From: a virus
DNA: 64,000 nt
Virus record (IMG/VR): IMGVR_UViG_3300032954_000011
Span: 1 to 64,000 of that record
Strand: one strand, 5' to 3'
Program-made: the position numbers and the translations under genes
In this document: piece after piece, positions 1 to 64,000 of the stretch
Layout: every line of letters starts with the position of its first letter
Position numbering within the stretch: the stretch's first letter is position 1
Notes under the pieces: model-generated
What the model was told of the DNA's origin: nothing
Seen by the model: the letters and a program-made list of their open reading frames with translations, nothing else
Database searches by the model: none

Positions 1-1
1 C

Positions 2-310
2 ATGGTAAAGGATGTCTACGAGAAGTCGAACGTAGATAATCCGCACGCCGACGGCACGCCGAGCTCGATTAGCTTTCAGCATGCCCGAAAGGCCGGCCAG
101 GAATGGGGGGTGGGAACGCTCCCCGTGGAATTCAGTGGCGAAGATATGTCTGAGTCGCGCGAAATCGACTGCGGAGTGTACAGCGTTGAGTACAAGCCCA
201 CCCCGCTGTACGTAACCAAGCCCGATTCCGACCACCGCTACGAAGACCGCGAAGTGCCTTTGGTCTATTATCCGCAGGCGCCAACCCCCGCCCGCAGCCC
301 CAAATACTAA
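2..310 (+). CDS. Hypothetical protein, 5' end at or across the window edge
   Basis: The frame is open from base 2 and ends at a TAA that overlaps the next ATG. No ribosome-binding site can be seen because the window starts here, so the ATG at base 2 may be internal. If the window closes on itself, the frame starting at 63891 runs in phase into this one and gives a protein of about 139 residues. The product is polar, with a Tyr/Pro-rich C-terminus, and I recognise no family. Its place after terminase and before structural genes suggests a small virion or head-completion protein. That is an inference. Confidence 0.6.
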   Translation: MVKDVYEKSNVDNPHADGTPSSISFQHARKAGQEWGVGTLPVEFSGEDMSESREIDCGVYSVEYKPTPLYVTKPDSDHRYEDREVPLVYYPQAPTPARSPKY

Positions 311-651
311 TGCTGCTTGCGGGACTGCTGTTTGCGGCGCTAGCCCTGTTCGACTGCTGGTTTACCGAGCACCGTTTGGTGGTGCTGGGACCGATAGCCG
401 AGCTTAATCCGACCTTTGGGTTTTTGGCCCGCCACTTTGGGGTGGTGAGTGCGATTCTCCTGATGGTACTGGTGCCCAGCGGGATTGTGTTGGGGCTCTC
501 GTTTGGGGCCGGCTGGGACAATTTGCTGTTGTTCGCGCTCGGCTGGCGCATGTGTATGTTTCTTGGCCAACTCAAAACCCTTGAAATCGAAGACAAGTTT
601 CTCAAACAACTCGAAGCGGGGCGCAAGAAACAACCGCCCCCCGAAAGCTAG
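310..651 (+). CDS. Small multi-pass membrane protein (DUF5658-like)
   Basis: 113 residues; the ATG overlaps the preceding stop (TAATG), so translation is probably coupled. There are three to four hydrophobic segments (about residues 2-16, 42-66 and 70-85) and a Lys/Gln-rich C-terminal tail. The N-terminal pattern of Asp in the first helix followed by an ELNP-type motif resembles bacterial DUF5658 membrane proteins. The function is unknown. A holin or an envelope-modifying role is possible but unsupported. Confidence 0.65.
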   Translation: MLLAGLLFAALALFDCWFTEHRLVVLGPIAELNPTFGFLARHFGVVSAILLMVLVPSGIVLGLSFGAGWDNLLLFALGWRMCMFLGQLKTLEIEDKFLKQLEAGRKKQPPPES

Positions 652-733
652 CCTACCAACGATGCGCACCTACCCGCCCTCCTGCGCCTTGGCTCCCCGC
701 GTCCACCGGGTTGCAGCCGTAAGTTGGTAGGCT
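650..733 (+). other. Candidate structured RNA, three-way junction
   Basis: A perfect 11-bp inverted repeat (650-660 with 723-733) encloses two further helices: GCGCA 664-668 with TGCGC 683-687, and GGCT/CCCG 691-699 with CGGG/AGCC 707-718. Together they form a three-way junction, followed by a T-rich stretch before the next ATG at 742. No CDS covers it. It could be a leader element, a processing site or an unusual terminator. Confidence 0.45.
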
Positions 734-741
734 TTAATTTT

Positions 742-870
742 ATGCCCGAAAAACTCGAACGCAAACTCAAGGCCGAGGCCGCCAAAAAGGGCATGTCGCG
801 CGAACACGCGAATGCCTATGTGTATGGGACCCTGCGGAAGACTGGTTGGAAGCCCAACCGCGAAAAGTGA
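742..870 (+). CDS. Small basic phage protein, 42 aa
   Basis: ATG to TGA, 42 residues, Lys/Arg-rich. It contains the stretch ANAYVYGTLRKTGWKP, a pattern I recognise from short uncharacterised proteins found in many tailed-phage genomes. The stop overlaps a GTG that opens the next small frame. The function is unknown. Confidence 0.7.
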   Translation: MPEKLERKLKAEAAKKGMSREHANAYVYGTLRKTGWKPNREK

Positions 871-1004
871 GCGCCCCGGTGTTGCTGATAGCGGCGCTTT
901 TGTGTCTTGTGGTGTGCGTGGTACTAGAGATTAACGCCCTCTTGGCGGGAGCCCTCGATGGAACAGACAGTCGAACGCAAGACTTACACGAAAGCCGAGG
1001 CTGA
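867..1004 (+). CDS. Tiny single-pass membrane peptide, 45 aa
   Basis: A GTG start overlaps the preceding TGA (GTGA). The first 25 residues form one strongly hydrophobic helix, and the polar tail overlaps the start of the next gene by 47 nt. The overlap junction and the hydrophobic helix support it as real. The long downstream overlap and the lack of a recognisable family keep it tentative. Confidence 0.45.
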   Translation: MSAPVLLIAALLCLVVCVVLEINALLAGALDGTDSRTQDLHESRG

Positions 1005-1290
1005 GCAGACCCTGGCGGCACTCGCGGCGGGGACGATTTCGCTAACCTGCGGCCGGCACAACTACGTCTACAAGCGTGGGGGGTTGCCGCCGCTGATGTC
1101 TGGCTGCCCGGAGTGCTGGAAAGTTTACTTTGTCTCTCAGTTCTGTATGACCCCCAAGGCGAACCAGGCCGAGTTCGTTGAGGGGCTCGAAGAAGCCCTT
1201 CACCATGCCGCCGAGTGCGACGACCGCGGGGAATTTGACTTCATTCCGTATGCACGGCCCCAAATTACAATTGAGAAAGGCGCCGAATAA
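958..1290 (+). CDS. Hypothetical protein with CxxH/CxxC zinc-ribbon-like pattern
   Basis: 110 residues. Residues 31-53 carry a Cys-Gly-Arg-His pair and a Cys-Pro-Glu-Cys pair, spaced like a small zinc-binding module. The C-terminal half is acidic and helical. The stop overlaps the ATG of the next gene (TAATG). No family recognised. Confidence 0.65.
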   Translation: MEQTVERKTYTKAEAEQTLAALAAGTISLTCGRHNYVYKRGGLPPLMSGCPECWKVYFVSQFCMTPKANQAEFVEGLEEALHHAAECDDRGEFDFIPYARPQITIEKGAE

Positions 1291-1616
1291 TGGCTACGTT
1301 TAACTCTGTGTTTGTTTTTTCGCCGGGCACCGGCAATGTTGCTGGGCCCAATGTGACGGTAGAAACCGTCGGGGCCACCAGCTCAGGCACCGAACACTCT
1401 ATCGGCAGCCACAATTTAGTGATTCTGACCGCCGACGGAAACTGCTTTTTCCGCCTCGGCCCCTCTGGGGTCGCTGACGCCGTGAGCACCGACATCCCGC
1501 TCTGGGCAACCACCTACGTTCAGGTGGACATGAGCAATCAGTTTAACTCGATTAAGTTCTACAACCCCGGCGCCGGCAACATTCACTGCTACATCATCCC
1601 CATCGAGAAGTTCTAA
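1290..1616 (+). CDS. Putative beta-rich virion protein
   Basis: 108 residues, Gly/Ser/Thr-rich with predicted beta strands and no signal peptide, coupled to both neighbours by TAATG overlaps. The size, composition and position just ahead of the fibre-like genes resemble head-decoration or fibre-accessory proteins. I do not recognise a specific family. Confidence 0.6.
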   Translation: MATFNSVFVFSPGTGNVAGPNVTVETVGATSSGTEHSIGSHNLVILTADGNCFFRLGPSGVADAVSTDIPLWATTYVQVDMSNQFNSIKFYNPGAGNIHCYIIPIEKF

Positions 1617-2557
1617 TGCGAAAACTTTTAACTTTCGTCGCGCTGCTGGGCATGTGGGCGCTGCCCGCTAGGGCACAGTTCGTGCCGGGGCCGGGCACCG
1701 GTGGGGCCTCCGCGGCCAACATCATCACTCAGTTGCAGACTCTAACGGGCTGCAACACTTCCGGATATGCGCTGGTTCCGCAGAGTTCGAATTGTCTGGC
1801 GGCTGGGGGGATTAGCGGCCTGACAACAGGCTATATTCCCAAGGCTTCTGGGCCAGCGACAGTAGTCAACTCGGCAGCCGATGATGGGATCACCAAAGCC
1901 AACACATTTACCTATACAGGTTCTGGAGGTATCACGGCGAGCGCGGGGCCGTTGACATCCGGGCTTCCTGGGGGCGGTGTAGGCTCAAGCATCTTTCTCC
2001 AGCAGGAAGGCACCGCACCGGGAAGTCTATCGGCATCCGGTCAGGATAACTGCTATGCCGACTCGACGCAGCATGGCCTCCTGTGCAACTTCAACGCGGG
2101 CACGACGCTTCCCTTGGTACAGGGACCGGCATCGAGTACCAGCGGTTACATGGCCGTATTTGGGGGAACGAATGGTGGGACAGTAAAGAACGGTGGCTTG
2201 ATGTCCTGCACCGAAGTCTGGGGCGGTTCGGGAACATCTTTTGCCCTCACCAGTGGTGACGATGCTATCGCGGACAATGCCTGCTACAACGATTCTGGGC
2301 TGACGCGGACTATCGTGGCCGTGAAGTGCGCCAGCGACAATGGCAGCAACACGACTACCGTGAATCCTACGTTCGGCTCTGCGGGAACTGGGACAACGAT
2401 TCTAAGCGGCGCTCTGACCTGCGGAAACTCGAACGCGATGTCCTCAACTGGAACCGTGAGCAACGCCTCTTGGACAACCGGCGCAGGCATCAACCCTGCC
2501 ATGAGCGGTACGCTGACCGGCACGCATATCGTGATGATTGTGGAGTACCACTACTAA
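1616..2557 (+). CDS. Secreted Gly/Ser/Thr-rich adhesin/fibre-like protein
   Basis: 313 residues. The N-terminus is a clear Sec signal peptide: MRK, a hydrophobic core, then an ARA-Q cleavage site near residue 20. The mature part is low in charge, rich in Gly/Ser/Thr and contains Cys pairs, as in beta-structured tail fibre or surface proteins. It is the first of three consecutive genes (1616-6146), each with its own signal peptide and stop/start overlap. A signal peptide is unexpected on a phage structural protein. The product may be exported to the host surface rather than built into the virion. Confidence 0.7.
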   Translation: MRKLLTFVALLGMWALPARAQFVPGPGTGGASAANIITQLQTLTGCNTSGYALVPQSSNCLAAGGISGLTTGYIPKASGPATVVNSAADDGITKANTFTYTGSGGITASAGPLTSGLPGGGVGSSIFLQQEGTAPGSLSASGQDNCYADSTQHGLLCNFNAGTTLPLVQGPASSTSGYMAVFGGTNGGTVKNGGLMSCTEVWGGSGTSFALTSGDDAIADNACYNDSGLTRTIVAVKCASDNGSNTTTVNPTFGSAGTGTTILSGALTCGNSNAMSSTGTVSNASWTTGAGINPAMSGTLTGTHIVMIVEYHY

Positions 2558-4140
2558 TGAAACGCTCACTGCCCATCTATGCGTCCCTGCTGATAATTCT
2601 AACTTCGACGTTCTTGTCGGCTTTCTCCTCACAGGAAGTGGTCATTGCGAGGCGCAGGGCGGCAAGTGGTGGAACCGGAACATGGACTGCCGTCCAATAT
2701 CCCGGCTCCTGCGGAGGCGGCTCGAACTGCACCTGCACAATCACGACAGGAAACACCACCTGTGCGATGACGGTTAACTCCACTCCTGCCGCCGGAGACT
2801 TGGGAATCGTAATCGGCTACCCGCAAGGAAACTCATCCACAGATGGGGCCACAATTACCAGCGTGACGAACCTTGGAGCCACCTTGACCCTCTCGCCAGG
2901 TTGTTCGGCGGGCTACAACACCTACCAACCGAACTGCTATTACGCCTTACCCTCAGCGATGGCAGGGGGTAGTGGAACCACCCTGACCGTGAACATGGGA
3001 GGCACAACCTCCAGCGGGAATGACTCCCGTTATTCCTACTGGCAGTTCCATCCAAGCGCGAACGGGAACAACGCGGCCCTCGATGTGGACACCGGCCTGT
3101 ACTCCGCGAGCGCCGCGACAAATCCGGGGCCGTCATTCACTCTATCGGGAACGAACCCGGTGATTTGCCAGATTTGGCAACCCTACGGTGGTTTCACCGC
3201 CATCAGCAGCGTGTCCTCCCCATACAACACGCCGCTCTGGAAGCCGAACAAGATTGGAGTCTCATGCACACCGACCACCACTGAGCCTGCCACTTGGACG
3301 CCGGGAAGTTCCACGGCGGCTATTGCCGGGGCACTGGCGATTTCGTTCAATCCAACGGCGATGACCTACGATGGAGGATTCAACGGATTCGAGGCCGGAA
3401 CTCCCGGCAGCAACGTAGCCTCTGCTGACCTCGGCTCATCCCAACTGGCGACAAACGGTGGCGGGGGCTACAACGGCTGCATCTGGACAACGAGCATCAC
3501 CGCAATGACCGTATTTGACTACGACGCTTCGTCCTCGATGCCTCTGCTTAATTCGGTTGCGCGGCTATCGGATGGTTCATCTGTATCTTCTGGCGCTGGC
3601 TCGCAGGGGATTACATACGTTGGGCTTGGTTCCGGTACGCAGCTTGACGAAGCCATCTGCCAGATGAAGAACACGCCTCTGGGAACCGTTACAGCGGAAA
3701 TCAAGTGGAACACGGACCAAGTATTCGGAACGGATTGCAGTGGGACTGGCTGCAACAACGATTGCTTCACGATTCACGGATACACCGACTTTGCCGCCGT
3801 GAACTGCTACGGGACAACTGGAGGGTTATATTTCAATCTGGAAACAGCGGAAGGTAACGGGGCATCGCACGTTGCCTATACAACCAGCCAATGTCCCTGC
3901 ACGCTCCAACTGACCTACCAGATAGGAAACGGGACCACGGCTGGAACACATTCCATGACCATCCTCGACAGCAGCGGAAACCAAATCGGCTCGACGCAGA
4001 GCCACGCCGGGGCGGTAAACACCGACAACGTACAGGCCATTTATATCGGCAAGAACAACACTTCAACCATCACCACCGGACGGAACTACCGCGAGGACAG
4101 CCTGTTGTTCTGCTTCGGATGCTCGTCGCTACTTCCATGA
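2557..4140 (+). CDS. Secreted lectin-like beta-sandwich/fibre protein
   Basis: 527 residues from the ATG at 2557, chosen because it overlaps the previous stop and opens a signal-peptide-like segment (residues 1-27). Upstream in-frame sequence is a shadow of the previous gene. The body is Gly/Ser/Thr/Asn-rich with many Cys residues. Its C-terminal 200 residues look like a concanavalin-type jelly roll. Phage tailspikes and secreted bacterial lectins share this character. The function is inferred from composition and position only. Confidence 0.65.
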   Translation: MKRSLPIYASLLIILTSTFLSAFSSQEVVIARRRAASGGTGTWTAVQYPGSCGGGSNCTCTITTGNTTCAMTVNSTPAAGDLGIVIGYPQGNSSTDGATITSVTNLGATLTLSPGCSAGYNTYQPNCYYALPSAMAGGSGTTLTVNMGGTTSSGNDSRYSYWQFHPSANGNNAALDVDTGLYSASAATNPGPSFTLSGTNPVICQIWQPYGGFTAISSVSSPYNTPLWKPNKIGVSCTPTTTEPATWTPGSSTAAIAGALAISFNPTAMTYDGGFNGFEAGTPGSNVASADLGSSQLATNGGGGYNGCIWTTSITAMTVFDYDASSSMPLLNSVARLSDGSSVSSGAGSQGITYVGLGSGTQLDEAICQMKNTPLGTVTAEIKWNTDQVFGTDCSGTGCNNDCFTIHGYTDFAAVNCYGTTGGLYFNLETAEGNGASHVAYTTSQCPCTLQLTYQIGNGTTAGTHSMTILDSSGNQIGSTQSHAGAVNTDNVQAIYIGKNNTSTITTGRNYREDSLLFCFGCSSLLP

Positions 4141-6146
4141 GACGCCTCTTTATCCTCGCGGTGCTGCTGTTCTGTCCTGCGCTCCGCGCCACAACCTGCA
4201 CCGCGACGACTACCAGTGCGGCGGACGTTCAAACGGCACTGACGGCCTGCGCGGGAGGCGGGACCGTCGTCATTCCGGCATCGAGTGGCGTAACCGACTG
4301 GGGCAGCACACAAGTGACCCTCACAATGACTGGAGCGGTTACCATCCAAGGCGCGTCGTCCTGCTCCGCCGGATGCTCACCCGGCTCGGGCGGCGTAGGT
4401 CTAGCCTTCAACGACAACTCAGGAACCTGCTCGGGTGCGGGAACGTGCATCAAGCTGTCGTATTCGAGCGGCGGGGAACCGTTTCAGATTACGGGGTGCT
4501 CGGCCACGAACTTCCTGACACTTTCCAACATCACGTTCATCGTCAATTCGGCCAACACCAGCGGGTCGCTCAACATCAACTGCGGTAACGCCACCTACAA
4601 CCAAGTCGGCATCCGCCTGCACCATATCCACTTTCTCAGCAGCGTCGGCTCCTGCGTGCCGATGAAGATTACTTCGATCTGGGGGCTGATTGACCACTAT
4701 CTCTACGACGACACGGTAGGCTCGACCAACTCCTGCGCGGCCTTCTCGGTTGAAGGGGACCACGCCAGCGTAGGAGCAAAGAACTGGGCGCTGGCGTCGA
4801 ATCCCGTAGGTACGAACAACTGCATCATCGTTGAGGATTTCGCCTTCAACTACACGAACCCCTCGACGGAAGGCACTTGGGACGCCTACTCAGGAGCCTG
4901 TGTAACCGAGCGGTACGGAATCGTCACTGGCAACCAGATTGGCGGAGGACACGGCACCGATTCCGGCTACCTGCGTTCAGTCCTTAGTGCCGAGGTCTAC
5001 AACCTGACCATCAACAGTTGCCCGAAGCTCGGCGGCAGCAACGAAGCGATGATGAATACCCGTGGAGGCGTGCTGCTGTTCTACAACAACACCTTCACGT
5101 CGAATCTCTGTACCGCCATCCTGCTTCAATATCTCCGGGCCTCCGGGCAGGCATCTTCACAATCCTGGGGAACGTGGAGCCAGTACATCAACTGGACGCC
5201 TGCCTCCACGACCAGCACGAACTCCCTGTCCGATGTGGTGACGGTCAGTGCCGCCGACTGGCAGGCATCGCACTCCTATACCTGCTCGGCTTCTTCGCCC
5301 TGCATCATCGGCCCTGGCGCGGCTCCGGTTGCGACAGGCTCGGTCAGCGGTTCAACCGCGACCTTCACAGGAACCTTTGCAGCCGCGTGGGGTTCACGGA
5401 CAACCTTCCACGTCCTTGGGTGCAGCGGGTCGAGCTACAACTACAACTCCGGCTCTGGAACTCCAGTATTCACGGTGAGCACCGCGAACGCTACGACCAT
5501 TACCGCGACCTTCACCGGCTCGCCCAGCGGGTCCGTCTCAAGCTGCACCCTTACCGAAACCGGGAACCTCGGGATAGGCTCAAACATCCCCAATTCGGGC
5601 GGGTTCAACTATATGTCCACCTCGAACTGCACGAGCAACGGAACGGAGCCAGCATCGTGGGGACAGACGTTCTATCCACCGAGCACTGTCAGCGACAATA
5701 CCTGCACATGGACGAACATCGGGGGAGGCGCGTCACCGGCTCCCGGCTCTCCGGGTACGAACGCGGGCTTCAAGTCAGGCGCTCCTGATACCTCCTGCTC
5801 TACCGGCGTGGATTGCACCTACTACGTGGACGGAGCAGGGACGCATGGAGGGACATTCGCCGGGGGTTACCCTCCACGGGACTGCTCGGGCTGCACGGGT
5901 GGGCAGGTAGTGTACGGAAGCTACGCCTGGAACAATTCAGGCTCTGGGCTGCCGAATCCCATGATTGTGGCTGACTCAAACCTTCCTGCGGGACTGATCA
6001 CGCTCAATACCGACTTCTTCCTGACCGGACCCCCGGCGGGCTATACACCCTACACCTACCCTGACCCACTGCAAGGGGCACCGGCACCAGGCACGACCAT
6101 CCAAGGCGTGACGGGAACCGGCGTGACGATTCACTTGCTACGGTAG
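4137..6146 (+). CDS. Secreted right-handed beta-helix (pectate-lyase-like) protein
   Basis: 669 residues from the ATG at 4137 (ATGA overlap with the previous stop). The signal peptide spans residues 1-18. The GGTVVIPAS and VTIQGAS stretches near residues 35-75 are the start pattern of pectate-lyase-like beta-helix proteins, and repeated short strands with Asn/Cys ladders follow. An Ig-like Ser/Thr/Gly segment lies near residues 390-480. It could be a tailspike or a secreted surface glycan-binding protein. No catalytic site could be identified. Confidence 0.65.
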   Translation: MRRLFILAVLLFCPALRATTCTATTTSAADVQTALTACAGGGTVVIPASSGVTDWGSTQVTLTMTGAVTIQGASSCSAGCSPGSGGVGLAFNDNSGTCSGAGTCIKLSYSSGGEPFQITGCSATNFLTLSNITFIVNSANTSGSLNINCGNATYNQVGIRLHHIHFLSSVGSCVPMKITSIWGLIDHYLYDDTVGSTNSCAAFSVEGDHASVGAKNWALASNPVGTNNCIIVEDFAFNYTNPSTEGTWDAYSGACVTERYGIVTGNQIGGGHGTDSGYLRSVLSAEVYNLTINSCPKLGGSNEAMMNTRGGVLLFYNNTFTSNLCTAILLQYLRASGQASSQSWGTWSQYINWTPASTTSTNSLSDVVTVSAADWQASHSYTCSASSPCIIGPGAAPVATGSVSGSTATFTGTFAAAWGSRTTFHVLGCSGSSYNYNSGSGTPVFTVSTANATTITATFTGSPSGSVSSCTLTETGNLGIGSNIPNSGGFNYMSTSNCTSNGTEPASWGQTFYPPSTVSDNTCTWTNIGGGASPAPGSPGTNAGFKSGAPDTSCSTGVDCTYYVDGAGTHGGTFAGGYPPRDCSGCTGGQVVYGSYAWNNSGSGLPNPMIVADSNLPAGLITLNTDFFLTGPPAGYTPYTYPDPLQGAPAPGTTIQGVTGTGVTIHLLR

Positions 6147-6204
6147 GCATGTGCTGATAGATTAACGCTTACGCTGCTGCAGCCTCAAAATGGAGCTCTT
6201 CTAA

Positions 6205-8292
6205 ATGGCTGAACTTCCTACGGGCGGGACCACCACACGGCCGAACGACTCCGGAATCTACGGGCAGAACGAAACCGAGATTCTTCAGAGCGTCTCTAAC
6301 GTGCTGATGCGTATGCGGTATTTTAGGCGGCAGCTCGACCCCCGGCGCTCACTTTTCTATCGCCAATACGTTGGGCAGCGCGACCCGCGGTCGTTCCCCG
6401 ACAACGTCACCCCGCGCTCCAACACCTTTATTCCGTACGCATTCTCGAACGTCGAGACCATTGTCAGCCGCGTACTAGATGCCTACTTCTCGGTTGAGGA
6501 CTTTTTCGAAACCCGCGGCCGCGCTGGCCGTGACGAACCCAACGCCGAAAAAATGCAGCTCGTTATGAGCTACATGCTGCACAAGGCGAAGTTCAAGCTG
6601 CGCTTCGAGGAATTGATTCGCAACATCGTAATCTACGGCCACGCCGGTATCAAGGTCGATTGGGACTGGGAATACGATACCATTGTGTATCCGAAGCCTG
6701 AATTCAACTATGTCCCACAAATGGACCCCATGACGGGCCAGCCCGCCATCGACCAAAATGGCCAGCCGGTTATGGGCCCTGAGCTCGACCCGGTTAGCGG
6801 CAACCCGAAGATTATTCGCACCGTTCCCACCCCCATGCGCATCCCGCGCATGTGCCCGAAGTTTATCCCGATAGATATCTTCGACCTAATGGTGGACCCC
6901 GACGGCCGCACAGTCTGTCACCTGTGCGACAAAACCTGGGCCGAGATGAAGCGCGAGTATGAACAGAACAACAATGCCTACCGTGCCGAGGGTATGAAAG
7001 AACTCGCCGACCGCCTTTCCATGGAGCCCAACTCCGACGCGATTATCATTCGCCTGGCGGAACTCTGGGACGTTACCAACAACACCTGGACTATCACCAC
7101 GTTTGGCGAAGACGCCCGCGACTCCATTACCTGGAAAGACCTCCGCTACGGCTTCCGCGCCATGAACTACTCCACCTACCAACGCAAAGCCTACGGCGGC
7201 CCGAACATTCTACTGTTCCACGACAAAAACCCCTACCTCCACCAGCGCAACCCGATTCTCCACACCTCGTTCATCAAGCTCCCGAACGAAATCTACGGTA
7301 TGGGGGCCATCGAAATCATCAGCGACCTAAACGAATCCATGAACCGGTTCGTCAACATGATTGTCGACAACTGGAACGTCAACATCAACAAGCGCTTCGC
7401 CTACGACGTAAACATGGATATTGACCACCGGGCCTTAAACAACTTCAACGTTCCCGGCGGCAAGGTGGGCGTGAGCGGCGACCCCTCGAAGGCGATTTTC
7501 CCCCTACCCCAGTTCACCCCCGCCCAAGGCGACTACCTGCTGCTCGACATCTACAAGGGCATGATTGAAATGACCTCGGGCGTGTCGGACTTCTACGGCA
7601 AGGGCATCGGCACGCCGCAAGGCAATCGCACCGCCACCGGCATCGCCCAGGTGGTTGGCGAATCGAACTACCGCTTCAAAATGTTCATTCGCAACCTCGA
7701 AGAAGACATTTTGGTGCCACTGCTAGAGATGTGCGCGGTGCTCGTTCAGCAGTACGTCACCGACGTGATGGAGCTTTCGCTCACCGCGAACCCGCCCACG
7801 ATCCCCAAGTACCCTCTGGTCAACCCCGAAGAACTCATCGGCAACTACCACTTCGACATCGTGGCGGCCAACTACGCCACCAACAAAATGTTGAAGCAGC
7901 GCAACATGATGGCGCTCGCAAACATTCTAGAGGCCAACCCCTATATCAATCCTCTAGAGGCCACCAAGGAACTTTTGCTCGCCTTCGATCTGCGTGACCC
8001 GCGGCTGCTCAAAACCGAGCAACAGGTCCAAATGGAACAGCAGCAAGCCATGGCCCAGCAAATCGACATGATGATTCTGGAAACCATGCTTAACGCCGAG
8101 TCTAAGGCGCGCATCTCCCAAAGCAAGCCTATGAACTACAAAGACGAACGTGGACGTCCTCGTCAGGTTCAGCATGAGGGGAAAATCCCCGGTGCCGGCC
8201 TCACGGGCATGATTCGTCACTTCGCTCAGGCCCACGGCTCGACCGCACTCGGGCTCGAAGGCCTGGGCGGCAACGAGCCAGTGGAGGGCTAA
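6205..8292 (+). CDS. Portal protein
   Basis: 695 residues, within the range of podovirus portals (dodecameric head-vertex channel for DNA). The N-terminal helices are rich in Arg/Tyr (YFRRQLDPRRSLFYRQYVG). The stem-region pattern NESMNRFVNMIVDNWN, followed by a GVSDFYG...TATGIAQ segment, is typical of these portals. The Gln-rich C-terminal helix resembles portal barrel segments. It lies directly before scaffold-like and capsid genes, the usual order. The family assignment is by pattern recognition. Confidence 0.85.
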   Translation: MAELPTGGTTTRPNDSGIYGQNETEILQSVSNVLMRMRYFRRQLDPRRSLFYRQYVGQRDPRSFPDNVTPRSNTFIPYAFSNVETIVSRVLDAYFSVEDFFETRGRAGRDEPNAEKMQLVMSYMLHKAKFKLRFEELIRNIVIYGHAGIKVDWDWEYDTIVYPKPEFNYVPQMDPMTGQPAIDQNGQPVMGPELDPVSGNPKIIRTVPTPMRIPRMCPKFIPIDIFDLMVDPDGRTVCHLCDKTWAEMKREYEQNNNAYRAEGMKELADRLSMEPNSDAIIIRLAELWDVTNNTWTITTFGEDARDSITWKDLRYGFRAMNYSTYQRKAYGGPNILLFHDKNPYLHQRNPILHTSFIKLPNEIYGMGAIEIISDLNESMNRFVNMIVDNWNVNINKRFAYDVNMDIDHRALNNFNVPGGKVGVSGDPSKAIFPLPQFTPAQGDYLLLDIYKGMIEMTSGVSDFYGKGIGTPQGNRTATGIAQVVGESNYRFKMFIRNLEEDILVPLLEMCAVLVQQYVTDVMELSLTANPPTIPKYPLVNPEELIGNYHFDIVAANYATNKMLKQRNMMALANILEANPYINPLEATKELLLAFDLRDPRLLKTEQQVQMEQQQAMAQQIDMMILETMLNAESKARISQSKPMNYKDERGRPRQVQHEGKIPGAGLTGMIRHFAQAHGSTALGLEGLGGNEPVEG

Positions 8293-8663
8293 TGTTTGGA
8301 CGCAAAGTTGAACCCATAGTCGTGACTAAAGTTCTGGAGGTGGAGCGCCCCGCCGCCCTCCCCGATATCGACCACGAAACTCTCGCAACCCTTCAGCACC
8401 ACCCCGGGATGCTCTATCTGCTGGCCAAACTTCGCCTCCAGAAGGCCTATCTCGACAACAAGCTTCGCTACGAATGCCAACCCGACCTTCGCTCCTACGA
8501 TATGTTGCAGGCCGGAATCTTCTGGGCTTCGTGGCTAGAACGTCAGCTCGAACAGGAACTCACCCTGAAAAAGGCTCCCCCGCGACTGGCGGACCCCTCC
8601 GAGCTTGATACTTTCTCGCAAGTTTCCGACCAGCTAACCCTGGTCGGCCGCACTGAGGGCTAA
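8292..8663 (+). CDS. Hypothetical protein between portal and scaffold
   Basis: 123 residues; the ATG overlaps the portal stop. Predominantly helical, with an alternating charged/hydrophobic pattern around residues 35-100. A conserved small gene often occupies this slot between portal and scaffold in N4-gp56-type phages. The function is unknown; a head-assembly accessory role is an inference. Confidence 0.65.
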   Translation: MFGRKVEPIVVTKVLEVERPAALPDIDHETLATLQHHPGMLYLLAKLRLQKAYLDNKLRYECQPDLRSYDMLQAGIFWASWLERQLEQELTLKKAPPRLADPSELDTFSQVSDQLTLVGRTEG

Positions 8664-8701
8664 CTCTCTCAGCGCACTAAATCCCCCACTAGGAGATTCA
8701 A

Positions 8702-9616
8702 GTGCCCAATCCTCAAGCGCCCAATCCCGGAACCATGTCAGTTGACAACTCTGGGGCCCCAGGCGCCGATTTAGACTTTGATTCGTTGTTTCCCCCGGAA
8801 GGCACCGAGGGAGCGGCACCACTAGCGCCGCCCGCAGCCGCGGCTACTCCCGCGCCTGCTGCCCCCCAGCAAGACCAATTCTTTTTGGACGTGAGCGATA
8901 AGACTAAATATCGCACACGCGAAGACGCCGCACGCGGCATCGCCGAAAAGGACTCGGTCATCGAGAAACTCCGCAAAGAGATAATCGATGCAAAAGGCGT
9001 TGACCCCCTAACCGGTCAACCGGTTCAGCGGCCCGTTCCACTAGAACAGGTAAGCTACACTCAAGACCCGAAGCGCTTTGTCTCGGACTTGAATGCGGCT
9101 ATTCAAAAAGCTGACCCCTCTGCCTTTTATCAGACCTTCGAGAAGCTCATCAACGAGAAACTTTCCCCCTATGGGCCAGCCCTCGCCACCGTGTCGCGTT
9201 CTGCGGCCGTGGAAATGGTCGGCAACGAGGTAAAGTCTATCCGCGACTTCATCAGCTCTGAAGATTATCGCTCTACGCTTGCGGCGGTTCCCGGTCTTAA
9301 GCGCGCCATCGAAACAGCCGAACTTGACCCCAGGTATTCTGGAGACCTTCCGGAAATGTATCGGCTGGCATTCTATGCCGCTCAGGGCCGCAAAGCACTG
9401 ACAGGGAACGGAGCAACCCCTCAATCAGTTCCTTCTAATCCGGCTCCTCAGACTCCCGTACGACAGCCCTTGAATGCGGGTTCACTCCCCGCGCCCACCG
9501 GCGTTCCTGTACCGACCAGCACCGAAACGATTCTCAACGACCGTGCTTCTCGCCAGGAATACCTCAAGCGCATGCAAGGGGACCCCTCGAACCCAATCTT
9601 CAAGCAAACTTTCTAA
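8702..9616 (+). CDS. Putative scaffolding protein
   Basis: 304 residues from a GTG preceded by an AGGAG site. The N-terminus (residues 1-60) is disordered and rich in Pro, Ala and acidic residues. A short FLDVSDKTKYRTREDAARGI motif leads into a coiled coil near residues 80-100. The remainder is helical and ends in another Pro/Ala-rich tail. The composition, and the position between portal and major capsid protein, match scaffolding proteins that shape the procapsid and then leave. The gene for a head protease is not apparent. Confidence 0.7.
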   Translation: MPNPQAPNPGTMSVDNSGAPGADLDFDSLFPPEGTEGAAPLAPPAAAATPAPAAPQQDQFFLDVSDKTKYRTREDAARGIAEKDSVIEKLRKEIIDAKGVDPLTGQPVQRPVPLEQVSYTQDPKRFVSDLNAAIQKADPSAFYQTFEKLINEKLSPYGPALATVSRSAAVEMVGNEVKSIRDFISSEDYRSTLAAVPGLKRAIETAELDPRYSGDLPEMYRLAFYAAQGRKALTGNGATPQSVPSNPAPQTPVRQPLNAGSLPAPTGVPVPTSTETILNDRASRQEYLKRMQGDPSNPIFKQTF

Positions 9617-9653
9617 GGGAGCTGGTGGCGGTCAACCCGCCGAGGAAATCTAA

Positions 9654-10664
9654 ATGCTTCCGAAATATCTTCGGATGGCACTGGCCTTGCTGGGCCTGGG
9701 CGCTGACGTTGTGACAGTCGCCGCGGGCACCGCGGGCGTTGCTGGCAGCACGACTGCGGAACTCATCACCTATATGTCCGCGCGTCTGCTCGAAGTGGCC
9801 GAACTCAACACGATTCTCGACCAGTTCGGTGACAAGCACCCGCTCCCCAGCAATGCGTCCCGTACCATCCGCTTTAACCGCCTTGAGAAGTTCGCCGTCT
9901 CGGCTACCCCGTCTCAGTTGGTTGAGGGTATCCCGCCGGACGCCAACGGCCTCACCATCAACCAGATTGAAGCCTCGATTGAGCAGTACGGCTTCATCGT
10001 TCGTCTGTCGGACTTGGCTGAGCTTACCGCCCGCCACCCGATTATCGAGCGCACGATTTACGTGCTGGGGTTGCAGGCTGCCGAAACCTACGACCAGCTT
10101 ATCTTCAACGTGTTGAATGCGGCCACGAACGTCTATCGCCCCAACGGCCGCGTCGCCAATACCGGGCTGGTTGCCACCGACCTTGTCGGCTACAACGATT
10201 TGATTGAGCTGCAGGCCGCTTTGCTGGACCAGGGCGCTCGCCCGTACGAGTCTGGCGCTTTCGTGTTTGTTGCGCCCCCGCAGGTTTATGCGGGTATGCT
10301 GAAGGACCCGGATTTCAAGGCCAGCAACCAGTTTGCTGCGCCCCAGAAAATCTGGAATGGCGAAGTCGCTTCGCTGGGTTCTTTCCGCGTGGTGCAGTCG
10401 AACGCGCCGGGATTTGCGCCGGCCACGCAAAGCACCTCGGGTGCGACGAACAAAATTTACAGTTCGTTCGCCCTGGGACGCTATGCGTACCAAATCACCG
10501 ACTTCCAGAACCTGCGACTCTACGTCGTAGCTCCTGGCGGTCAGGTTGACCCCCTGCAGCAATCCCGCAAAATCGGCTGGAAGTTCGCCTTCAAGTCGGT
10601 TATCACCAACCAGGCCTGGTTGAGACTTGTGCTCAGCTCTGGTCTTAATGCCGTAAATAACTAA
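9654..10664 (+). CDS. Major capsid protein, N4-gp56 family
   Basis: 336 residues. The stretch around residues 40-110 (arms, then TIRFNRLEKFAV and TPSQLVEG) and the central AETYDQLIFNVLNA segment match the N4-gp56 family of HK97-fold major capsid proteins. It builds the icosahedral shell. The ATG at 9654 follows a GAGGAAA site. A hairpin and a small gene follow, as often after capsid genes. The alternative long frame on the opposite strand is a shadow. Confidence 0.9.
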   Translation: MLPKYLRMALALLGLGADVVTVAAGTAGVAGSTTAELITYMSARLLEVAELNTILDQFGDKHPLPSNASRTIRFNRLEKFAVSATPSQLVEGIPPDANGLTINQIEASIEQYGFIVRLSDLAELTARHPIIERTIYVLGLQAAETYDQLIFNVLNAATNVYRPNGRVANTGLVATDLVGYNDLIELQAALLDQGARPYESGAFVFVAPPQVYAGMLKDPDFKASNQFAAPQKIWNGEVASLGSFRVVQSNAPGFAPATQSTSGATNKIYSSFALGRYAYQITDFQNLRLYVVAPGGQVDPLQQSRKIGWKFAFKSVITNQAWLRLVLSSGLNAVNN

Positions 10665-10723
10665 CGTAGAATCAACAACTTACGGGGGTCTGACTAAGTC
10701 TCGGGCCCCCCAAGAAGGTTAAA

Positions 10724-10966
10724 ATGAAAGCCAACCCACTAGGCCACCTCGACATGGAAGTGATCCATAACGGTGTTATGGAGACTCCCGGCAAAACGGG
10801 TGGAAACCGATTTATGCGCCAGGCGCACCAAATCGGCCACACCGTCAACGAGGGTGGTCACGACCGTATGGCTTCCCAGCCGCCCACCTCGCGGCATCCG
10901 CTTGAGATGTCGCGTCAGCACGTCGGCAGCGGCGCCGTCGACCACGGCGACAATCAGGGAAGCTAG
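10724..10966 (+). CDS. Small His/Gly/Met-rich hypothetical protein
   Basis: 80 residues, preceded by AAGAAGG. Rich in His, Gly and Met with little secondary structure. It lies between the capsid gene and a hairpin terminator. No family recognised. Small disordered proteins in this slot are common in related phages. Confidence 0.55.
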   Translation: MKANPLGHLDMEVIHNGVMETPGKTGGNRFMRQAHQIGHTVNEGGHDRMASQPPTSRHPLEMSRQHVGSGAVDHGDNQGS

Positions 10967-10972
10967 TTTCGA

Positions 10973-10998
10973 CGGCGAGCGGCGCAAGTCGCTCGCCG
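10973..10998 (+). terminator. Hairpin terminator/attenuator downstream of the capsid genes
   Basis: A perfect 9-bp inverted repeat, CGGCGAGCG with CGCTCGCCG, separated by 8 nt and followed by AAATTTC rather than a long T tract. It probably attenuates late transcription after the abundant capsid message. The weak T tract makes full termination uncertain. Confidence 0.5.
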
Positions 10999-11018
10999 CA
11001 AATTTCTAGGAGAGCAGA

Positions 11019-11354
11019 ATGGCAACGAAGGAAACTGAAGTTCAGGAAGTAAAGGCCCCCAGCACCCCCTTAGTCGACCCGAACGCCCGGCAACTCGTAC
11101 AGATGCCCACCGAAGATGTCTACGGCTACGAGGCGCCGACCTTTCGAATTAACGCGTTCGAATTCAAGCCCGGCCACACGTATTCGCTACGCGCCGAACT
11201 CGCCGGGGAGCTGCGCAACCGCATCTCCATCTGGGAGACCCAGCGCAAAAAGCTCGTCATGGCCCAGAGCGACAAAAAGGCCCAGGCTGCAGTTATGCAG
11301 TACGGTGCTGCGGCTGCGTCGGGCACGGCAGGCGAAGTTGAAGTTGTCGGCTAA
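11019..11354 (+). CDS. Hypothetical structural-region protein
   Basis: 111 residues with an AGGAG site upstream. The N-terminus is charged and the C-terminus is Ala/Gly-rich. A beta-type central segment (about 40-70) precedes a helix (70-95). The stop lies inside the likely start of the M15 peptidase gene. No family recognised. Confidence 0.6.
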   Translation: MATKETEVQEVKAPSTPLVDPNARQLVQMPTEDVYGYEAPTFRINAFEFKPGHTYSLRAELAGELRNRISIWETQRKKLVMAQSDKKAQAAVMQYGAAAASGTAGEVEVVG

Positions 11355-11847
11355 CTTCGACCCCGAAGTCTATCAGCAGGATGGGGCGTTTCCTGCCGAA
11401 TGTCTCCCGGTGGTTGAGAAGTTGGATGCGCTGCTCCGAAAGTGTGCGTGGCCAGTAAATGTGACTTCGGGTTATCGACCGCCCGCGGCCAATGCTGCCG
11501 CCCACGGCGTCACCCACAGTCAGCATATTTATTCGGCTTCTGCGGCCGCCGCCGACTTCCAACCCGAAGGCGACGTCAGCGAATTGCGCATGCGCCCGCT
11601 GTTTGATGCGCTCGCCCAAAGCCAGCTCGACTTCGACCAGATTGGCCTCGAATGGAATCCAACGACCAAGCGCTACATAATCCATATCTCGGCGGTCATT
11701 GGGACCGGGCGCCACTCGGCCTTTCAGGGCCCGGAGGGCGGCCCCTACCACCCAGTGACAACGTTCCCAAGCCAGTCGTTTACTTCGTCCGCCACGGCGA
11801 CACCGCCTGGAACGACGAACGCGAACGCCGGCTCCGCGGGCACGTAG
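11344..11847 (+). CDS. M15-family peptidase, putative endolysin
   Basis: About 167 residues if translation starts at the TTG at 11344; the start is uncertain. TSGYRPPAAN, a His at about residue 61 in the SQH context, AADF with Asp at about 71, and IIHIS with a late His form the zinc-ligand pattern of Peptidase_M15-type DD-/LD-carboxypeptidases. It would cut peptidoglycan stem peptides at lysis. There is no signal peptide, so a holin or another export route is needed. The last ~65 codons overlap the phosphatase gene in another frame, so the C-terminus may not be functionally constrained. Confidence 0.75.
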   Translation: MSANFDPEVYQQDGAFPAECLPVVEKLDALLRKCAWPVNVTSGYRPPAANAAAHGVTHSQHIYSASAAAADFQPEGDVSELRMRPLFDALAQSQLDFDQIGLEWNPTTKRYIIHISAVIGTGRHSAFQGPEGGPYHPVTTFPSQSFTSSATATPPGTTNANAGSAGT

Positions 11848-12365
11848 ACGTGCCGCTGAATGCGAAGGGGCGAGAAGCTGCGGAGCGCGCCGCCGAGTGG
11901 TTTGCTGCGCACGCTTGTCCGTGGTTAATTCTGGCCGGCCCCCTGTCGCGCACCTGGGACACCGGGGAGGCTGTTGCAGACGCCACCGGCGTGCCGATGA
12001 TTGAGGCCCCAGCCGCCAAAACCTGGAACACCGGCGACCTCGACGGCAAACCTTCAAAGGCAGTTGACCCCTTAATCGCGTGGTTCATCGACAATCCCGA
12101 CGAGGAAATCCCCGGCGGCGAAAGCTACGGAACCTTTCTTGCTAAGTGGATTCCCTTTGTGCGGTCGCTTATGACCGCCGCTAAGGCCGACCCGTCGCGG
12201 CAGTTCGTGGTCGCCACCCACCACGCGAATCTTCTCGCCCTCAAGGGCATGCTGAACGGGCAACTCCGGGTTCAGCACGACAAGGAAATCGCACCCCCCG
12301 GCGGAATTATCGCACTCTATCCGCTACCCAAACCACACATCAAACTGGTCTTCGCCCAATCATGA
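11652..12365 (+). CDS. Histidine phosphatase superfamily protein
   Basis: 237 residues from the only usable start (ATG 11652). The recognisable domain begins near residue 41: VVYFVRHGDT holds the catalytic Arg-His-Gly (about residues 47-49), and ATHHANLL near 188-192 supplies the second active-site His. These residues fit the phosphoglycerate-mutase-like acid phosphatase fold. The substrate is unknown. A phage late-gene phosphatase beside lysis genes is unusual. The first 40 residues are encoded entirely inside the peptidase gene, so either a 196-nt overlap or a frameshift fusion with the peptidase is possible. Confidence 0.75.
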   Translation: MESNDQALHNPYLGGHWDRAPLGLSGPGGRPLPPSDNVPKPVVYFVRHGDTAWNDERERRLRGHVDVPLNAKGREAAERAAEWFAAHACPWLILAGPLSRTWDTGEAVADATGVPMIEAPAAKTWNTGDLDGKPSKAVDPLIAWFIDNPDEEIPGGESYGTFLAKWIPFVRSLMTAAKADPSRQFVVATHHANLLALKGMLNGQLRVQHDKEIAPPGGIIALYPLPKPHIKLVFAQS

Positions 12366-12574
12366 CTAAACTCTGGCAATTTATAACAGCCAACCCGGCG
12401 CTGGTAGCCTCGGCGACCGCAGCGCTCTCCCATTTCTGGTCGATTTTCGCCGGCTCGCTCGACATGCCGGACGCAAAAGACGGCCACTTTTATCGGTTCG
12501 CCTTCAAGTTTGCCAATCGACTGGCGGGAAACTATGCACGTGCCGCGGCTTGCGACGATAAGCAGGGCAGTTAG
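12362..12574 (+). CDS. Small membrane-associated lysis-region protein
   Basis: 70 residues; ATGA overlap with the phosphatase stop. A hydrophobic segment (about residues 5-28) begins with a TANPALVAS-type stretch. A YRFAFKFANRLAGN motif follows, which I recognise from short proteins in phage lysis cassettes. The function is unproven; a holin-like or accessory lysis role is likely. Confidence 0.6.
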   Translation: MTKLWQFITANPALVASATAALSHFWSIFAGSLDMPDAKDGHFYRFAFKFANRLAGNYARAAACDDKQGS

Positions 12575-13196
12575 AATTCTTCGAGATTTGGCGGTAGGGG
12601 CCTTGGCGCTGACGATTCTAGGCGTTGTGCGCCACGAAACCCCGCGGGTAGACGCGCTGATAAGCGAATCTACCCTTACCGCCAAAAACCTCCGGGAGGC
12701 ATCCGCGCAGTGGCGGGATGCCAGCGCCGCCCAAAGCAAGGCGGCCACCGACAGCGAAGTTAAGCTAAACGCCACACTTGACAGTGTGAATCAGGCCGTT
12801 CGGGACTTTAACCGAGGTAGCCAAAAGCTCATGGTCGCCGGTCAAGTCGCTCTCGAACACATCACGCTGGCCACAGACGATTTAGCTAAACAAGGTTCTG
12901 ACGCGGTGGTTGCGATTCAGCAACAGGCCGCTGCCCTTGCCCCGGTTGCTGCTGACGCTCACCTGGCAATGGCGCAAGCCATAAAAGTGTTGGGCGACCC
13001 CGCCATTCCCGAGACTCTCGGCTATATTCGAGATACCGCGCGCGAATCGGCCGGGGTCACCGCCGACACCCACCACGTCACCACTGTCATCGCCGGCAAG
13101 GTTGATGACGCCGCCAAACCCCGGGGAAAGGTGAAGTCGGCCTTTTCCGCCATCAAGAACTTTCTCGAAATCGCTTTCTACATTCACAGTTTCTAA
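12534..13196 (+). CDS. Membrane-anchored coiled-coil protein
   Basis: 220 residues from the ATG at 12534. One transmembrane helix near residues 14-34 precedes a long Ala/Gln/Lys/Asp-rich region with coiled-coil character, and a hydrophobic C-terminal end follows. The topology resembles spanin-like or DUF948-like proteins of lysis cassettes. It overlaps the previous gene by 41 nt. No catalytic motif. Its role as a lysis spanin is an inference. Confidence 0.55.
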   Translation: MHVPRLATISRAVRILRDLAVGALALTILGVVRHETPRVDALISESTLTAKNLREASAQWRDASAAQSKAATDSEVKLNATLDSVNQAVRDFNRGSQKLMVAGQVALEHITLATDDLAKQGSDAVVAIQQQAAALAPVAADAHLAMAQAIKVLGDPAIPETLGYIRDTARESAGVTADTHHVTTVIAGKVDDAAKPRGKVKSAFSAIKNFLEIAFYIHSF

Positions 13197-13205
13197 GGAG
13201 AACCA

Positions 13206-13646
13206 ATGGCAAATAAGTTTGTGTCGTTTCTAGAGGCAGTAGGCGCCGACTTCAAAAAGGGTTTTGAGGCCGCCTTCCCATATGTGGAAAAGGCCACCCA
13301 GATTGCAGCGGCGGCCGAACTGCCTATTAGCTCCCTGGACCCCGCCGTTGGGGTGGTATTTTCGGCAGTGGTAAACGAGTGCCTTAACGTTGAGCAAAAG
13401 TTCGCCGCCATGGGCCAGCAGACCGGCAGCGGCCCGCAGAAACTGCAGACCGTTGCGCAGATTCTCGGCCCGGTGATTACGCAGGTTTTTCAGGCCACCG
13501 GTCGCCCCACGGACGCTGTTACCGTTAATGCCTATATCAGTGCGGTGGTTGCTTTCCTGAATGCGGTGCCAGCGCTGAATTCGGCGCCCGCCCCCGCACC
13601 GGCTCCGGCTGCGCCGCCCGCAACTCCGCCCGCTGGCGGTGGCTAA
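13206..13646 (+). CDS. Hypothetical protein with Pro/Ala-rich tail
   Basis: 146 residues with an AAGGAG site. A mainly helical domain (residues 1-115) is followed by a low-complexity PAPAPAP tail ending in Gly. The stop overlaps the next ATG. Its position in the lysis region suggests a function there, but no family was recognised. Confidence 0.6.
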   Translation: MANKFVSFLEAVGADFKKGFEAAFPYVEKATQIAAAAELPISSLDPAVGVVFSAVVNECLNVEQKFAAMGQQTGSGPQKLQTVAQILGPVITQVFQATGRPTDAVTVNAYISAVVAFLNAVPALNSAPAPAPAPAAPPATPPAGGG

Positions 13647-13870
13647 TGGACTCAGAGCTTGTCAAACATTTGCTGGAACTGAAGGCCGGTCAAGCCGCGA
13701 TGGCTACCAAGCTGGATGGTTTGGACGAGACGGTGAAAGCCGTCGCCGCTAATCTATTCCCGCGTGTCGGCAAGCTCGAAGCTGCACACAATCGCATTAA
13801 AGGCGCGGCCGCCTTGGGCACCTCGTTGCTCGCGGCGGCCGAGGCCTGGTTTCACTTGGGGAGAAAGTAG
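13646..13870 (+). CDS. Holin-like protein (XhlA-type topology)
   Basis: 74 residues: an amphipathic coiled coil (residues 1-50, with LVKHLLELKAGQ and repeated Leu heptads) followed by one hydrophobic segment (about 52-68) and a basic end. This resembles haemolysin XhlA-like holin partners, which insert in the inner membrane and let endolysin out. The overlap with the upstream gene supports coupled expression. The assignment rests on topology only. Confidence 0.5.
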   Translation: MDSELVKHLLELKAGQAAMATKLDGLDETVKAVAANLFPRVGKLEAAHNRIKGAAALGTSLLAAAEAWFHLGRK

Positions 13871-13871
13871 C

Positions 13872-16505
13872 ATGCTGAAGTTTCTGCGCAGGCTGGCGGT
13901 GGTGCTGGTGGTGGCGGCTGTGCCGGCATTTGCCCAAGGCACCCACTTTCGGGACAACGTGACGAACAAAGCTGGGAACCCAGTCGCGGGCGCGGGGGTG
14001 CGGATTTGTGTGTCCGGTTCGACCGGGACGCCCTGCACGCCGCTGGCCTCTATCTATAGTGATTCAGGGCTAACCAGTCCGATTACGCAGCCGGGTTTTA
14101 CGACGGGCAGCGACGGGGTTTATGAGTTCTATGCGGCCCCCGGGCGCTACGACGTGCAGATTTCCGGGAGCAGCTTTAACACGGTGACGGTGCGCAATGT
14201 AAACGTACCGTGCGATGTAAGTCAAGCGCAGGCAGGGTGTGCGGCAGCGAGCATTGTGAACTCCCCCCAGACCAGCTCGGCCACACCGGTGCAGGTGGGT
14301 TGGCTGTGGTACCCCGGGACACAGAGCGGCTTAGTGACAGCCCCTACCAGCGGCCCCACGCTTACCAACGAGAGCAACACCGGCGGCACCATTGCCGGCA
14401 ACCAGACTATCTACTGCGTGGACGTGTATGAGAACCGCAACGGGACGACCACGCAAAGCCCGCAAACCTCCCTGGCGATACCCGCCGGCACCAACACCAA
14501 CATGGTCGCCGCGGTTCAGGGGGACTTAAACTGGCGCACCGGCGCCAAGGGCTATCGACTTTACTGTGGGACCGCAAACGGCGGCCCCTACTACTTGCAG
14601 CAGCAGCAAGTTTTGTCGGTGAACATTTCGTCGGTGGTGGCCTCGGCGGCGAACGGCTATACCGGCGGTGGCGGCAACTGGGCGCTCGTCACCACCTCTT
14701 CGGCGCACGGCGTGTGGACGGGCATGAGTGTGACGATTGCTGGCGTGACCAGTTGTAGCGGGGGAAGTCCGAATGGAACGTTCACTGTAACGCGGTCCCC
14801 ATCGAATACCAGCTTTGTTATTTCTATTGGCAGTGGGGTCTCGGGCTGCGATGCGAGCTCGGGGACGGTCTCTTGGACAAACGAAATCAACGCCAACCAC
14901 GCGCACCTGACGTTCGGCTATTTTATTATGTCGCAGCTCAACGGGAGCGGCCCTACTCCACCGGGCTCAAACACAGCGGTGATTGATCCACTACAGGTGG
15001 CGCTTAATGCGACCTGTCCGGGGGGCCCGCAGGCGAACGTATGCGCTGGCATTCTACAGGTTCCGGCGGCCGGCGCCACGCTCACCACAGAGCTTATTGT
15101 CTCTAACCAAGAAGAGCTTATAGGCCCCACCACTCCGCGTTCCGGCACCTCACCTATCACTTGTTCGTGGGCTGACCCATGGGCGGGATGCGTAATGGTA
15201 ATCGGGAGCAGCGGCAGCGAAAGCCACGGAATTTATATTCTCAGCGCAGGCAATGGCCTGATGCTAGCCGGGACGAACGTGAGCAGCCGCTTTGTGGGCG
15301 GTTCGATTGTATCTGGTTATCCCGGTGCACACGGGCTCTACGGCGCCGTTCGCATCATGTCCGGGACCGGCCAGATTTTCAGCAACCACTTCGAAGACGT
15401 CTACATGAGTGGGGACCGCGCCGCCGTATTCATCACCAACTCCATTGGCTCCACGCTGGTGTTTAATGGGGGCCGGTGGGACACGGTGATTTCGGCTTTC
15501 GCGGATGAAAGCGGCCCCGGCGACCCCGACCGTATGGGCATCGGCGTGGGCGGGGCGATTTCAGGGGTGGTGCTGCAAAACATCATCGCCGAGAGCGGTA
15601 CGGGAGTGATGCTGGACCTGAGAAACATCGGCCCAATCGTCAGCAACTTTTTGCTCGCTGACGCGACCCCCGCCGCCAACACGCCCGCCCCAGTCCGCCT
15701 TGGGATTGACTCCTGGGGCAGCGGCAGCGTCATTAACACCGAATTCCGGAACATTCGCTTTATCAGCAGCGGAAATTATGGCGCCGTGGTGCAGTATACC
15801 TCAAACTCCGGAAACAGCTTTGGCATTCAACTTTTCGAGAACGTGACCTTTGGCGGCAATACAGTGTGCATTGACGAGGGCAGCGTTCTAGGTACCACGC
15901 CTATCGCGCTTATCAACGTCGGCCAATGCGACCCGACCCCCGGCGCGGGCCATGTAATCAACTACGGGGCGGCGGGCACCGGAATCAGCGTGGTAGGCGC
16001 CTACGGTTCCGGCTATCCCTCCATGTTCGGGCGCTCCCTAATCCAGGCCCCAGAGGCGGGGGGCTTCCCGAGCAAGGCGCGCCATTGGTTCATTGACACA
16101 GCCACCAACAACAATTACTGTCTCAATCCGCCTGGTACCTTTACTACTAACGCTATTACCCAAGCCGATTTCTGCGTAGACAACGCCCACAACCTTAGCG
16201 CCCCCAATGGAAGCCTAAAGGCGTTTTCCTACATCTTTGGGGGCACTCCGGGAGTAACCGGCTGCAGTGTCACTAACGTGTTGGGGGGCGCAACCGGAGG
16301 CTCTTTTAAGAGCGGCACCACTGGGACTTGCACCGTCACCATCACCCCCGGTATCACCGCCACCAACGGGATTGGTTGCTGGGCCAAAGACCTAACCACC
16401 CCCGCCGATGAACCCAAGCAAACCGCCTATACTACCACTACCGCCACTTTGTCCTGGACCACGGTGAGCGGTGACTTGATTACCTACGGTTGTGGACCCT
16501 TCTAG
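13872..16505 (+). CDS. Large secreted beta-helix/tailspike-like protein
   Basis: 877 residues from the ATG at 13872, chosen because it opens a clear Sec signal peptide (residues 1-21, cleavage after AFA). The mature N-terminus resembles a transthyretin/carboxypeptidase-regulatory-like beta domain (GNPVAGAGVRICVSG...GVYEFYAAPGRYDVQISG). The middle is Gly/Ser/Thr-rich, and residues 380-700 look like a parallel beta-helix. It may be a tailspike that binds or cuts host glycan. The signal peptide argues that it, like the three proteins at 1616-6146, may instead be exported. Confidence 0.65.
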   Translation: MLKFLRRLAVVLVVAAVPAFAQGTHFRDNVTNKAGNPVAGAGVRICVSGSTGTPCTPLASIYSDSGLTSPITQPGFTTGSDGVYEFYAAPGRYDVQISGSSFNTVTVRNVNVPCDVSQAQAGCAAASIVNSPQTSSATPVQVGWLWYPGTQSGLVTAPTSGPTLTNESNTGGTIAGNQTIYCVDVYENRNGTTTQSPQTSLAIPAGTNTNMVAAVQGDLNWRTGAKGYRLYCGTANGGPYYLQQQQVLSVNISSVVASAANGYTGGGGNWALVTTSSAHGVWTGMSVTIAGVTSCSGGSPNGTFTVTRSPSNTSFVISIGSGVSGCDASSGTVSWTNEINANHAHLTFGYFIMSQLNGSGPTPPGSNTAVIDPLQVALNATCPGGPQANVCAGILQVPAAGATLTTELIVSNQEELIGPTTPRSGTSPITCSWADPWAGCVMVIGSSGSESHGIYILSAGNGLMLAGTNVSSRFVGGSIVSGYPGAHGLYGAVRIMSGTGQIFSNHFEDVYMSGDRAAVFITNSIGSTLVFNGGRWDTVISAFADESGPGDPDRMGIGVGGAISGVVLQNIIAESGTGVMLDLRNIGPIVSNFLLADATPAANTPAPVRLGIDSWGSGSVINTEFRNIRFISSGNYGAVVQYTSNSGNSFGIQLFENVTFGGNTVCIDEGSVLGTTPIALINVGQCDPTPGAGHVINYGAAGTGISVVGAYGSGYPSMFGRSLIQAPEAGGFPSKARHWFIDTATNNNYCLNPPGTFTTNAITQADFCVDNAHNLSAPNGSLKAFSYIFGGTPGVTGCSVTNVLGGATGGSFKSGTTGTCTVTITPGITATNGIGCWAKDLTTPADEPKQTAYTTTTATLSWTTVSGDLITYGCGPF

Positions 16506-16514
16506 GAATCCCCA

Positions 16515-17702
16515 ATGCCAATCATCGTTTCCCCTAGCGGCAGTTTCATCGGCGGACCGAGCTTCACCACCACGGTCCAGGACGTGATAAACTGCGTGTC
16601 TCAAGACGTACGCAGCCAACTGGGCACCGCGGGCTCCGACGCCGACATTCTAATCGACTATATAAACCGCATCTCCATGGGGATTCTGCGGTATTCGCGC
16701 TGGGCTTTCTTGCTGTCGGGCCCCCAGGAATTCATCACCCAGCCCGAAGTCACCGACTACTGGTTTGGGGCGACCGGCGGCAACCCCCCGGGTAGTGTCG
16801 ACACCGGGCTCAACATCTCCAACGCCGACCAAATTCAACAGGGCTCAGTCTTCGATCGCTCTAACCTGGTTCAGCTAGAACGCACCGACTTCAAGCCCAA
16901 CCTAACCGCCTTTATCTTCAAGGATGCCAGCTCGCGCCCGGGCAAACCCAAGCAATGGAAAAACAGCAACGACACGCCCTACATTCTCAACATCTACCCC
17001 GGGCCCGACAACCAAAACACCTACACACCGATTCCCGACGCCCCCATTGTAAGCACCGTAGCGGGCGGGTCGCTCCCGGGGCGCCGCTACTACGTTAAGA
17101 ACACTATCGTAGATTCGGCGGGGGGCGAATCCAGCGGCTCCGACAAAGAAGCCTACATCTATGTGCCGGCGAACTTTCTGCTGGTGGTGCAGCCCCCCAA
17201 CCCGGGGGTCTCGCAGGCCGCGTCAGGAATTCTCTATAATCAGTTCAACGTTTACGCCTCCACCCAGTCGGGGAGCGAAACCCTTCAAAATGTTTCCCCG
17301 CTCACCACTGCGTGGACCGAGCCTACCAGCGGCTTAATCAATGGAATTCGCTCCGTCCCCTCTACCACCACCGTCGAACCCCTCAACGGCTACATCATCG
17401 AATTCCGTTACTACCAGCAGCGCCAGATTCTTTCGGACGTTTCGCAGGTTCTGCAAATCCCCGACATCTACAAAGACATTGTGTGCGCGGGGGTCAACTG
17501 GCTTACCTACAAGTTTCTTCGCCGCACTATGGAATCCCAAGAGTGGGAACAAATCTACAAAGCCGGCCTCGTCGAAATGATTAAGGACAAGAATCTCTTC
17601 CCCGGCGAAAACCAATTCATCCGGCCCGACAGCTCTTCGGCGTGGCAGCCGCTTGGTGCGTTCGAGGTCTTCGACCCGAGCAACTGGCCGAACTTCACCT
17701 AA
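16515..17702 (+). CDS. Putative head-tail connector / tail tubular A-like protein
   Basis: 395 residues. The N-terminal helical region (about 20-70, with VINCVSQDVRS and ILIDYINRISMGILR) and the C-terminal segment (YRYYQQRQILSD-type followed by a Tyr/Lys-rich helix) fit the gp11-like adaptor that sits under the portal of podoviruses. An Ig/FN3-like insertion lies at about 160-270. It immediately precedes the larger tail-tube-like gene, the usual order. The assignment rests on pattern and context. Confidence 0.6.
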   Translation: MPIIVSPSGSFIGGPSFTTTVQDVINCVSQDVRSQLGTAGSDADILIDYINRISMGILRYSRWAFLLSGPQEFITQPEVTDYWFGATGGNPPGSVDTGLNISNADQIQQGSVFDRSNLVQLERTDFKPNLTAFIFKDASSRPGKPKQWKNSNDTPYILNIYPGPDNQNTYTPIPDAPIVSTVAGGSLPGRRYYVKNTIVDSAGGESSGSDKEAYIYVPANFLLVVQPPNPGVSQAASGILYNQFNVYASTQSGSETLQNVSPLTTAWTEPTSGLINGIRSVPSTTTVEPLNGYIIEFRYYQQRQILSDVSQVLQIPDIYKDIVCAGVNWLTYKFLRRTMESQEWEQIYKAGLVEMIKDKNLFPGENQFIRPDSSSAWQPLGAFEVFDPSNWPNFT

Positions 17703-17705
17703 CCC

Positions 17706-20186
17706 ATGGCAAACGCCCAACCCAAGACGTTTCCGTTCTCCATGGATTGGATGGAGAACTTTCGCTACCAGGAAACCCGGTACATCTGCGACGACTTTAC
17801 GGGCTGCGGGCAGGACTCTTTTAGTCAGCCCCCGGGCCAAGACCCCAGTATGTTCGCGGCGCTCACCAACATTCAGCCTACCGTGCGGCGGGTGATTGAG
17901 CGCCGTTGGGGCTATGAGCTGTTCAGCAACCCCGCGTTCGCCGTAAACAATCTCGCGGTCTACCAAAACCAAACGCTCGGGCAGAAAAACATCTTCTACA
18001 CCGGGCCAACCTCGGTGGCCTACACCGACGAAAACGGTGCGGGGCTCGCCACTTTGTTCACGCCTTCCAGCCCCACCCAAAAAGTCCGCATGGTTTCGAG
18101 CCGCGACTGGGCCTACTTTGCGGACGGGGTGCCGGCGGATTTGCTCAAATGGAACCCCGGCGTTAGCAGCACCACTTCTATGTGGGGCCTGAACATTGGT
18201 CAGATTGCCACCCAGGTGTTCGGGCCTAATTCCCCTACCGTTGTCACCAACACTGGCTGGACCAACCCAAACAACGTAAAGGCGCTTGATGGGGCCGTGG
18301 CGACCATTACTGCCACAGCCGGCGCCTATCCCGCGAACAAGCTGATTGCCAAAACCTACGGCTTTAGCATTCCGGCGGGCGAAATCGTGCAGGGCATTCA
18401 GGTTGATGTGTATCCGACGGTGTTTACCACGGCGGGGCATTCGGGGCACACAAACGGCGTTAATGGGCTTACGATTACCCTACAAAAAGTCGCCGGGACC
18501 AACTACGGAAACGCTGAAGCCATTCAATCCGCATACGTTCCCGGCGAGGGTGCCAACGTTATCCCCGTAAACCAATACAACACTGTTGGTGGCCCGAACG
18601 ACCTGTGGGGCGGAACCTGGTCCCCCGCGGACCTCAACACCAGCACCTTCGCGGTCTCTATGGTGGCCGGCACCAACCTAGGTACCCCAACCATCTCTAT
18701 CGACCACGTACGCGTCACTGTCTACACCAACGCCCCCGCTGTTACCGTGGGCGCGCCCGGCGTCGGCAGCATCGATCTCGCGGTCGGCCGCAAATACTTT
18801 TACATCTTCCGCAACTCCCAGTCCGGACATTCAAGCGACCTAAGCCAGGCGAGCGTCTCCACTGGCCCGCTCACCTCCAACGACGTTCCGCTCTCCGGAA
18901 TTCCGGGCTCCACCGATCCACAAGTCGACACCTGTACGCTGCTAGCCACCGCCGACGGCGGCGACGAAACCACCCTTTACTGGCTCACCGACCTCCCCAA
19001 CGGCACCGCCACCTACACCGACAACACCCCCGAAGCGACCCTCGAAGCCAGCAACGTCTACCAAGACACCGACTCCTCGGGGAACTTCCACGGGGTCGCC
19101 GACAACTCCCCACCGCCCAACCTTCTCTACCCTATCGAACACCTCGGGCGCATCTATGGCGTGGTGGGTCAGGGGCTCTACTACTCGAAAAATCTCGACG
19201 ACTGCACCACCGCCTCGGGGCTCATCACCGGGAAATGGGAAGAGGCCTGGCCGAGCTTCTACGTTATGGACATGAGCTTGGGGGTGGAGTTTGCGCGCGG
19301 GCTACTAAGCGACGGAGTTTATCTTTACGTCGGCACCGAGCGCACCATCCGCAAACTCTCCGGGGATTCGCCGAGTAACTTCGGCGCCGCCCCCGAAGTG
19401 TTGTTTAGCGACGTGGGGATTCTCAACCAAGATGTCTGGGTGCGGACCTTCCGCGAGGGCACTCCGGCCGGGGTAATCTGGCTCACCCCCGATGCGCGTG
19501 TAATTCATTCCGACATGAACACTTACGCGGACATCGGAACCAGCATACAGGATGTGCTCAACTCCATTAACTTGACAGTCGCCCAGGCGATTTCCCATGC
19601 CGCCTTTTACTCGAATGCCCCCTACGATATTTATGTGCTGGCCGTGCCTACCGGCGCCAGCACCGTCTGCGACACCCTATTAATCTATGACCTTCGCTAC
19701 CAGCGCTGGTACGTCTGGAAGCCAACGGATGCCTCCACCAGCCTGCTTGCCAATGTGACCCTCGGGGGCGTTCCACAGCTTATCCAGGCCGCTCCCAGCG
19801 CCTACGCCTACCAGTATCTCTCAGGTCTCACCCAAGACCGTGTCAACAACACCCCGGTGGGCTTTACCTCTACTATTCAAACTAGCTTTCTCAATCTCGG
19901 CGACCCCACGTTGCGGAAAGTGTTGAACGAATGTGAGATTAGCACCGGAGACAATTCGCTCACTTTGTCGGTTGATGGCGCAAATACTAACGCGGATTTC
20001 GCAGCGCCGTACTCGGTCGTCTCCGCCCGCCCGTTAGTAGTCGGGCCGCTGGGCGACTACAAAGTTTATTTGGCCGGCGCAGTCACCAAACATCGCTACT
20101 ATCGCCTAACCTTTGTGTCGCCGGGGACCAGCTCCATTATTCTCGCCGGCTATAATCTAGATATGGTTCCCTTGCACCGCGTCTAA
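17706..20186 (+). CDS. Putative tail tube/nozzle protein (tubular B-like)
   Basis: 826 residues, beta-rich with repeated short strand motifs. It starts MANAQPKTFPFSMDWMEN, with no signal peptide. The length and the position after the adaptor match the gp12-like nozzle of podovirus tails, whose beta-propeller platform binds fibres. A Ser/Thr/Gly jelly-roll-like section lies at about 170-350. Catalytic residues are not evident. The family is inferred from size, order and fold type. Confidence 0.6.
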   Translation: MANAQPKTFPFSMDWMENFRYQETRYICDDFTGCGQDSFSQPPGQDPSMFAALTNIQPTVRRVIERRWGYELFSNPAFAVNNLAVYQNQTLGQKNIFYTGPTSVAYTDENGAGLATLFTPSSPTQKVRMVSSRDWAYFADGVPADLLKWNPGVSSTTSMWGLNIGQIATQVFGPNSPTVVTNTGWTNPNNVKALDGAVATITATAGAYPANKLIAKTYGFSIPAGEIVQGIQVDVYPTVFTTAGHSGHTNGVNGLTITLQKVAGTNYGNAEAIQSAYVPGEGANVIPVNQYNTVGGPNDLWGGTWSPADLNTSTFAVSMVAGTNLGTPTISIDHVRVTVYTNAPAVTVGAPGVGSIDLAVGRKYFYIFRNSQSGHSSDLSQASVSTGPLTSNDVPLSGIPGSTDPQVDTCTLLATADGGDETTLYWLTDLPNGTATYTDNTPEATLEASNVYQDTDSSGNFHGVADNSPPPNLLYPIEHLGRIYGVVGQGLYYSKNLDDCTTASGLITGKWEEAWPSFYVMDMSLGVEFARGLLSDGVYLYVGTERTIRKLSGDSPSNFGAAPEVLFSDVGILNQDVWVRTFREGTPAGVIWLTPDARVIHSDMNTYADIGTSIQDVLNSINLTVAQAISHAAFYSNAPYDIYVLAVPTGASTVCDTLLIYDLRYQRWYVWKPTDASTSLLANVTLGGVPQLIQAAPSAYAYQYLSGLTQDRVNNTPVGFTSTIQTSFLNLGDPTLRKVLNECEISTGDNSLTLSVDGANTNADFAAPYSVVSARPLVVGPLGDYKVYLAGAVTKHRYYRLTFVSPGTSSIILAGYNLDMVPLHRV

Positions 20187-20189
20187 CCC

Positions 20190-20696
20190 ATGGCCACTAT
20201 TCGACTTACCGAGCGCGACCTCCCGAAGCTCAACCGCATTTTAACCGAATATTCGAACGATGCGACGAAGTTTCGCTCCGTCCAAGCCCAAATTGGCGCA
20301 CTGGTCACCATGAACAACTTCGACGACATCAACCACGCCCGGGTGCTCGAAGACAATATGGTTTTTATGTGGAACGGGGGCAGCCTCACCATTACCTGGG
20401 CCCAGGGCTACATCAAACTCAAGGACGGCTCAATCATCTCGATTCCGGCCGGCACCTCACAGGCACTAGTGGCCGACACCTACTACTGGGTGTGCTGGAA
20501 CCAGTATCACCAAGTAATGAGCTTCGTGACCAGCCTCGACACCATTTTCAGTGTTACATCCGCCGCCATGAACACCTTTGTTTTGTGCCAGCTCAAAACC
20601 GGCTCCAACATTCAGACCGGGACGGCCGGCGGGGGCGGCACAAACTCTGGCGCGGGCGGCGCCGGTCTAACCGGCGGGCGCTTCTCACTTTTCTAA
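20190..20696 (+). CDS. Tail-associated beta protein
   Basis: 168 residues with a helical start (residues 1-50), then a beta region rich in Trp/Thr/Gly and a glycine-rich C-terminal tail (TAGGGGTNSGAGG). It sits directly after the nozzle-like gene and may attach fibres or cap the tail. No family recognised. Confidence 0.55.
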   Translation: MATIRLTERDLPKLNRILTEYSNDATKFRSVQAQIGALVTMNNFDDINHARVLEDNMVFMWNGGSLTITWAQGYIKLKDGSIISIPAGTSQALVADTYYWVCWNQYHQVMSFVTSLDTIFSVTSAAMNTFVLCQLKTGSNIQTGTAGGGGTNSGAGGAGLTGGRFSLF

Positions 20697-20705
20697 GGAG
20701 ACCTC

Positions 20706-21089
20706 ATGGAGGGTATTAGGTTAGCAACAGAAGCTGAAATTAGCCGGGTGGCCGAGCGCACCGACTTCGTCCCGGGCTGCGAGGTGTGGGCCCTCGACAA
20801 TCGAAGCGGCTCGACGAATCTTGCGGTGGTGCGCAACTGTATTGAAATCGACCCCTATCAGATGGCCGAAGATGCACCGCGCAGCAAGAAGGTTGAGTTT
20901 ATCTACGCACTTGAAAGCGGGCTGAAAATGCGCGGCATCCCTGTTTACTTTTTCTCGGTGGATGCCGACGCCGCTGAATGGCAGCAGACCGTTGAGAACT
21001 GGGGCGCCGAAAAGGTTTCGGCGGTCCCGCAGCTCCGCTACAGGAGAATTCTACATGGGCAGTTCAACCAAGCAAAAGAACCAGTATAA
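20706..21089 (+). CDS. Hypothetical protein
   Basis: 127 residues preceded by AAGGAG. A mixed alpha/beta domain with no signal peptide or transmembrane segment. The last 35 nt overlap the start of the next gene. Similar small proteins sit next to injection-apparatus genes in podoviruses. The function is unknown. Confidence 0.55.
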   Translation: MEGIRLATEAEISRVAERTDFVPGCEVWALDNRSGSTNLAVVRNCIEIDPYQMAEDAPRSKKVEFIYALESGLKMRGIPVYFFSVDADAAEWQQTVENWGAEKVSAVPQLRYRRILHGQFNQAKEPV

Positions 21090-21801
21090 CCCGGCGAGCA
21101 TGTCGGCCTTCAACACACTAACCCCGCAGATGCAGGGTGTGTTGAGCCAGTACATGCAGAATCCCTGGCAGGCCGGCTACTTTCAACAGATGCTGCAGCA
21201 GGGCAGCTCGATGATTGGCCAGCAGGGCGCCCAGAACACCTCGAATATTCTGCAGAACGCCCGCACCCAGGGTTGGGCTGGGGCTGCCCCCAGCGCCTAC
21301 ACTCAGGGGCTGTTGGCCCAAAGTGGGCGCGGAACCTCGGCAGCTCAGAGCAATCTCTACGGAAACCTGCTGCTCGGCGCCCAGCAACTCCAGTCGGGCG
21401 CGGCCCAAACCGCGGCCGGCTACCGTCCGTTGCAAACCGGCACCACCACCACTCAGAGCGGTCTGGGTACTTGGCTTCCGCAGGCGATTACGGCGGGGGC
21501 GGGGTTGGCGCTGGCCCCAGTTACAGGCGGCGGAAGTCTGCTCGGCAGCCTAGGAAGTTTGTTTGGCCGCAGTGGCGGCAATGCTCAGGGCATCAACACT
21601 CAAATTTACGGCCCCTCACAGGGCTACGGCACCGGCCCTCTAACCGAGGATTCCGGAATCTTCCAGCCCACCTCTGCGGGCAACCTCGGGCCCTATACAG
21701 GTGTGGGTTCGTCGCCCGGCTACGGCAGCGGTTGGGGCCTCGGCTGGGGCTCTAACATTGCCTACCCTATGGGCCTGCCGCTGCTCTCTCCGCCCCAATA
21801 A
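21055..21801 (+). CDS. Putative internal virion / injection protein
   Basis: 248 residues from the ATG at 21055, selected because an AGGAG site lies 9 nt upstream. The N-terminus is Gln/Ser/Ala-rich and helical. A hydrophobic glycine-rich stretch near residues 140-175 (AITAGAGLALAPVTGGG) could insert in a membrane. The C-terminus is Tyr/Gly-rich. This mix suggests a small ejection protein that helps form the DNA channel. That is an inference from composition and position. Confidence 0.5.
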   Translation: MGSSTKQKNQYNPASMSAFNTLTPQMQGVLSQYMQNPWQAGYFQQMLQQGSSMIGQQGAQNTSNILQNARTQGWAGAAPSAYTQGLLAQSGRGTSAAQSNLYGNLLLGAQQLQSGAAQTAAGYRPLQTGTTTTQSGLGTWLPQAITAGAGLALAPVTGGGSLLGSLGSLFGRSGGNAQGINTQIYGPSQGYGTGPLTEDSGIFQPTSAGNLGPYTGVGSSPGYGSGWGLGWGSNIAYPMGLPLLSPPQ

Positions 21802-21811
21802 GGACACTTAG

Positions 21812-22951
21812 ATGCCTATTCCCTACGGCGACCCCTTTGCCCAGCTAACCGCCTACCTAAGCGGCCAGCAGCAGGACTTTCAGAATCTCGACGAGGCCAA
21901 CTACCAACCGGGGGCTCCGCGCGACCCCGCAGTACAGGCTATGCGGGGCAGTAGCGCCCCGATGGGTTCGCGGGGGGCCGCTGCCGCGATGCCCCCCGAG
22001 CCAGCCGCCCCCCAAAGCTGGGAGGAGGCCGCCGGGAAAATGCTCAGTCCGTTTGGGGTGAAGCCGGTTTCGCCCAGTCCGTTTGCACCGATTCCGGAAA
22101 GCAACTTTACGCGCGCCCACCCGATGCTGGCGTCGGGCCTATCTAATGCTCTCCTGGGGCTCGCCGGCATGGGCCCCACCGAGTGGTCGGCGGGCGCGAA
22201 CATTTCCAATGTGGCCCGCGGACTAATCGGCATCCCGCAAATGCGCCGCCAAGCTCAGATGCAGCAAATGGCAATGCCTTTTCAGCAGGCCGGACTTTTG
22301 TTCGGCCCGCAGGAACAGCAGGCCAAGCTAGAGTTTGAGCGCGCCCAGGCTGAGCAGGCCCGCGCTATGGCCCACTACCACATGGTGATGCCAGAGACCT
22401 ACGAAAAAATGTGGACCCAGCGCGGTGTAGGTGCGGCTGAGGTGGCGGCCGGGGCCCGCCTCGACCCGCAGGCGCTACTCAACAAAAACCCCATGGCCTA
22501 TTGGGCAATGGGTGCGCAGGGACTAATCCCCGACGTTGACCCGACGATGGCCTCAATGATGTATAGTAAACTGTTCCAAGACCAGTTGAGACTAGAACAA
22601 ACCAAGCACCCCCCGCGCCCCGTGAAGCCCACAGGTCCCACCCCCGCCCAGCAAGCCGCTGCGGTGCGCACCTGGCAAACCCGTTCCAATGCCAACATCA
22701 ACCGAGACTTCATGCTCAAAATGCCCAAGCCTGGCTCTGATGAGCAGCGCGCCTGGAACGCTAAAGCCCAGGCCGCGGGCATTCCCCGCGAACAACGCGG
22801 TGCCTGGATAGCCGACCAAATCGGCCACCACAATATGCAGGCCGGCCAGCTTCGCGACAAATATCTCTCCGACCCGAACAACCAAAACATCACCCCCCAG
22901 GACTTCTACAAGGCGCACGGCTGGGATGAAAAAACCAACTCCTTCCGCTAA
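21812..22951 (+). CDS. Putative internal virion protein
   Basis: 379 residues, rich in Gln, Met, Pro and Ala. A Pro-rich N-terminus (1-90) leads to a hydrophobic helix (about 105-140) and long Gln/Glu-rich helices. It directly precedes and overlaps the 2001-residue internal protein, the place taken by ejection proteins in T7-like phages. No enzyme motif. Confidence 0.55.
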   Translation: MPIPYGDPFAQLTAYLSGQQQDFQNLDEANYQPGAPRDPAVQAMRGSSAPMGSRGAAAAMPPEPAAPQSWEEAAGKMLSPFGVKPVSPSPFAPIPESNFTRAHPMLASGLSNALLGLAGMGPTEWSAGANISNVARGLIGIPQMRRQAQMQQMAMPFQQAGLLFGPQEQQAKLEFERAQAEQARAMAHYHMVMPETYEKMWTQRGVGAAEVAAGARLDPQALLNKNPMAYWAMGAQGLIPDVDPTMASMMYSKLFQDQLRLEQTKHPPRPVKPTGPTPAQQAAAVRTWQTRSNANINRDFMLKMPKPGSDEQRAWNAKAQAAGIPREQRGAWIADQIGHHNMQAGQLRDKYLSDPNNQNITPQDFYKAHGWDEKTNSFR

Positions 22952-25900
22952 TGCCTGACGACTTCAACCAATTCGACCCGCAGACCGCTGAGGCTTTTCG
23001 GCGCCTAATCAACTACGGCCCTTTGTTCGGGCAGCGCCCCGAACAGCCCCCGACGGCCCAGATGCCGCGGAAGCCGCTACAGATGCCTTCGAGCGGCAGT
23101 CCCTCTACGGGCACGGCCAGCCAGGCCACGGTGCCGAACCCCGCGAACGCCGCTGCCCAGCCCCAGCACGTTGTCACCGATGACGAGCAGGCCAGCGGCC
23201 TAGGTTTCGACCGGCCGGGCATCGATGTTTTGCGCCGCCGCGCAGGCATCCCGGCGTCCGGAAGCATTCTGCCGGCGGGCCTGGGATTCGCCACCGGTGC
23301 CAGCGCCTGGGGCATTCAACCTGAAACCGAACCCGGCAAAGCAACCCTTAGTCCCTCCACCAACACCCTGCTGGCCCTGCAACGCTATCTCGTCGACCCC
23401 TTTGAGCGCATGGCCAAAGCTGGCGGGGAGTTCGGCGCCACTCAGCTCCCCGGCGCCCTCAGCCGTCTCTCGTACAAGGTGAGCGGCGAACCTCTAGGCC
23501 CTGTTGCTAGCGGTGTGGCTGCAGGCATTGGGCGGGTGGCGGGGGGCGCCGCTGCCGATCCCCGCAACTGGCCGTTCCTGGCTGCGGGTGCGGTCCGTCC
23601 CCTGTTAGAGAAGGCTCTCACCGCGGGCTTCACCGCCCAAATGGGCAAGGGCTACTACGACGCTCTGGTGCATTTGTCCGCCAACTGGGACAAAATGTCC
23701 GCGGAGCAGCGCGCCGAATATGCCACCCAGGCTGGGATTTCGGGGCTTCTGACCGCGGTTACTGCCAGCCATCTCGGTCCGCAAACCGCCCGCGAGGCTG
23801 TGCTTCGCACCGAGGGCGAACGGCAGGCGCTCCGTGCGGAGCCCGCAACCGCAAACGTTTTCGCCGGCCTGCCCCCCAACATCACCAAAGCCCTCGACTC
23901 CGCCCGCGAGTGGTTTCGCAAAGCCCAGCAGGCCTCCGCCACCCCCGAGCAAGTCGAAAAGCGCACCCGGTTCGCCGAAAAGATGCGCTCCCAGGCCAAA
24001 GAAGAACTCCAAAAGCACCTCGCGGTGGTCTCCCCCGATGACGCCCGCACCATCGTGGATTCGCTGCGCGGCGAAAAAGAACTCTACGACAAGCAGGCGG
24101 TTTTCCTGGAACGCATGCTCCAGAACCCCGAGCAGACCCTCGCGAACGTAAAGGCCATGCGCCGCGAAATGCGCGAAGGTTTTGACCCCGAAACTGGCCA
24201 GGCCTCGCCCTACGGCAAAATCGAGGAGGTCTCAGCCGAGGGTCTCGGCTACGACCCGCGCACTGGCAAACTTGTCATGGAGCCCGAATACGGCGACGAA
24301 GAGGGCGGCGAACAGCCCGCCAAGGGCGTCTTAAAGCCCAGCCCCTCGAACCTCCCGCACGGCGTCCGCGAGGCCGTCCACGAAGCTCTCGGCGACACTA
24401 TGGTGGAGCGCCAAAACGTTTCGCCCCGCGGCTCCTTTGTCTCCAAGAAACCCGGCTGGATGAGCGCCGAAGACTGGCAGCTCCGCCAGTCCCAGCTCCG
24501 CACCGAATACGACAACCTGAAGTCTGATATCCGCGAAATCGTAAAAGATACTCAGGCCATGCCGCCCGAGGACATGATTTCGCGGATGCGCGAACTTGAG
24601 CGCGACCTCGAACAGCCCGAACAAAAGGTGGTCGGGGGGCCTGGGCGCTACCTGGGTGCTGGCGCCGCAAAGGACATTCATGAGGGTGTGCCAGTGCTTA
24701 CCAGCGACTTGGCTGGGCGCCTGCTGGGCTGGAAGTCTAAACTTTCCGACACTCTTACATTAAAGCAGGCCATGCCACTGCTGGAGCGCCGCCTCGACGA
24801 CCTGAAACAGTTTTCTAAGCAGGCGGAATTTTTCGCGACCCAGTACGAGAAAAAGGCCAAGCCCCTCACCCCCGGGCCAGGGATTCTCAGCGCCTACGCT
24901 GGCGGGGTGCCAGGCTTCACTGATTGGTGGTCGAAGACTGCCAAGGTGCTGGGCGAGAAGATTCGCGGCAGAATGTTCATGGCGCAGGACATCAGGAATC
25001 TGATTGCCACTGGGCAGCTTCCCAAGGCTGAGGTGCGAGCGATGGGTTTGGATGATTGGCTGGCGGCGCATCCTGGGAAGGTGCAGACTGAGGAGCTAAA
25101 AAAGTTTCTGGACGAAAATGCGGTTAGGCCGATTGTTAGAGATTCAGCGGCTATTGATAAAGAAGCAGGTCTTGCAGAAACCCGAGCTAGGGCTGAGGAA
25201 GCTAGAGGGGCCGCAAATCGGCTATATGAAAACGTGCGTACCAGCTTAGAAACAACCCTTGGTGTTACCCACGCAAGAGCTGAACATATTATAGACGGCT
25301 TCGCACATTTTGGTGGCGGAGGTGGAGAAGAAGAACAAGCTGAGTTTATGTCCCTTCTTCATGCTAATAATAATACTGGAGTTGGACCAGAAGTTGAGGA
25401 GCGTCTTCGCCAAGCTATAGATAGTTATTATAATGCAGATGAAAGAGCAGGTAATGCCGAGGACCAAGTTGGAGGTTACCGAGGTGCTCCGGCTTACGAA
25501 CGCTACACCCTCCCCGGCCCCCGCGAGAAGTATCGGGAGGTGTTGTTGCAGCTTCCTGAGCAACATGGTGGGGATATGCGCAGCGAGGAGCTTGCCCAGA
25601 ACTATGGAGTCCCCAGCCGCCACTCTTATCTCGAACCCCACTTCGGCGAACCAAATGTCTTCGCCCACCTCCGCACCTCCGAGCGGCTCAACTCTGATGG
25701 GGTGAGGTCGCTGCACCTTGAGGAGATTCAGAGTCAGTGGGCGACGGACCTCCGGAAGCAAGCGGAGGGCTCGAAGGTTATTCCACGAGAAGACCTACTT
25801 CAATACCAAAACCTTTCTCGTGAATATCACGAGATACGTGGGACAGTCTATGAAAATCCTGAACAACTAGAAAATCTACGCCACCGCGAAAATGAACTCG

Positions 25901-28900
25901 CTAACGACATCGCAGATTTTCGTGTGCGTTATCCTAATATAGATGACATAATTGAGGGCCGACTCATAAACCAAGAAGCGCCTCATGTTCCGGAGATGCC
26001 CTTCGAAAAAAACTGGCACGAAGTCGCCTTGAAACAAGCTCTCCGCATGGCCATTGACGAAGGCTACCAGCGCCTCACCTGGAGCAAAGGCGCCGACGTT
26101 TCCAACTACGTCTACCTCGGCATAGAGCACGCCGAAAACCTCTACGACAAAATGATTCCCCAGTTCCTCGAAAAGTATGCGCGGAAGTGGGGAGGGGGAC
26201 CCCCAACAGAAGGCGGCTTGGATTGGGGCCCAGACATTGCCTACCGTAGCCCCGCGGGCAACCTACAGTATTTTGCCCCCGAACAAGAAGCTGAAATGGA
26301 GGCCAAGGGCTGGAAGCCTGAAGATGTTCGTCGCCCAAAGCCCGTCCACTCCCTCGACATCCCCTCGAAAATGGCCGACGACATCCGCACCACCGGCCAG
26401 TCGCTGTTCTCGTTCGGCGGCATCCCCCCCGTCAAAGAGGTCGTCGACTTCGCCAAAAAAATCACCGGCGGGGTGCGCCAAATCTACGACCAAGCCGTCG
26501 AAGGCTTCGCGCCCAAGTCCGGCGTCGACCCTCGCACCCTCGACGTGATGTTCATGTACAAGGGCCGCATGGAGAAGGAACAAACCCGCGTCAACGATAT
26601 GCTGTCGGCGTGGGACGACGCGGCTCGCTCCCTTACCCGCGACCAAGCCGTCGAGTGGCTCGACCGCCGCAAGACCGGCCACGACCAAGTGACCCCCGAG
26701 CTCCAGCAGCTCGACGCGATGACCCGCCAGCTCGACGCCCAAAACTACATTCAAATGAACCGCGCCCGCATCGCAGCGGGTGTCGCCGAAGACCTAACCC
26801 CCTTCCTCGAAGACCACTTTAGACTATTCTACAAAGAGTCCTTCGGCACCGACCCCTCGCCGGCGCAGATAAACGCCTTCCTCTCTAAGCGCTCCTCAAT
26901 GGGCACCAAGGGCTTTCTGTTCGGGCACATTTACGACACCGCCTCCGAAGCACTCGCGGCCGGCAAAGAGCTCCGCACCAACAACGTTATCGATATGTTC
27001 AAGCTCTCGCACGCCGACGTGCAGCGCTATATCTCGGCCCTTAATATGTGGAAGTGGGCGAAGGACACGGGGCGCGCTGAATTCGTAAAGCGCGGCGAAG
27101 ACCCCCCGGCCGGCTATGTCCAGCTCGACGACCGCCTCGCTAAGGTCTATTTCAAGGTCCCCGAAGGCATGGTGCATGCCGGCGAGTACTGGGTCGAAGA
27201 GGGTTTTGGGCGGCTGCTCAACAACTATCTCTCCATAGACCGGCTGCGCTCAGGCAAGTATTCTCCTATTGGGCGCTCTCTACTGTGGCTCAAGAACGCG
27301 ACTACTCCCTGGGAACTGTTCGGCCCCTACCACGCTATGACCATTGGCAACCAAGCCATCGCCGCCGAGCTCGCGCTATCCGCCCGCGAAGGCAAGATGC
27401 CCTCCTTGCGCCCCATCGCCGACCTACAAGAGCTCGGTATGCAGATGCGCTCCATGGCTAAGGCCTCCTGGACAGAGGGCTCCTGGAACGATTATGTGCG
27501 CTCCGCCGAGGGCCAAGCCTTCCTCAACAAGTTCCCCGACGCCCAAAACCTTCTGCGCCTCGCCTTCCAAGGCGGCCTCAAACTCGACATCCCCGAGGAG
27601 CTCCGCAACCAAGCCGCCAAGCACATGATGGAAGCGTTCGCCGACAAGCGCTATGGCGGGGCACTCATGCGGCTTGGCCCTGCAATGCTCGAACGTTCGA
27701 TGTCACGGCTCTTCAACACCGAAATCCCCGCCCTGAAGCGCGGGGTGTTCATGCGCGACATGGCCCAGACCCTCCGCGAAAACTCTGACGCCATTCAGGC
27801 CGGCCAGGTCACCCCCCAAACCCTCGCCCGGCAGGTGGTTCAGCGGGTCGAAAACCAGTTCGGCGAAATGAACTTCGACAACATGTTTTGGAACCGCACC
27901 CTGAAATCCACACTCCAAGTCATCTACCGCTCGGTCACCTGGCGGCTCGGAAACATCCTGCAGGTGAGCTCCGCGATAAAGGGCGCCGCCCAAGCCGGCA
28001 TGAACCTTGCACAGGGCAACGTACCGGCCGCTAAACTCAACGCCCAACGTTCGCTAGCGCATGCCGCCACCATCATGGGTGACCTCGCCACCACGGTCAT
28101 GTGGTCGGCGGCGCTACAGTACGCCTTCACCGGCAAAACCCTCCACAGTATCACCGACGCCCTTAACCCGCAAATCGGCACCGACGAGCGCGGCAAACCC
28201 ATGCGCATCAACGTTGCCACCTACTGGTCGCGGGACTTCCACAAAATGTTCAGCGACGTACCGGGCGGGGCCATCGACTACCTTACCTCCGGGCAGGCCG
28301 CCTGGGTCACCCGCTTCAAGGAAGCCGTTCAAAACAAAGACTTCTACAACGTCAAGATTTCAGAAAGCGACAGCAAGTTTGCGCAGTTCTTTCAGCGCGC
28401 CGCCCACATCATGCCGCCCATGATTGCCGCCCAAAACGTCCAGCGCATGAAAAACGAAGCTGGACCCAAGGGCGCGGTGCTTGGTCTGTTCGGTTCGTCG
28501 CTCGCCTCCCGCAAGCTCGACCTCGACCCCGGCGAGATAAAAGCCCTCGACCTGATGGACCGCTCCACCAAGCCTATGTCTCGCGAAGACTTTGAGCAGC
28601 GCCAGCTTATGAACGGCCTGACCGCCCGCATTCGCTCCGGCGACAAAACAGTTACCGCGGCCGGTGGCGACCTCGACCAGCTCGTAAACTCCGGCAAGCT
28701 CTCTGAAGGCGAAGCCGACACAATCATGGAGCGGGCCGACACCGCCTACATTGACGGGCTCACTCGTCGCATGGGGCTGGTCGATTTGCTAAAGGTCTAC
28801 AAAGCTGCCCGCGACCCCGACATCAAATCGCGGGTCGCCGACCGCATTCAACATGTCGAAGACTACACTTACGCTGCCCTCCGCAAAAAGGGTGAGCGCG

Positions 28901-28956
28901 GTGAAAAGCGCGCAGCCGAACTCGCCCACCAAGTCGAGGCTCTAGGAATCCCATGA
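22951..28956 (+). CDS. Giant polyvalent internal virion protein
   Basis: 2001 residues. Around residues 845-1045, LPGPREKYREVLLQLP, then RTSERL, LHLEEIQSQW and PFEKNWHEVALKQALRMA match a large polyvalent protein-associated domain seen in phage ejection proteins. Near residues 1730-1770 a GTDERGKP...ATYWSRDF stretch matches LPD38. The remaining parts are long helices with hydrophobic patches near 1390-1420 and 1690-1720. Such proteins are packaged and injected with DNA, and the added domains may protect the incoming genome. The gene part at about 25.1-26.0 kb is clearly AT-richer than its flanks, which suggests a transferred segment. Confidence 0.75.
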   Translation: MPDDFNQFDPQTAEAFRRLINYGPLFGQRPEQPPTAQMPRKPLQMPSSGSPSTGTASQATVPNPANAAAQPQHVVTDDEQASGLGFDRPGIDVLRRRAGIPASGSILPAGLGFATGASAWGIQPETEPGKATLSPSTNTLLALQRYLVDPFERMAKAGGEFGATQLPGALSRLSYKVSGEPLGPVASGVAAGIGRVAGGAAADPRNWPFLAAGAVRPLLEKALTAGFTAQMGKGYYDALVHLSANWDKMSAEQRAEYATQAGISGLLTAVTASHLGPQTAREAVLRTEGERQALRAEPATANVFAGLPPNITKALDSAREWFRKAQQASATPEQVEKRTRFAEKMRSQAKEELQKHLAVVSPDDARTIVDSLRGEKELYDKQAVFLERMLQNPEQTLANVKAMRREMREGFDPETGQASPYGKIEEVSAEGLGYDPRTGKLVMEPEYGDEEGGEQPAKGVLKPSPSNLPHGVREAVHEALGDTMVERQNVSPRGSFVSKKPGWMSAEDWQLRQSQLRTEYDNLKSDIREIVKDTQAMPPEDMISRMRELERDLEQPEQKVVGGPGRYLGAGAAKDIHEGVPVLTSDLAGRLLGWKSKLSDTLTLKQAMPLLERRLDDLKQFSKQAEFFATQYEKKAKPLTPGPGILSAYAGGVPGFTDWWSKTAKVLGEKIRGRMFMAQDIRNLIATGQLPKAEVRAMGLDDWLAAHPGKVQTEELKKFLDENAVRPIVRDSAAIDKEAGLAETRARAEEARGAANRLYENVRTSLETTLGVTHARAEHIIDGFAHFGGGGGEEEQAEFMSLLHANNNTGVGPEVEERLRQAIDSYYNADERAGNAEDQVGGYRGAPAYERYTLPGPREKYREVLLQLPEQHGGDMRSEELAQNYGVPSRHSYLEPHFGEPNVFAHLRTSERLNSDGVRSLHLEEIQSQWATDLRKQAEGSKVIPREDLLQYQNLSREYHEIRGTVYENPEQLENLRHRENELANDIADFRVRYPNIDDIIEGRLINQEAPHVPEMPFEKNWHEVALKQALRMAIDEGYQRLTWSKGADVSNYVYLGIEHAENLYDKMIPQFLEKYARKWGGGPPTEGGLDWGPDIAYRSPAGNLQYFAPEQEAEMEAKGWKPEDVRRPKPVHSLDIPSKMADDIRTTGQSLFSFGGIPPVKEVVDFAKKITGGVRQIYDQAVEGFAPKSGVDPRTLDVMFMYKGRMEKEQTRVNDMLSAWDDAARSLTRDQAVEWLDRRKTGHDQVTPELQQLDAMTRQLDAQNYIQMNRARIAAGVAEDLTPFLEDHFRLFYKESFGTDPSPAQINAFLSKRSSMGTKGFLFGHIYDTASEALAAGKELRTNNVIDMFKLSHADVQRYISALNMWKWAKDTGRAEFVKRGEDPPAGYVQLDDRLAKVYFKVPEGMVHAGEYWVEEGFGRLLNNYLSIDRLRSGKYSPIGRSLLWLKNATTPWELFGPYHAMTIGNQAIAAELALSAREGKMPSLRPIADLQELGMQMRSMAKASWTEGSWNDYVRSAEGQAFLNKFPDAQNLLRLAFQGGLKLDIPEELRNQAAKHMMEAFADKRYGGALMRLGPAMLERSMSRLFNTEIPALKRGVFMRDMAQTLRENSDAIQAGQVTPQTLARQVVQRVENQFGEMNFDNMFWNRTLKSTLQVIYRSVTWRLGNILQVSSAIKGAAQAGMNLAQGNVPAAKLNAQRSLAHAATIMGDLATTVMWSAALQYAFTGKTLHSITDALNPQIGTDERGKPMRINVATYWSRDFHKMFSDVPGGAIDYLTSGQAAWVTRFKEAVQNKDFYNVKISESDSKFAQFFQRAAHIMPPMIAAQNVQRMKNEAGPKGAVLGLFGSSLASRKLDLDPGEIKALDLMDRSTKPMSREDFEQRQLMNGLTARIRSGDKTVTAAGGDLDQLVNSGKLSEGEADTIMERADTAYIDGLTRRMGLVDLLKVYKAARDPDIKSRVADRIQHVEDYTYAALRKKGERGEKRAAELAHQVEALGIP

Positions 28957-29285
28957 TAAGAGGCGCCCACAACACCCCCACCGGGCTCTGCCCGATGCTT
29001 GAACTTCTCGGCAAGTGGCAAGCCGAACTAATCTCGGCAGGACGTGGAGAGACAGCTATGCGCCACGCGCGGTCCTGGGACCGCGTCCTGGAGCTATATC
29101 CGGACACAAAAAAGCCCGGCGACCTGGACTATTTCGATGTCCAAGACTACCGGGCTTGGCGCCTCAAGAGAGGCATTTCACGCAGAACCGTCTACCAGGA
29201 GCTAGTGGCGATTAGACGCTTTTACCGCTGGCTTACGACGCGGGGCCTTCCGTTTGCGAACCCCGCCATTGGAGTTAGAGTTTAG
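28953..29285 (+). CDS. Orphan integrase core-binding (SAM-like) domain protein
   Basis: 110 residues; ATGA overlap with the giant protein. Residues 15-105 (LLGKWQAELISAGRGETAMRH and SRRTVYQELVAIRRFYRWL) match the N-terminal DNA-binding domain of tyrosine recombinases. No catalytic Arg...His-x-x-Arg...Tyr domain follows. A terminator comes 32 bp after the stop and the downstream DNA is another transcription unit, so this is a complete small gene, not a truncated integrase. It may bind DNA in virion or late regulation. No att site was identified. Confidence 0.65.
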   Translation: MIRGAHNTPTGLCPMLELLGKWQAELISAGRGETAMRHARSWDRVLELYPDTKKPGDLDYFDVQDYRAWRLKRGISRRTVYQELVAIRRFYRWLTTRGLPFANPAIGVRV

Positions 29286-29316
29286 GCGCTTCACAACTTG
29301 TTTCTCCGAAACAACC

Positions 29317-29354
29317 GACCCGCAGAGGCCACAAGCCTCGCGGGTCTTTTCTTT
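29317..29354 (+). terminator. Strong Rho-independent terminator of the late block
   Basis: GACCCGC pairs with GCGGGTC, with an inner GAGG/CCTC extension around a 7-nt loop, followed by TTTTCTTT. It ends the rightward transcript and faces the leftward genes. The reverse strand has a weaker T-rich tail, so it may act partly in both directions. Confidence 0.85.
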
Positions 29355-29394
29355 GCTGTGAAGTGTTACGCGATAGCACTCCAGGTGACTACAC

Positions 29395-29790
29395 TCAGTT
29401 ATCCAGGACATAGACCTCCAGGATGGCTAAACCTTCGTAGTGGAACCCGAGCCGGAAAGCCACGCCCTCACTTACGTCGAGCTGGCGCCCGCGCACATAG
29501 GGCCCGCGGTCGGTAACAGTTACTATCACCGTATCTCCCGTGCATGAATTCCGCAGAAGAAGATGGGTACCAAAGGGGAGGTGACGATGCGCGACAGTCA
29601 TTCCCCAGCGGTTAAAAATTTCTCCGCTCGCAGTCCGCCGACCGTGAAAAGGTCTGCCATACCAAGAAGCACGCATCTTAGACGGTTGAGGGTTTTGGGT
29701 AGTACCCGCTCCCGCAGGGACAATAGCCAAAGTGAGTAAGAGCCATATGGCAATTCCAACAAAGCAGCGTAAGTGTTTTTGGGAAATCAC
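29395..29790 (-). CDS. RlpA-like double-psi beta-barrel peptidoglycan enzyme
   Basis: 131 residues from a GTG with a GGAG site upstream (29790). The signal-peptide-like hydrophobic segment spans about residues 9-28. The following stretch (SWYGRPFHGRRTASGEIFN, then TVAHRHLPFGT, VTDRGP and LDVSEGVA) is the RlpA DPBB domain, whose bacterial members are exported lytic transglycosylases acting on denuded glycan. In a phage it may help degrade the wall during entry or lysis. Its first 113 nt overlap the HNH gene in another frame. Confidence 0.75.
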   Translation of the reverse strand: MISQKHLRCFVGIAIWLLLTLAIVPAGAGTTQNPQPSKMRASWYGRPFHGRRTASGEIFNRWGMTVAHRHLPFGTHLLLRNSCTGDTVIVTVTDRGPYVRGRQLDVSEGVAFRLGFHYEGLAILEVYVLDN

Positions 29791-30136
29791 TACGAATAAT
29801 CTCCAAATAAAAGTTCTTGTTAGCTTTGTGCAATTGTTTTCTGTGGCGTGTGCCGCCACCAAAGATATGGTGGATGCTTAAGAATTCTTCTCGTCCTTCT
29901 CCGCAACAGCTACAGCGATGCCCATAGGCAGTGAAGATTCTGCATTTAAGCTTTCGGATATACTCTCGTTGCCGCTGTCGTTTTTGGGCGGCATTTTTTC
30001 GGTAATTTGCGCGTTGGATGCTTCGATAACAGGAATTGCAGATAAGGTGTCCGGCGGCCTCTTGGCCCCAATTTTCCCTAGAGACAAGCCTGGTCCCGCA
30101 TTCTTTGCAGATTCTTTTCCTCTTACCGCGTACCAT
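29678..30136 (-). CDS. HNH endonuclease
   Basis: 152 residues. It has an N-terminal zinc knuckle (CKEC...CNSC), a basic linker, then CSCC, IHHIFGGG, H and CWNCHMAL, the His-Asn-His arrangement of HNH nucleases. Such genes are often free-standing homing or packaging-associated nucleases. It overlaps both neighbours (259 nt and 113 nt), which is unusual for a mobile gene. The AT-richer base composition here supports later acquisition. Confidence 0.75.
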   Translation of the reverse strand: MVRGKRKRICKECGTRLVSRENWGQEAAGHLICNSCYRSIQRANYRKNAAQKRQRQREYIRKLKCRIFTAYGHRCSCCGEGREEFLSIHHIFGGGTRHRKQLHKANKNFYLEIIRSDFPKTLTLLCWNCHMALTHFGYCPCGSGYYPKPSTV

Positions 30137-30288
30137 CGTGCCCTTTCTTCAAAGAAAGTTTTGTAAAGCTTGTGGTTGGCCTTCTCTAATGCTAGGCTGT
30201 CGTGTTCAAGTTTTACGATCCAGGCGAGCAGAGCTAAGTCCACTGTCGCTACAATTTGGTCCCACAAGAGGCCAAGTGACATTTCCAT
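29878..30288 (-). CDS. Hypothetical protein overlapping the HNH gene
   Basis: 136 residues. The first ~65 residues, coded mostly outside neighbouring genes, are helical with coiled-coil character (WIVKLEHDSLALEKANHKLYK). The rest overlaps the HNH gene in another frame and is Ser/Glu-rich. The N-terminal half is a credible protein; the C-terminal half may be forced by overlap. No family recognised. Confidence 0.4.
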   Translation of the reverse strand: MEMSLGLLWDQIVATVDLALLAWIVKLEHDSLALEKANHKLYKTFFEERARWYAVRGKESAKNAGPGLSLGKIGAKRPPDTLSAIPVIEASNAQITEKMPPKNDSGNESISESLNAESSLPMGIAVAVAEKDEKNS

Positions 30289-30688
30289 AGGCAGTTCTTT
30301 CGGACTGGAGAAAGGCTTCAAGATTGTCGAACTGCGTTATTTTATATCGTTCAGGTAAAAAGTGAAAAACATTCTCGCGGGGGCCTATGATAATAAGAGG
30401 GAGTCCTTTTGCGAGGGCATAGCCAAATTCGACATGCCGCCCCCCGCGCAACGTAGGCGTTGTCGAACTTTCACTTAAACAGACTACATAATCACTTATG
30501 AGAATGTCCTCAAGGTCTCTTACAGCCTCTCCCAACAGAATTTTAGGTTTCCCGTCGTGGGAACGAATGTCAGGAACTTTGAGCCACTGAGCAGTACAAA
30601 GATGCCCAAGCTCGATCTCTATCCTAGCCGCGGCATCGCGTGCATCTTGCTGTCGTTCCCCGCGGGCAGCGATGTAAAATTTACGCAT
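30206..30688 (-). CDS. Nucleoside 2-deoxyribosyltransferase-like protein
   Basis: 160 residues. The start MRKFYIAARGERQQDARDAA, a central SDYVVCLSES, then GGRHVEFGYALAKGLPLIIIGP match the nucleoside 2-deoxyribosyltransferase-like Rossmannoid fold, with the conserved Glu in HVEFG. Members swap bases on deoxynucleosides or act as nucleotide-sensing enzymes. It abuts a dATP/dGTP diphosphohydrolase, so a role in nucleotide-pool remodelling is plausible. The C-terminal ~30 residues overlap the next frame. Confidence 0.7.
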   Translation of the reverse strand: MRKFYIAARGERQQDARDAAARIEIELGHLCTAQWLKVPDIRSHDGKPKILLGEAVRDLEDILISDYVVCLSESSTTPTLRGGRHVEFGYALAKGLPLIIIGPRENVFHFLPERYKITQFDNLEAFLQSERTAYGNVTWPLVGPNCSDSGLSSARLDRKT

Positions 30689-31070
30689 TACGCCTCTCTT
30701 GAATTTTAGTTAGTGCTTCGGCGACTTTACCCCGTTGGGGCCGGTCGTCATAAAGATTCCCAGTTGATTGTGCATCTAAGAGAATCGCGGCGCAGGCAAT
30801 CGCATGGCCAAGGTGATGTGCCCCACTATCAGCGGCCGTCTCCTCACCCCCATCAAACCACAGAGCTACATGGCGCAGTAACGCATCAATGTAAATAGAG
30901 GCAATCACATTTTTGTCGCGCCAGTTATAGGGGCCATATTTCTTGGCGCCGTCCATCATAGCATCGGCACCGTGGACAACCGCAACAAGCGGAAGTTTGC
31001 TTAGGCTGACCTTTTTGACCCCAAGAAGGTCTTTTGGGTTTACCGGGTCTTGGTTAGTAGACATCGCCAT
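30681..31070 (-). CDS. dATP/dGTP diphosphohydrolase-like protein
   Basis: 129 residues. The pattern KKVSLSKLPLVAVVHGADAMMDGAKKYGPYNW, then DALLRHVALWFDGGE, SGAHHLGHAIACAAILLDA and a DDRP end matches the phage dATP/dGTP diphosphohydrolase family. These convert purine dNTPs to dNMPs and pyrophosphate and adjust pools for phage DNA. MazZ of 2-aminoadenine phages has a related pool role, but no PurZ was found here. The start could also be the ATG two codons downstream. Confidence 0.8.
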   Translation of the reverse strand: MAMSTNQDPVNPKDLLGVKKVSLSKLPLVAVVHGADAMMDGAKKYGPYNWRDKNVIASIYIDALLRHVALWFDGGEETAADSGAHHLGHAIACAAILLDAQSTGNLYDDRPQRGKVAEALTKIQERRNA

Positions 31071-31311
31071 TTATTTTCGCTTTCTCCTCTTCGTAGGGTA
31101 CGGCTAGGCGCCGATAAAACTCCTGCTTCACGTTCTCCAGCACCCCGGTGAGCAGCGCTATCTTCGTGTAGCTTAGCGGCTCCTCAATGTGCATGAGCCG
31201 GCAGAGCTGAGTAATGGCGTAGTTGAGTTCCCCGTACTCGCCAATTGAGTTCGACAGCGCGAACACATAAGGGTCAAGTTGCTGGCGGCGGTCAGGCTTG
31301 ATGTAGGGCAT
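31054..31311 (-). CDS. Small DUF6899-like phage protein
   Basis: 85 residues from the ATG at 31311, which overlaps the upstream TAA and has GGAGG 10 nt before it. It starts MPYIKPDRRQQLDPYV, with GELNYAITQL next, the signature of an uncharacterised phage family (DUF6899 as I recognise it). The function is unknown; family members sit in replication regions. Confidence 0.75.
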   Translation of the reverse strand: MPYIKPDRRQQLDPYVFALSNSIGEYGELNYAITQLCRLMHIEEPLSYTKIALLTGVLENVKQEFYRRLAVPYEEEKAKINGDVY

Positions 31312-31451
31312 TATTCGTTCCTCCCGTGACAGGGGCACCAGTTTGGCGGAAGCTTTCTAGAAGCCTCTTCCAACACCACTGGCTTAGGCGGTCGCCCAGC
31401 ACTATTCCCAGGGCTAGGAGTTTTCGTTTTCGTTGGAGGCAGCTTTGGCAT
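31311..31451 (-). CDS. Tiny Pro/Lys-rich protein ending in CPCHG motif
   Basis: 46 residues, ATG at 31451 inside the end of the upstream gene; its TAA overlaps the next ATG. Pro/Thr/Lys-rich with the C-terminal motif NWCPCHGRNE. The coupled overlap at its end and the motif make it a credible gene that size filters miss. Confidence 0.6.
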   Translation of the reverse strand: MPKLPPTKTKTPSPGNSAGRPPKPVVLEEASRKLPPNWCPCHGRNE

Positions 31452-31680
31452 TGTCGAAGGCCCTTAAAATATCGCACTTTGCTTTCTCCCAAATGTAGTC
31501 AAGGATGTTGTGTGGGTCCCCGGAGACAATCTCTTCGACCAGGGCATCTGCGATGCGAATGTTCTTACCGACGTATCTATTCGCATCGCGGAAGTAAATA
31601 GCCAGTAAAAAACCAGAGAACGGGTCGATGGCCTCGGCCCCTATGCGTTTGACTGTAAATGACACGCCGGTTAGGTCCAT
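31414..31680 (-). CDS. Hypothetical protein
   Basis: 88 residues from the ATG at 31680, with AAGGAG 6 nt upstream and the ATG overlapping the exonuclease stop. Acidic mixed alpha/beta, with a C-terminal helix rich in Asn and Ala. No family recognised. Confidence 0.65.
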   Translation of the reverse strand: MDLTGVSFTVKRIGAEAIDPFSGFLLAIYFRDANRYVGKNIRIADALVEEIVSGDPHNILDYIWEKAKCDILRAFDNAKAASNENENS

Positions 31681-32378
31681 TAGTTCTCCTTCAGCGCCTG
31701 CGTCTCGCGCCCCCAACGCCCGCACTTCTTGCATTGGAACCGCCGGTAGCGCTTGTTATTTACCAGCGCGGTGCCTCTATACTGCACCCCGCTGCCACAT
31801 ACCCCGCAGTGGTGCCGGTCAAGATAGATGTTGGGGTGGGCGTTGTCGAACGGACGCAGCGCATTATAGAGTTCTTCGAGCGCCAGCACGTCGCCTTTGC
31901 AATATTTAGCCAAGCCCGCCAGCGCCTTCGCGTTCCCCTTCATCACCTCGAACCACGCTTGGGGCCAGTTGTTTTCGAGCTTCTGGTGGCGCAGGCCGAG
32001 AATCTTGGCGAGATGCTTCAGGCGATTGGAGCTAAAGTTCGCCACTGAGCGCGCAATCATACAAGTATCACGCAGCTTGGTGGGTGGGATGGGCTCAAGT
32101 TTGTTGATGAGTAGCCGGCCCTGGATGAACCGCCGGTCGAATACGCTGGCAAAGTGCCCCACCACTATATCGGCTTGGCCGAGCAGCTTCGCCGCCTGCT
32201 TCAGCAGCTTGCTGTCGTCGAACCTATGCAGGTGCTTGCGGTCAATCTGAAGGCAGTGGGCTTCGCGCTCGCCGGCCCATTTCCACCCAAAAAGAATAAC
32301 GAAACCAAGGTCACTTTTAAGTGCGTTTACGCCTGCACTTTCGATGTCGAAGAAGAGAATCTTAGGAGCTTTGGACAA
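31680..32378 (-). CDS. RNase H-like 3'-5' exonuclease with zinc ribbon
   Basis: 232 residues from a TTG. KILFFDIES gives the first DxE pair. ADIVVGHFASVFDRRFIQ and the later CKGDVLALEELY supply the further acidic residues of DnaQ/YprB-type exonucleases. A C-terminal zinc ribbon follows (HHCGVCG...FQCKKCG). It probably trims DNA 3' ends during replication or recombination. It is the second exonuclease in this operon besides the one fused to the polymerase. Confidence 0.75.
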   Translation of the reverse strand: MSKAPKILFFDIESAGVNALKSDLGFVILFGWKWAGEREAHCLQIDRKHLHRFDDSKLLKQAAKLLGQADIVVGHFASVFDRRFIQGRLLINKLEPIPPTKLRDTCMIARSVANFSSNRLKHLAKILGLRHQKLENNWPQAWFEVMKGNAKALAGLAKYCKGDVLALEELYNALRPFDNAHPNIYLDRHHCGVCGSGVQYRGTALVNNKRYRRFQCKKCGRWGRETQALKEN

Positions 32379-32736
32379 GGTACTTCACCGCCTTTTTAAG
32401 TAAGGTAGGGTCGTCCTGGAAAAAGCCCAAACCCTGGTTGCAGCGGCGACACAACAGGCCGCGGACTTTTCCCGTCTTATGGTTATGGTCAACATCTAAG
32501 TATCTGAAAGGCTTATACTGCTTGCGGCCACAAATACAACAGACGCCGCCACAATGCCTGTAAAGCTTGTCGTACTGTGTTCGTGTGACGCCAAAACGGC
32601 TTTTGATGGCACGCCAATATTGTTGTGCCCGGTTATGGTCCGACTTGAAATAGCATTTGTAACAATATCCCCGGGCGAAATAAGGCATGTGCCCACACAG
32701 GGTCTTCGACGTATCCGCTTTAGTGTTGTCTCCCAT
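32362..32736 (-). CDS. Recombination endonuclease VII-like protein
   Basis: 124 residues from the ATG at 32736, 1 nt after the upstream stop; an earlier start would overlap that gene. YDKLYRHCGGVCCICG, then DVDHNHKTGKVRGLLCRRCNQGLGFF and the LLKKAVKYL helix match phage T4-type endonuclease VII, a zinc-binding resolvase that cuts branched DNA before packaging. Confidence 0.85.
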   Translation of the reverse strand: MGDNTKADTSKTLCGHMPYFARGYCYKCYFKSDHNRAQQYWRAIKSRFGVTRTQYDKLYRHCGGVCCICGRKQYKPFRYLDVDHNHKTGKVRGLLCRRCNQGLGFFQDDPTLLKKAVKYLVQSS

Positions 32737-32737
32737 A

Positions 32738-33565
32738 CTACAAATCTTTATAGGCGGCCGGCGCCAGCTCGCGGGTCTGAACCTCCCCGTAGTCTTCGCC
32801 AAGGTAGGATATCATGCCGGACTTTAACTTCTTGATGTAGACGGGTTCGAGGGGTTCGTCGTGGCGGGTCTCGAAGTCGAGCTTGAAGATGGGTTCTTTG
32901 GTAGTTGCAGGAGACTGGCGGTCCACCGAAATAATCGTATCAGCGTCACCATAGACAGCAGTAGAGCCGCGCAACCTATCACCACCACGGCGAGGGAACT
33001 GAGGATTTGGATGACCAGTGTGGTGAACGATGATAACAGCACAGCCGTGCTCCTCTATCCAGTGGTCGGCGACCCGCATCACCGCACCCATGTGTTGGGC
33101 GGAGTTTTCGTCGCTGAGGTGGAATTTCGCGAGCGGGTCTATGATAACCACCCGCGGCTTACAGGCGCCAATCTCGGCGTCCAGAAAGTCGCGCCCCTCC
33201 GGGGTGTCCATGCGCATCTTGGTGTCGCGCGACTTGAGATATAGTTCCAGTTCGGCGGCATGGTCGGCGGTGATAAGCGCCCGCAGGCGCTTACGGAGCG
33301 AGCTGTCTCCAATTTCCTGCTCCACGTAAAGCACCCGCACCGCGTGCGGCACCGGGAACACCGGCACCCCAGAGCGATACTTCGCCCCAAAGAGCGGCGT
33401 TCCCGACGCAAGACCTAGTGCCACATTCAACACAATGTACGATTTCCCAATCTTCGGGGCACCACCGATAATCAGTTTGGTGCGCTCTGGCAGGATGCCG
33501 CGACCTATTAGTGCTGGGCGGGGTTCGGGCTCGGCCAGCAAAAAGTCGTGAAGAATGGTCGGCAT
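32738..33565 (-). CDS. RepA/RecA-like AAA ATPase, putative replicative helicase
   Basis: 275 residues. Walker A is GGAPKIGKS (about 34-42). Walker B is VVIIDPL (about 140-146). IIVHHTGHPN and a GSTAVYGDADTI segment follow, as in RepA-like (AAA_25) hexameric helicases. It lies between the polymerase side and the nucleases, so it probably unwinds DNA for the polymerase. No separate primase gene was recognised. Confidence 0.75.
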   Translation of the reverse strand: MPTILHDFLLAEPEPRPALIGRGILPERTKLIIGGAPKIGKSYIVLNVALGLASGTPLFGAKYRSGVPVFPVPHAVRVLYVEQEIGDSSLRKRLRALITADHAAELELYLKSRDTKMRMDTPEGRDFLDAEIGACKPRVVIIDPLAKFHLSDENSAQHMGAVMRVADHWIEEHGCAVIIVHHTGHPNPQFPRRGGDRLRGSTAVYGDADTIISVDRQSPATTKEPIFKLDFETRHDEPLEPVYIKKLKSGMISYLGEDYGEVQTRELAPAAYKDL

Positions 33566-33574
33566 TGCACGGGG

Positions 33575-33901
33575 TTACTGAACGAGCGGGGTGCTGGACG
33601 GGGGCGGCCCGAGGATAGCTTCCATCTCACCGTTGTTCTGCTCGGTGCGGAAGTTGCTAATCAGTTTGGAGCGCAGCTTGTGTTCCTCGAACTGGCGGCT
33701 CATGTTTTCTTCAAGGGTTTCGAGCTCATCAGCGCGAAAGGTCTGAGTTTGATGCTCGACGCCGTCCTGGGTGATTTGCGGGCGCCGCACCCACACATCC
33801 GGGATATCCGAGCCCACAACAGCAACTGCCGACAACACAAACACATTCTCTCCGGTGGTCTTGATAACCGCGACCATGCCGGGCTTGATTTCAACTGGCA
33901 T
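33575..33901 (-). CDS. Hypothetical replication-operon protein
   Basis: 108 residues, ATG directly after the polymerase stop with AAGGAG upstream. An N-terminal beta domain (KPGMVAVIKTTGENVFVLS, KOW/SH3-like in character) is followed by a charged helix with many Glu/Gln. No family recognised. Its place between polymerase and helicase suggests a replication accessory. Confidence 0.6.
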   Translation of the reverse strand: MPVEIKPGMVAVIKTTGENVFVLSAVAVVGSDIPDVWVRRPQITQDGVEHQTQTFRADELETLEENMSRQFEEHKLRSKLISNFRTEQNNGEMEAILGPPPSSTPLVQ

Positions 33902-36343
33902 TTATTCTCCTTTATATTTGGCGAGGTCTTTCCAGTTAGGTCCGACCTCCACAGAGGCGGGGACGACAAAATTGCCGAGCTGCGCCCAGGGTTGCTCCAT
34001 AACAGCCCGAAGGCAGCGCACTACCGCGTCGACTAGCGTTGAGGGACACTCCAGCACAAGCTGGTCATGAATCGACAAGAGAAGCCGGGCGGGCTCGGGC
34101 AGAGGGGCCAATACCGGGCTAACCCGCGCGGCCAGCTCTTCCGGCCACCCGATGCGCCTGTACATCAGCCCAATGGTGGCCCGAAACAGGACGTCGGCGG
34201 CGGTGGACTGTGGCAGAAAGCTCGCCGACTCGGTAACAACCTTCTCGGTGTAGAAGAAACCTTTTCGCCCAAACGGGTTGGTCAGCTTGCCGTTGGTCTG
34301 CGCTTCCGCCCCCACCGCGTTCTGCCACTGAACCGTTTTCGCGTTAATTCGGTCCCAGATGTCGCAGAGCAGCTTGACCTCCTTTAGCGGAAGGTCGTAG
34401 AGGCGCGAAATCTTAACCGGCCCCATGCGGTAGTTCTTGCCATGGTTAATCCGCTTGCCCTTGTGGTAGGGCGCTTCGTTGTCGTTTGATTTCTCAACCT
34501 TCTCGTACGGTATCCCAAAGAACTGACTGGTTACCCACTTGTGCTCATTGAAATCGGGATTGGTAGCGAATCGCTCAAGGCGCTCAGCGTCTCCTGCAAA
34601 CCAAGCAGTAAGTCGGTTTTCGATTTGGCTGTAGTCTGCAGAGACAAGCACCCATCCGGGGTGACTAGGCACGTAGATTCCCCGAACCGAGACTGGAATA
34701 TTCTGGAGGTTAGGGTCGCTACTTGAGAGTCGTCCAGAAGCGGTTCCGTGAACGTTAAAGTGAGGGTGCATTCGTTCAACATAAGTCATGCCCTCCTTAG
34801 CAAAAGTAGTGAGTGTTTCATCGAGTGAGCGAAGGCGCCGAATCGCATCAATGCTGCGCAAACCAGTGCGATGGAAAAGTTTCGTAAGCGCCGTTTTATC
34901 GGTGGTGAGTTTCTGCGACTTGACGTGGAGCTGTTTTTCGAGCTTGAGCTCGTCATAGAGGTAGGCTCCTACCAGCTTGTCGGAGCGCCACGGAACAATG
35001 GTCTCCGTGTCGTCGACCATGAGAAACTTGAGGGGCTTCTTGGTCTTAGCGGATATCGTTCCGGGCGGAGCCGGCTGACGGCGCCGTATCGCAATCTCTT
35101 GCGTCCGCAGGCACGCCGGCAACAGGAGTTCAAGGCTAGCCTGTTCCTTCTCCAGCTCCTCCCGAACCCTTTCGATGCCCCGCGGGTCGAGCTTAATCCC
35201 GGTCCGGTGCATCAGATAGCAAATCTTCGCCAGCGGATACGAGACTAGCTTGTAGGTATCCTCTAGTTTATGAAAACGAATCAGCGCCAAAAGCTGCTGG
35301 AAAATCTGCGCGGTTACGTCTACGTCGCGCGCACAATAGAGCTCCAGAACGTCTTTGTCGGTTTTCCAGGCCGGCTTATTGGTTAGCTGCGAACCACAAA
35401 ACCCGAGACTGTGGCCACCTTCAGTTTGGCGCTTTCCGGCATCTTCTTTTCCTGCATCGGATTTGCCGAACTGCGGGAAGCACAAATGATGCAGAAGCAT
35501 GGTGTCCCAGATTTGCGCTTCCGGGGACGGTTCAACATTCTGCGCCGCCAAGATAGGTAAGTCGAATTGAACACAATTATGTCCTACGAGTTCGCGGGCT
35601 TCGCGGAAGATTCGCTTAAGCTCGGGAATGAAAGCTCCCTTAAAAGGGATAACGATTGGTTCAAATGGGCGAGCTGCCACGCCAACCATGGTAATGTCAG
35701 TGCTACCCCAGGTGGTTTCGATGTCGAAGAAGAGGGTGTCGGCTTTGAAAGCTTGGACTTGTGCGAGCGTCGGGAAGCAGACATATTTATCCTCGGGCGG
35801 TATGACGAGTGACTTCCGCATGTCCGAAACCGCCACTGGGAACATCAGTTGGTCGCGCGAAAGATAGCTTGGATGAAGAGTTGGGACAGCCAGGGGCCTC
35901 TCAGAGTCTATACAGGGAACAGGGACCGGCGACCCCCGCCACCGAAATATCCCACCTTCAAGTTCTGCGACGCGCTCTAGTGCTTTTGCGCCAAGTAGGT
36001 CGATTCGCTTCCAAGGGCGCGATAGCACTAAGGGCTTTAGGTGGTTCCGCCAGCACTGTTCGGTTGCGGCTTGGGCGTCTTCTTCAGATATATAGCTGCG
36101 GGCAGCCGCGTCAGTTGGGTAGACATTTTCGGGGGGCCGACAGCTTATGCAGTTAGTGAGGGTGAGTTCATCGCGGCTTATACCGGCCTTATGGCATACG
36201 GCATCGAACGTTCGCCCCGAACCACCTACGAGCGGTTCAAGCAGTATGGCCTCAGTTTCGCCCGGCGCCTCGGCAATAACAAGCCTCTCCGCCGTGCCCA
36301 TCTTGGCGGGCACAAAGGCGTTTGTAGGAAACAAACGCCGCAT
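33902..36343 (-). CDS. Uracil-DNA glycosylase - 3'-5' exonuclease - family A DNA polymerase fusion
   Basis: 813 residues from the first ATG. Residues 1-180 form a family 4/5-type uracil-DNA glycosylase: EAPG near 25-28, CRPPEN near 68-73, a further Cys near 97 and LHPSYL near 156-161. Residues 200-350 hold the proofreading exonuclease (FFDIET, then HNCVQFD, YCARDVD). Residues 380-813 are the polymerase, with SADYSQIE (motif A), a KRINHGKNYRMG motif B that has His where bacterial Pol I has Phe, and IHDQ (motif C). Two more cluster cysteines, CENC, lie in frame before the first ATG. The real start may therefore be a CTG near 36385, giving about 827 residues. Confidence 0.85.
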   Translation of the reverse strand: MRRLFPTNAFVPAKMGTAERLVIAEAPGETEAILLEPLVGGSGRTFDAVCHKAGISRDELTLTNCISCRPPENVYPTDAAARSYISEEDAQAATEQCWRNHLKPLVLSRPWKRIDLLGAKALERVAELEGGIFRWRGSPVPVPCIDSERPLAVPTLHPSYLSRDQLMFPVAVSDMRKSLVIPPEDKYVCFPTLAQVQAFKADTLFFDIETTWGSTDITMVGVAARPFEPIVIPFKGAFIPELKRIFREARELVGHNCVQFDLPILAAQNVEPSPEAQIWDTMLLHHLCFPQFGKSDAGKEDAGKRQTEGGHSLGFCGSQLTNKPAWKTDKDVLELYCARDVDVTAQIFQQLLALIRFHKLEDTYKLVSYPLAKICYLMHRTGIKLDPRGIERVREELEKEQASLELLLPACLRTQEIAIRRRQPAPPGTISAKTKKPLKFLMVDDTETIVPWRSDKLVGAYLYDELKLEKQLHVKSQKLTTDKTALTKLFHRTGLRSIDAIRRLRSLDETLTTFAKEGMTYVERMHPHFNVHGTASGRLSSSDPNLQNIPVSVRGIYVPSHPGWVLVSADYSQIENRLTAWFAGDAERLERFATNPDFNEHKWVTSQFFGIPYEKVEKSNDNEAPYHKGKRINHGKNYRMGPVKISRLYDLPLKEVKLLCDIWDRINAKTVQWQNAVGAEAQTNGKLTNPFGRKGFFYTEKVVTESASFLPQSTAADVLFRATIGLMYRRIGWPEELAARVSPVLAPLPEPARLLLSIHDQLVLECPSTLVDAVVRCLRAVMEQPWAQLGNFVVPASVEVGPNWKDLAKYKGE

Positions 36344-36466
36344 AGGACAATTTTCACAGCCAGGAGTTTCAGAGACAGTAGCCAGTGTAGAAACCTTGGC
36401 CGCCTATTGTTCAGCGGGCGGCCGCGCTGCCAGCGGGGAGGAGGGCCGCCGGTTCTGGGGGGAACT

Positions 36467-36628
36467 TTATTCGTGCCGGAGGGGATTCCCGTAGCCACCC
36501 CTCACGGTGCCCTGTTGTACCCTTGCGAGTTTGGGCACCAGGATTGTGGGCTTGTTTGCTCCCACCGCATAAGTAAGCTTTCCGGCGTCTACTTTCTGAC
36601 GGGTGCTCTCGGCAACATCACTGTACAC
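36467..36628 (-). CDS. Possible small ORF upstream of the polymerase
   Basis: 53 residues from a GTG at 36628, ending in TAA. The frame remains open and protein-like (CGCGGTGTNAVETLQQAAP and onwards) back to the TAG of the preceding gene, with no usable start codon there. The amino-acid pattern looks coding, but no ribosome-binding site supports the GTG. It may instead be part of a longer product expressed by readthrough. Confidence 0.3.
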   Translation of the reverse strand: MYSDVAESTRQKVDAGKLTYAVGANKPTILVPKLARVQQGTVRGGYGNPLRHE

Positions 36629-36706
36629 TGCACGAGTGAGAACAGGTGCGGCTTGTTGCAGTGTCTCAACCGCGTTTGTTCCTGTGCCACCACACCCACA
36701 GCGCGT

Positions 36707-36895
36707 CTATTCCGCCACGGCACGAATTCCGGCAGACTTACCAAGAAGGTATATGGATTCGAGGTGAAGTGCGAGCATCTCCTCATATTTGTGTAGCTCG
36801 GCAATCAGCCATGCCTGATGTTCGGCGTCGCCATGCAGCAACGGCGGCACACACATCTCATTGACGATGCGTTCAGCCAGCTTTTTGAAGTCCAC
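36707..36895 (-). CDS. Small helical hypothetical protein
   Basis: 62 residues from the GTG at 36895, with GAGGTG 4-9 nt upstream. Two amphipathic helices are present (FKKLAERIVNEM and AWLIAELHKYEEMLALHLESI). It overlaps the upstream 58-residue gene by 23 nt. An in-frame TAG ends it, and the same frame stays open for a further 79 codons. Confidence 0.6.
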   Translation of the reverse strand: MDFKKLAERIVNEMCVPPLLHGDAEHQAWLIAELHKYEEMLALHLESIYLLGKSAGIRAVAE

Positions 36896-37049
36896 GTAAC
36901 ACCTCTGCCTTGAGTTCAAGGGGTTCAAACTTCGTCCCACAAATTCTGTTCGTCACCCACGCGAGCTTGCCCCAGCCCCAATGGGTGCAGACTTCCACTG
37001 GGATGTCCAGCTTGGCAATTCCCGCGATAATGTCGGCGATATCAGACAT
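36873..37049 (-). CDS. Small hypothetical protein downstream of hairpin leader
   Basis: 58 residues. It starts at the ATG at 37049, which sits immediately after TTTTT at the foot of a 9-bp hairpin (37059-37100). No strong Shine-Dalgarno is visible. The sequence is mixed alpha/beta with CTHWGWGKLAWVTNRICG in the middle. The leader geometry suggests expression controlled by the upstream RNA structure. Confidence 0.6.
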   Translation of the reverse strand: MSDIADIIAGIAKLDIPVEVCTHWGWGKLAWVTNRICGTKFEPLELKAEVLRGLQKAG

Positions 37050-37235
37050 AAAAATGTGCCGGGGCTAACGTGTCGCGCTCTGAGAGCCTGCTAGCCCCGG
37101 ACTTTGCTAACGTTCAGGAGTCACCTCCGAACGAGCGGCGCGAACTATACCCGTTCGCAGGGAGAGGCTCTATGTAGAGCCTTAAAGGGTGGGGAGTCTT
37201 TGCGGCGCTCCCCGTTCCGTCTGGTGGTCCTAACT
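37050..37235 (-). ncRNA. Multi-hairpin intergenic RNA in the replication operon
   Basis: On the leftward transcript this gap holds five consecutive perfect or near-perfect hairpins. In window coordinates they are 37191-37196/37208-37213, 37165-37171/37176-37182, 37140-37145/37153-37158, 37111-37120/37124-37133, and a 9-bp stem 37059-37067/37092-37100. The last stem is followed by TTTTT. No CDS of any size fits. It may be a stable non-coding RNA released by processing, or an attenuator between the SSB-like gene and the polymerase group. Confidence 0.55.
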
Positions 37236-37709
37236 TCAGGCCGCGGGCGCCACGCTAAAGGGACTCACGTCAATTGCGGTCCGCTCGGTGCCGTCTTTGG
37301 CAGTATACTGGCGATGCGTCACCGCGAACTGCACACGGGCCGCGCCGTTCTGCGCCACACGATTGATATACTCAATGTGGCGCTCCCCGTCCAGCGGGTC
37401 AATCCCGATGTTGAAGGCGAGCTTCCCGAACGCAGCCTTCGACCAAGAAAGCGACTTCCCGGTCTTGGGGTTCACCTTCGCGGGGTCCGGATACTTCACG
37501 TAGGCGCGCTTGCCGGCGTCGTCAGAGTTCTCGTCGACAGCCAGCGCGACTTCGATGGCGCCCTCGTCGAACTTAGAGAGGTTCGCCCCAAGGATGCGGA
37601 AGGTGTGTTTGCCGGCGCTAAGTGGCGCCTCCACAGCAACTTGGCAGTCCTTGACGGTCAAATCTTCCCAACCGGTAGGCTGGGTCAAAGCATTCGTGTT
37701 ATCCAACAT
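37236..37709 (-). CDS. Putative single-stranded DNA-binding protein (DUF669-like)
   Basis: 157 residues, beta-rich with a C-terminal stretch ending in VSPFSVAPAA, preceded by an AAGGAGAC site. Phage proteins of this size and composition in front of polymerase genes are usually SSB-like. It is the first gene after the sigma-type promoter at 37754-37784. I see no sequence motif that would prove SSB. Confidence 0.55.
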   Translation of the reverse strand: MLDNTNALTQPTGWEDLTVKDCQVAVEAPLSAGKHTFRILGANLSKFDEGAIEVALAVDENSDDAGKRAYVKYPDPAKVNPKTGKSLSWSKAAFGKLAFNIGIDPLDGERHIEYINRVAQNGAARVQFAVTHRQYTAKDGTERTAIDVSPFSVAPAA

Positions 37710-37753
37710 TTGTCTCCTTGAGTGATGGGGGTTAGTGGCCCCGGCTTACACTT

Positions 37754-37784
37754 CTTTAGACGGGCGCCAGAGGGAAAACTTAAG
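37754..37784 (-). promoter_or_regulatory. ECF-sigma-like promoter, replication operon
   Basis: Reading leftward, CTTAAGTTTTC (37784-37774), 11 nt, then CGTCTAAAG (37762-37754). The sequence and spacing are identical to three other copies in the window. A T-rich tract lies about 12 nt upstream. The first gene start (37709) is about 45 nt beyond the -10-like box. The -10-like CGTCTAA is characteristic of ECF sigma promoters. Confidence 0.8.
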
Positions 37785-37922
37785 CGGGGTGCGGTAAAAA
37801 TTTCACGCGCCGGCAGGATTCACCACCTGCATTTGGCCCCTATTCCTACCCGTAGGTTGATTATTCAGGGCTCTGTCGGTTGTCCCGGACCGTGTCCATC
37901 CCACGGCGCGGCGCGTCTAAGC

Positions 37923-37998
37923 TGGCTGGGGCGGTACGAGTCGAACGTACACCCTCGGCGTTAACAGCGCCGTGTCCTACCAATTGGACCACGCCCCA
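37923..37998 (-). tRNA. tRNA-Asn (GTT), CCA encoded
   Basis: A full cloverleaf on the leftward strand. The acceptor stem is 7 bp with U1-A72. The D arm is GUCC/GGAC, and the anticodon stem is CGGCG/CGCCG with loop CUGUUAA (anticodon GUU). The T stem is GUACG/CGUAC, the discriminator is G73, and an encoded CCA ends it. U1-A72 and G73 are normal for bacterial tRNA-Asn. It sits between the Sak4-like gene and the SSB promoter. Confidence 0.93.
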
Positions 37999-38003
37999 GG
38001 GGG

Positions 38004-38822
38004 CTACTTTGTAGGCGCTTCCGCCACGAAGCCCGCGGTAATCTTGTTGAGGAAATAGGGGAACGTTCCCGCCCCGGTATTCAGGTCGAACACCTCTTCG
38101 GGCGCCAACAGCGACTTTTTCGCCCAACTCGGGCGGCACTTGGCGAGCATCCCGCCCATCGGTTCGCACACAAAGTAGCGCTGAAGGTAGCGCGACTTCG
38201 CATCTTTCGGGTCGCGCAGAACGCTTCGGGTTCGCAAAATCACCACAATGTCAAACATCGCGACGGCGCCCAAAAACATCGCCCCTGGCAGGTCCGGCCC
38301 AATCATGGTTTCGGCGCTGGGGTTCGCCTCGTTGGGCTCCTTGATGCGAATGCCGGCGGTGCACACAACGTGCTTGTCGAGTGAGAGAAGCTGCCGCAGA
38401 TATCGTCTGGTCAGCTCACCCATGGTCCCGTAGTCGTCTTGCTCGGGCACGCCCATGCGGCGTTTCTCGCTTTCAAACCCTCGCCGCGGAATCGTCAGTA
38501 CAAAACTCTGTACATGAGCACGTACCATTTCGGTAAGCGAGTCAACGCCCACGGCGGGATTTTCTTTGAAAACGCGCCCCGCGCAAAACGCCTCAAACTC
38601 ATCTTTGTTCCCCGGTTCGACGAAATCGACTTTCGGAATATCCGGGTCACCAAGTGTAAGTAGACCATTGCCTTCTCCAGTCTCGCAGGCCGCAATACCG
38701 ATGCCTGGAACGGTGCTGAGAAAGCGGGTTTTGCCGGAGCCGGGCGCCCCGACCACTAGAATTTTCGCCTTGTAGGTGGCGGGATTGAGAAGGTCCTTTG
38801 TGGACCTAACGACTAGAGACAT
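38004..38822 (-). CDS. Sak4-like RecA-fold ATPase (ssDNA annealing/recombination)
   Basis: 272 residues. Walker A is VVGAPGSGKTRF (about 24-35). A VDSLTEMV acidic segment near residue 93 is the likely Walker B. The overall pattern (YKAKILVVG, then DDYGTMGELTRRYLRQL) fits phage AAA_24/Sak4-like proteins, which promote strand annealing with an SSB partner. The adjacent Cas4-like nuclease and SSB-like gene support a recombination-dependent replication module. Confidence 0.75.
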   Translation of the reverse strand: MSLVVRSTKDLLNPATYKAKILVVGAPGSGKTRFLSTVPGIGIAACETGEGNGLLTLGDPDIPKVDFVEPGNKDEFEAFCAGRVFKENPAVGVDSLTEMVRAHVQSFVLTIPRRGFESEKRRMGVPEQDDYGTMGELTRRYLRQLLSLDKHVVCTAGIRIKEPNEANPSAETMIGPDLPGAMFLGAVAMFDIVVILRTRSVLRDPKDAKSRYLQRYFVCEPMGGMLAKCRPSWAKKSLLAPEEVFDLNTGAGTFPYFLNKITAGFVAEAPTK

Positions 38823-38838
38823 TCAGTTCTCCTTTGGG

Positions 38839-39057
38839 TTATTCGGTGACAGGTAGGGCTTCGGCGGCAACTACGTAGACATCAACTTCGGACTGAGGCG
38901 CACGCTCCCCAAGATAGTCCCGCAGTTCAGAGGTCAAGTCCTGTACAAGCGCGGTTGCCTCTTGCTCGGCCTCTTCAGAGCTGTTGGCGTCCAGATGAAT
39001 CGAGAAAGTTGTTTCGGTGTTAACCTCTACAGCATAAGTTCCGTAGCGAGGTTTCAT
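38839..39057 (-). CDS. Hypothetical protein
   Basis: 72 residues from the ATG at 39057 (AAGGAG upstream, 1 nt after the nuclease stop). An acidic ferredoxin-like alpha/beta pattern: a strand, a Glu-rich helix (EEAEQEATALVQDL), then strands. No family recognised. Confidence 0.65.
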   Translation of the reverse strand: MKPRYGTYAVEVNTETTFSIHLDANSSEEAEQEATALVQDLTSELRDYLGERAPQSEVDVYVVAAEALPVTE

Positions 39058-39058
39058 T

Positions 39059-39871
39059 TTACTCCTTGAGGTATTCGTCGGCGGGTTTGTAGAGCTTGAG
39101 AAGCTCATCGTTCCAGCCGAACAGGTGGGGATTATAGAAGGCGCAAAGCGTTCCGTAGGCAGGGTTTACGCAGGCGTCGCGATTCCGGGGCCACGGTTGG
39201 TCGGGCCCGAACCTTTCAAGATAATCTTCGATAATGCGAACCGTCTCTAGCGCGTCCCGCACCGCTTCGTCTATTTGCTCCGGAGAGCGGTCGAGTGTAT
39301 CGCGAAAGAATAGCGGCGGCTTCTCTCCCTTCGGTGAAGCGCGGGTGACCCGGTTAAGGACAAAAGAGCCCAGGTCAGCACCATAAATTCGGCTAAGCGC
39401 AAACTGATAAAGCGAAAACTGTGCGGAACTGGCGCGGGCTTCAGGGGTGTTGGCTTTTGAGCTTCGCCCCTCAGTTTTGTGGTCAACGCCAAAAATCGCA
39501 AAGTCGTCTTGCGCCACAAGGTCAAGTTTGCCAGTGTAGATGTGTTCGCCAACGTTTACCTCAAAAACAGTCTCAACAGCCAAAACCCGAAAAGGCTCCA
39601 CGGGATAATGGCCAAGGTACTCAGCAAAAGTTTTCTGTGCTTCAAGCTCGGTGGGTTCGTCAAGGCAGGGGGGATACTCCGGGACGGGCAGACCAGCTAG
39701 GCGTTTGTAGTGCTGCTCTAAAAGCTGGTGAATTCGCGTGCCGAAATCGGTGCGCGAGGGTTTACCGGGCGCTAACAAAGCCCAGTCGGGCGCGAGCTTT
39801 TTCACGTAGCGTTCGCGATAGAGGTCCGGACAAAGCCGGAAGGCGGAGAGTGCGGAGTAGTCGAATTTCAT
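39059..39871 (-). CDS. Cas4/RecB-like PD-(D/E)XK nuclease
   Basis: 270 residues. It starts with the YSALSAFRLCPDLYRERYV pattern of Cas4/AddB-type nucleases. GTRIHQLLEQH, YTGKLDLVA, FGVDHKTEG and the QFSLYQFAL helix give the active-site His, Asp, Asp-x-Lys and Gln/Tyr. A Cys-x-n-Cys pair near the C-terminus could bind an iron-sulfur cluster, but only some of the four expected cysteines are evident. It probably resects DNA ends for the Sak4-like annealing route. Confidence 0.8.
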   Translation of the reverse strand: MKFDYSALSAFRLCPDLYRERYVKKLAPDWALLAPGKPSRTDFGTRIHQLLEQHYKRLAGLPVPEYPPCLDEPTELEAQKTFAEYLGHYPVEPFRVLAVETVFEVNVGEHIYTGKLDLVAQDDFAIFGVDHKTEGRSSKANTPEARASSAQFSLYQFALSRIYGADLGSFVLNRVTRASPKGEKPPLFFRDTLDRSPEQIDEAVRDALETVRIIEDYLERFGPDQPWPRNRDACVNPAYGTLCAFYNPHLFGWNDELLKLYKPADEYLKE

Positions 39872-39882
39872 TTAGAGGGGGA

Positions 39883-40068
39883 TTAAATCAGGATGTAGGA
39901 GATGTCAACGGGGTCGTCGTGTTGGGCGCGCCACGGGACTACGGGCGGGCGAAAGGGGCGGAAAGGGTCTGGGCAGCGGTGCGCCCCACAATTCCGGCAA
40001 ACTCCACAGCGCGGACAAATATCCGGGTTGTCGCAACAACAGTTACACTTGTGCTTTCGGGTTCTCAA
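39883..40068 (-). CDS. Tiny Cys-rich zinc-binding protein
   Basis: 61 residues from a TTG that overlaps the upstream stop (TTGA). Eight cysteines lie in CNCCC, CPRCGVCRNCG and C contexts within the first 32 residues, then a Pro/Arg-rich end. Looks like one or two zinc knuckles. The function is unknown. Confidence 0.55.
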   Translation of the reverse strand: MRTRKHKCNCCCDNPDICPRCGVCRNCGAHRCPDPFRPFRPPVVPWRAQHDDPVDISYILI

Positions 40069-40313
40069 TTCAGTCTCGCTTTCTCTTTCTCAGACGGGCG
40101 CCGGGGGCCCACATAAAGCACCAGCACCACCTTTGAACTCCCGGGGTCCCAGAAGCTCCAGATTACCGGGGAGGTGCGCTTCCAGTCGAGGTCTTGCGCG
40201 ATAATCCCGTCAACGCGGGCCTCAAGCTGATGGAGAGTTTGCTCTGTAAACTTCTTTAGTCGGAACGAAAATTGCCGCAGTTCCTCGGGTGCCGAGGGTG
40301 TGTAGAGAATCAT
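40065..40313 (-). CDS. Hypothetical protein
   Basis: 82 residues, ATG 1 nt after the phosphoesterase stop. Mixed alpha/beta, ending in a Lys/Arg/Glu tail. No family recognised. It is expressed in the same operon as the phosphoesterase. Confidence 0.6.
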   Translation of the reverse strand: MILYTPSAPEELRQFSFRLKKFTEQTLHQLEARVDGIIAQDLDWKRTSPVIWSFWDPGSSKVVLVLYVGPRRPSEKEKARLN

Positions 40314-40988
40314 CTAGGCCTCCATCACCGAAAGCTCGTTTAGGCAGCGGAACTTCGTGCCTTCCTCGGTCAATACCATGTCAACGTGGTAGTGCCCGAA
40401 GAACCATTTCTTGGGCTTGTGCGCATCGAACATCGCCTGAAGCGCCTCGCCGGTGGCGGTCTTGTGCAGGCCCACCTCCCGCTTATAGCGCAGATAGGCC
40501 TCGTCTTTGGTCCGCACGCCGTCGTCGGTCGGGCACGGCTCATGCGTTCCCACCACCAGTTGCGACAGCACCTTACCCGCAATCAGATAGGGCGCCTCAT
40601 GGGTCACCACAATCTCGGGCTTTACCTTGCAGTAAAGCTCATAGGCTGCATTCAGTTCGCGGAGGTTAAGCTGCTCATCGGGCCACCACGATAGCCCCGG
40701 TACGCGATACTTCCAGTCAATGCTCCACCCGCCGGCCACCCAGAACAGTCCCAGGTTCCCCCGAAAGCCGAAATCCCCGGCGTAGTTCGGGTGCTTTTGG
40801 CACACCTGGGGCTTGTCGTGGTTACCACGAAAGAACTGGTGGCGGTCTTCGAGCACGGGGAGATAAACCTCCCTGAACCCCAAACCCATGTCACCTAGCT
40901 GTAAAGTCTCGGCCTCAGCCGGGAGCGCTACGAGCTTAGACAGGTAGTCGGGGATTTTTCCGTGCACATCTCCGATGATGTAGAGCAT
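40314..40988 (-). CDS. Calcineurin-like metallophosphoesterase
   Basis: 224 residues. GDVHG (6-10), LQLGDMG, RGNHDKP, VVTHEAP and FFGHYHVD are the five conserved metal-binding motifs. Phage members act as nucleases, 2',3'-cyclic or protein phosphatases; the substrate cannot be told. It overlaps the first gene of the sigma-promoter operon by 61 nt. Confidence 0.85.
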   Translation of the reverse strand: MLYIIGDVHGKIPDYLSKLVALPAEAETLQLGDMGLGFREVYLPVLEDRHQFFRGNHDKPQVCQKHPNYAGDFGFRGNLGLFWVAGGWSIDWKYRVPGLSWWPDEQLNLRELNAAYELYCKVKPEIVVTHEAPYLIAGKVLSQLVVGTHEPCPTDDGVRTKDEAYLRYKREVGLHKTATGEALQAMFDAHKPKKWFFGHYHVDMVLTEEGTKFRCLNELSVMEA

Positions 40989-41245
40989 GGCGTGGCTACA
41001 ACCTCCTCTAACTCAACAATCGAACCCCAGGGAATCACCAAAGGGTCTAACATGCCTTCGTTGCTCGGCGAGAAGCTCGTCGAAATAGTGACAAACTCCT
41101 CAGTGGCAGCGGCAACGAAACCAATGCTTTGAATTCTGGGGGGCTGATAGTTGTGGTGGGGGTCGTATTTCCAGCCGTGGCAACTTACTGAATCTAACCA
41201 AGTTAGCAGGACGAGCGTACCTCGTTCCAATTCGCGGGCTTGCAC
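40928..41245 (-). CDS. Hypothetical protein, first gene after a sigma-type promoter
   Basis: 105 residues from the GTG at 41245, with AAAGGAG upstream and the predicted transcription start about 10-15 nt further up. A beta-type domain ending GSIVELEEVV, then a Ser/Thr/Cys tail that overlaps the phosphoesterase start. No family recognised. Confidence 0.55.
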   Translation of the reverse strand: MQARELERGTLVLLTWLDSVSCHGWKYDPHHNYQPPRIQSIGFVAAATEEFVTISTSFSPSNEGMLDPLVIPWGSIVELEEVVATPCSTSSEMCTEKSPTTCLSS

Positions 41246-41264
41246 TTTATGGGGGTCTCCTTTG

Positions 41265-41295
41265 CTTTAGACGGACGGGAAGGGGAAAACTTAAG
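41265..41295 (-). promoter_or_regulatory. ECF-sigma-like promoter, recombination operon
   Basis: Leftward copy: CTTAAGTTTTC (41295-41285), 11 nt, CGTCTAAAG (41273-41265). The TAA stop of the upstream gene lies inside CTTAAG, so the promoter starts within the end of the amidoligase island and separates it from the recombination genes. Confidence 0.8.
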
Positions 41296-42190
41296 GCTTG
41301 CGAGAAATAAATCTGCCGCGGCGGTCGCGGCCATAGTAGAGAGGGTGGGCATAGTGACGAGTGGCAGCAGGCGTGGGATAAAACGGGGGAAACACCGGCT
41401 TTCCGCCTGGTCCGAGGGGTGCAGGAGGCGGGGCAGGGGGCGCAGCCGTCGTCGTCACCTCGGCCTCCCGAACCGCCGTCGCAAACTTTGAGGTGGCCAG
41501 GGTGGCTCCCTCTTTGCCCACAATGCGATAAAAGTAGCGCGAAATCTCTGAGGCGCCTAGCTCAATCCAGCCCGAGGTGGGCGGCTCCTCGTTAGGGGCG
41601 CAGCGCAGAATACAAAGCGACATGCAGCCCGTTGGGTACTTAAGGTGATGCGCGCGAAACTTCTCAGCAGACATGATGTGCCCGCAACACCCGGATTGAA
41701 TGAAGCCAAAGTCTACGTGCGTGCGGCCATTCCAGCCGTCAGCGGTACGCTTAAAGGGGTCGAGAATCTTTCTGTCGGGGAGTTCGCCCCAGAAGAAGTT
41801 GAGTTTGTTGCCGCTGTGGCCCTGATTATGGTTGGGAAAGGTGGTTACGAGGCGCCAGCCCATTTCGGCGAAGCCCTGCTGTGTAGGGCGGTCGTTGTAG
41901 GAGTAGGTGGCGAAGGCGAAGCGCGTCGGGATGAAATCGTTGGTGGCAAGAGGTCTGACGCTTCTTGCACCGGAGCGCTGATAGTAGTAGCGGAGTTCCC
42001 ACTCCGAATAATATTGGGGGTCAAGTTCGCGGCGTCTCTCCGGAGGAACCGGCGGCGGTACGTTGTAGTCCGGATACACATAGCGCCCCCCAAACCAGCC
42101 CCCGACATGTACCTCCGCCAAATCCGGGTACCAGAGGTAGGTTGGCAGGTCTAAAACTGGCCGAATTTCCTGTGAAACTTCAGCGTCCAC
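41291..42190 (-). CDS. Hypothetical protein, paralogue of its upstream neighbour
   Basis: 299 residues from a GTG. The core around 90-135 (FAFATYSYNDRPTQQGFAEM, then GHSGNKLNFFWGEL) is shared in pattern with the neighbouring gene at 42180-42821. The N-terminal 80 residues are Tyr/Pro-rich, and the C-terminus is Pro-rich. A GNAT-like acyltransferase relationship is possible from the Q-x-G-x-A/GW pattern but weak. The genes sit beside amidoligases. Confidence 0.6.
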   Translation of the reverse strand: MDAEVSQEIRPVLDLPTYLWYPDLAEVHVGGWFGGRYVYPDYNVPPPVPPERRRELDPQYYSEWELRYYYQRSGARSVRPLATNDFIPTRFAFATYSYNDRPTQQGFAEMGWRLVTTFPNHNQGHSGNKLNFFWGELPDRKILDPFKRTADGWNGRTHVDFGFIQSGCCGHIMSAEKFRAHHLKYPTGCMSLCILRCAPNEEPPTSGWIELGASEISRYFYRIVGKEGATLATSKFATAVREAEVTTTAAPPAPPPAPLGPGGKPVFPPFYPTPAATRHYAHPLYYGRDRRGRFISRKP

Positions 42191-42821
42191 GTTGCACCTT
42201 TACGAGCGTCGCAAACGCCGAGGTCGGGGAGGGTTCTTTTTCGCCCCGCGGCGGCGCCGAAGCCCGCACCCAAAACGAGTTTTTCTTGCCGCGGCCCAAA
42301 AGCTGCCAATGCCACCGGGCGAGAATCCGGGTCTTGGGCGGTTGAATCAGCAAGATAATTCCTTTGTCGTCGAGGGCTTTTTTGCGGTCGGTGCGGAATC
42401 CGCCCCCGCAGCACCAGGTGAAGCGGCCGCCGTGGGCGGGACTACCTTTTTCTGGGTCCGGCCCCTTTGGGCGGGGCCCGTTCTGCGGAAACGCCTTCCA
42501 CCAGAACGTTACCGCATTCCCGGTGACGTGTCCGCGCCAGTTGCCGCCGACGATGATTTTTTCCCAGCCGAGCGTCTCTAGGGCTTTCGCGGCTCCGCGC
42601 TGCTCGGTGTTGGTGGTCGCGAACGCGAAGGGGTGTTTGATTTTCGCTTCGGCCTCGCGAATGTCGTCGATGAAGAGCTTCTTGCGCTCGGCATAAAGGC
42701 CGGTGTTCGGGTTGGGCTTGCCGTTGAAGTCAATTTCCACAAAGCTCTCCCCCATCCCGTATGCAAAGCTCCCGAACTCCGCAAGCTCGGACGTAACCGC
42801 TGCTGTTCGACTGTTGCTCAT
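42180..42821 (-). CDS. Hypothetical protein, possible acetyltransferase-like, paralogue of neighbour
   Basis: 213 residues from the ATG at 42821 (ATGA overlap with the amidoligase stop). FAFATTNTEQRGAAKALETL, then GHVTGNAVTFWWKAF matches the core of the next gene. The Q-R-G-A-A/LGW pattern recalls acetyl-CoA-binding motifs, but the rest does not clearly fit GNAT. The C-terminus is basic. A helper in the amidoligase island is an inference. Confidence 0.6.
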   Translation of the reverse strand: MSNSRTAAVTSELAEFGSFAYGMGESFVEIDFNGKPNPNTGLYAERKKLFIDDIREAEAKIKHPFAFATTNTEQRGAAKALETLGWEKIIVGGNWRGHVTGNAVTFWWKAFPQNGPRPKGPDPEKGSPAHGGRFTWCCGGGFRTDRKKALDDKGIILLIQPPKTRILARWHWQLLGRGKKNSFWVRASAPPRGEKEPSPTSAFATLVKVQRGR

Positions 42822-43558
42822 AGCTCCAGAGCCTCCCAACTTTCCCGCAAATCCACCCCGGGGTCGCCCTGTAGGCGGCGCCGGCGCTCAAAAATCCTCT
42901 CCACCAACCGCCGCGCATCATCGTCGCGGTCGGCGTATCCGCGCGCAAACTCCTCTAGGTGTCGGAGTTCGAGTTGCGCCGGGAAGTCGTTGAGGCGGGC
43001 CGGGCGAAACGCAGCCAGCTTCGCCAACGTCAAGCAAACAAAGGCACTTAGCGGTCGGAACAACCAACTCGCCATCGCCCGGTACTCGTAATGGTTGTCG
43101 GCGCCGGAGGCCCGAACGTCCCCGAAGTGGCCGTAGCGCCCGCCATCGCGCCGGGCCTTCGATTCCGCTGAGGGGAGAATCTCTAAGTTTTCGAGGCTCA
43201 GGGTCAGCTTGTCGAGGGCGCCGGTTACGTGGTTCCGGTTCGCGGTGGCAATCGGCATACCGAGGTGAACGTGGCCGCCGAGCGTTAGTCCAGGCCCCGC
43301 GACCGCCCCAGCCTTCCAGCGGTATTCGCGGATGGCCTGCGTGGCCTCGCCGTTTAGCAGCCGCTTCATTTGCCGCACCAGCGAATAGGCCTTGAATTTT
43401 GGGGCGGGCCGTAACTCCACAACCCGCCCCCCGTGGTCCGAACCCACCTCACCGTGGACGTGAGGAAAAAAGCGCTCCACGTTGATGATTCCGTTTCGCG
43501 GCCCCAGAGCCACGAACTCCGGGTCACACCCCAGTTGAAATTTGTTCAAGTACGGCAC
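42818..43558 (-). CDS. Phage amidoligase (COOH-NH2 ligase-like), copy 1
   Basis: 246 residues. GCDPEFVAL (10-18), then HGEVGSDHGGRVVELRP, LTLGGHVHLG and HYEYRAMASW form the series seen in phage-type carboxylate-amine ligases of the glutamine-synthetase/GCS fold; the acidic and His residues bind metal-ATP. It would join an amine to a carboxylate. Two more copies lie at 46598 and 51470. It overlaps the sigma gene by 35 nt. Confidence 0.75.
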   Translation of the reverse strand: MPYLNKFQLGCDPEFVALGPRNGIINVERFFPHVHGEVGSDHGGRVVELRPAPKFKAYSLVRQMKRLLNGEATQAIREYRWKAGAVAGPGLTLGGHVHLGMPIATANRNHVTGALDKLTLSLENLEILPSAESKARRDGGRYGHFGDVRASGADNHYEYRAMASWLFRPLSAFVCLTLAKLAAFRPARLNDFPAQLELRHLEEFARGYADRDDDARRLVERIFERRRRLQGDPGVDLRESWEALEL

Positions 43559-44066
43559 GGATTTTCTCCCTCAGCTTTTTTAGGCGTTGGCTGAGCGCCT
43601 GTTCGGAAATTTTTAGCTCGGCCGCGAGTTGGCGTTGGCGGCCGTTTTTGCGCGCCGAACTCCCGGCATGCGCCAGTAACAAACTTTTCACCAGTTGCTG
43701 TTCGGCGGGTTCGAGGCGGTCAAGGAGCTTGAGCAAGAGGTCGGAGTCTTCGAGGGAGACAAACTTTGACTCAACCGCGAAATCTAGATGCTCCAAGGGA
43801 ACCTCAGCCCGCTGCTGTTGCTCGCGCAGAATATCCATGCAGGCATTGTGGGTGATACGATAGACCCAAGTTGAGAGGCGCGACTTCCCCTTAAAAGTGG
43901 GAAGCGCCAAAAGAATCTTCGTGGTGATGTCGGCGGCGATGTCGTCGTCGACGCGGTGGAGTTCGAACCAAACCCGAGAGCGAACCTTCTGGAAGATTTG
44001 ATTTCGCAAATCCCAGAGGTTGTCGTCGGTGGGGTTGGCTACCCAGGTTGCGTGCGCGGTGTTCAT
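43524..44066 (-). CDS. ECF-type RNA polymerase sigma factor
   Basis: 180 residues from the ATG at 44066 (ATGA overlap with the upstream stop). Residues 20-82 match sigma region 2, ending in KGKSRLSTWVYRITHNACMD, which includes the -10-binding helix. A short acidic linker follows, and residues 115-175 match region 4: LEPAEQQLVKSLLL and a helix-turn-helix, QLAAELKISEQALSQRLKKL. There is no region 1 or 3, as in ECF factors. It should direct host core polymerase to the four CGTCTAA promoters in this window. No anti-sigma gene was recognised. Confidence 0.85.
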   Translation of the reverse strand: MNTAHATWVANPTDDNLWDLRNQIFQKVRSRVWFELHRVDDDIAADITTKILLALPTFKGKSRLSTWVYRITHNACMDILREQQQRAEVPLEHLDFAVESKFVSLEDSDLLLKLLDRLEPAEQQLVKSLLLAHAGSSARKNGRQRQLAAELKISEQALSQRLKKLREKIRAVLEQISTGV

Positions 44067-44839
44067 CGCCAGACCACCCGCCAACCTTGGGGGAGTATGG
44101 GTTCGATTATAGGTTGACGTTCGGGTCGCTGCGGGATTGGTTGCGCCGCAGGGGGCGGAACCTCGGCCGCGCCAGCTGCGGGCATAAAGGCCGCATTCTG
44201 AATCACCTCAAAACCCGGGTCCGGAAACTGGGGGTCAACCGCAACGATACCCGGCGCTGCACCCCGGACAGCCTGTTGGGCTTCTAGGTTATACCAACCG
44301 GCCTGCGGCGCGAGCGGTGGTGCCTCGCGTTCGACAGCGGGGCGGGCGTTCGCAACTCGCCGTAGCTGTTCAACGGCCTCTTGTACACGGGGGTCTACCG
44401 GCAAAGGATTGGGGTCGGGCGGTCGGGGTCGCCGGGGCTGCCAAGCATACATCGCCATCTGCGGGACGCGCCGCTGCCGGTTCCCGTTCGCATTCCGCAC
44501 CCTGTCCGGCGTGTGCCCTATGAACTCTACATACTTATGCCACCAAAGGGAGCGCTTTAGGCGCACCCCCCGCAGCTCCCGGAACGCGTAAATATGCACC
44601 AACTCCCGCAAAACCGGGTGCCGCTGAACCGCATCCAGAACCGCGCGCCAATTCTTGACCTTTGTTCCCTCTAGTTGGTAGGCGGCGAGAAACTTCTTGA
44701 TGTCCGACCACCGGGTGTAGACGGCGCGGCGGCGTCGCATTACCACCCGCGCATCCCCGTTATCATCTCGCTCGATTTGCCGAACCGGGGCCTCCCCCGG
44801 ATTTTCGGCCAGCAAAATCAACCTCACCCTACTCGCCAT
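44063..44839 (-). CDS. Hypothetical Pro/Arg-rich protein of the amidoligase island
   Basis: 258 residues. A basic helical N-terminal half (residues 1-125, with RWSDIKKFLAAYQLEG and WWHKYVEFIGH) and a Pro/Ala/Arg-rich C-terminal half. It overlaps the ATP-grasp gene (11 nt) and the sigma gene (ATGA), so it is co-translated with both. Family unknown; it could be the protein acceptor of the island's modification, but that is only a suggestion. Confidence 0.6.
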   Translation of the reverse strand: MASRVRLILLAENPGEAPVRQIERDDNGDARVVMRRRRAVYTRWSDIKKFLAAYQLEGTKVKNWRAVLDAVQRHPVLRELVHIYAFRELRGVRLKRSLWWHKYVEFIGHTPDRVRNANGNRQRRVPQMAMYAWQPRRPRPPDPNPLPVDPRVQEAVEQLRRVANARPAVEREAPPLAPQAGWYNLEAQQAVRGAAPGIVAVDPQFPDPGFEVIQNAAFMPAAGAAEVPPPAAQPIPQRPERQPIIEPILPQGWRVVWR

Positions 44840-45569
44840 TGTCGCCCTTTCGCTTGGGGAAGTTGAGCTTCACCCAGTTTGCGATTTTGTCCGCGAGCGC
44901 CTGAATCACCTGCCGCCCGGGGCCCTCGACGCCGGGGGCCGAGTTGACCTCCAGCACGTAGCAGTGGCCATCGGTGCCGAGTAGCACGTCTACCGCGCCA
45001 AAGTCCAGCCCCAAAGCCTCGACAGCGCGACAGGCCAAATCAATGGATTCGCGGTTGAGGCGTTCGGCCGGGACGAGCTGGAACGCATATCCGTTCCGGT
45101 AGCTGCGCCCGAAACGCTTGGTGCCGAACCTCCGCACCTTGACCTTCTCGTAGCTGCCGAGGTGCCGGCGCCGATAGACGAACACCCGAAATTCGGTGCG
45201 GGACGGAACGATTTGGGTGAAGAAATCTTGTGTGGCAAGTCGGGCTGCGGCGAAATCTCGACAATAGCGAATATCGCGACCAGCGTGGTGGTGGAAGCGC
45301 CGCGACAGCACCGGGGGTCGCAGAGCCTGTAGGGCGCGGCTAAACGGAACGGTCCGCACCCCTGCCCCCGAAAGCGCCTCAAGTTCCTGAAACTTGTTCC
45401 GTCCCCCAACTCGGGCGTTGAGCGCCGGGAGTTTCCCCCCGTAGCGCACCCCATAGCTCACCACTGCCTGGGGATTCCCGCCGCCGAGCGCCAAACCCCT
45501 CTCGCGCAGCAAATCCGCCAACACCCGTCCGGTGGGGCGACTGCCCCGTGCGACCAAAAGTTGAATCAT
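44829..45569 (-). CDS. RimK-like ATP-grasp ligase
   Basis: 246 residues. SRTEFRVFVYRRRHLGSYEK and KVRRFGTKRF line the nucleotide site. FGAVDVLLGTDGHCYVLEVN, followed by SAPGVEG, is the metal-binding end of ATP-grasp enzymes. The fold activates a carboxylate as acyl phosphate and adds an amine. It lies between a glutamine amidotransferase and the sigma gene. The substrate is unknown; glutamate or another amino acid on a peptide is typical. Confidence 0.8.
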   Translation of the reverse strand: MIQLLVARGSRPTGRVLADLLRERGLALGGGNPQAVVSYGVRYGGKLPALNARVGGRNKFQELEALSGAGVRTVPFSRALQALRPPVLSRRFHHHAGRDIRYCRDFAAARLATQDFFTQIVPSRTEFRVFVYRRRHLGSYEKVKVRRFGTKRFGRSYRNGYAFQLVPAERLNRESIDLACRAVEALGLDFGAVDVLLGTDGHCYVLEVNSAPGVEGPGRQVIQALADKIANWVKLNFPKRKGDNGE

Positions 45570-45582
45570 CGGCGTTCTCCTG

Positions 45583-46584
45583 TTACTTCTTGCGAATCTT
45601 TGAGGCGTTAATCACGCCGGTCGCCAGGTTCGCCCCGCACTTAATACAATACCACCGATTCAGTGGGGTGTTGCGGTCGGCGAGCTTGAACAGAAACACC
45701 ACCCGACAATTCGGGTTTGGACAAAGCTGCCGCTCCTGGGGCATGCGTTCCTCGTTCACCTCAGTGTTGAAGCGGCGCTGACGCTCCTCGTAAAACTCAT
45801 GCACCCGCGTGTAGGTAGGTTGTGTAAACTGGTATGCGGTTTTGAAATCCGCATAATGTTCCAGGCCGTCGGGGCCGAAAATGTAGGCTTGGTCGTTCGC
45901 CATGGTGAGGTAGGCGAGGTCGAGTTTCTGTTGCTGAAACGGCAGGCCGTGTTGGTAAATCCATGGCCGCATGGCCTTGTGAATCAAGTGCTTTTCACTG
46001 GCGAACACCAGCTTTTCGCCGTTGTTGTAGGTGGCCATAACCACCGGCGAGCCGGAGCGCGCCAACAGCACGGTGTCCGGATACTTCTCGGAAATCGCGC
46101 ACATCGCCACTGAGCCCGAGACGCGATTCAGAGTGCGAACCGCCTTTAGAGTGAGGCCGTCCTGGGCCACGATGGCCCGCAAAATATCGGAGTCAGTCTC
46201 GGCCACCCTCTCTGCGTGCAGCTCCCGAAACAGAGTATCGTCATTGTGAATCACCCCGTTGTGGACCACCGCGTTGATTTCGTCCCACATTGGGTGGTTG
46301 TTGACGTTTTTGCGCGGCGAACCCTTGGTGGCTGCCCGGGTGTGCACCATCGCGAACCACGTGTGGTCGTCTAAATTGTCTTCTAGAAACTCGGTGTAGC
46401 TGGGCCGATTCACCAGCAGGTTTGCCGGGCAGTCCTCCTTGAGAACCTTGATGCCGTCGGCCCCATAGAGTGCGATACCGGTGGCGTCGTTTCCGCGATG
46501 CTCCAGCCCCAGCAGCAGCCCCCGAATCTGATACTCTTCGATGGGACCGCCTTTATACCGCCTGATTCCTCCAATTCCACACAT
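45583..46584 (-). CDS. Class II glutamine amidotransferase domain protein
   Basis: 333 residues from the ATG at 46584, chosen so that the catalytic Cys is residue 2 (MCGIGG) as the Ntn-hydrolase mechanism needs. GLEHRGNDATG, HTRAATKGSP, NHPMWD, VHNGVIHN and a DSDIL stretch complete the GATase II site, which releases ammonia from glutamine. A C-terminal zinc ribbon is present (CPNPNC...CIKCG). There is no synthase domain, so it probably supplies amino groups to the amidoligases beside it. Confidence 0.85.
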   Translation of the reverse strand: MCGIGGIRRYKGGPIEEYQIRGLLLGLEHRGNDATGIALYGADGIKVLKEDCPANLLVNRPSYTEFLEDNLDDHTWFAMVHTRAATKGSPRKNVNNHPMWDEINAVVHNGVIHNDDTLFRELHAERVAETDSDILRAIVAQDGLTLKAVRTLNRVSGSVAMCAISEKYPDTVLLARSGSPVVMATYNNGEKLVFASEKHLIHKAMRPWIYQHGLPFQQQKLDLAYLTMANDQAYIFGPDGLEHYADFKTAYQFTQPTYTRVHEFYEERQRRFNTEVNEERMPQERQLCPNPNCRVVFLFKLADRNTPLNRWYCIKCGANLATGVINASKIRKK

Positions 46585-46597
46585 TGGCCTCACCCCC

Positions 46598-48112
46598 TTA
46601 GATTTGAGCGATTATACTCCCATACAACTTTTTCGGCTCGACAGGGGGCTTCTTGGCCCACTCCGCCGCGGCCGCCTCGGTTTCGCTGCCCGCCTCCCAC
46701 AACGGCAGCAAACCCGAAGTCAAAACCTTTCTCACCCGCCCCACATACGGCCCTGCCAAAACCCCCTTGCCGAACAAAATCCCATTATAGTCGCCCCCGC
46801 TGCGCACCGCAACCTTCGCATGGTCGGTGAGCGTCTCGCTTAGAGCCTCGGGGAGTTTCGGGGCGCGCTTTGCCCAATAGGGACTCACGTAGACATAGTC
46901 CCCTTCACGTCCCACCGACAGCACCAGCTCCGCCCCCTCTAGGCCCACAATGCTCCAACACAGCTCTCCGATGCCCGGTTGGACGCGGGTATGGGTGCGG
47001 CGCATCAACGGGAAAAAGGGCGGCTTGGTCTGATGATAATACTTCCAGAAGCCCCACACGTTCCAGGGATTCGTGGGAATCGGTCGGGCCAATGACAGAT
47101 AATCAAAGAGTTGTTGGCGCTCGATTTCGCGCCCCGCAATCATATCCGGCACCACCAAACCTTTTGGGATTGGGGCAGCCACCAAAATCCGCTCCTTGAT
47201 AGAGCCGGCGCCCCCGATGCCCCAGGGAGTGCGAAAATCATTGGTATATTGGGGCGGCGGAAACCCATGAAGTTGAAGTCCCCGCAGTGCCAGCGCCGCA
47301 TCGTCGTCACGGCCCTTGAAGTAGGCCAGCAAATTGAGAATGGTTTGCTGCGCCACCCGCTGCGTCGCATCGAGCCGAACGGCCAGCGCCAGGTGCGGCT
47401 GCACCACCGCCAGCTTCGAGAGCACCAACGACACGTAGGCAGATAGCGGCGATGCCAACCAACTCGGGAACGAGCGGTATTCGTAGCCGTGGGCCTGGGC
47501 GCGAACGTCACCGCGGCGCCCGTAGGGCGTGGCGGAGGCTCGCGCAGCGGCCTCCTTTGCGTCGAAAACCCCCGCCGCACACATCAAAATCATCATGTTG
47601 TCGAGGGCCCGGACTTCATTGGGTTGGTCGTGTTTGCGCTTTCGCCCAAAGTGAACGTGCCCCCCAAGGCCGTCGTGGCCGTCGTAGGCCCCGCACCGCC
47701 AGTGAAACTTGAGGCACTCCGGGACAAACTCCGCCATGGCCCGCAGCTCGGCCAAAATACTCGCCACAGTATCAAGACAGAAGCGGCTTGCGGTGGGGCG
47801 CAGCTCGGCAATCCGCCCGCAGTTGTCGGCCCCAAACGCCAAGCCGGCTTGTAGGCCGCAGTTTTCAGCGTTTACTTTGTGGCCGTCGCTGTCGAAGAAA
47901 CTGAACTCTGGGTCGGCCCCCACCGCAAAGTGATTCAGGAGCCTCGGCGCTGCCGGAATCAGACTAAAGGCTTTGGGCTGCCAGAACTTCGCCTGCCACT
48001 CATCGAGCTGCTGACGGGGAACCTCCAACGGAGTTGAGAGCTTCGACCAATGGGGGACGCCCTCAACCGCCATGGCGAGGCGAAACGCGGATTTTTGCTC
48101 CTTAAAGCTCAT
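46598..48112 (-). CDS. Phage amidoligase (COOH-NH2 ligase-like), copy 2
   Basis: 504 residues. GADPEFSFF, FGADNCGRIAELRP, GLGGHVHFG and GYEYRSFPSWL mirror copy 1 motif for motif, with an extra ~200-residue C-terminal part that may hold a substrate-binding domain. The gene is the second in the island and overlaps its upstream neighbour by ATGA. Confidence 0.75.
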   Translation of the reverse strand: MSFKEQKSAFRLAMAVEGVPHWSKLSTPLEVPRQQLDEWQAKFWQPKAFSLIPAAPRLLNHFAVGADPEFSFFDSDGHKVNAENCGLQAGLAFGADNCGRIAELRPTASRFCLDTVASILAELRAMAEFVPECLKFHWRCGAYDGHDGLGGHVHFGRKRKHDQPNEVRALDNMMILMCAAGVFDAKEAAARASATPYGRRGDVRAQAHGYEYRSFPSWLASPLSAYVSLVLSKLAVVQPHLALAVRLDATQRVAQQTILNLLAYFKGRDDDAALALRGLQLHGFPPPQYTNDFRTPWGIGGAGSIKERILVAAPIPKGLVVPDMIAGREIERQQLFDYLSLARPIPTNPWNVWGFWKYYHQTKPPFFPLMRRTHTRVQPGIGELCWSIVGLEGAELVLSVGREGDYVYVSPYWAKRAPKLPEALSETLTDHAKVAVRSGGDYNGILFGKGVLAGPYVGRVRKVLTSGLLPLWEAGSETEAAAAEWAKKPPVEPKKLYGSIIAQI

Positions 48113-48606
48113 GGATGTGTCTCAATCGGAACAGCTTTATAGTAGGCGAGGTGCGTCACAGCATCGCGCCCAAACCCGAAACTCGTTTTGAGGCCCCGGG
48201 TTGGATAGAGACCATTTAGAAGGCCCCGGTCACTTAAATCCGGGTGATAAATCTCACGCAGCGGCCCTATCCACGATTTGTTGGGCAGGCTTCCCGGCAA
48301 GCCAAACTGCTTGCCCGACGGAATCCAGCCCAAGCACCGAATGTCGACAAGATTTTTCCGGTCGATTTCGGCGGCGATGTAGGAGCCAATCCGCCCACGA
48401 ATACAACGGTCAAGCCCAGAGTAGGCGAGATTTTGGGGCGGTTTGCCAAAGTAGGTCTGGTATTGGCGAAGTTGGCCTTTTGGCGCAACCTCCCAAATCA
48501 ATACCAGTCGCGTGGGGTATTTGCCCGGAAAGGGGCAGGGCTCGGGGTCGCGCCGGTGCGGGCCACAAACAATTTTTAGGGCTTCCTGGAGAGTCCAGTG
48601 TTTCAC
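48109..48606 (-). CDS. Hypothetical protein, first gene of the amidoligase island
   Basis: 165 residues, alpha/beta with many Arg/Gly/Tyr residues; the middle has GLDRCIRGRIGSYIAAEIDR. The ATG overlaps the upstream stop. No family recognised. A gamma-glutamyl-type or GIY-like fold was considered but no signature residues are present. Confidence 0.55.
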   Translation of the reverse strand: MKHWTLQEALKIVCGPHRRDPEPCPFPGKYPTRLVLIWEVAPKGQLRQYQTYFGKPPQNLAYSGLDRCIRGRIGSYIAAEIDRKNLVDIRCLGWIPSGKQFGLPGSLPNKSWIGPLREIYHPDLSDRGLLNGLYPTRGLKTSFGFGRDAVTHLAYYKAVPIETHP

Positions 48607-48818
48607 GGCTCAACCTCTACATCATGTCTTTCAAACGACGTGCACGGCGAATTCTCTATTTCTGGTGGCAAGAACATGGCGCAGGTTAACTTTTTGGTGC
48701 AATTTCGACAACGATAGACCTTTAGTCCGCAGTAGCCTAATGGGTGCCCGACATTGTGGTAGCAGTCCTCGCTAAACCAGTCGTGTTTTCTCGCACTGCC
48801 GGCCTTTGGGTCGCTCAT
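48603..48818 (-). CDS. Small zinc-ribbon protein
   Basis: 71 residues from the ATG at 48818 (ATGA overlap). The pattern DWFSEDCYHNVGHPLGYC, then RCRNCTKKLTC supplies a C/H-rich zinc site. The function is unknown. Confidence 0.6.
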   Translation of the reverse strand: MSDPKAGSARKHDWFSEDCYHNVGHPLGYCGLKVYRCRNCTKKLTCAMFLPPEIENSPCTSFERHDVEVEP

Positions 48819-49408
48819 CGTTCCCCCAACGTCGCCTTCACTCCCGAAACCGCCGCATTGAATCGCGCCCGGTGCTGCGAAAACCAATTAAACATCCAGT
48901 CTTGCTGGCACTGTTCGCTGCACAGAAGCGCCCCCCACTTTTTGCGCCGGGTATGCTTACCGCAGACAATACACTCTTGGGTCTTCACGACCGACTTTAG
49001 TGCCTTTACCGTCAGTTTCGCGCACAGCGGATTGTTGCGGAAATGTTCGGCACGAAACTCCTTTGAGTGACCGTTGCAGCCGCACACTCGGCACTGGCAA
49101 AAGGCCGCCCCGGCCTCGTATCGGCTACCCGTCCAGAAGCGATACTCGGCGAACGGAAGGTAGCCGCGGGGGTTTTCTTTCATTCCCGCGCCTGATGCCG
49201 GAGTGTGGACCATTCGTCGCCCCACCCAGCGCCCAGACTCATCCCAACAGCTTTGGACCTCCGGGGTGACGCGGGCTGGATAAGCCGGTGGCACCCACGG
49301 TTCGACGTATTTGACGAGCTTTTTGTAGCGCCGGCCCGGGGTGCGGGCGAACATGGTGCGGAAGACCCAGTTTGGGGGCCAGAGTTTCACGGGCGACCCC
49401 CACGCCAC
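48815..49408 (-). CDS. Cys-rich hypothetical protein
   Basis: 197 residues from a GTG. CQCRVCGCNG and a later CIVCGKHTRRKKWGALLCSEQC form two zinc ribbons in the C-terminal half. The basic, aromatic N-terminus (1-90) has no known family. It could bind nucleic acid. Confidence 0.55.
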   Translation of the reverse strand: MAWGSPVKLWPPNWVFRTMFARTPGRRYKKLVKYVEPWVPPAYPARVTPEVQSCWDESGRWVGRRMVHTPASGAGMKENPRGYLPFAEYRFWTGSRYEAGAAFCQCRVCGCNGHSKEFRAEHFRNNPLCAKLTVKALKSVVKTQECIVCGKHTRRKKWGALLCSEQCQQDWMFNWFSQHRARFNAAVSGVKATLGER

Positions 49409-49569
49409 AACGCCTTCCGGCGCCGCCAGATATGTCTCCGACGCGCCTCGACAAGCTCGTTGACGGCTTGGTCAATAGCAAAGTTCATCGCCTTGCTCGC
49501 AAACAGGGGGATTGGTTCCCCCCGCAGAAAGCGCAGCGCATAAAACTTCGCTCGTAACAGTTTCCGCAT
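49387..49569 (-). CDS. Tiny basic helical protein
   Basis: 60 residues from the ATG at 49569, just after the upstream stop. Very Arg/Leu-rich (RKLLRAKFYALRFLRG, ARRRHIWRRRKALW). Overlaps the next gene by 22 nt. The function is unknown; nucleic-acid binding is possible. Confidence 0.55.
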   Translation of the reverse strand: MRKLLRAKFYALRFLRGEPIPLFASKAMNFAIDQAVNELVEARRRHIWRRRKALWRGGRP

Positions 49570-49570
49570 C

Positions 49571-49762
49571 TCAGCTCCCCCACCCAAACCAACTTTGTTC
49601 GTGGTCATGCTGATAGTGTTTCTCCAGCATGTCTAACACTTTCCGGGCGCTCCGGCAAAGCGCACAATCAGCGCCACATTCGTGTCTCACCACCATCGCG
49701 GCGGTCGCAAGAACCTTTACGCGCTTTAGAAACTTCGCTTTGCGCTCAACCTTCTTCGACAT
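49571..49762 (-). CDS. Small Cys-containing protein
   Basis: 63 residues with a basic helix (KKVERKAKFLKRVKVL) and a HECGADCALC zinc-like motif. ATG preceded by GGGGGAG. Its leader is the structured region at 49785-49885. No family recognised. Confidence 0.6.
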   Translation of the reverse strand: MSKKVERKAKFLKRVKVLATAAMVVRHECGADCALCRSARKVLDMLEKHYQHDHEQSWFGWGS

Positions 49763-49784
49763 TCTCGCGCTCCCCCGCTCAAAA

Positions 49785-49885
49785 TTTTAGGCCGATGTAG
49801 GCATCGCCCTACCAGCTCTGCACATCGGCCCACGGGCAGCTTCCTTTATGGAGGCCCCGGCAGTTGCCTGCCGGGTGCTGCCATC
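49785..49885 (-). other. Structured intergenic element with two branched hairpins
   Basis: A 9-bp stem (49790-49798/49822-49830) with an internal GTAGG/CCTAC helix, then a stem GGCAGC/GCTGCC (49835-49840/49877-49882) enclosing TTCC/GGAG and a 7-bp CCCGGCA/TGCCGGG helix. The AAAATTTT at 49781-49788, past the first stem on the leftward strand, gives it a terminator-like side. Probably a leader or terminator; no CDS lies within it. Confidence 0.45.
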
Positions 49886-49977
49886 GTCTGACGCTTCGGC
49901 CAAGTAAATTGGCGCTGCGCACCCTACCTCCTCTGTGAGCCTACTCGGTCGAACAAGTCCTTTGGACCCACAAAGCT

Positions 49978-50130
49978 CTAGAGTTCAAGATTGTAGGCAT
50001 AAACCCGCCCACAACTCAAACAAACCCAAAAAAGCAGCGGATAATGGCGGCACCAGCCCCCACACCCGCAGCGGCACCACCCACGCTTCCGGCGGCGCCA
50101 GAACTTCAGCGAATTCCAGAGTCGTCGCAT
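49978..50130 (-). CDS. Tiny Arg/Trp/Cys-rich zinc-like protein
   Basis: 50 residues, ATG 50130 to TAG 49978. FWRRRKRGWCRCGCGGWC, then VCLSCGRVY gives two Cys pairs typical of a zinc ribbon. The composition matches the neighbouring small Cys-rich proteins. Missed by size filters. Confidence 0.55.
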   Translation of the reverse strand: MRRLWNSLKFWRRRKRGWCRCGCGGWCRHYPLLFWVCLSCGRVYAYNLEL

Positions 50131-50441
50131 AAACTCTAACCTCGGCGAAAACCAACCAATCGCAGGTTAGTTTCCAACCACGGGGTCCCAAACGAAGGCG
50201 GATACAAAGGCACTTTATGCTTGTTTGAATGGGACTAGCGGCCCCCGACGGACCCCCACCGGATGGAGGGAGTACGCTGAGTCTAAGTTTGCCACAAGAC
50301 CCGAAGGCAATGGGCAAACCAATTACCGAACGCTGGTTGACCACTAAAGGTCAAGCGCCCAGTAAGACTCATAGTAAAAAGGACCCCAATCGCCCACAGA
50401 GGCACAAAGTTATGCCAAAGCAGCCCCCTTTGCCTGTTACC

Positions 50442-50750
50442 CTATCTGATACCCCTGAGAACCGTTTCCAGCCCCAGGCCCGTCGAGCCAACCAGGGTTA
50501 TCATGTCACGGTGCGTATCCCCTGTTTGGTGGCTTTCGCCGAGGAACTTTTGTGCGCGAATGTTCGCGCCGAATTGGTCGGGCGCAGCACAAATAGTTGC
50601 CCATTGGCTTGGGTCTAGAAGGCTGCGCCCTAAAAAGCGAGGTTCAAGGTACCAACGAGAAAAGTTGGCCCCCGAAGGCCCGCCCAGCGCGAAGGTAGCG
50701 ACCGGAGGCTTTTCAGGCGACTCGGCCGAACTTCGCGACATCAGAGACAT
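50442..50750 (-). CDS. Possible hypothetical protein
   Basis: 102 residues from an ATG without a clear ribosome-binding site. Pieces such as NFSRWYLEPRFLGRSLLDPSQW look protein-like and codon third positions are moderately GC-rich, but nothing in the context confirms it. Confidence 0.3.
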   Translation of the reverse strand: MSLMSRSSAESPEKPPVATFALGGPSGANFSRWYLEPRFLGRSLLDPSQWATICAAPDQFGANIRAQKFLGESHQTGDTHRDMITLVGSTGLGLETVLRGIR

Positions 50751-50829
50751 TCGGTGCGGATTACAGCCGCATCTATGAGCGCACACACGCCCACGGGGCC
50801 CTGCCCCTAGCGCGATGTCTTCTGATGTT

Positions 50830-50858
50830 AGGTGGGCGCGCGTTGTCGCGCCCCACCT
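50830..50858 (-). terminator. Long GC-rich hairpin
   Basis: AGGTGGG-CGCG pairs with CGCG-C-CCCACCT around a 6-nt loop (11 bp, one bulge). No T tract follows on either strand, so it may be a processing site, attenuator or Rho-independent terminator of low efficiency. Confidence 0.4.
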
Positions 50859-50949
50859 ATCCTGACGTTCAGCCCACTGCGCGGCAGCAGAGCGTCCGCG
50901 CATGCGCCCATTACAGACTAGGGCGAACCAGGAGCCCGCAGTGCGAAGG

Positions 50950-51069
50950 CTAGCCCACCACCCCCGCAGAATCTCCATCGTTCGGCCACATTTCGGCCGT
51001 CGCAAACACCTCACACCCGCACATTTGCCAGGCCGCGTGCCAGCACTTACAGCCCGGGCAGCGCTCCAT
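50950..51069 (-). CDS. Tiny zinc-ribbon protein
   Basis: 39 residues from the ATG at 51069, chosen for its GAGGTG site 6-11 nt upstream; a longer version would overlap the upstream gene. MERCPGCKCWHAAWQMCGC gives a Cys-rich zinc knuckle, then an acidic tail. Confidence 0.55.
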   Translation of the reverse strand: MERCPGCKCWHAAWQMCGCEVFATAEMWPNDGDSAGVVG

Positions 51070-51104
51070 AGGAATCACCTCACCCCCGGCTGTGTCGTCG
51101 CGCT

Positions 51105-51488
51105 CTAGCACATCGCTAGGATATTCAAGCGTCTCCAGTAGTCGGGTGTGTCGAATTCCGGCTCCGACTGGTCCGCTTGTGTCTGCTGGCAAGGCGAGCA
51201 TGTTCGTGTCCCCCTTCGATGGTCAATAATGGTGTAGCCGTCGCGGCGGGTTATGTTTGTAGGAACCGGCATCGCTGGGGTGCGCGGTGGCATTTTTCGG
51301 TGCGCAAAGCACCTTAAGGCCCCCTCACAGACCCACCCGCCCGGGCGCCCACAAAAACAGGTTTCCCCCTCTACCACTCGCCCCGAACCCCCGCACACAT
51401 GACAAACGGGGTCCAGGAGTTGGGCGAGTTCGTTTACGCACTGGCGCCCCCGGCAGGCCGGGCACAAAGTTAGGTGCAAATCGTCCAT
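51105..51488 (-). CDS. DnaJ-type zinc-finger-like hypothetical protein
   Basis: 127 residues. LTLCPACRGRQCV, then VCHVCGGSGRVV and CFC/CSPC pairs resemble DnaJ-type CxxCxGxG repeats, though with fewer repeats than DnaJ. No J domain. It overlaps the amidoligase copy 3 by 19 nt. Confidence 0.6.
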   Translation of the reverse strand: MDDLHLTLCPACRGRQCVNELAQLLDPVCHVCGGSGRVVEGETCFCGRPGGWVCEGALRCFAHRKMPPRTPAMPVPTNITRRDGYTIIDHRRGTRTCSPCQQTQADQSEPEFDTPDYWRRLNILAMC

Positions 51489-52696
51489 GCGAGTCTCCGC
51501 CCTTGGTCACAGTAGAGGTTGTGTGCACCGTAAAGCTGCCAGTTTGTGGCGATGGCTTTGGGGTCACGCACCACGGTTTCGAGTCCGTAGAGGCCGGTGT
51601 TGTAGGCTTTCTCGGCGTGCCGCTCAGTCCATACCGCCGAAGCCTGCCCCATTGTCCGGACAAACATCCCGTGGTTGCGCTGCAAAATCTCCCGCGCCCT
51701 TTTTACGTCGCAGTGGTTGATGGTCTCCACCACCTCCAGGGGCTCGGCTTGCCACAGCCGCCACAGCTTCGAGGCCCCCAACATCGCACACATCCGGGCC
51801 ATGTCGAACACACAGTGCGCCAACCAGGGGGCGCGCAGCCAAAAATTCGAGAGCGTTCGGTATTCCAGGCCGTGGGTGGGGAGGCGGAATTCGCCTGCCC
51901 GCCCATAGTATCGCCGCCTCACTGGGGAGTCGAAGTTCGCGGCCGCCCCAACCGCCCAGACGCTGAGAATCGCATCGAGCGCAAAAACCATATCGTGGCG
52001 GGTGCGCACCGGGTGCGCGGTGGCGAGGTGTACGTGGCCCCCCGCGAACCGTTGCAGAAGCTTCGAGCCGTCCGTAACCGGCTCGCCTGGCATGTCGTAG
52101 AGGTTTAGGCTGGGGTCGCACCCCAGCATTTGGAATTCCGGGGGCGCCGACGCCATCAATTCCGGGGGAATCTCCACCACGCTGTCCGCCGACAGCGTGG
52201 CTGTGGGGTCGAGGTCGCGGGCGGTGGCCAAGATTTCATTCAGCCCATCAGCGATGTGGCTGACAAGAACCTCATTGCAGCCGAAGCCCGTTTCAGGGGT
52301 GTATTCGGCCTGAAAGCCGTCGGCGAAGATGGTTCCGGAATAGAAGCGATAAGGCGTCTTGTCGATGCGGCGGGGGTTGGCCTTCCCGGGCAGAAACCTC
52401 CAAGCCGGCAGCAGGGCGCCGGTCCCGCTGCGCAAAAAGATTTCCGGGTCGGAGCCGGTGGTGGGGTAGCCCCCTCTGTTCGGCGAGGGCTTTTGAAGCA
52501 CCGCGCGGAGCGCAACGGCGTCGGCAGTGATTCGTTCGAGGTCCGTTCGGGTTGGTTCGGCGGGGGTCATTTGGCCGGCGAACTTTTGCGACGGCCATAC
52601 GTCCCAGCCGCGGGGGGTCTGGGTGAGAAAAGTCCCACAGTCGTTCCCCATTTCGATAACCAGGCCCTGTTTGGTCTGTAGCCATTCGTTGTGCAC
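51470..52696 (-). CDS. Phage amidoligase-like protein, copy 3
   Basis: 408 residues from the GTG at 52696, which has GGAGG 8 nt upstream. It contains GSDPEIFL near residue 67 and again LGCDPSLNLYDMPGEP near 205, then AGGHVHLAT and GLEYRTLSNFW, the motif set of copies 1 and 2 but more divergent. It may have a duplicated or inactive N-terminal domain. It lies outside the main island, among small Zn-ribbon genes. Confidence 0.65.
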   Translation of the reverse strand: MHNEWLQTKQGLVIEMGNDCGTFLTQTPRGWDVWPSQKFAGQMTPAEPTRTDLERITADAVALRAVLQKPSPNRGGYPTTGSDPEIFLRSGTGALLPAWRFLPGKANPRRIDKTPYRFYSGTIFADGFQAEYTPETGFGCNEVLVSHIADGLNEILATARDLDPTATLSADSVVEIPPELMASAPPEFQMLGCDPSLNLYDMPGEPVTDGSKLLQRFAGGHVHLATAHPVRTRHDMVFALDAILSVWAVGAAANFDSPVRRRYYGRAGEFRLPTHGLEYRTLSNFWLRAPWLAHCVFDMARMCAMLGASKLWRLWQAEPLEVVETINHCDVKRAREILQRNHGMFVRTMGQASAVWTERHAEKAYNTGLYGLETVVRDPKAIATNWQLYGAHNLYCDQGRRLAWTICT

Positions 52697-52712
52697 GAAA
52701 AGTTCCTCCCCT

Positions 52713-52964
52713 CTAGTCCACCCACATCGGCCGCGCAACCACCGGCAGTTCCTGGGTATCGTCTTCGCTGGCCGCCTGTAGGCAAGGTTCCTGCTCTATC
52801 CCGTGGCACTTCATACAAATCCACATGAACACCGTTTTGCCCCCGCTGTCACCGAAGCGGCACTGGTGGGTGCCGATTAGCTCCATTTCGCCGCCGCACC
52901 CCTGTTTGCTACAGGGTTTGAGCTGGCGAAGGGAGGTTGGGTGCGTAACTGAGTGCTGGGTCAT
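52713..52964 (-). CDS. Zinc-ribbon hypothetical protein
   Basis: 83 residues. CSKQGCGGEMELIG, then FMWICMKCHG forms a CxxxxC...CxxC zinc ribbon. ATGA overlap with the upstream gene. The function is unknown. Confidence 0.6.
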   Translation of the reverse strand: MTQHSVTHPTSLRQLKPCSKQGCGGEMELIGTHQCRFGDSGGKTVFMWICMKCHGIEQEPCLQAASEDDTQELPVVARPMWVD

Positions 52965-53125
52965 TCGTCTTCTCCCACAGCCCGCAAAAACTCAATGGGC
53001 CAGCGCCACCGCAAAACCGAGCACGGCCGATAGCCGTAGCCCTTTATGCGATACAGAAAGCCCCTTTGGGTCATGAAGTCAGCCCCCCGGAACTCCTCTT
53101 GGGGGCCGTCGCCAGTCGCAATCAT
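52961..53125 (-). CDS. Tiny hypothetical protein
   Basis: 54 residues if the ATG at 53125 is used; a TTG at 53149 would add 8 residues. The ATG sits close to the divergent sigma-type promoter at 53167. Rich in Arg/Gly/Trp. The start is uncertain. Confidence 0.45.
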   Translation of the reverse strand: MIATGDGPQEEFRGADFMTQRGFLYRIKGYGYRPCSVLRWRWPIEFLRAVGEDE

Positions 53126-53166
53126 AAAGGGTGGGCGAACTTTTTTCAACTTTTTTCGACCTTTTG

Positions 53167-53197
53167 CTTAAGTTTTCGTTGCGCCGAACGTCTAAAG
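53167..53197 (+). promoter_or_regulatory. ECF-sigma-like promoter directed antisense to early genes
   Basis: CTTAAGTTTTC (53167-53177), 11 nt, CGTCTAAAG (53189-53197), pointing right in a region where genes point left. A hairpin CTAAAGCC-TATGAA-GGCTTTAG follows at the expected transcript start. The transcript would run antisense to genes from 53258 on. No convincing rightward CDS follows. Confidence 0.75.
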
Positions 53198-53257
53198 CCT
53201 ATGAAGGCTTTAGTCCATGGGGGCGGGTTTTTGGTGCCGCTGTTGATTCTAAAGGGG

Positions 53258-53446
53258 TTAGTCGAGCGGATAGCTTGGGGCGTCGGCCGTGCCCTTGTGC
53301 ATGCGTTCCCAAGCACCAGGTGGACACCTTGGACAAGTCCCTTTGTAGGGCGCCTTTACGGGGGCGCCGCAGTATGGGCAGCGAAATTTTGTCCGGCGAG
53401 GCCGCCGCATGCGCCGCATACCGCCCACAGCCATTAGCATACTCAT
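53258..53446 (-). CDS. Tiny zinc-ribbon protein
   Basis: 62 residues with a basic N-terminus. RCPYCGAPVKAPYKGTCPRC gives a standard rubredoxin-like zinc ribbon. The ATG follows the upstream stop by 1 nt. An internal ATG at residue 10 is an alternative start. Confidence 0.6.
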   Translation of the reverse strand: MSMLMAVGGMRRMRRPRRTKFRCPYCGAPVKAPYKGTCPRCPPGAWERMHKGTADAPSYPLD

Positions 53447-53447
53447 A

Positions 53448-53666
53448 TCAGTCCTTGTCGGCCCAGAGATGCAGTTCTGGGCCTTTTTCTTTACTCTGGA
53501 GTTCGACCGCCCATAGGGGGCTAGTTCCCCCCACGAAAATCTCTGTGTCGGCAGAAATCTGACCCAGGGCTAGCGCCTGTTGGAGCGCGATTAGCACGCG
53601 GCCAACGGTGAGTGGGAGGCCGCTGGCAAGGTGCTGGCGCGGTTCGAGTTTGGGGGTTTCGCTCAC
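53448..53666 (-). CDS. Hypothetical protein
   Basis: 72 residues, mixed alpha/beta (VGRVLIALQQALALGQISAD). Sits 1 nt from its downstream and upstream neighbours. No family recognised. Confidence 0.6.
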   Translation of the reverse strand: MSETPKLEPRQHLASGLPLTVGRVLIALQQALALGQISADTEIFVGGTSPLWAVELQSKEKGPELHLWADKD

Positions 53667-53667
53667 T

Positions 53668-54138
53668 TTAGCTCTCGTCCTCGAGTTTTTCGAGGCGCTG
53701 GAGGAAGTCGGGGCAGACTTTTAGGATGAACTCCGCCGTCTCCCCGTAACTGCCCACCGTTGAGACTATCCGCGCCGTTAACTCTTTGAGGTCCTCGGTG
53801 CGCTTTTGGGTAGCGGCTTCCTGGGCGCGGAAATCGTCGAGTGCTTGAAGGGTACTCTCCAAAGCTTTTCCTTCCGCATTGACAAAGTGGCCATGTCGGC
53901 TGCGAATGTATTTGGCGTATTTTTGGGCAGCCAGAAGTACGGCCTTTTCGAGTTCTTCGCGTTTGTTCACTTTGGGGGCCTCCTCAACCAAACGTAACGA
54001 TGTCTCTGCACACAACACTGGGTTCAAGTAATACGAAAATTGCACCCACCACCACGGCTTTGCGGTCGCACCAGCGTCTACGATACGGCCTTCTCCGAAG
54101 CCCGAGTTTGTGTGCCAAACTTTGTCCCCAATCTTCAT
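53668..54138 (-). CDS. Hypothetical SH3-like/coiled-coil protein
   Basis: 156 residues. The N-terminus (1-50) reads as a small beta barrel (KIGDKVWHTNSGFGEGRIVDAG), and residues 55-156 are a Glu/Lys/Ala-rich helical region. No family recognised; the barrel resembles CarD/KOW-like or TUDOR-type folds. Confidence 0.6.
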   Translation of the reverse strand: MKIGDKVWHTNSGFGEGRIVDAGATAKPWWWVQFSYYLNPVLCAETSLRLVEEAPKVNKREELEKAVLLAAQKYAKYIRSRHGHFVNAEGKALESTLQALDDFRAQEAATQKRTEDLKELTARIVSTVGSYGETAEFILKVCPDFLQRLEKLEDES

Positions 54139-54139
54139 G

Positions 54140-54223
54140 TCACCACCTCAGCATCAGCGCCAACAGAATCCAACACAGCGCCATCAAAAGAGTTTCCCGG
54201 GGGTCGTGGAGATGGAATTTCAT
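54140..54223 (-). CDS. Tiny membrane peptide
   Basis: 27 residues with one hydrophobic stretch (LLMALCWILLALMLRW). Its ATG overlaps the upstream TAA (TAATG), and the next gene starts just after its stop. Membrane peptides of this size occur in phage early regions. The function is unknown. Confidence 0.45.
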   Translation of the reverse strand: MKFHLHDPRETLLMALCWILLALMLRW

Positions 54224-54618
54224 TAATTCTTCCCGGTGAGTAGGCTCAACAGCCCCGTAAAGGCGTAGTATTCCGGGTTGAAGAGGCGGAGCGCACCGGC
54301 AAACAGTCCGGTGCTCGAAACCAGCACCCCTAGGCCTAGGAAGCAGGACGCAACGAACCAAGGTTCGGAGTCCCCGATTGTACTGCTTGGGTACTTGGGG
54401 TCGGGCTTCGAAAGTTCCATACCCCGCGAAGCGCAGCAGTACATACAGTAGCCCAGCACCATCACAAGGGACATGCCCAGCCCCAGAAACACATATCCCT
54501 CAGCCCGCGCCTGCCGTATCAGCACCGGCCAGAGGTGCTGGGCAGCCACGCCCAGCTTCGACGCCAGCATGTCGAGGCGGTCGAGAAGCTCCTTTGGCAC
54601 ATCAACCTGCGTTTGCAT
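54223..54618 (-). CDS. Two-pass membrane protein
   Basis: 131 residues. An amphipathic N-terminal helix (1-35), a first transmembrane segment near 42-62, a loop with Cys-Cys, and a second segment near 90-115. The function is unknown; superinfection exclusion or membrane anchoring is plausible. Confidence 0.6.
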   Translation of the reverse strand: MQTQVDVPKELLDRLDMLASKLGVAAQHLWPVLIRQARAEGYVFLGLGMSLVMVLGYCMYCCASRGMELSKPDPKYPSSTIGDSEPWFVASCFLGLGVLVSSTGLFAGALRLFNPEYYAFTGLLSLLTGKN

Positions 54619-54627
54619 AAAACCTCC

Positions 54628-54852
54628 TTATTCGTCGTCCCTCACCGCCCGCAAGAGTTCTTCGCCCTCTGGCGGGCAGTAAATCACCTGAAAAAGCGTT
54701 TCTTCGGCGCCCTCCGGCGCCCCAGGACTCACCACGCGAAGATTCTTGGTGCGCTTCGCCACAAACGTGGCGCCCGACAACAGCACCTCGCGGAAGCGCC
54801 GTTCGCGCTCCTCTAGGGTGCGGAATTCTTCGCAAACCGAATCAAGGTGCAT
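54628..54852 (-). CDS. Hypothetical protein
   Basis: 74 residues, alpha then beta (SVCEEFRTLEERERRF, then FVAKRTKNLRVVSPG). No family recognised. Confidence 0.6.
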   Translation of the reverse strand: MHLDSVCEEFRTLEERERRFREVLLSGATFVAKRTKNLRVVSPGAPEGAEETLFQVIYCPPEGEELLRAVRDDE

Positions 54853-54861
54853 TTCAGCCCC

Positions 54862-55089
54862 CTAGAAGGTCACGCCCCCACAGGAATTTTCGTCAAAGTC
54901 GCGTGCCGCCTGCGGATAGAGCTTTTCGAGGCAGCCTTCAGAGCATACCGCCGCCGACATCAAAACGTCTATCCAGCGGGTTTTGCGCCCACACGCACAC
55001 TGGCACTCGGCGATGGTTTTCATCAAACCGGGCCGCCCGGGCATCTCAACGAGCATCGGGGCGTGCGGATATTGTTCGTCGAAGGTCAT
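54862..55089 (-). CDS. Small Cys-rich protein
   Basis: 75 residues from the ATG at 55089 (ATGA overlap with the acetyltransferase stop). CQCACGRKTRW, then VCSEGCLEKL resembles a short zinc-binding module. Confidence 0.6.
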   Translation of the reverse strand: MTFDEQYPHAPMLVEMPGRPGLMKTIAECQCACGRKTRWIDVLMSAAVCSEGCLEKLYPQAARDFDENSCGGVTF

Positions 55090-55466
55090 ATGCGCTTGCC
55101 CCACAAAGTGGTGCCGGTTTCGCGTTCGATTAGGCGCACCCAGCCTGCCTTTGTCAAGATATGCGCCTCGGGTTCGTTGGTGTCGCGCACCGTTGCGAGC
55201 AAAAGGTTTATGCCGGCTTCGTGGGCGAGTTCTTCGCGGAGCGCAAGAAACTTCTGCCCCAGACCCTTTCCGCGGAGCTGTTCGGGTACCACGCTACCGT
55301 GGAAGATTGCGATGCGCCGGTTTCCGGGCATAAGGGAGATGCCGAAGCGCACGCCCTGCGAAGTCTCGACCCGAAACGTATAGGGGCCTTCTTCAGAGAA
55401 CGTGAGGCCCCGCGACAAGAGTCCGCGACGCAATAGATAACGCGTTTCGGGGAGGCTTTCGCTCAT
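55086..55466 (-). CDS. GNAT-type N-acetyltransferase
   Basis: 126 residues. VVPEQLRGKGLGQKFL is the acetyl-CoA-binding motif A (R/Q-x-x-G-x-G), followed by NEPEAHILTKAGW, the usual C-terminal helix of the GNAT fold. It probably acetylates a small molecule or protein; the substrate is unknown. It sits in an early gene cluster, a common place for host-takeover factors. Confidence 0.75.
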   Translation of the reverse strand: MSESLPETRYLLRRGLLSRGLTFSEEGPYTFRVETSQGVRFGISLMPGNRRIAIFHGSVVPEQLRGKGLGQKFLALREELAHEAGINLLLATVRDTNEPEAHILTKAGWVRLIERETGTTLWGKRI

Positions 55467-55729
55467 AGGGCCTCAAACTCCTTTCGGAGCTTCACCGCAC
55501 GCATACATTCACGCTCCGAACACCTGTCACAGCACTTTCGGTGTTCGCTGTATTTCGCCCGCGCCACCAGCCGGGCCGCATCAGCCGACACCTTTGGGTC
55601 GAGTACGAGTTTCTGATTCCAGCGAATAATGGCGGCGATGGCCTTTCGCGGGTCGCAGGCAAGTTCCTTGGAAAACAGCCAATCTACAACCAAGGCGTCG
55701 TGGACGGCCTCGCGCCAGGGGTTTTTCAC
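55463..55729 (-). CDS. Small Cys-containing protein
   Basis: 88 residues, helical with HRKCCDRCSERECMRA near the C-terminus, a zinc-like cluster. ATGA overlaps on both sides. No family recognised. Confidence 0.6.
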   Translation of the reverse strand: MKNPWREAVHDALVVDWLFSKELACDPRKAIAAIIRWNQKLVLDPKVSADAARLVARAKYSEHRKCCDRCSERECMRAVKLRKEFEAL

Positions 55730-56130
55730 AGGTTCACAATCTCCACCGGCACCCCCGCCGATTGGGCGAGCGCGACCATGTTTGCGGTGCCCCGCGACAT
55801 TCCGTCCCAGAACGCCAGCACCCTGTCGGGCCGGCCTTCGGCGAGCATTTGCTTGTTACGAATCATGCCGGCAGCTTTGCCGAATTCTTTCCAGTTGGCG
55901 GGGAAACGGAGTTCGGAGACACGTGCAATTTCGGGCTGCGCCTCCACCCAGGAGCTTGCAATCATATCGGCGCCCCGGGCCGCGCCGTGAATGACCACAA
56001 ATTCGTACTCGACGCCCACAGGGGGCGCCTCTTCAAAGCGGGCGCGGGCCGCCAGCGACTCCGCATCCAAAGCGTCGTAGATGCGCCGAAAGTCCGCCCA
56101 GGTACGCGAACCGCAAACTAGAATTCTCAT
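55726..56130 (-). CDS. SLOG-family (DUF2493/YspA-like) protein
   Basis: 134 residues from the ATG at 56130, which has an AAGGAG site. MRILVCGSRTWAD, then VVIHGAARGADMIA and a DRVLAFWDGMSRGTANM segment match the Rossmannoid SLOG family that binds nucleotide-like ligands or acts as a DprA-related helper. The catalytic role is not established in this family. In a phage early region it could sense or modify a host nucleotide. Confidence 0.75.
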   Translation of the reverse strand: MRILVCGSRTWADFRRIYDALDAESLAARARFEEAPPVGVEYEFVVIHGAARGADMIASSWVEAQPEIARVSELRFPANWKEFGKAAGMIRNKQMLAEGRPDRVLAFWDGMSRGTANMVALAQSAGVPVEIVNL

Positions 56131-56306
56131 TTGCCCTTCTCCTTGAGGCGCTTGTCTAGCCCCGGGCTGCAAACCCGACAGTAGGTGCAGCGTCCCGTGC
56201 CCACGAATTCGCCCTGCTCATCAAGCTCAAAGTCATTCTGGTCGGGGCCATGAGAGTTGTGGGCGAGCGAGTGCCCACAGTGGCCGCAAGTTTCGTCTGC
56301 GCGCAT
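56127..56306 (-). CDS. Small zinc-ribbon protein
   Basis: 59 residues; ATGA overlap with the SLOG gene. TCGHCGHSLAH, then CTYCRVCSPG makes two Cys pairs. Acidic between them. Confidence 0.6.
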   Translation of the reverse strand: MRADETCGHCGHSLAHNSHGPDQNDFELDEQGEFVGTGRCTYCRVCSPGLDKRLKEKGK

Positions 56307-56315
56307 CCCAACCCC

Positions 56316-56387
56316 CTATTTGTGCATGTGGCGCAGGAAGTAAAGCACCACCAGCGCCGCATCCACTATCCGATGAATAAGTTCCAT
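56316..56387 (-). CDS. Tiny hydrophobic peptide
   Basis: 23 residues with a GGGAG site. ELIHRIVDAALVVLYFL is hydrophobic. It fills the gap between the 36- and 59-residue genes. Real but of unknown function. Confidence 0.4.
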   Translation of the reverse strand: MELIHRIVDAALVVLYFLRHMHK

Positions 56388-56388
56388 T

Positions 56389-56499
56389 TCAGTCTCCCTT
56401 CAAGAGTTCTCGAATTCGGGCCGCCTCCCGCGACACACCTAGTCGGCGGTCGAGGCGGTTTGCGAGCTTCCGGAGAAAGCGGCGCTGTTTGCGGCTCAC
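56389..56499 (-). CDS. Tiny basic helical protein
   Basis: 36 residues from a GTG overlapping the lipoprotein stop (GTGA). Very Arg-rich (RKQRRFLRKLANRLDRRLG). A nucleic-acid-binding peptide is possible. Confidence 0.45.
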   Translation of the reverse strand: MSRKQRRFLRKLANRLDRRLGVSREAARIRELLKGD

Positions 56500-56840
56500 T
56501 CCTGCACCGCCTGGTCAATGGTCACGTTGGGCCACGGACCAAACCGCGGTTGGTCCTGGTAGCCGTGGTCGGTTACCAGTATGCGCCCATGAAAGCCCTT
56601 CCACACCGGCAGTGGCCCATAAACATCGTAGGTCCACCACATGGGGCCGTGGTCCTGGTGGAACAGAAACGAATAACAGGGGCCAACCCTCCCCCATTGG
56701 CTGTCGCACCGGAGGTCGAATTGTACGTCGAGCACCGTGCCGCGGGCGCCCCAATGTGTGGGTTTCGCGGGGGGCGGGTCGCACGCGAGGGCCAGCGCCG
56801 CCAATGCTGCGAGAATTGCTGCGGAAAGTTTGCGTTTCAC
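56496..56840 (-). CDS. Putative phage lipoprotein
   Basis: 114 residues from the GTG at 56840, with GGAGGTG 8-14 nt upstream. The signal segment VKRKLSAAILAALAALALAC ends in a lipobox LALA-C at residue 20, followed by Asp (typical of an inner-membrane-retained lipoprotein). The mature part is beta-rich with several His/Trp/Tyr. Superinfection exclusion or adsorption blocking is typical of phage lipoproteins, but no family match is claimed. Confidence 0.65.
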   Translation of the reverse strand: MKRKLSAAILAALAALALACDPPPAKPTHWGARGTVLDVQFDLRCDSQWGRVGPCYSFLFHQDHGPMWWTYDVYGPLPVWKGFHGRILVTDHGYQDQPRFGPWPNVTIDQAVQE

Positions 56841-57079
56841 AGGAATTTCACCTCCACCAGAATTGAGCGTCGCACGGTCACAGGTACAAGTTCGCCCTGA
56901 TTCGGCCCTTCGTGGCCCGCATTGAGGCGCCGCGCCACAGTTACAAATCTGCCCCGCGGAAAACACCCCCGCGAACAGTGCCACGTTCCGAGATTCGAGC
57001 CGGATTTGCGCGCCGGTGCCCCGCAGTGCCCACAACGGTATTCGCGTGGGCGGGCGCGGCCGTAGAATTTGTCGCTCAT
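56837..57079 (-). CDS. Zinc-ribbon hypothetical protein
   Basis: 80 residues. YRCGHCGAPARK and WHCSRGC form a zinc ribbon in the N-terminal half; the C-terminal half is beta-like. GTGA overlap with the lipoprotein gene. Confidence 0.6.
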   Translation of the reverse strand: MSDKFYGRARPREYRCGHCGAPARKSGSNLGTWHCSRGCFPRGRFVTVARRLNAGHEGPNQGELVPVTVRRSILVEVKFL

Positions 57080-57450
57080 TTTGCCGCCCTCAAAGCCTTC
57101 AGTTTCCCCGGCCCCACGCGGGCCTGCATCAGAAAAGAGTTCCAGATTGCGCGGCGAGCCTCAGCTTGTTCGCGCCCCCCGGCAAACATCAACCGCACGG
57201 CCTTCGCAAAGGCAATCTTCCGGCCCTTCCAGCGCACAAACTGGTCGCGCGCCGAACAATAGCTGTGGGCGCCCACCGAGGCACCAATCGGCAGGAACAC
57301 CGGCTTCGACTGCTCGGTGCGAGGCGCCACCTCCACCAGCTCACAAAACACCATCCCCAACACTGGGTGCCCGTTAATCTCGAAGGGTTGGCCCGGACGA
57401 TAGCGGAAATACGCCTGAATTGTGCGTCCCTGAGAATCTTTGAGAATCAT
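57076..57450 (-). CDS. Hypothetical protein
   Basis: 124 residues from the ATG at 57450, chosen because GGGAGG lies upstream and the ATGA overlap links it to the membrane gene. A beta-rich N-terminus (ILKDSQGRTIQAYFRYR) and an Arg/Ala-rich helical end. No family recognised. Confidence 0.6.
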   Translation of the reverse strand: MILKDSQGRTIQAYFRYRPGQPFEINGHPVLGMVFCELVEVAPRTEQSKPVFLPIGASVGAHSYCSARDQFVRWKGRKIAFAKAVRLMFAGGREQAEARRAIWNSFLMQARVGPGKLKALRAAK

Positions 57451-57626
57451 TCGCGCCTCCCTCGGCTCAGAATCCACAGCCAAATCAACGAAAAGGTTGC
57501 GAGCATCGCGCCAGCCGAGCGTACCGCCGGCCTGGGCGCACACACCATCGCCATGCCGATAGCCGCTGCGACACAGGCCGCGGTCATCAGCCAAATCACC
57601 GAGTCGTCTTCGAGTTTGATGGCCAT
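57447..57626 (-). CDS. Tiny two-pass membrane protein
   Basis: 59 residues with two hydrophobic helices (about 11-29 and 39-53) and short polar ends. Located in the early region, it may alter the host membrane or act as a holin-like peptide. The function is unknown. Confidence 0.55.
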   Translation of the reverse strand: MAIKLEDDSVIWLMTAACVAAAIGMAMVCAPRPAVRSAGAMLATFSLIWLWILSRGRRE

Positions 57627-57633
57627 TTAGAGG

Positions 57634-58200
57634 CTAACCTCCCACGGTCGCCGCTTTCGCCGCCTTCTCAGCCCGGCGGCGCTGACAAAGTTCCTGCCAC
57701 GCCCTTAGCTCCTCCCCTTCTAATACATCGTCGGGGTCGCTTTGTGTCGCGTAGCTGCTTTCTGCGAACGCATCCGAACTGGCGCTCTTTATCGCCCGGA
57801 ACGCAAAGAAAACCCTGCTGTTGGCCTGCTTGATGCGGGGCCGGTCAGGGGGCGCGGTTGCCTTGGCGTCGCGCTGCTCTTTCTTGGCCTCACCCAAATC
57901 CTGCATAAGCTGGGCGGTGCGAAGCAATTTCCCCTTGCAGGTGCCCCGCAGCCTCTCGATGAACTGTTGGAGTTTAAGCGCCCGGAACCCACGCCCCGGA
58001 ACCGCCGCAATTAGGCGCAGTTCCTGTAAAAGTTTCTGTTCGCGCTCCGGGTGGAGTTGAATGTGCGCAATCAGATATTCCAGCGCATCAATCGGGGCGC
58101 GCTCGATTAGGCTGCCCGCCACCATGCGACTCACCGCCGAATCAATCGTGTCGAGAATAAACTTGCATTTCGTCAGCTCGTTGCGATTAAAGAGTGGCAC
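57634..58200 (-). CDS. Hypothetical coiled-coil-rich protein
   Basis: 188 residues from a GTG with GGGGGAC upstream. Helical throughout: an N-terminal helical part (1-80), and a long charged helix near 85-120 (DLGEAKKEQRDAKATA). No family recognised. It is one of the larger early genes, a candidate host-takeover protein. Confidence 0.6.
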   Translation of the reverse strand: MPLFNRNELTKCKFILDTIDSAVSRMVAGSLIERAPIDALEYLIAHIQLHPEREQKLLQELRLIAAVPGRGFRALKLQQFIERLRGTCKGKLLRTAQLMQDLGEAKKEQRDAKATAPPDRPRIKQANSRVFFAFRAIKSASSDAFAESSYATQSDPDDVLEGEELRAWQELCQRRRAEKAAKAATVGG

Positions 58201-58333
58201 TTTGTCCCCCTTTCATCGAAAGGTGAGCGCAGCGTACAGCGGTGGGATGCGCCGCGAATGTTAGTGTGCGCTGTGTGCGACCCGGAATCGCCTTGGGCGC
58301 CGCGTTCGCTTTGCTTTGCCGCTGCCAGTCCAT
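58187..58333 (-). CDS. Possible small basic protein
   Basis: 48 residues from the ATG at 58333, which has GAGGTGA upstream and follows the repeat at 58347-58378. It overlaps the next gene by 14 nt. Sequence rich in Arg/Ala/Thr. Low certainty. Confidence 0.35.
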   Translation of the reverse strand: MDWQRQSKANAAPKAIPGRTQRTLTFAAHPTAVRCAHLSMKGGQSATL

Positions 58334-58346
58334 GCGCTCACCTCTC

Positions 58347-58378
58347 GCAGTTCCAGAACTCGCCGGGTTCTCGCGTGC
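58347..58378 (-). repeat. 32-nt early leader repeat, copy 5
   Basis: Divergent member of the 32-nt family: the CGCGA...CCCGG...GTTCTGG core is kept but the end differs. It starts directly after the stop of the upstream gene and precedes the small gene at 58333. Confidence 0.65.
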
Positions 58379-58546
58379 CTAACCCTTTACCGCCTTGAGT
58401 CCCGACCGCGGGATGTCGAGAATGATGTCGCGGCCCCCATTGGCGGCTCCGTAGGCGCCGCGCAGCCGTTCGCGCTCCTGGCGGTCTTCGGGCTTGTCGC
58501 TGAAATAGAGTTCCTGATAACGGTCAAGCATCTCCTGCCTGGTCAT
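58379..58546 (-). CDS. Tiny helical protein
   Basis: 55 residues from the ATG at 58546 (AAAGGAGG upstream, ATGA overlap). TRQEMLDRYQELYFSDKPED shows an acidic helical N-terminus. No family recognised. Confidence 0.6.
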   Translation of the reverse strand: MTRQEMLDRYQELYFSDKPEDRQERERLRGAYGAANGGRDIILDIPRSGLKAVKG

Positions 58547-58719
58547 AGGCTTTCGCCTCCTTTGATTGGTTGATGCATTCGTGGGTAAGCGACTACCCAC
58601 AGAATATCGCTTCCTTCGCCGTGGTCGGTGAAGCGCACCACATGCTTGATGCCCTGGGCACGCAACGCCTTCCACCGGGCATCTCGTTCGGCACGCCGCA
58701 AAAAGGTTTCTCGAATCAT
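58543..58719 (-). CDS. Small hypothetical protein
   Basis: 58 residues, helix then strands (RETFLRRAERDARWKALRAQ and HVVRFTDHGEGSD). ATGA overlaps on both ends. No family recognised. Confidence 0.6.
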   Translation of the reverse strand: MIRETFLRRAERDARWKALRAQGIKHVVRFTDHGEGSDILWVVAYPRMHQPIKGGESL

Positions 58720-58964
58720 AGAATTGGAAGCCGATTGTCGATGGCTCTGTCCGCTACGTTTTCGTTCGGCCCGCCAGCAGGCCGAAATCCCATAACCCGG
58801 CCATCCGCCCCGATAAGCAAAGTCCCCAACACCCCGCTCGGTAGCGGTTCCCCATTCGCATCAAAACAGCGAAGGCGAATTTCACGTTCGCTGTGGCGCT
58901 GTAACTTCACCACGATGTCGGCGCCTGGCTGCCGCGGTCTTTCCATCGCAAGTCGAATTGCCAT
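58716..58964 (-). CDS. Small hypothetical protein
   Basis: 82 residues from the ATG at 58964, with GGAGGAGA upstream. Beta-type with ADIVVKLQRHSEREIRLRCF and GVLGTLLIGADGRVMGF. No family recognised. Confidence 0.6.
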   Translation of the reverse strand: MAIRLAMERPRQPGADIVVKLQRHSEREIRLRCFDANGEPLPSGVLGTLLIGADGRVMGFRPAGGPNENVADRAIDNRLPIL

Positions 58965-59103
58965 GAACTTTTCTCCTCCAGAGCCGCCAAGCCGCCGGGG
59001 CGAACGCTTTGGAGGCATTCGCCCTGGGGCTTCGTTGCTCTGCGAAACGCCTGTCCACCATCGTGGGGGTCATCGCCCCATCGCGATGCGGCGTTAGGCA
59101 AGT

Positions 59104-59220
59104 TTAGTCGGCGTCGCCTTCGCGACCCTGGCCCTCAATGGGTTCCGCCCCCACGGGCGCCTCGCCGTCGGGACCGCCTTCGTCTTCGCCCAGAAACGCC
59201 AGCCACGGTTTGTTCAGCAT
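59104..59220 (-). CDS. Tiny acidic protein
   Basis: 38 residues from an ATG with AAGGAG 9 nt upstream. Very rich in Gly, Asp and Glu (GEDEGGPDGEAPVGAEP), a DNA-mimic-like composition. A host-factor inhibitor is conceivable but unsupported. Hairpins with GGCGAA/TTCGCC arms lie on both sides (about 59001-59027 and 59247-59271). Confidence 0.5.
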   Translation of the reverse strand: MLNKPWLAFLGEDEGGPDGEAPVGAEPIEGQGREGDAD

Positions 59221-59367
59221 CTGTGCTCTCCTTGTTGAGATTAGGCGAACGTAGCCTCACATTCGCCCCCAACAACTACGGGTGCCCTAGGTCTATACCA
59301 GCCCCTGTGCCGTCGGAACGGCCATTGAGCGGAAAGCCGCCCAAATCACCGATGAGCACCCAAACTC

Positions 59368-59673
59368 TTAGACCAGCCCCCCGGAAATCTCCCCCCGAGA
59401 GCGGGCCAAACTCTCCCGCCACGCATTATGGGCGGCGCGGAAACTCTCAAACTGCCTTACGATGTTAACTAAGTCCGTACACATGAGGCAAACTTTGTTG
59501 GTGCCCACGATACCAATGCCACAGAAAAAGCACTGTCTGTCGGCGCTGGCCTGTTGGAGGTCTGCCTCCACGCAGTTGCGTCGTATCATCTCCCGAACAC
59601 GGCGCTGTTGGGCGCTAGGGGACAGCGCATTGAATTCGCACTGTGCCTCATAGGTGGAGAATCGCACTATCAT
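59368..59673 (-). CDS. Small zinc-ribbon protein
   Basis: 101 residues. A helical N-terminus with YEAQCEFNAL and CVEAD, then CFFCGIGIVGTNKVCLMC, a clear zinc ribbon, and a helical C-terminus. ATG at 59673 with ATGA overlap. The function is unknown. Confidence 0.6.
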   Translation of the reverse strand: MIVRFSTYEAQCEFNALSPSAQQRRVREMIRRNCVEADLQQASADRQCFFCGIGIVGTNKVCLMCTDLVNIVRQFESFRAAHNAWRESLARSRGEISGGLV

Positions 59674-59870
59674 GCGTCACCCACCCCATAAATCCCTACG
59701 GCCCGAAACTCAGCCCCACACTCGCGCCCATTGGCGGCCGTCCACATAATCTTTAGGTCGCCCCTGGCGGTAAGCACAGCGCGACAAGAGCCGATTACCG
59801 CCGGAAGCATATGCCCTTTCGCCGCGATTTCAGCGACCAATGTGCTGAGGTCTGAGTGCTTGTCCCTCAT
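59670..59870 (-). CDS. Small hypothetical protein
   Basis: 66 residues, alpha/beta. ATGA overlaps on both sides. No family recognised. Confidence 0.6.
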   Translation of the reverse strand: MRDKHSDLSTLVAEIAAKGHMLPAVIGSCRAVLTARGDLKIMWTAANGRECGAEFRAVGIYGVGDA

Positions 59871-60220
59871 GCGAATTCCCCCAAGCGCATAATCGCCGCA
59901 TCAATGGCGTCCGGGTAGAACGCCGGCAGCACCTTGTATGCCTGAAACATTGTCCGCATCGCCACAGTGTCCAGCACCGTTGCGATAACGTGTTGGCGGA
60001 GTTCCCGTTGTTCGCGCACCGTCCACACAATGCCGGGACGCTGCGCGACGAATCTGTCCCGTATCACCGTAACGCACCTGCGTCCCATGCGGCGTGCGTA
60101 CCCTTGTTGGGTTTTGGCGGTGGCTCTCGCCAAGCGCGCTTGCCACTGGTGGCGCCTCTCCACTACAGGCGACCTGTCGGCATCGCGCAGCGGGACCACT
60201 CGACACCTGCTGTCGGTCAT
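59867..60220 (-). CDS. Basic hypothetical protein
   Basis: 117 residues from the ATG at 60220. Very Arg-rich (RARRMGRRC-type segments), with a C-terminal helical part. Possibly nucleic-acid-binding. It is directly downstream of repeat copy 1. Confidence 0.6.
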   Translation of the reverse strand: MTDSRCRVVPLRDADRSPVVERRHQWQARLARATAKTQQGYARRMGRRCVTVIRDRFVAQRPGIVWTVREQRELRQHVIATVLDTVAMRTMFQAYKVLPAFYPDAIDAAIMRLGEFA

Positions 60221-60264
60221 AGCCAACCTACCTTTCTCGCCGCGAACGGCGATGGTTTGTGCAG

Positions 60265-60296
60265 CGCCAACCAGAACTGACCGGGCTGTCGCGCGT
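60265..60296 (-). repeat. 32-nt early leader repeat, copy 1
   Basis: Leftward it matches A-CGCGCGA-CAG-CCCGG-TC-AGTTCTGG-TTGGCG. It lies between the terminator of the upstream gene and the ATG at 60220. Confidence 0.8.
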
Positions 60297-60307
60297 CTTA
60301 AAGAGTA

Positions 60308-60335
60308 GGGAGAGGGGCGAGCCGCCCCCCTCCCC
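60308..60335 (-). terminator. Terminator-like hairpin after the 60343-60717 gene
   Basis: GGGGAGGGGGGCG and CGCCCCTCTCCC pair closely on the leftward strand, followed by TACTCTTT. The stem is GC-rich and the tail moderately T-rich, consistent with a Rho-independent terminator or attenuator. Confidence 0.6.
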
Positions 60336-60342
60336 GTGGAGG

Positions 60343-60717
60343 TTACTTCGTGGCCTGCATCGCCGTGGCCTTTGCCCCGGCAATCTTTTCCGCCTCAGCC
60401 TGAGAGTAGCCCACGGCCATCAGACTCTCGACCGCGGTGTTCTGGCGGACTTCCACGTACTCCTCCGCCGGAACGATGTAGTTGTCGTTGAACGAGATGC
60501 TCACCGAACGGTTGGCCTTGGCGGGCTTCCCATTGAGCACCGTGTCCACCCCGGTCAGTGTGAACCCAATGGCGTGGGTGGTCGCCGTCGGATTCCCCTT
60601 CTCCGAAGTCTTGAAGTGGAAGTCCTCCACCTTCAAAGCCTTCGACATTTGCTGCACCAGACTCAACAGAGTCGCCTTCGACGCTGCCGAAATCCGATGG
60701 TTCGTCGGATTTGCCAC
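60343..60717 (-). CDS. Hypothetical early protein
   Basis: 124 residues from the GTG at 60717 with a GAGGAG site. An N-terminal helix (ASKATLLSLVQQMSKALKV) leads into beta strands and a C-terminal UBA-like helix (AVESLMAVGYSQAEAEKI). The function is unknown. It is one of the first genes in the leftward early block, with its own terminator-like end. Confidence 0.65.
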   Translation of the reverse strand: MANPTNHRISAASKATLLSLVQQMSKALKVEDFHFKTSEKGNPTATTHAIGFTLTGVDTVLNGKPAKANRSVSISFNDNYIVPAEEYVEVRQNTAVESLMAVGYSQAEAEKIAGAKATAMQATK

Positions 60718-60778
60718 TGTTGTCTCCTCTTCCAGTGTCCTGCCGCTCTTGGCCTCCGGTGTTCGGTGGCTGTTGCGG

Positions 60779-60810
60779 CGCTCACCAGAACTTGCCAGGG
60801 TCTCGCGCGT
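60779..60810 (-). repeat. 32-nt early leader repeat, copy 2
   Basis: Leftward it matches A-CGCGCGA-GAC-CCTGG-CA-AGTTCTGG-TGAGCG. It follows the terminator at 60821-60843 and precedes the gene starting at 60717. Confidence 0.8.
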
Positions 60811-60820
60811 TTTAAGAGAA

Positions 60821-60843
60821 GGGGGACAGTGTGGCTGTCCCCC
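60821..60843 (-). terminator. Terminator-like hairpin between early genes
   Basis: GGGGGACAG and CTGTCCCCC form a perfect 9-bp stem around a 5-nt loop; the leftward strand continues TTCTCTT. The geometry is that of a Rho-independent terminator. Confidence 0.7.
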
Positions 60844-60850
60844 CTTGGTG

Positions 60851-61036
60851 CTAGGCAATCTCCAGAGCCGCTTCGGTCAGCACCAGCGTGTTGAACGTCC
60901 CGGCCAGATGCTGGTACATCCACTCCACAGGATTATCCTCCTGCCCGGGGTCAAGGTCTGTGCGCTGTAAGCGCCTCAGAATCCTCACACCCAACCGAGC
61001 GCCTTCGATTTGCTCGTCCCATTCGTTTTCCGGCAT
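60851..61036 (-). CDS. Small hypothetical early protein
   Basis: 61 residues from the ATG at 61036 with GGAGG upstream. A DPGQEDNPVEWMYQHLAG stretch in the middle and a C-terminal helix. No family recognised. Confidence 0.65.
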   Translation of the reverse strand: MPENEWDEQIEGARLGVRILRRLQRTDLDPGQEDNPVEWMYQHLAGTFNTLVLTEAALEIA

Positions 61037-61047
61037 TGTGCCCTCCA

Positions 61048-61079
61048 CGCCGACCAGAACCTTCCGGGTGGTCGCGCGC
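61048..61079 (-). repeat. 32-nt early leader repeat, copy 3
   Basis: Leftward it matches G-CGCGCGA-CCA-CCCGG-AA-GGTTCTGG-TCGGCG and directly precedes the GGAGG of the next gene. Just upstream a GGGGAG/CTCCCC hairpin (61092-61116) closes the previous gene. Confidence 0.8.
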
Positions 61080-61091
61080 CTCATAGGTATC

Positions 61092-61116
61092 AGGGGAGGG
61101 TGTAACCCGCTCCCCT
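61092..61116 (-). terminator. Hairpin after the first early gene
   Basis: AGGGGAG pairs with CTCCCCT around an 11-nt loop. A weak T-rich tail follows leftward. Likely an attenuator. Confidence 0.45.
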
Positions 61117-61122
61117 TCCGTG

Positions 61123-61287
61123 CTACTGCTTGTCACTCCGCTGCGAACAGAATACCCGCAAGTCGTTGGCACGCTTGATGGTAGCAGAACCCATCGCCAC
61201 CGTGCCAGCGTCCCAATGGGGACAATGCTTGAGATGAAAGCCAGTCTGTAGGCACTGCCTACAGGGGGCTTCCGGGGTGCTTTGCAT
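61123..61287 (-). CDS. Small Cys-rich early protein, first gene of the leftward block
   Basis: 54 residues from the ATG at 61287 with GGAGGTAA upstream. CRQCLQTGFHLKHCPHW near the N-terminus is a zinc-knuckle-like motif. It is the first leftward gene downstream of repeat copy 4 and probably very early. Confidence 0.6.
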   Translation of the reverse strand: MQSTPEAPCRQCLQTGFHLKHCPHWDAGTVAMGSATIKRANDLRVFCSQRSDKQ

Positions 61288-61299
61288 GGCCGTTACCTC

Positions 61300-61331
61300 C
61301 GCCCACCAGAACCCGCCGGGCCATCGCGCGC
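61300..61331 (-). repeat. 32-nt early leader repeat, copy 4
   Basis: Leftward it matches G-CGCGCGA-TGG-CCCGG-CG-GGTTCTGG-TGGGCG. It is the right-most copy, ahead of the first early gene. A TACAAT hexamer, possibly a host-type -10, lies immediately beyond it (61332-61337). Confidence 0.8.
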
Positions 61332-61581
61332 ATTGTAAGCGTAACCTAGCATTACAGTTAGGATACTGGCTGTTAACTCTGCTAAGGCGTTTAATTTAAG
61401 CTTCCCCCCGGGGGGTGGGGTGTGATCGAGTTCTCGGGTCCGCGCCCACAGATGTATATATTTTGAAATAGGGCACATAAAGTGTGTTTCTGCGCGGCTA
61501 AGTGCTTGCAGGAGACTCACTTACGGGTCCCATCTGAGCCGGGGCCCCCTGATCGGCGGCGAAAATATTTTTTCAAATCTG
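61332..61581. other. AT-richer intergenic region between divergent blocks; candidate early promoter zone
   Basis: No CDS is visible. It contains a CCCCCC/GGGGGG palindrome (61405-61416), TATATA near 61453, and -10-like hexamers on the leftward strand. It separates the rightward sigma-type promoter from the leftward early genes and is the likeliest place for the host-polymerase early promoter, possibly with an operator. Confidence 0.35.
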
Positions 61582-61612
61582 CTTAAGTTTTCCCTTTTTC
61601 AACCGTCTAAAG
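61582..61612 (+). promoter_or_regulatory. ECF-sigma-like promoter, late (terminase/structural) block
   Basis: CTTAAGTTTTC (61582-61592), 11 nt, CGTCTAAAG (61604-61612), preceded by an AT-rich tract. Its direction and position fit transcription of terminase and the structural genes. Identical boxes and spacing to the other three copies. Confidence 0.85.
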
Positions 61613-61637
61613 CTTATGAAGACATAAGCTTCATAAG
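61610..61637 (+). promoter_or_regulatory. Alternative hairpins in the late-leader RNA
   Basis: Two mutually exclusive 9-bp hairpins: AAGCTTATG/CATAAGCTT (61610-61618/61623-61631) and CTTATGAAG/CTTCATAAG (61613-61621/61629-61637). The second ends within the AAGGAGG ribosome-binding site of the first gene. The arrangement could set translation of the leader gene. Confidence 0.5.
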
Positions 61638-61649
61638 GAGGGGTGTCGC

Positions 61650-61826
61650 TTGCGTCTGAGACCCGAAAAAACCTATTTGGGCCCCCTTTTCGCGCCCCCA
61701 GAGAAGGCTATGCGGATAACAGAAGAGAATGTTCTTTTGGGTATGCTGGCGGGGGACCCCACAGCGCGAGTCTACTTCTTAGAGAACGGTGTTGTAATGG
61801 AGTCTCGGCTTGTCAAAAGAGCGTAA
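61650..61826 (+). CDS. Small late-leader gene
   Basis: 58 residues from the TTG at 61650, which has AAGGAGGGG 6-14 nt upstream; an internal ATG at 61710 (38 residues) is an alternative. EENVLLGMLAGDPTARVYFL near the C-terminus. It overlaps the terminase small subunit start by 17 nt, so it may couple translation. No family recognised. Confidence 0.55.
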   Translation: MRLRPEKTYLGPLFAPPEKAMRITEENVLLGMLAGDPTARVYFLENGVVMESRLVKRA

Positions 61827-62247
61827 AGGCGAACTTTCCTGGTATCAGGCGGTCGCGGAGCGTATCGCCCGCGAGGGGATGACGCCCCGGGAGGCTGCGG
61901 CGGCCGAATACGTCCAGCTCAGCACCCAGGAGCTAGAGAATACCGTTCGCTCTAAGAGCTTCCAGAGGGTCCTGTGGCAGGCCCGGCAGCGGTTTTACCG
62001 GGAACTCGCCAACGATCCGGAACGCTCCAAGAACACTTTGATCGGTTTGATGCTGCTTTCACTCGACAGGTTGGCCGACGAGGGCGCCTGGGACAAGGTG
62101 GCGGACGCCGCGCTAAAGCTGGCGCGCGTAGAAGGATGGCTCAGTGGAGAGACTAACGTCAATGTATTCGGAAGCCTATCAGCCCGAGAGCTCGCCGACA
62201 TCAAGGCCAGCGTCAAGGCCCGGTCGGAGACTGTCGGACCGAACTAG
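61810..62247 (+). CDS. Terminase small subunit-like protein
   Basis: 145 residues from a TTG with GGAG upstream. A helical N-terminal half with EREGMTPREAAAAEY (helix-turn-helix-like) and an oligomerisation-type helical C-terminus, directly before the large terminase. Small terminases bind packaging-site DNA; this role is inferred from position. Confidence 0.65.
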   Translation: MSKERKGELSWYQAVAERIAREGMTPREAAAAEYVQLSTQELENTVRSKSFQRVLWQARQRFYRELANDPERSKNTLIGLMLLSLDRLADEGAWDKVADAALKLARVEGWLSGETNVNVFGSLSARELADIKASVKARSETVGPN

Positions 62248-62389
62248 GGCACGGATTTTGGTGTACAGTTCACTGGCTTTGAACCTTTATTTGCTCTGCC
62301 AGGTGGTTTATCAGAGCTACGTGATCGCTCAGCAGCATGAAGCGATTCAGTTCCTGCTAAAGTTCTGTGGACAACTTAACCAAAGCTAA
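62162..62389 (+). CDS. Small single-pass membrane protein overlapping both terminase genes
   Basis: 75 residues from the ATG at 62162 (a GTG at 62144 is possible). A hydrophobic helix near residues 35-50 (ILVYSSLALNLYLLCQVVY) follows a Ser/Arg/Pro-rich part. The gene overlaps the small terminase end and the large terminase start. Real but of unknown function. Confidence 0.5.
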   Translation: MYSEAYQPESSPTSRPASRPGRRLSDRTRARILVYSSLALNLYLLCQVVYQSYVIAQQHEAIQFLLKFCGQLNQS

Positions 62390-63878
62390 GCAACAGCTCT
62401 CCCAGCTTGATGCCAACGAGGCCCTGGCGGTGCTGGAGGCGCTCGAAAACAAGCGCCAAAAGCAGAGCTTTATCCGCTACTGGCAGCCCTACGACAAGCA
62501 GGCCGCGCTGGTCCCCAAGTTCACCGACAAGGTGAAGGTTTTTGGGATTCTGGGCGGCAACCGCAGCGGCAAGACCGAGCTCGGAGCAGCGCTCACCGTC
62601 GCGTGGTTCCTCGGCAAAGACTACTTTCGGGACGAGCCGGCCTGGAGTTGGGTGAAGGATTTGCCCATTCCCAGCACCCCCCGCAACATCTGGGTGGTGG
62701 GGCTGGACTTCCAGGTGCTGAAGAATGTTATTTGGCACGAAAAGCTGATTACGGGCAGGCTGCATCCGCCGTTTCTGCCCTCCGACCCCCAGAAGATTAC
62801 TAAGCGCTCGGATGCGGACTTTCAGATTTTCGGCGCCGACGGCAGCATTCTCACCTGCAAGTCGGCCGATTCGGGCCGTGAGAAGTTCCAGGGCGCCAGT
62901 TGCGACTTTATCTGGATTGACGAGGAGCCCGAGGAAGACATCTACAATGAGTGTTTCCAGCGAACCGCTGACTGCGCAGGAAGAATTCTGGTCACACTTA
63001 CTCCCCTGGTCGACGTGGCTTCGGGGGTACGCACCCCTTGGGTCTTTAACCTTTACGAAGATTTTAAGTCTGGCGCAAAAGACATCCACTTCGAACAACT
63101 CTCGGTCCTAGATAATCCTTTTGTGCCGGCGCTTGAGAAAGACCGTCTAAAGGAAAAGTGGGCAGGCCACTTCGAAGAAGATGCTAGACTTTATGGAAAG
63201 TTTGTCCGACGTTCTGGGCTTGTATACCCCATGTGGGACCGAGAGCGTCATCTGGTTAAGCCAGCCCGATTCCCCTCTTGGTGGCGCAAGGTGGTATCGA
63301 TCGATCCCGCCGCCACCGGGGTTACTGCCGTTCTGTGGTGCGCCATCGACCCCCGCGGAAACCTCTATTTCTACCGCGAATACTACGAGCGCGACAAGGT
63401 AGTTTCGGAGCACTGTAAAGACATTCTGGCGATGACGGGCGGCGAAACCATTGATGCGTGGTTCATCGACCCGAAGTGGGGGGCTAGCCGCAACGCCGAA
63501 ACCCACAAAACCGGCGCCCAGCTCTACCGGGAGTCGGGAATTCCAGTTAGGTTGGCGTCGCCGGGCGAAGACTACGGACAGTTTGAATCGCGCGAATACT
63601 TGAACGCGGCTCTCGATCCCGCGCCGCGGCACCCCTTTGCTAAGTTCACCAGCGATCTCGAACACTTCCAGGACGAAATCAAACACTACACCTGGGATAT
63701 CTTCGGCAAGGGCGACAAAAAGGGTTTAAGCAAAGAAAAGCCCATCAAGCGCAACGACCACTTGATGAACGCTTTTCAATACATTTGTGGAATGCGTCCG
63801 GGCGGGCGGCCCCAGCGCCAAGAAGACTTAACCAAGGACGAGCTGCGCGACCGCGCGAAGCTCGATTCCTACACCTAA
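62367..63878 (+). CDS. terL: Terminase large subunit
   Basis: 503 residues from a GTG. ATPase: Walker A GGNRSGKTE (63-71), Walker B WIDEE near 184. Nuclease: VVSIDPAATG near 308-317 and further acidic residues in the C-terminal half, typical of the phage DNA-packaging motor. It cuts concatemers and pumps DNA into the head through the portal. The downstream gene starts after an AAGGAG site. Confidence 0.9.
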   Translation: MDNLTKAKQQLSQLDANEALAVLEALENKRQKQSFIRYWQPYDKQAALVPKFTDKVKVFGILGGNRSGKTELGAALTVAWFLGKDYFRDEPAWSWVKDLPIPSTPRNIWVVGLDFQVLKNVIWHEKLITGRLHPPFLPSDPQKITKRSDADFQIFGADGSILTCKSADSGREKFQGASCDFIWIDEEPEEDIYNECFQRTADCAGRILVTLTPLVDVASGVRTPWVFNLYEDFKSGAKDIHFEQLSVLDNPFVPALEKDRLKEKWAGHFEEDARLYGKFVRRSGLVYPMWDRERHLVKPARFPSWWRKVVSIDPAATGVTAVLWCAIDPRGNLYFYREYYERDKVVSEHCKDILAMTGGETIDAWFIDPKWGASRNAETHKTGAQLYRESGIPVRLASPGEDYGQFESREYLNAALDPAPRHPFAKFTSDLEHFQDEIKHYTWDIFGKGDKKGLSKEKPIKRNDHLMNAFQYICGMRPGGRPQRQEDLTKDELRDRAKLDSYT

Positions 63879-63890
63879 AAGGAGAAATAA

Positions 63891-64000
63891 ATGGCTCTTC
63901 CCGCTGCCCCCACGAACATCACGTTCTCCAGTAACTCGAACTCGGGTGTCAAGGCGACGATTGGTCAGGTTGTGCCCGGAGGTACCGTGGCCACGACCGA
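63891..64000 (+). CDS. Hypothetical protein, 3' end beyond the window
   Basis: 36 complete codons from an ATG with AAGGAG upstream, starting MALPAAPTNITFSSNSNSG. The last two bases plus the first base of the window make GAC, after which the frame at base 2 stays open to 310. Small structural-type protein; see the finding on circularity. Confidence 0.6.
   Translation, partial: MALPAAPTNITFSSNSNSGVKATIGQVVPGGTVATT

Follow-up and report, generated by a model that had tools for sequence, protein, structure and literature searches.

The sigma factor gene

The window analysed here, a stretch of 64,000 nucleotides from a viral record (IMG/VR record IMGVR_UViG_3300032954_000011), carries a gene whose predicted product is an ECF-type sigma factor.

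43524..44066, minus strand: ECF-type sigma factor gene, 180 amino acids (family models, profile search, predicted fold)

The open reading frame begins with an ATG at 44066, and a TTG at 44084 (minus strand) is a possible alternative start. A preliminary description of this DNA had omitted the strand of the gene, which is the minus strand. The protein consists of region 2 (residues ~14–90), a linker (93–102) and region 4 (residues ~105–178). It matches TIGR02937 above the cut-off (60.3 bits, residues 28–177) and Pfam Sigma70_r2 (30.6 bits). A profile search of solved structures has E. coli sigma-E as its top match (1.3e-15), spanning both domains; SigW and CnrH are likewise matched over both. 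The structure model (pLDDT 87.7) displays a helical region 2, a low-confidence linker at 93–102 and then region 4, and its best Foldseek matches are the ECF sigma factors 6koo, 6jcx, 5uxx and 1or7. Whole-chain TM values are ~0.35–0.45, and region 2 alone fits at 2.5–3 Å; the low whole-chain values of the model probably reflect a differing domain orientation. The two-domain sigma factor of the preliminary description, which a failure to match region 2 and region 4 profiles would have refuted, is thus supported by family models, structure profiles and predicted fold.

The protein also fits the sequence and fold criteria of an ECF (group IV) sigma factor. Region 2 is followed by region 4 within the size range of ~160–220 amino acids, region 1.1 and a region 3 domain are absent (180 amino acids; model), and the predicted fold is closer to solved ECF sigma factors than to other proteins. 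The sigma2–sigma4 plan, fold and size are those of bacterial representatives such as E. coli sigma-E, M. tuberculosis SigH and B. subtilis SigW. An anti-sigma gene beside an ECF sigma gene is common, but not universal. The genes adjoining this one encode a COOH.NH2 ligase and a 258-amino-acid protein without a family; unlike its bacterial counterparts, the sigma factor is phage-encoded, the operons at which its putative sites lie are those of a phage, and no anti-sigma gene was recognised next to it.

Four copies of a bipartite motif

The motif CTTAAGTTTTC-N11-CGTCTAAAG is present in exactly four copies in the window, each with 0 mismatches. When three mismatches are allowed no further copies appear in the window, and the remainder of the 65,756-base record adds none. 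The motif is absent from 100 dinucleotide shuffles, and a control with the reversed pattern also gave 0. A de novo search of non-coding DNA returned the same four sites without the motif being supplied. The identical boxes and spacing described previously are confirmed, as is the G-to-C change before the −35 box of site 2. All four sites are built as a −35 of CTTAAG, 16 nt and a −10 of CGTCTAAAG, with an A/T tract 10–25 nt upstream of every copy, where a T-rich tract had first been reported. The layout of −35, ~16 nt and a CGTC-type −10 resembles that of promoters of bacterial ECF sigma factors. The promoter part of the ECF (group IV) definition (−35, ~16 nt, CGTC/TCTAA-type −10) is fulfilled in sequence only, by the four sites of the window and the 50 of the clade; their assignment to the sigma factor is inferred.

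Sites 1 and 2 face leftward, toward replication and recombination genes.

33902..36343, minus strand: uracil-DNA glycosylase/DNA polymerase A fusion, downstream of site 1 (family matches)
37236..37709, minus strand: site 1 target, DUF669-family (SSB-like) protein, 157 amino acids (DUF669 family match in relatives)
37754..37784, minus strand: site 1, predicted sigma-dependent promoter (motif; 45 nt before the DUF669/SSB-like gene)
37795..37803, minus strand: UP-element-like A/T tract GAAATTTTT upstream of site 1 (sequence; A/T peak of 50 sites)
40928..41245, minus strand: first target of site 2, small conserved protein of 105 amino acids with WxDSxxxGW (conservation)
41265..41295, minus strand: site 2, predicted sigma-dependent promoter (motif; shares bases with the stop codon of 41291–42190, the gene upstream)
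41303..41313, minus strand: A/T tract GATTTATTTCT upstream of site 2 (sequence; A/T peak of 50 sites)

DUF669 is matched by three of six family members of the site 1 target (best 5.4e-4), and the copy in the window does not match it significantly. Behind the small gene after site 2 lie genes for a phosphoesterase, a PD-(D/E)XK nuclease and an AAA_24 protein. Among related contigs, orthologous sites are found in G002, G018, G034 and G038 for site 1, and in G002, G017, G018, G034, G037 and G038 for site 2.

Site 3 is the exception.

53140..53165, plus strand: T-rich tract upstream of site 3 (sequence; A/T peak of 50 sites)
53167..53197, plus strand: site 3, predicted sigma-dependent promoter (motif; opposes the flanking early genes)
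53258..53446, minus strand: small zinc-ribbon-like open reading frame (CPYC...CPRC), antisense to the putative transcript of site 3
53460..53483, plus strand: intrinsic terminator with a 9-bp stem and T tail, −16.8 kcal/mol (predicted end of the site 3 transcript, ~290 nt)

Rather than opening an operon, site 3 more likely yields a short antisense RNA or peptide, and a comparable antisense site is found in G018 at 21087 (minus strand). A role as an 8-kb antisense promoter was rejected because of the strong terminator at 53460–53483.

Site 4 faces the late genes.

61561..61578, plus strand: A/T tract GAAAATATTTTTTCAAAT upstream of site 4 (sequence; A/T peak of 50 sites)
61582..61612, plus strand: site 4, predicted late promoter of the terminase and structural operon (motif; counterparts in relatives)
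61613..61637, plus strand: perfect inverted repeat with 9-bp arms (CTTATGAAG/CTTCATAAG) where the site 4 transcript is predicted to start, directly 5′ of the ribosome-binding site (z −1.9)
61810..62247, plus strand: probable TerS, the small terminase subunit; first of the conserved late genes past site 4 (position before terL)
62367..63878, plus strand: large terminase subunit, TerL (PHROG 2, 9.5e-30)

The preliminary description placed all copies at operon starts or in a gap. For two of them this can be refined: site 2 lies inside an operon, since it overlaps the stop codon of 41291–42190, and site 3 opposes the genes around it and faces the terminator at 53460–53483.

Related contigs

Dozens of contigs in IMG/VR are related to this phage, and the clade has no close cultured relative. 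The relatives were reached via polymerase and terminase queries. The single sigma protein had no matches as a query against cultured phages or IMG/VR, the exact motif was not found in IMG/VR, no near-identical DNA was found among cultured phages, and the 2001-amino-acid protein had no matches in cultured phages. One candidate relative, G003 (L008), was set aside, having only distant replication proteins in common. The terminase gave no hint of a host among GTDB genomes, and Rfam detected no element besides tRNA.

Sigma HMM matches occur in 23 of 38 related contigs. Among the 21 contigs read completely or for the most part, matches in 20 include a doubtful domain in G014; an orthologous sigma factor is present in 19, the exceptions being G014 and one truncated contig. 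About 13 phages each have a bipartite motif of their own, and it stands at the same places: before the terminase operon, before the DUF669/SSB-like gene, before the gene of the small conserved protein, or a short way downstream of sigma. A motif lies upstream of terS/terL in ~13 related contigs, and the TerS family is present in 20 of 21. Within 350–1250 nt before terL, CGTCTAAT was observed 14 times against 0.47 expected, a test in which some loci are near-duplicates.

Motifs of individual phages were recovered both de novo and at orthologous genes. The orthologous-upstream search surpassed all 20 shuffles in G000, G002, G017, G018, G034, G037 and G038. Nothing rose above the best shuffle in G001, G004, G005, G006, G009, G012, G013, G015, G020, G025 and G026, and G021 tied with it by an unrelated pattern. 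The motifs of G004, G006, G012, G020, G021 and G025 come from wider searches and are weaker, those of the first four resting on one to three copies. No motif was found in G005, G013 and G015; candidate patterns for G001 and G026 had no matching sites, and the G026 candidate is unconfirmed.

Across 50 aligned sites the −10 is nearly fixed as [C/G/A]GTCTAAT with a spacer of ~16 nt, and six of the eight −10 positions are 84–96% identical. In these 50 sites an A/T peak spans offsets −44 to −27 from the −10. Each phage has a −35 of its own, examples being CTTAAG, TGTAAC, GTTACC, GGTACC and GAAATA. Distances between −35 boxes do not correlate with those between sigma regions 4 (Mantel r 0.02, p 0.43, n = 13), so co-evolution is not shown statistically.

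The search of related phages called for at the outset thus yielded diverged motifs of the same geometry, co-located and accompanied by orthologous sigma genes, and on these grounds the proposal that the motif is the promoter of this sigma factor is much strengthened. The sites might instead be promoters of a host sigma factor (ECF, or sigma-70 with a phage activator), the phage sigma factor having another purpose. Their geometry and −10 suit bacterial ECF promoters generally and, with the host unknown, a host ECF sigma factor could in principle read them; the −10 of G021, GTATAAT, also resembles that of sigma-70. This is nonetheless unlikely. The −10 is mostly GTCTAAT and not TATAAT, the motif varies from phage to phage at the same genes, as would follow from a reader that differs between phages, nearly every well-covered contig of the clade has a sigma gene, and all same-strand sites (22 of 22) are downstream of this gene.

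A different suggestion, that the motif is no promoter but the site of another phage DNA-binding protein (an operator, activator box or replication/packaging site), draws on its length and near identity and on the inverted repeats after sites 3 and 4. It is very unlikely in view of the strict orientation of the sites, mostly near start codons, their bipartite −35/16/−10 build with an A/T tract upstream, and the retention of this layout in relatives despite a changed −35.

Proposed regulation

It is considered highly probable that the phage ECF-type sigma factor directs the host core enzyme to the four bipartite promoters and so to middle and late genes. What the sequences support directly is the predicted sigma protein, the sites, their conserved position and geometry in relatives, and the gene order; core binding, recognition of the motif by sigma, initiation, start sites and timing are inferred without transcript or protein data. 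Host polymerase would make the sigma factor early, along with the leftward early genes. Sigma would then bind the host core polymerase and bring it to the four promoters. Sites 1 and 2, on the same strand and downstream of sigma, would serve replication and recombination (middle) genes, site 4 the rightward terminase and structural (late) operon, and site 3 a short RNA that runs antisense to one small early gene. The switch to replication, recombination and late genes proposed earlier is consistent with the genes after sites 1, 2 and 4; it does not extend to site 3, which does not look like an operon start. Promoters computed earlier for phage 7-11 (PMC4331800) were not upheld by experiment, so such predictions can fail.

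Comparison with known systems

That a phage sigma factor can drive middle and late genes has been proven for phages phiEco32 and 7-11 (PMC8948821). The 7-11 sigma factor, SaPh711_gp47, was shown both in vitro and in vivo to act at GTAAtg-16-aCTA promoters that precede late genes (PMC8948821). The preliminary remark that few phages have ECF-type sigma factors needs qualifying in the light of these precedents, as 7-11 gp47 passes the general sigma70-ECF model (TIGR02937, 54.8 bits). It aligns with the sigma family described here at an hhalign probability of 94% (17% identity, 124 columns), a match for which the common ECF fold alone may account. Both systems have a phage sigma factor with ECF-type domains, use of host core (here inferred) and bipartite promoters before late genes, here site 4 and its counterparts at terminase operons. 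The G002 motif, GTAATG/GTAACA-N16-CGTCTWAT, is strikingly similar to that of 7-11. In contrast to 7-11, the present phage belongs to another clade, the −35 of the window is CTTAAG, the −10 is GTCTAAT with its CTA ~2 nt further from the −35, and the predicted targets include middle as well as late genes.

With phiEco32 (sigma gp36, anti-sigma gp79; PMC8948821) the phage shares a sigma factor for middle and late genes (here an inferred role), a related virion module (SU10-type portal, N4-gp56 capsid protein) and phiEco32-type COOH.NH2 ligases. The gp36 protein is not detectably related to this sigma family (hhalign probability 12.6%, 34 columns). It is reported to lack region 4 homology, and its promoter has a single element, tAATGTAtA (PMC8948821), whereas the four sites here are bipartite and do not meet that pattern.

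The N4-gp56 capsid family also recalls N4. That phage possesses single-subunit RNA polymerases, and a promoter for such a phage-encoded enzyme is another conceivable identity of the motif, the 2001-amino-acid protein being unassigned. It is extremely unlikely: the two-box spacing fits sigma recognition, and no RNA polymerase family match was found among the large proteins tested. A search with PF00940 was also empty; this is weak evidence and no proof of absence, as its control was silent.

Significance

Few phages are known to have sigma factors that take over host polymerase, and one genome by itself is a poor basis for predicting the promoters of such factors. The strategy has precedents in phiEco32 and 7-11; the novelty lies in the clade, the ECF-type bipartite promoters and the fixed −10 with a private −35. 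Here position alone allows ~13 diverged sigma genes to be matched with putative promoter sets, ~7 of them with strong statistical support. How an ECF sigma factor shifts its −35 specificity while all its promoters shift too, and why the −10 stays fixed, become testable questions. The matched pairs form a set that can be tested in the laboratory and are candidate orthogonal transcription parts; they also predict which genes are early, middle or late in this clade, which lacks a close cultured relative. A broader hypothesis, for which we judge the case evenly balanced, is that a whole uncultured clade runs its middle and late programme by ECF-type sigma factors, with −10 reading locked (GTCTAAT) and −35 reading rewritten in nearly all lineages, along with every promoter of the phage concerned. 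The resulting sets would be mutually orthogonal, perhaps selected against the use of each other's late genes by co-infecting relatives.

The sigma factor and its four predicted promoters

A phage ECF sigma factor with four matching promoters had been claimed from sequence alone in the preliminary description, which also proposed a profile search of the protein. The gene is present where it had been placed, and the four motif positions are correct. It lies on the minus strand, which the preliminary description did not give.

43524-44066, minus strand, phage sigma gene (ECF family model, profile search, fold model)
37754-37784, minus strand, site 1, predicted promoter of a DUF669/SSB-like gene
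41265-41295, minus strand, site 2, predicted promoter of a 105-aa gene
53167-53197, plus strand, site 3, predicted antisense promoter
61582-61612, plus strand, site 4, predicted promoter of the terminase/structural operon

With the NCBIfam sigma70-ECF model the protein scores 60.3 bits, above the cut-off of 42.9, and it also matches the Pfam region 2 model. The profile search, with a query built from 19 relatives, matched sigma-E, SigW, CnrH and SigH in the PDB over both domains (best match 1.3e-15). The predicted structure is confident (mean pLDDT 87.7) and its top fold matches are ECF sigmas. The fold matches have only modest E-values, and their TM scores over the whole chain are low, the latter probably reflecting a differing placement of the two sigma domains in the model; taken by itself, region 2 can be superposed at 2.5-3 A.

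The four copies of the motif are perfect. The full record, a 65,756-base IMG/VR virus contig, contains no others, even at up to three mismatches, and none is expected in shuffled sequence. When non-coding DNA was searched for dyads without guidance, these four positions emerged again.

Relatives carrying the sigma

IMG/VR relatives (contigs with G and L numbers) were gathered first by polymerase and later by polymerase and terminase alignments, giving dozens of contigs. The sigma family was detected in 23 of 38 tested, and in 20 of the 21 read completely or largely; the exception, G033, is truncated, and one of the 20, G014, is doubtful. Synteny with the window is found in G001 and G002, and the G002 sigma gene adjoins a ligase gene, as in the window.

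In G014 (IMGVR_UViG_3300043256_000189), a sigma region 2-like stretch occupies residues ~548-694 of a 2370-aa giant protein (35636-42748, plus strand), whose C-terminal part is related to other members' giant proteins. The stretch scores a weak 20.9 bits with independent family models; a 74-bit score came from a model that was itself built with this stretch. Injection of a sigma would be a remarkable strategy if true, but is unproven. L188:17277-17717 was noted together with this stretch.

Predicted private promoters at shared loci

G002 displays the motif TGTAAC-17-CGTCTWATA at the terminase (as the variant TGTAAT), a DUF669-like gene and the 105-aa gene copy, which correspond to sites 4, 1 and 2. 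The G018 motif, GGTACC-16-CGTCTAAT, has four copies, one at the equivalent of each window site, the antisense one included. Weaker cases, with one to three copies each, are G004, G006, G012 and G020. Scored at orthologous genes, the shared motif outperformed every one of 20 shuffles in seven genomes.

Motifs in other related contigs
G017: GTTACC-16-GGTCTAAA, six sites
G038: GAAATA-16-[C/G]ATCTAAT, five sites
G021: TGACAC-16-CGTATAAT, three sites
G034: GTCAGA-16-AGACTAAT, three sites
G025: GCGAAC-17-AGTCTAAC, three sites
G037: own motif, two sites

Shared-motif score at orthologous genes versus shuffles
G000: 107 vs 65
G002: 101 vs 56
G017: 85 vs 45
G018: 98 vs 45
G034: 89 vs 48
G037: 49 vs 36
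G038: 89 vs 59

In a separate count at TerL loci, CGTCTAAT was observed 14 times 350-1250 nt upstream of terL, against 0.47 expected (P 2e-16). As some of these loci are near-copies, independent events are fewer, about ten.

In an alignment of 50 sites, identity is 84-96% at the -10 positions G, T, C, T, A and A, and almost every spacer measures 16 nt. A/T richness is maximal right upstream of the -35, as would be expected of an UP element. Compared from phage to phage, the -10 octamer shows 2.4 mismatches in 8 positions, where random sequence would give 6, and the -35 hexamer 4.0 in 6, where random sequence would give 4.5. The -35 therefore varies with almost no constraint from one phage to the next, yet within one phage it is identical or nearly so at all sites. 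Alignment of the hexamers was visual, based on the spacing, and is a source of some uncertainty. A test for correlation between the -35 and sigma region 4 demonstrated none (p 0.43, n = 13).

At the predicted transcript start, ~11-13 nt past the first base of the -10 box, the sequence ATGAA(G) is frequent and coincides with the beginning of several genes (window 61613-61637 and 53199-53220; contigs L153, L159 and L090). The mRNAs may be leaderless or may encode short leader peptides.

The antisense site

Site 3 opposes its neighbouring genes in orientation.

53201-53437, open reading frame opening at the predicted site 3 transcript start
53258-53446, small zinc-ribbon-like open reading frame, to which the predicted site 3 RNA would be antisense
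53460-53483, same strand as site 3, terminator with 9-bp stem

Because of this terminator, the predicted RNA would be ~290 nt long and end at 53460-53483; poorer stems are common by chance in the region. The G018 site of the same orientation is antisense to the end of 20801-21064. Whether the role is gene silencing, a peptide or something else remains open.

Phage setting and other repeats

The structural module resembles those of phiEco32/SU10-type podoviruses; an N4-gp56 capsid protein, an SU10 portal and phiEco32-type COOH.NH2 ligases are encoded. Cultured phages yielded no close relative, TerL identity being below 30% in all matches listed. By gene calls from a simple codon-usage script, the late unit extends to the right of site 4, with the terminase at 62367, and structural genes at 1-29 kb continue this unit provided the contig ends join; early and replication genes are transcribed leftward. 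Three such ligases cluster around the sigma gene with an ATP-grasp and a glutamine amidotransferase-like protein (42818-48112, 51470-52696), a cluster kept in most relatives. A family 4 uracil-DNA glycosylase fused to DNA polymerase A (33902-36343) is conserved clade-wide. A tRNA-Asn (GTT) at 37923-37998, flanked by AAA_24 and DUF669-like genes, lies immediately upstream of site 1.

A second repeat, CGCGA-N11-GTTCTGG, has five intergenic copies on the minus strand of the early region (58352-61328; positions 58375, 60293, 60807, 61076 and 61328) and is perhaps an early regulatory element. Repeats distinct to each phage are found in intergenic gaps on both strands of G002 (AGGGG-N11-CTGATG, eight copies), G012 (nine copies) and G037 (six copies), and are perhaps terminators.

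Gene order and proposed regulatory strategy

Across 12 genomes, 22 sites share a strand with the sigma gene, and every one lies downstream of it, at distances of 32 bases to 14 kb; for three of them, in two contigs, the contig ends were treated as joined. This arrangement fits a transcription cascade, for which start sites and timing are not shown. In the proposed cascade, early genes including the sigma would be read by host polymerase. The sigma would then switch on genes beyond its own and also open the late operon on the opposite strand; core binding and site recognition by the sigma have not been shown.

The sigma family has no recognisable relation to gp36 of phiEco32, whose promoter is single-element, whereas those predicted in the window clade are bipartite. 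A relation to gp47 of 7-11 is plausible (hhalign probability 94%), and the gp47 promoter, GTAAtg-16-aCTA, is close to the one predicted in G002; caution is needed, as computed 7-11 promoters (PMC4331800) differ from experimental ones (PMC8948821). The regulatory strategy proposed for the clade is that of phiEco32 and 7-11, in which the use of a phage sigma is already known (PMC8948821).
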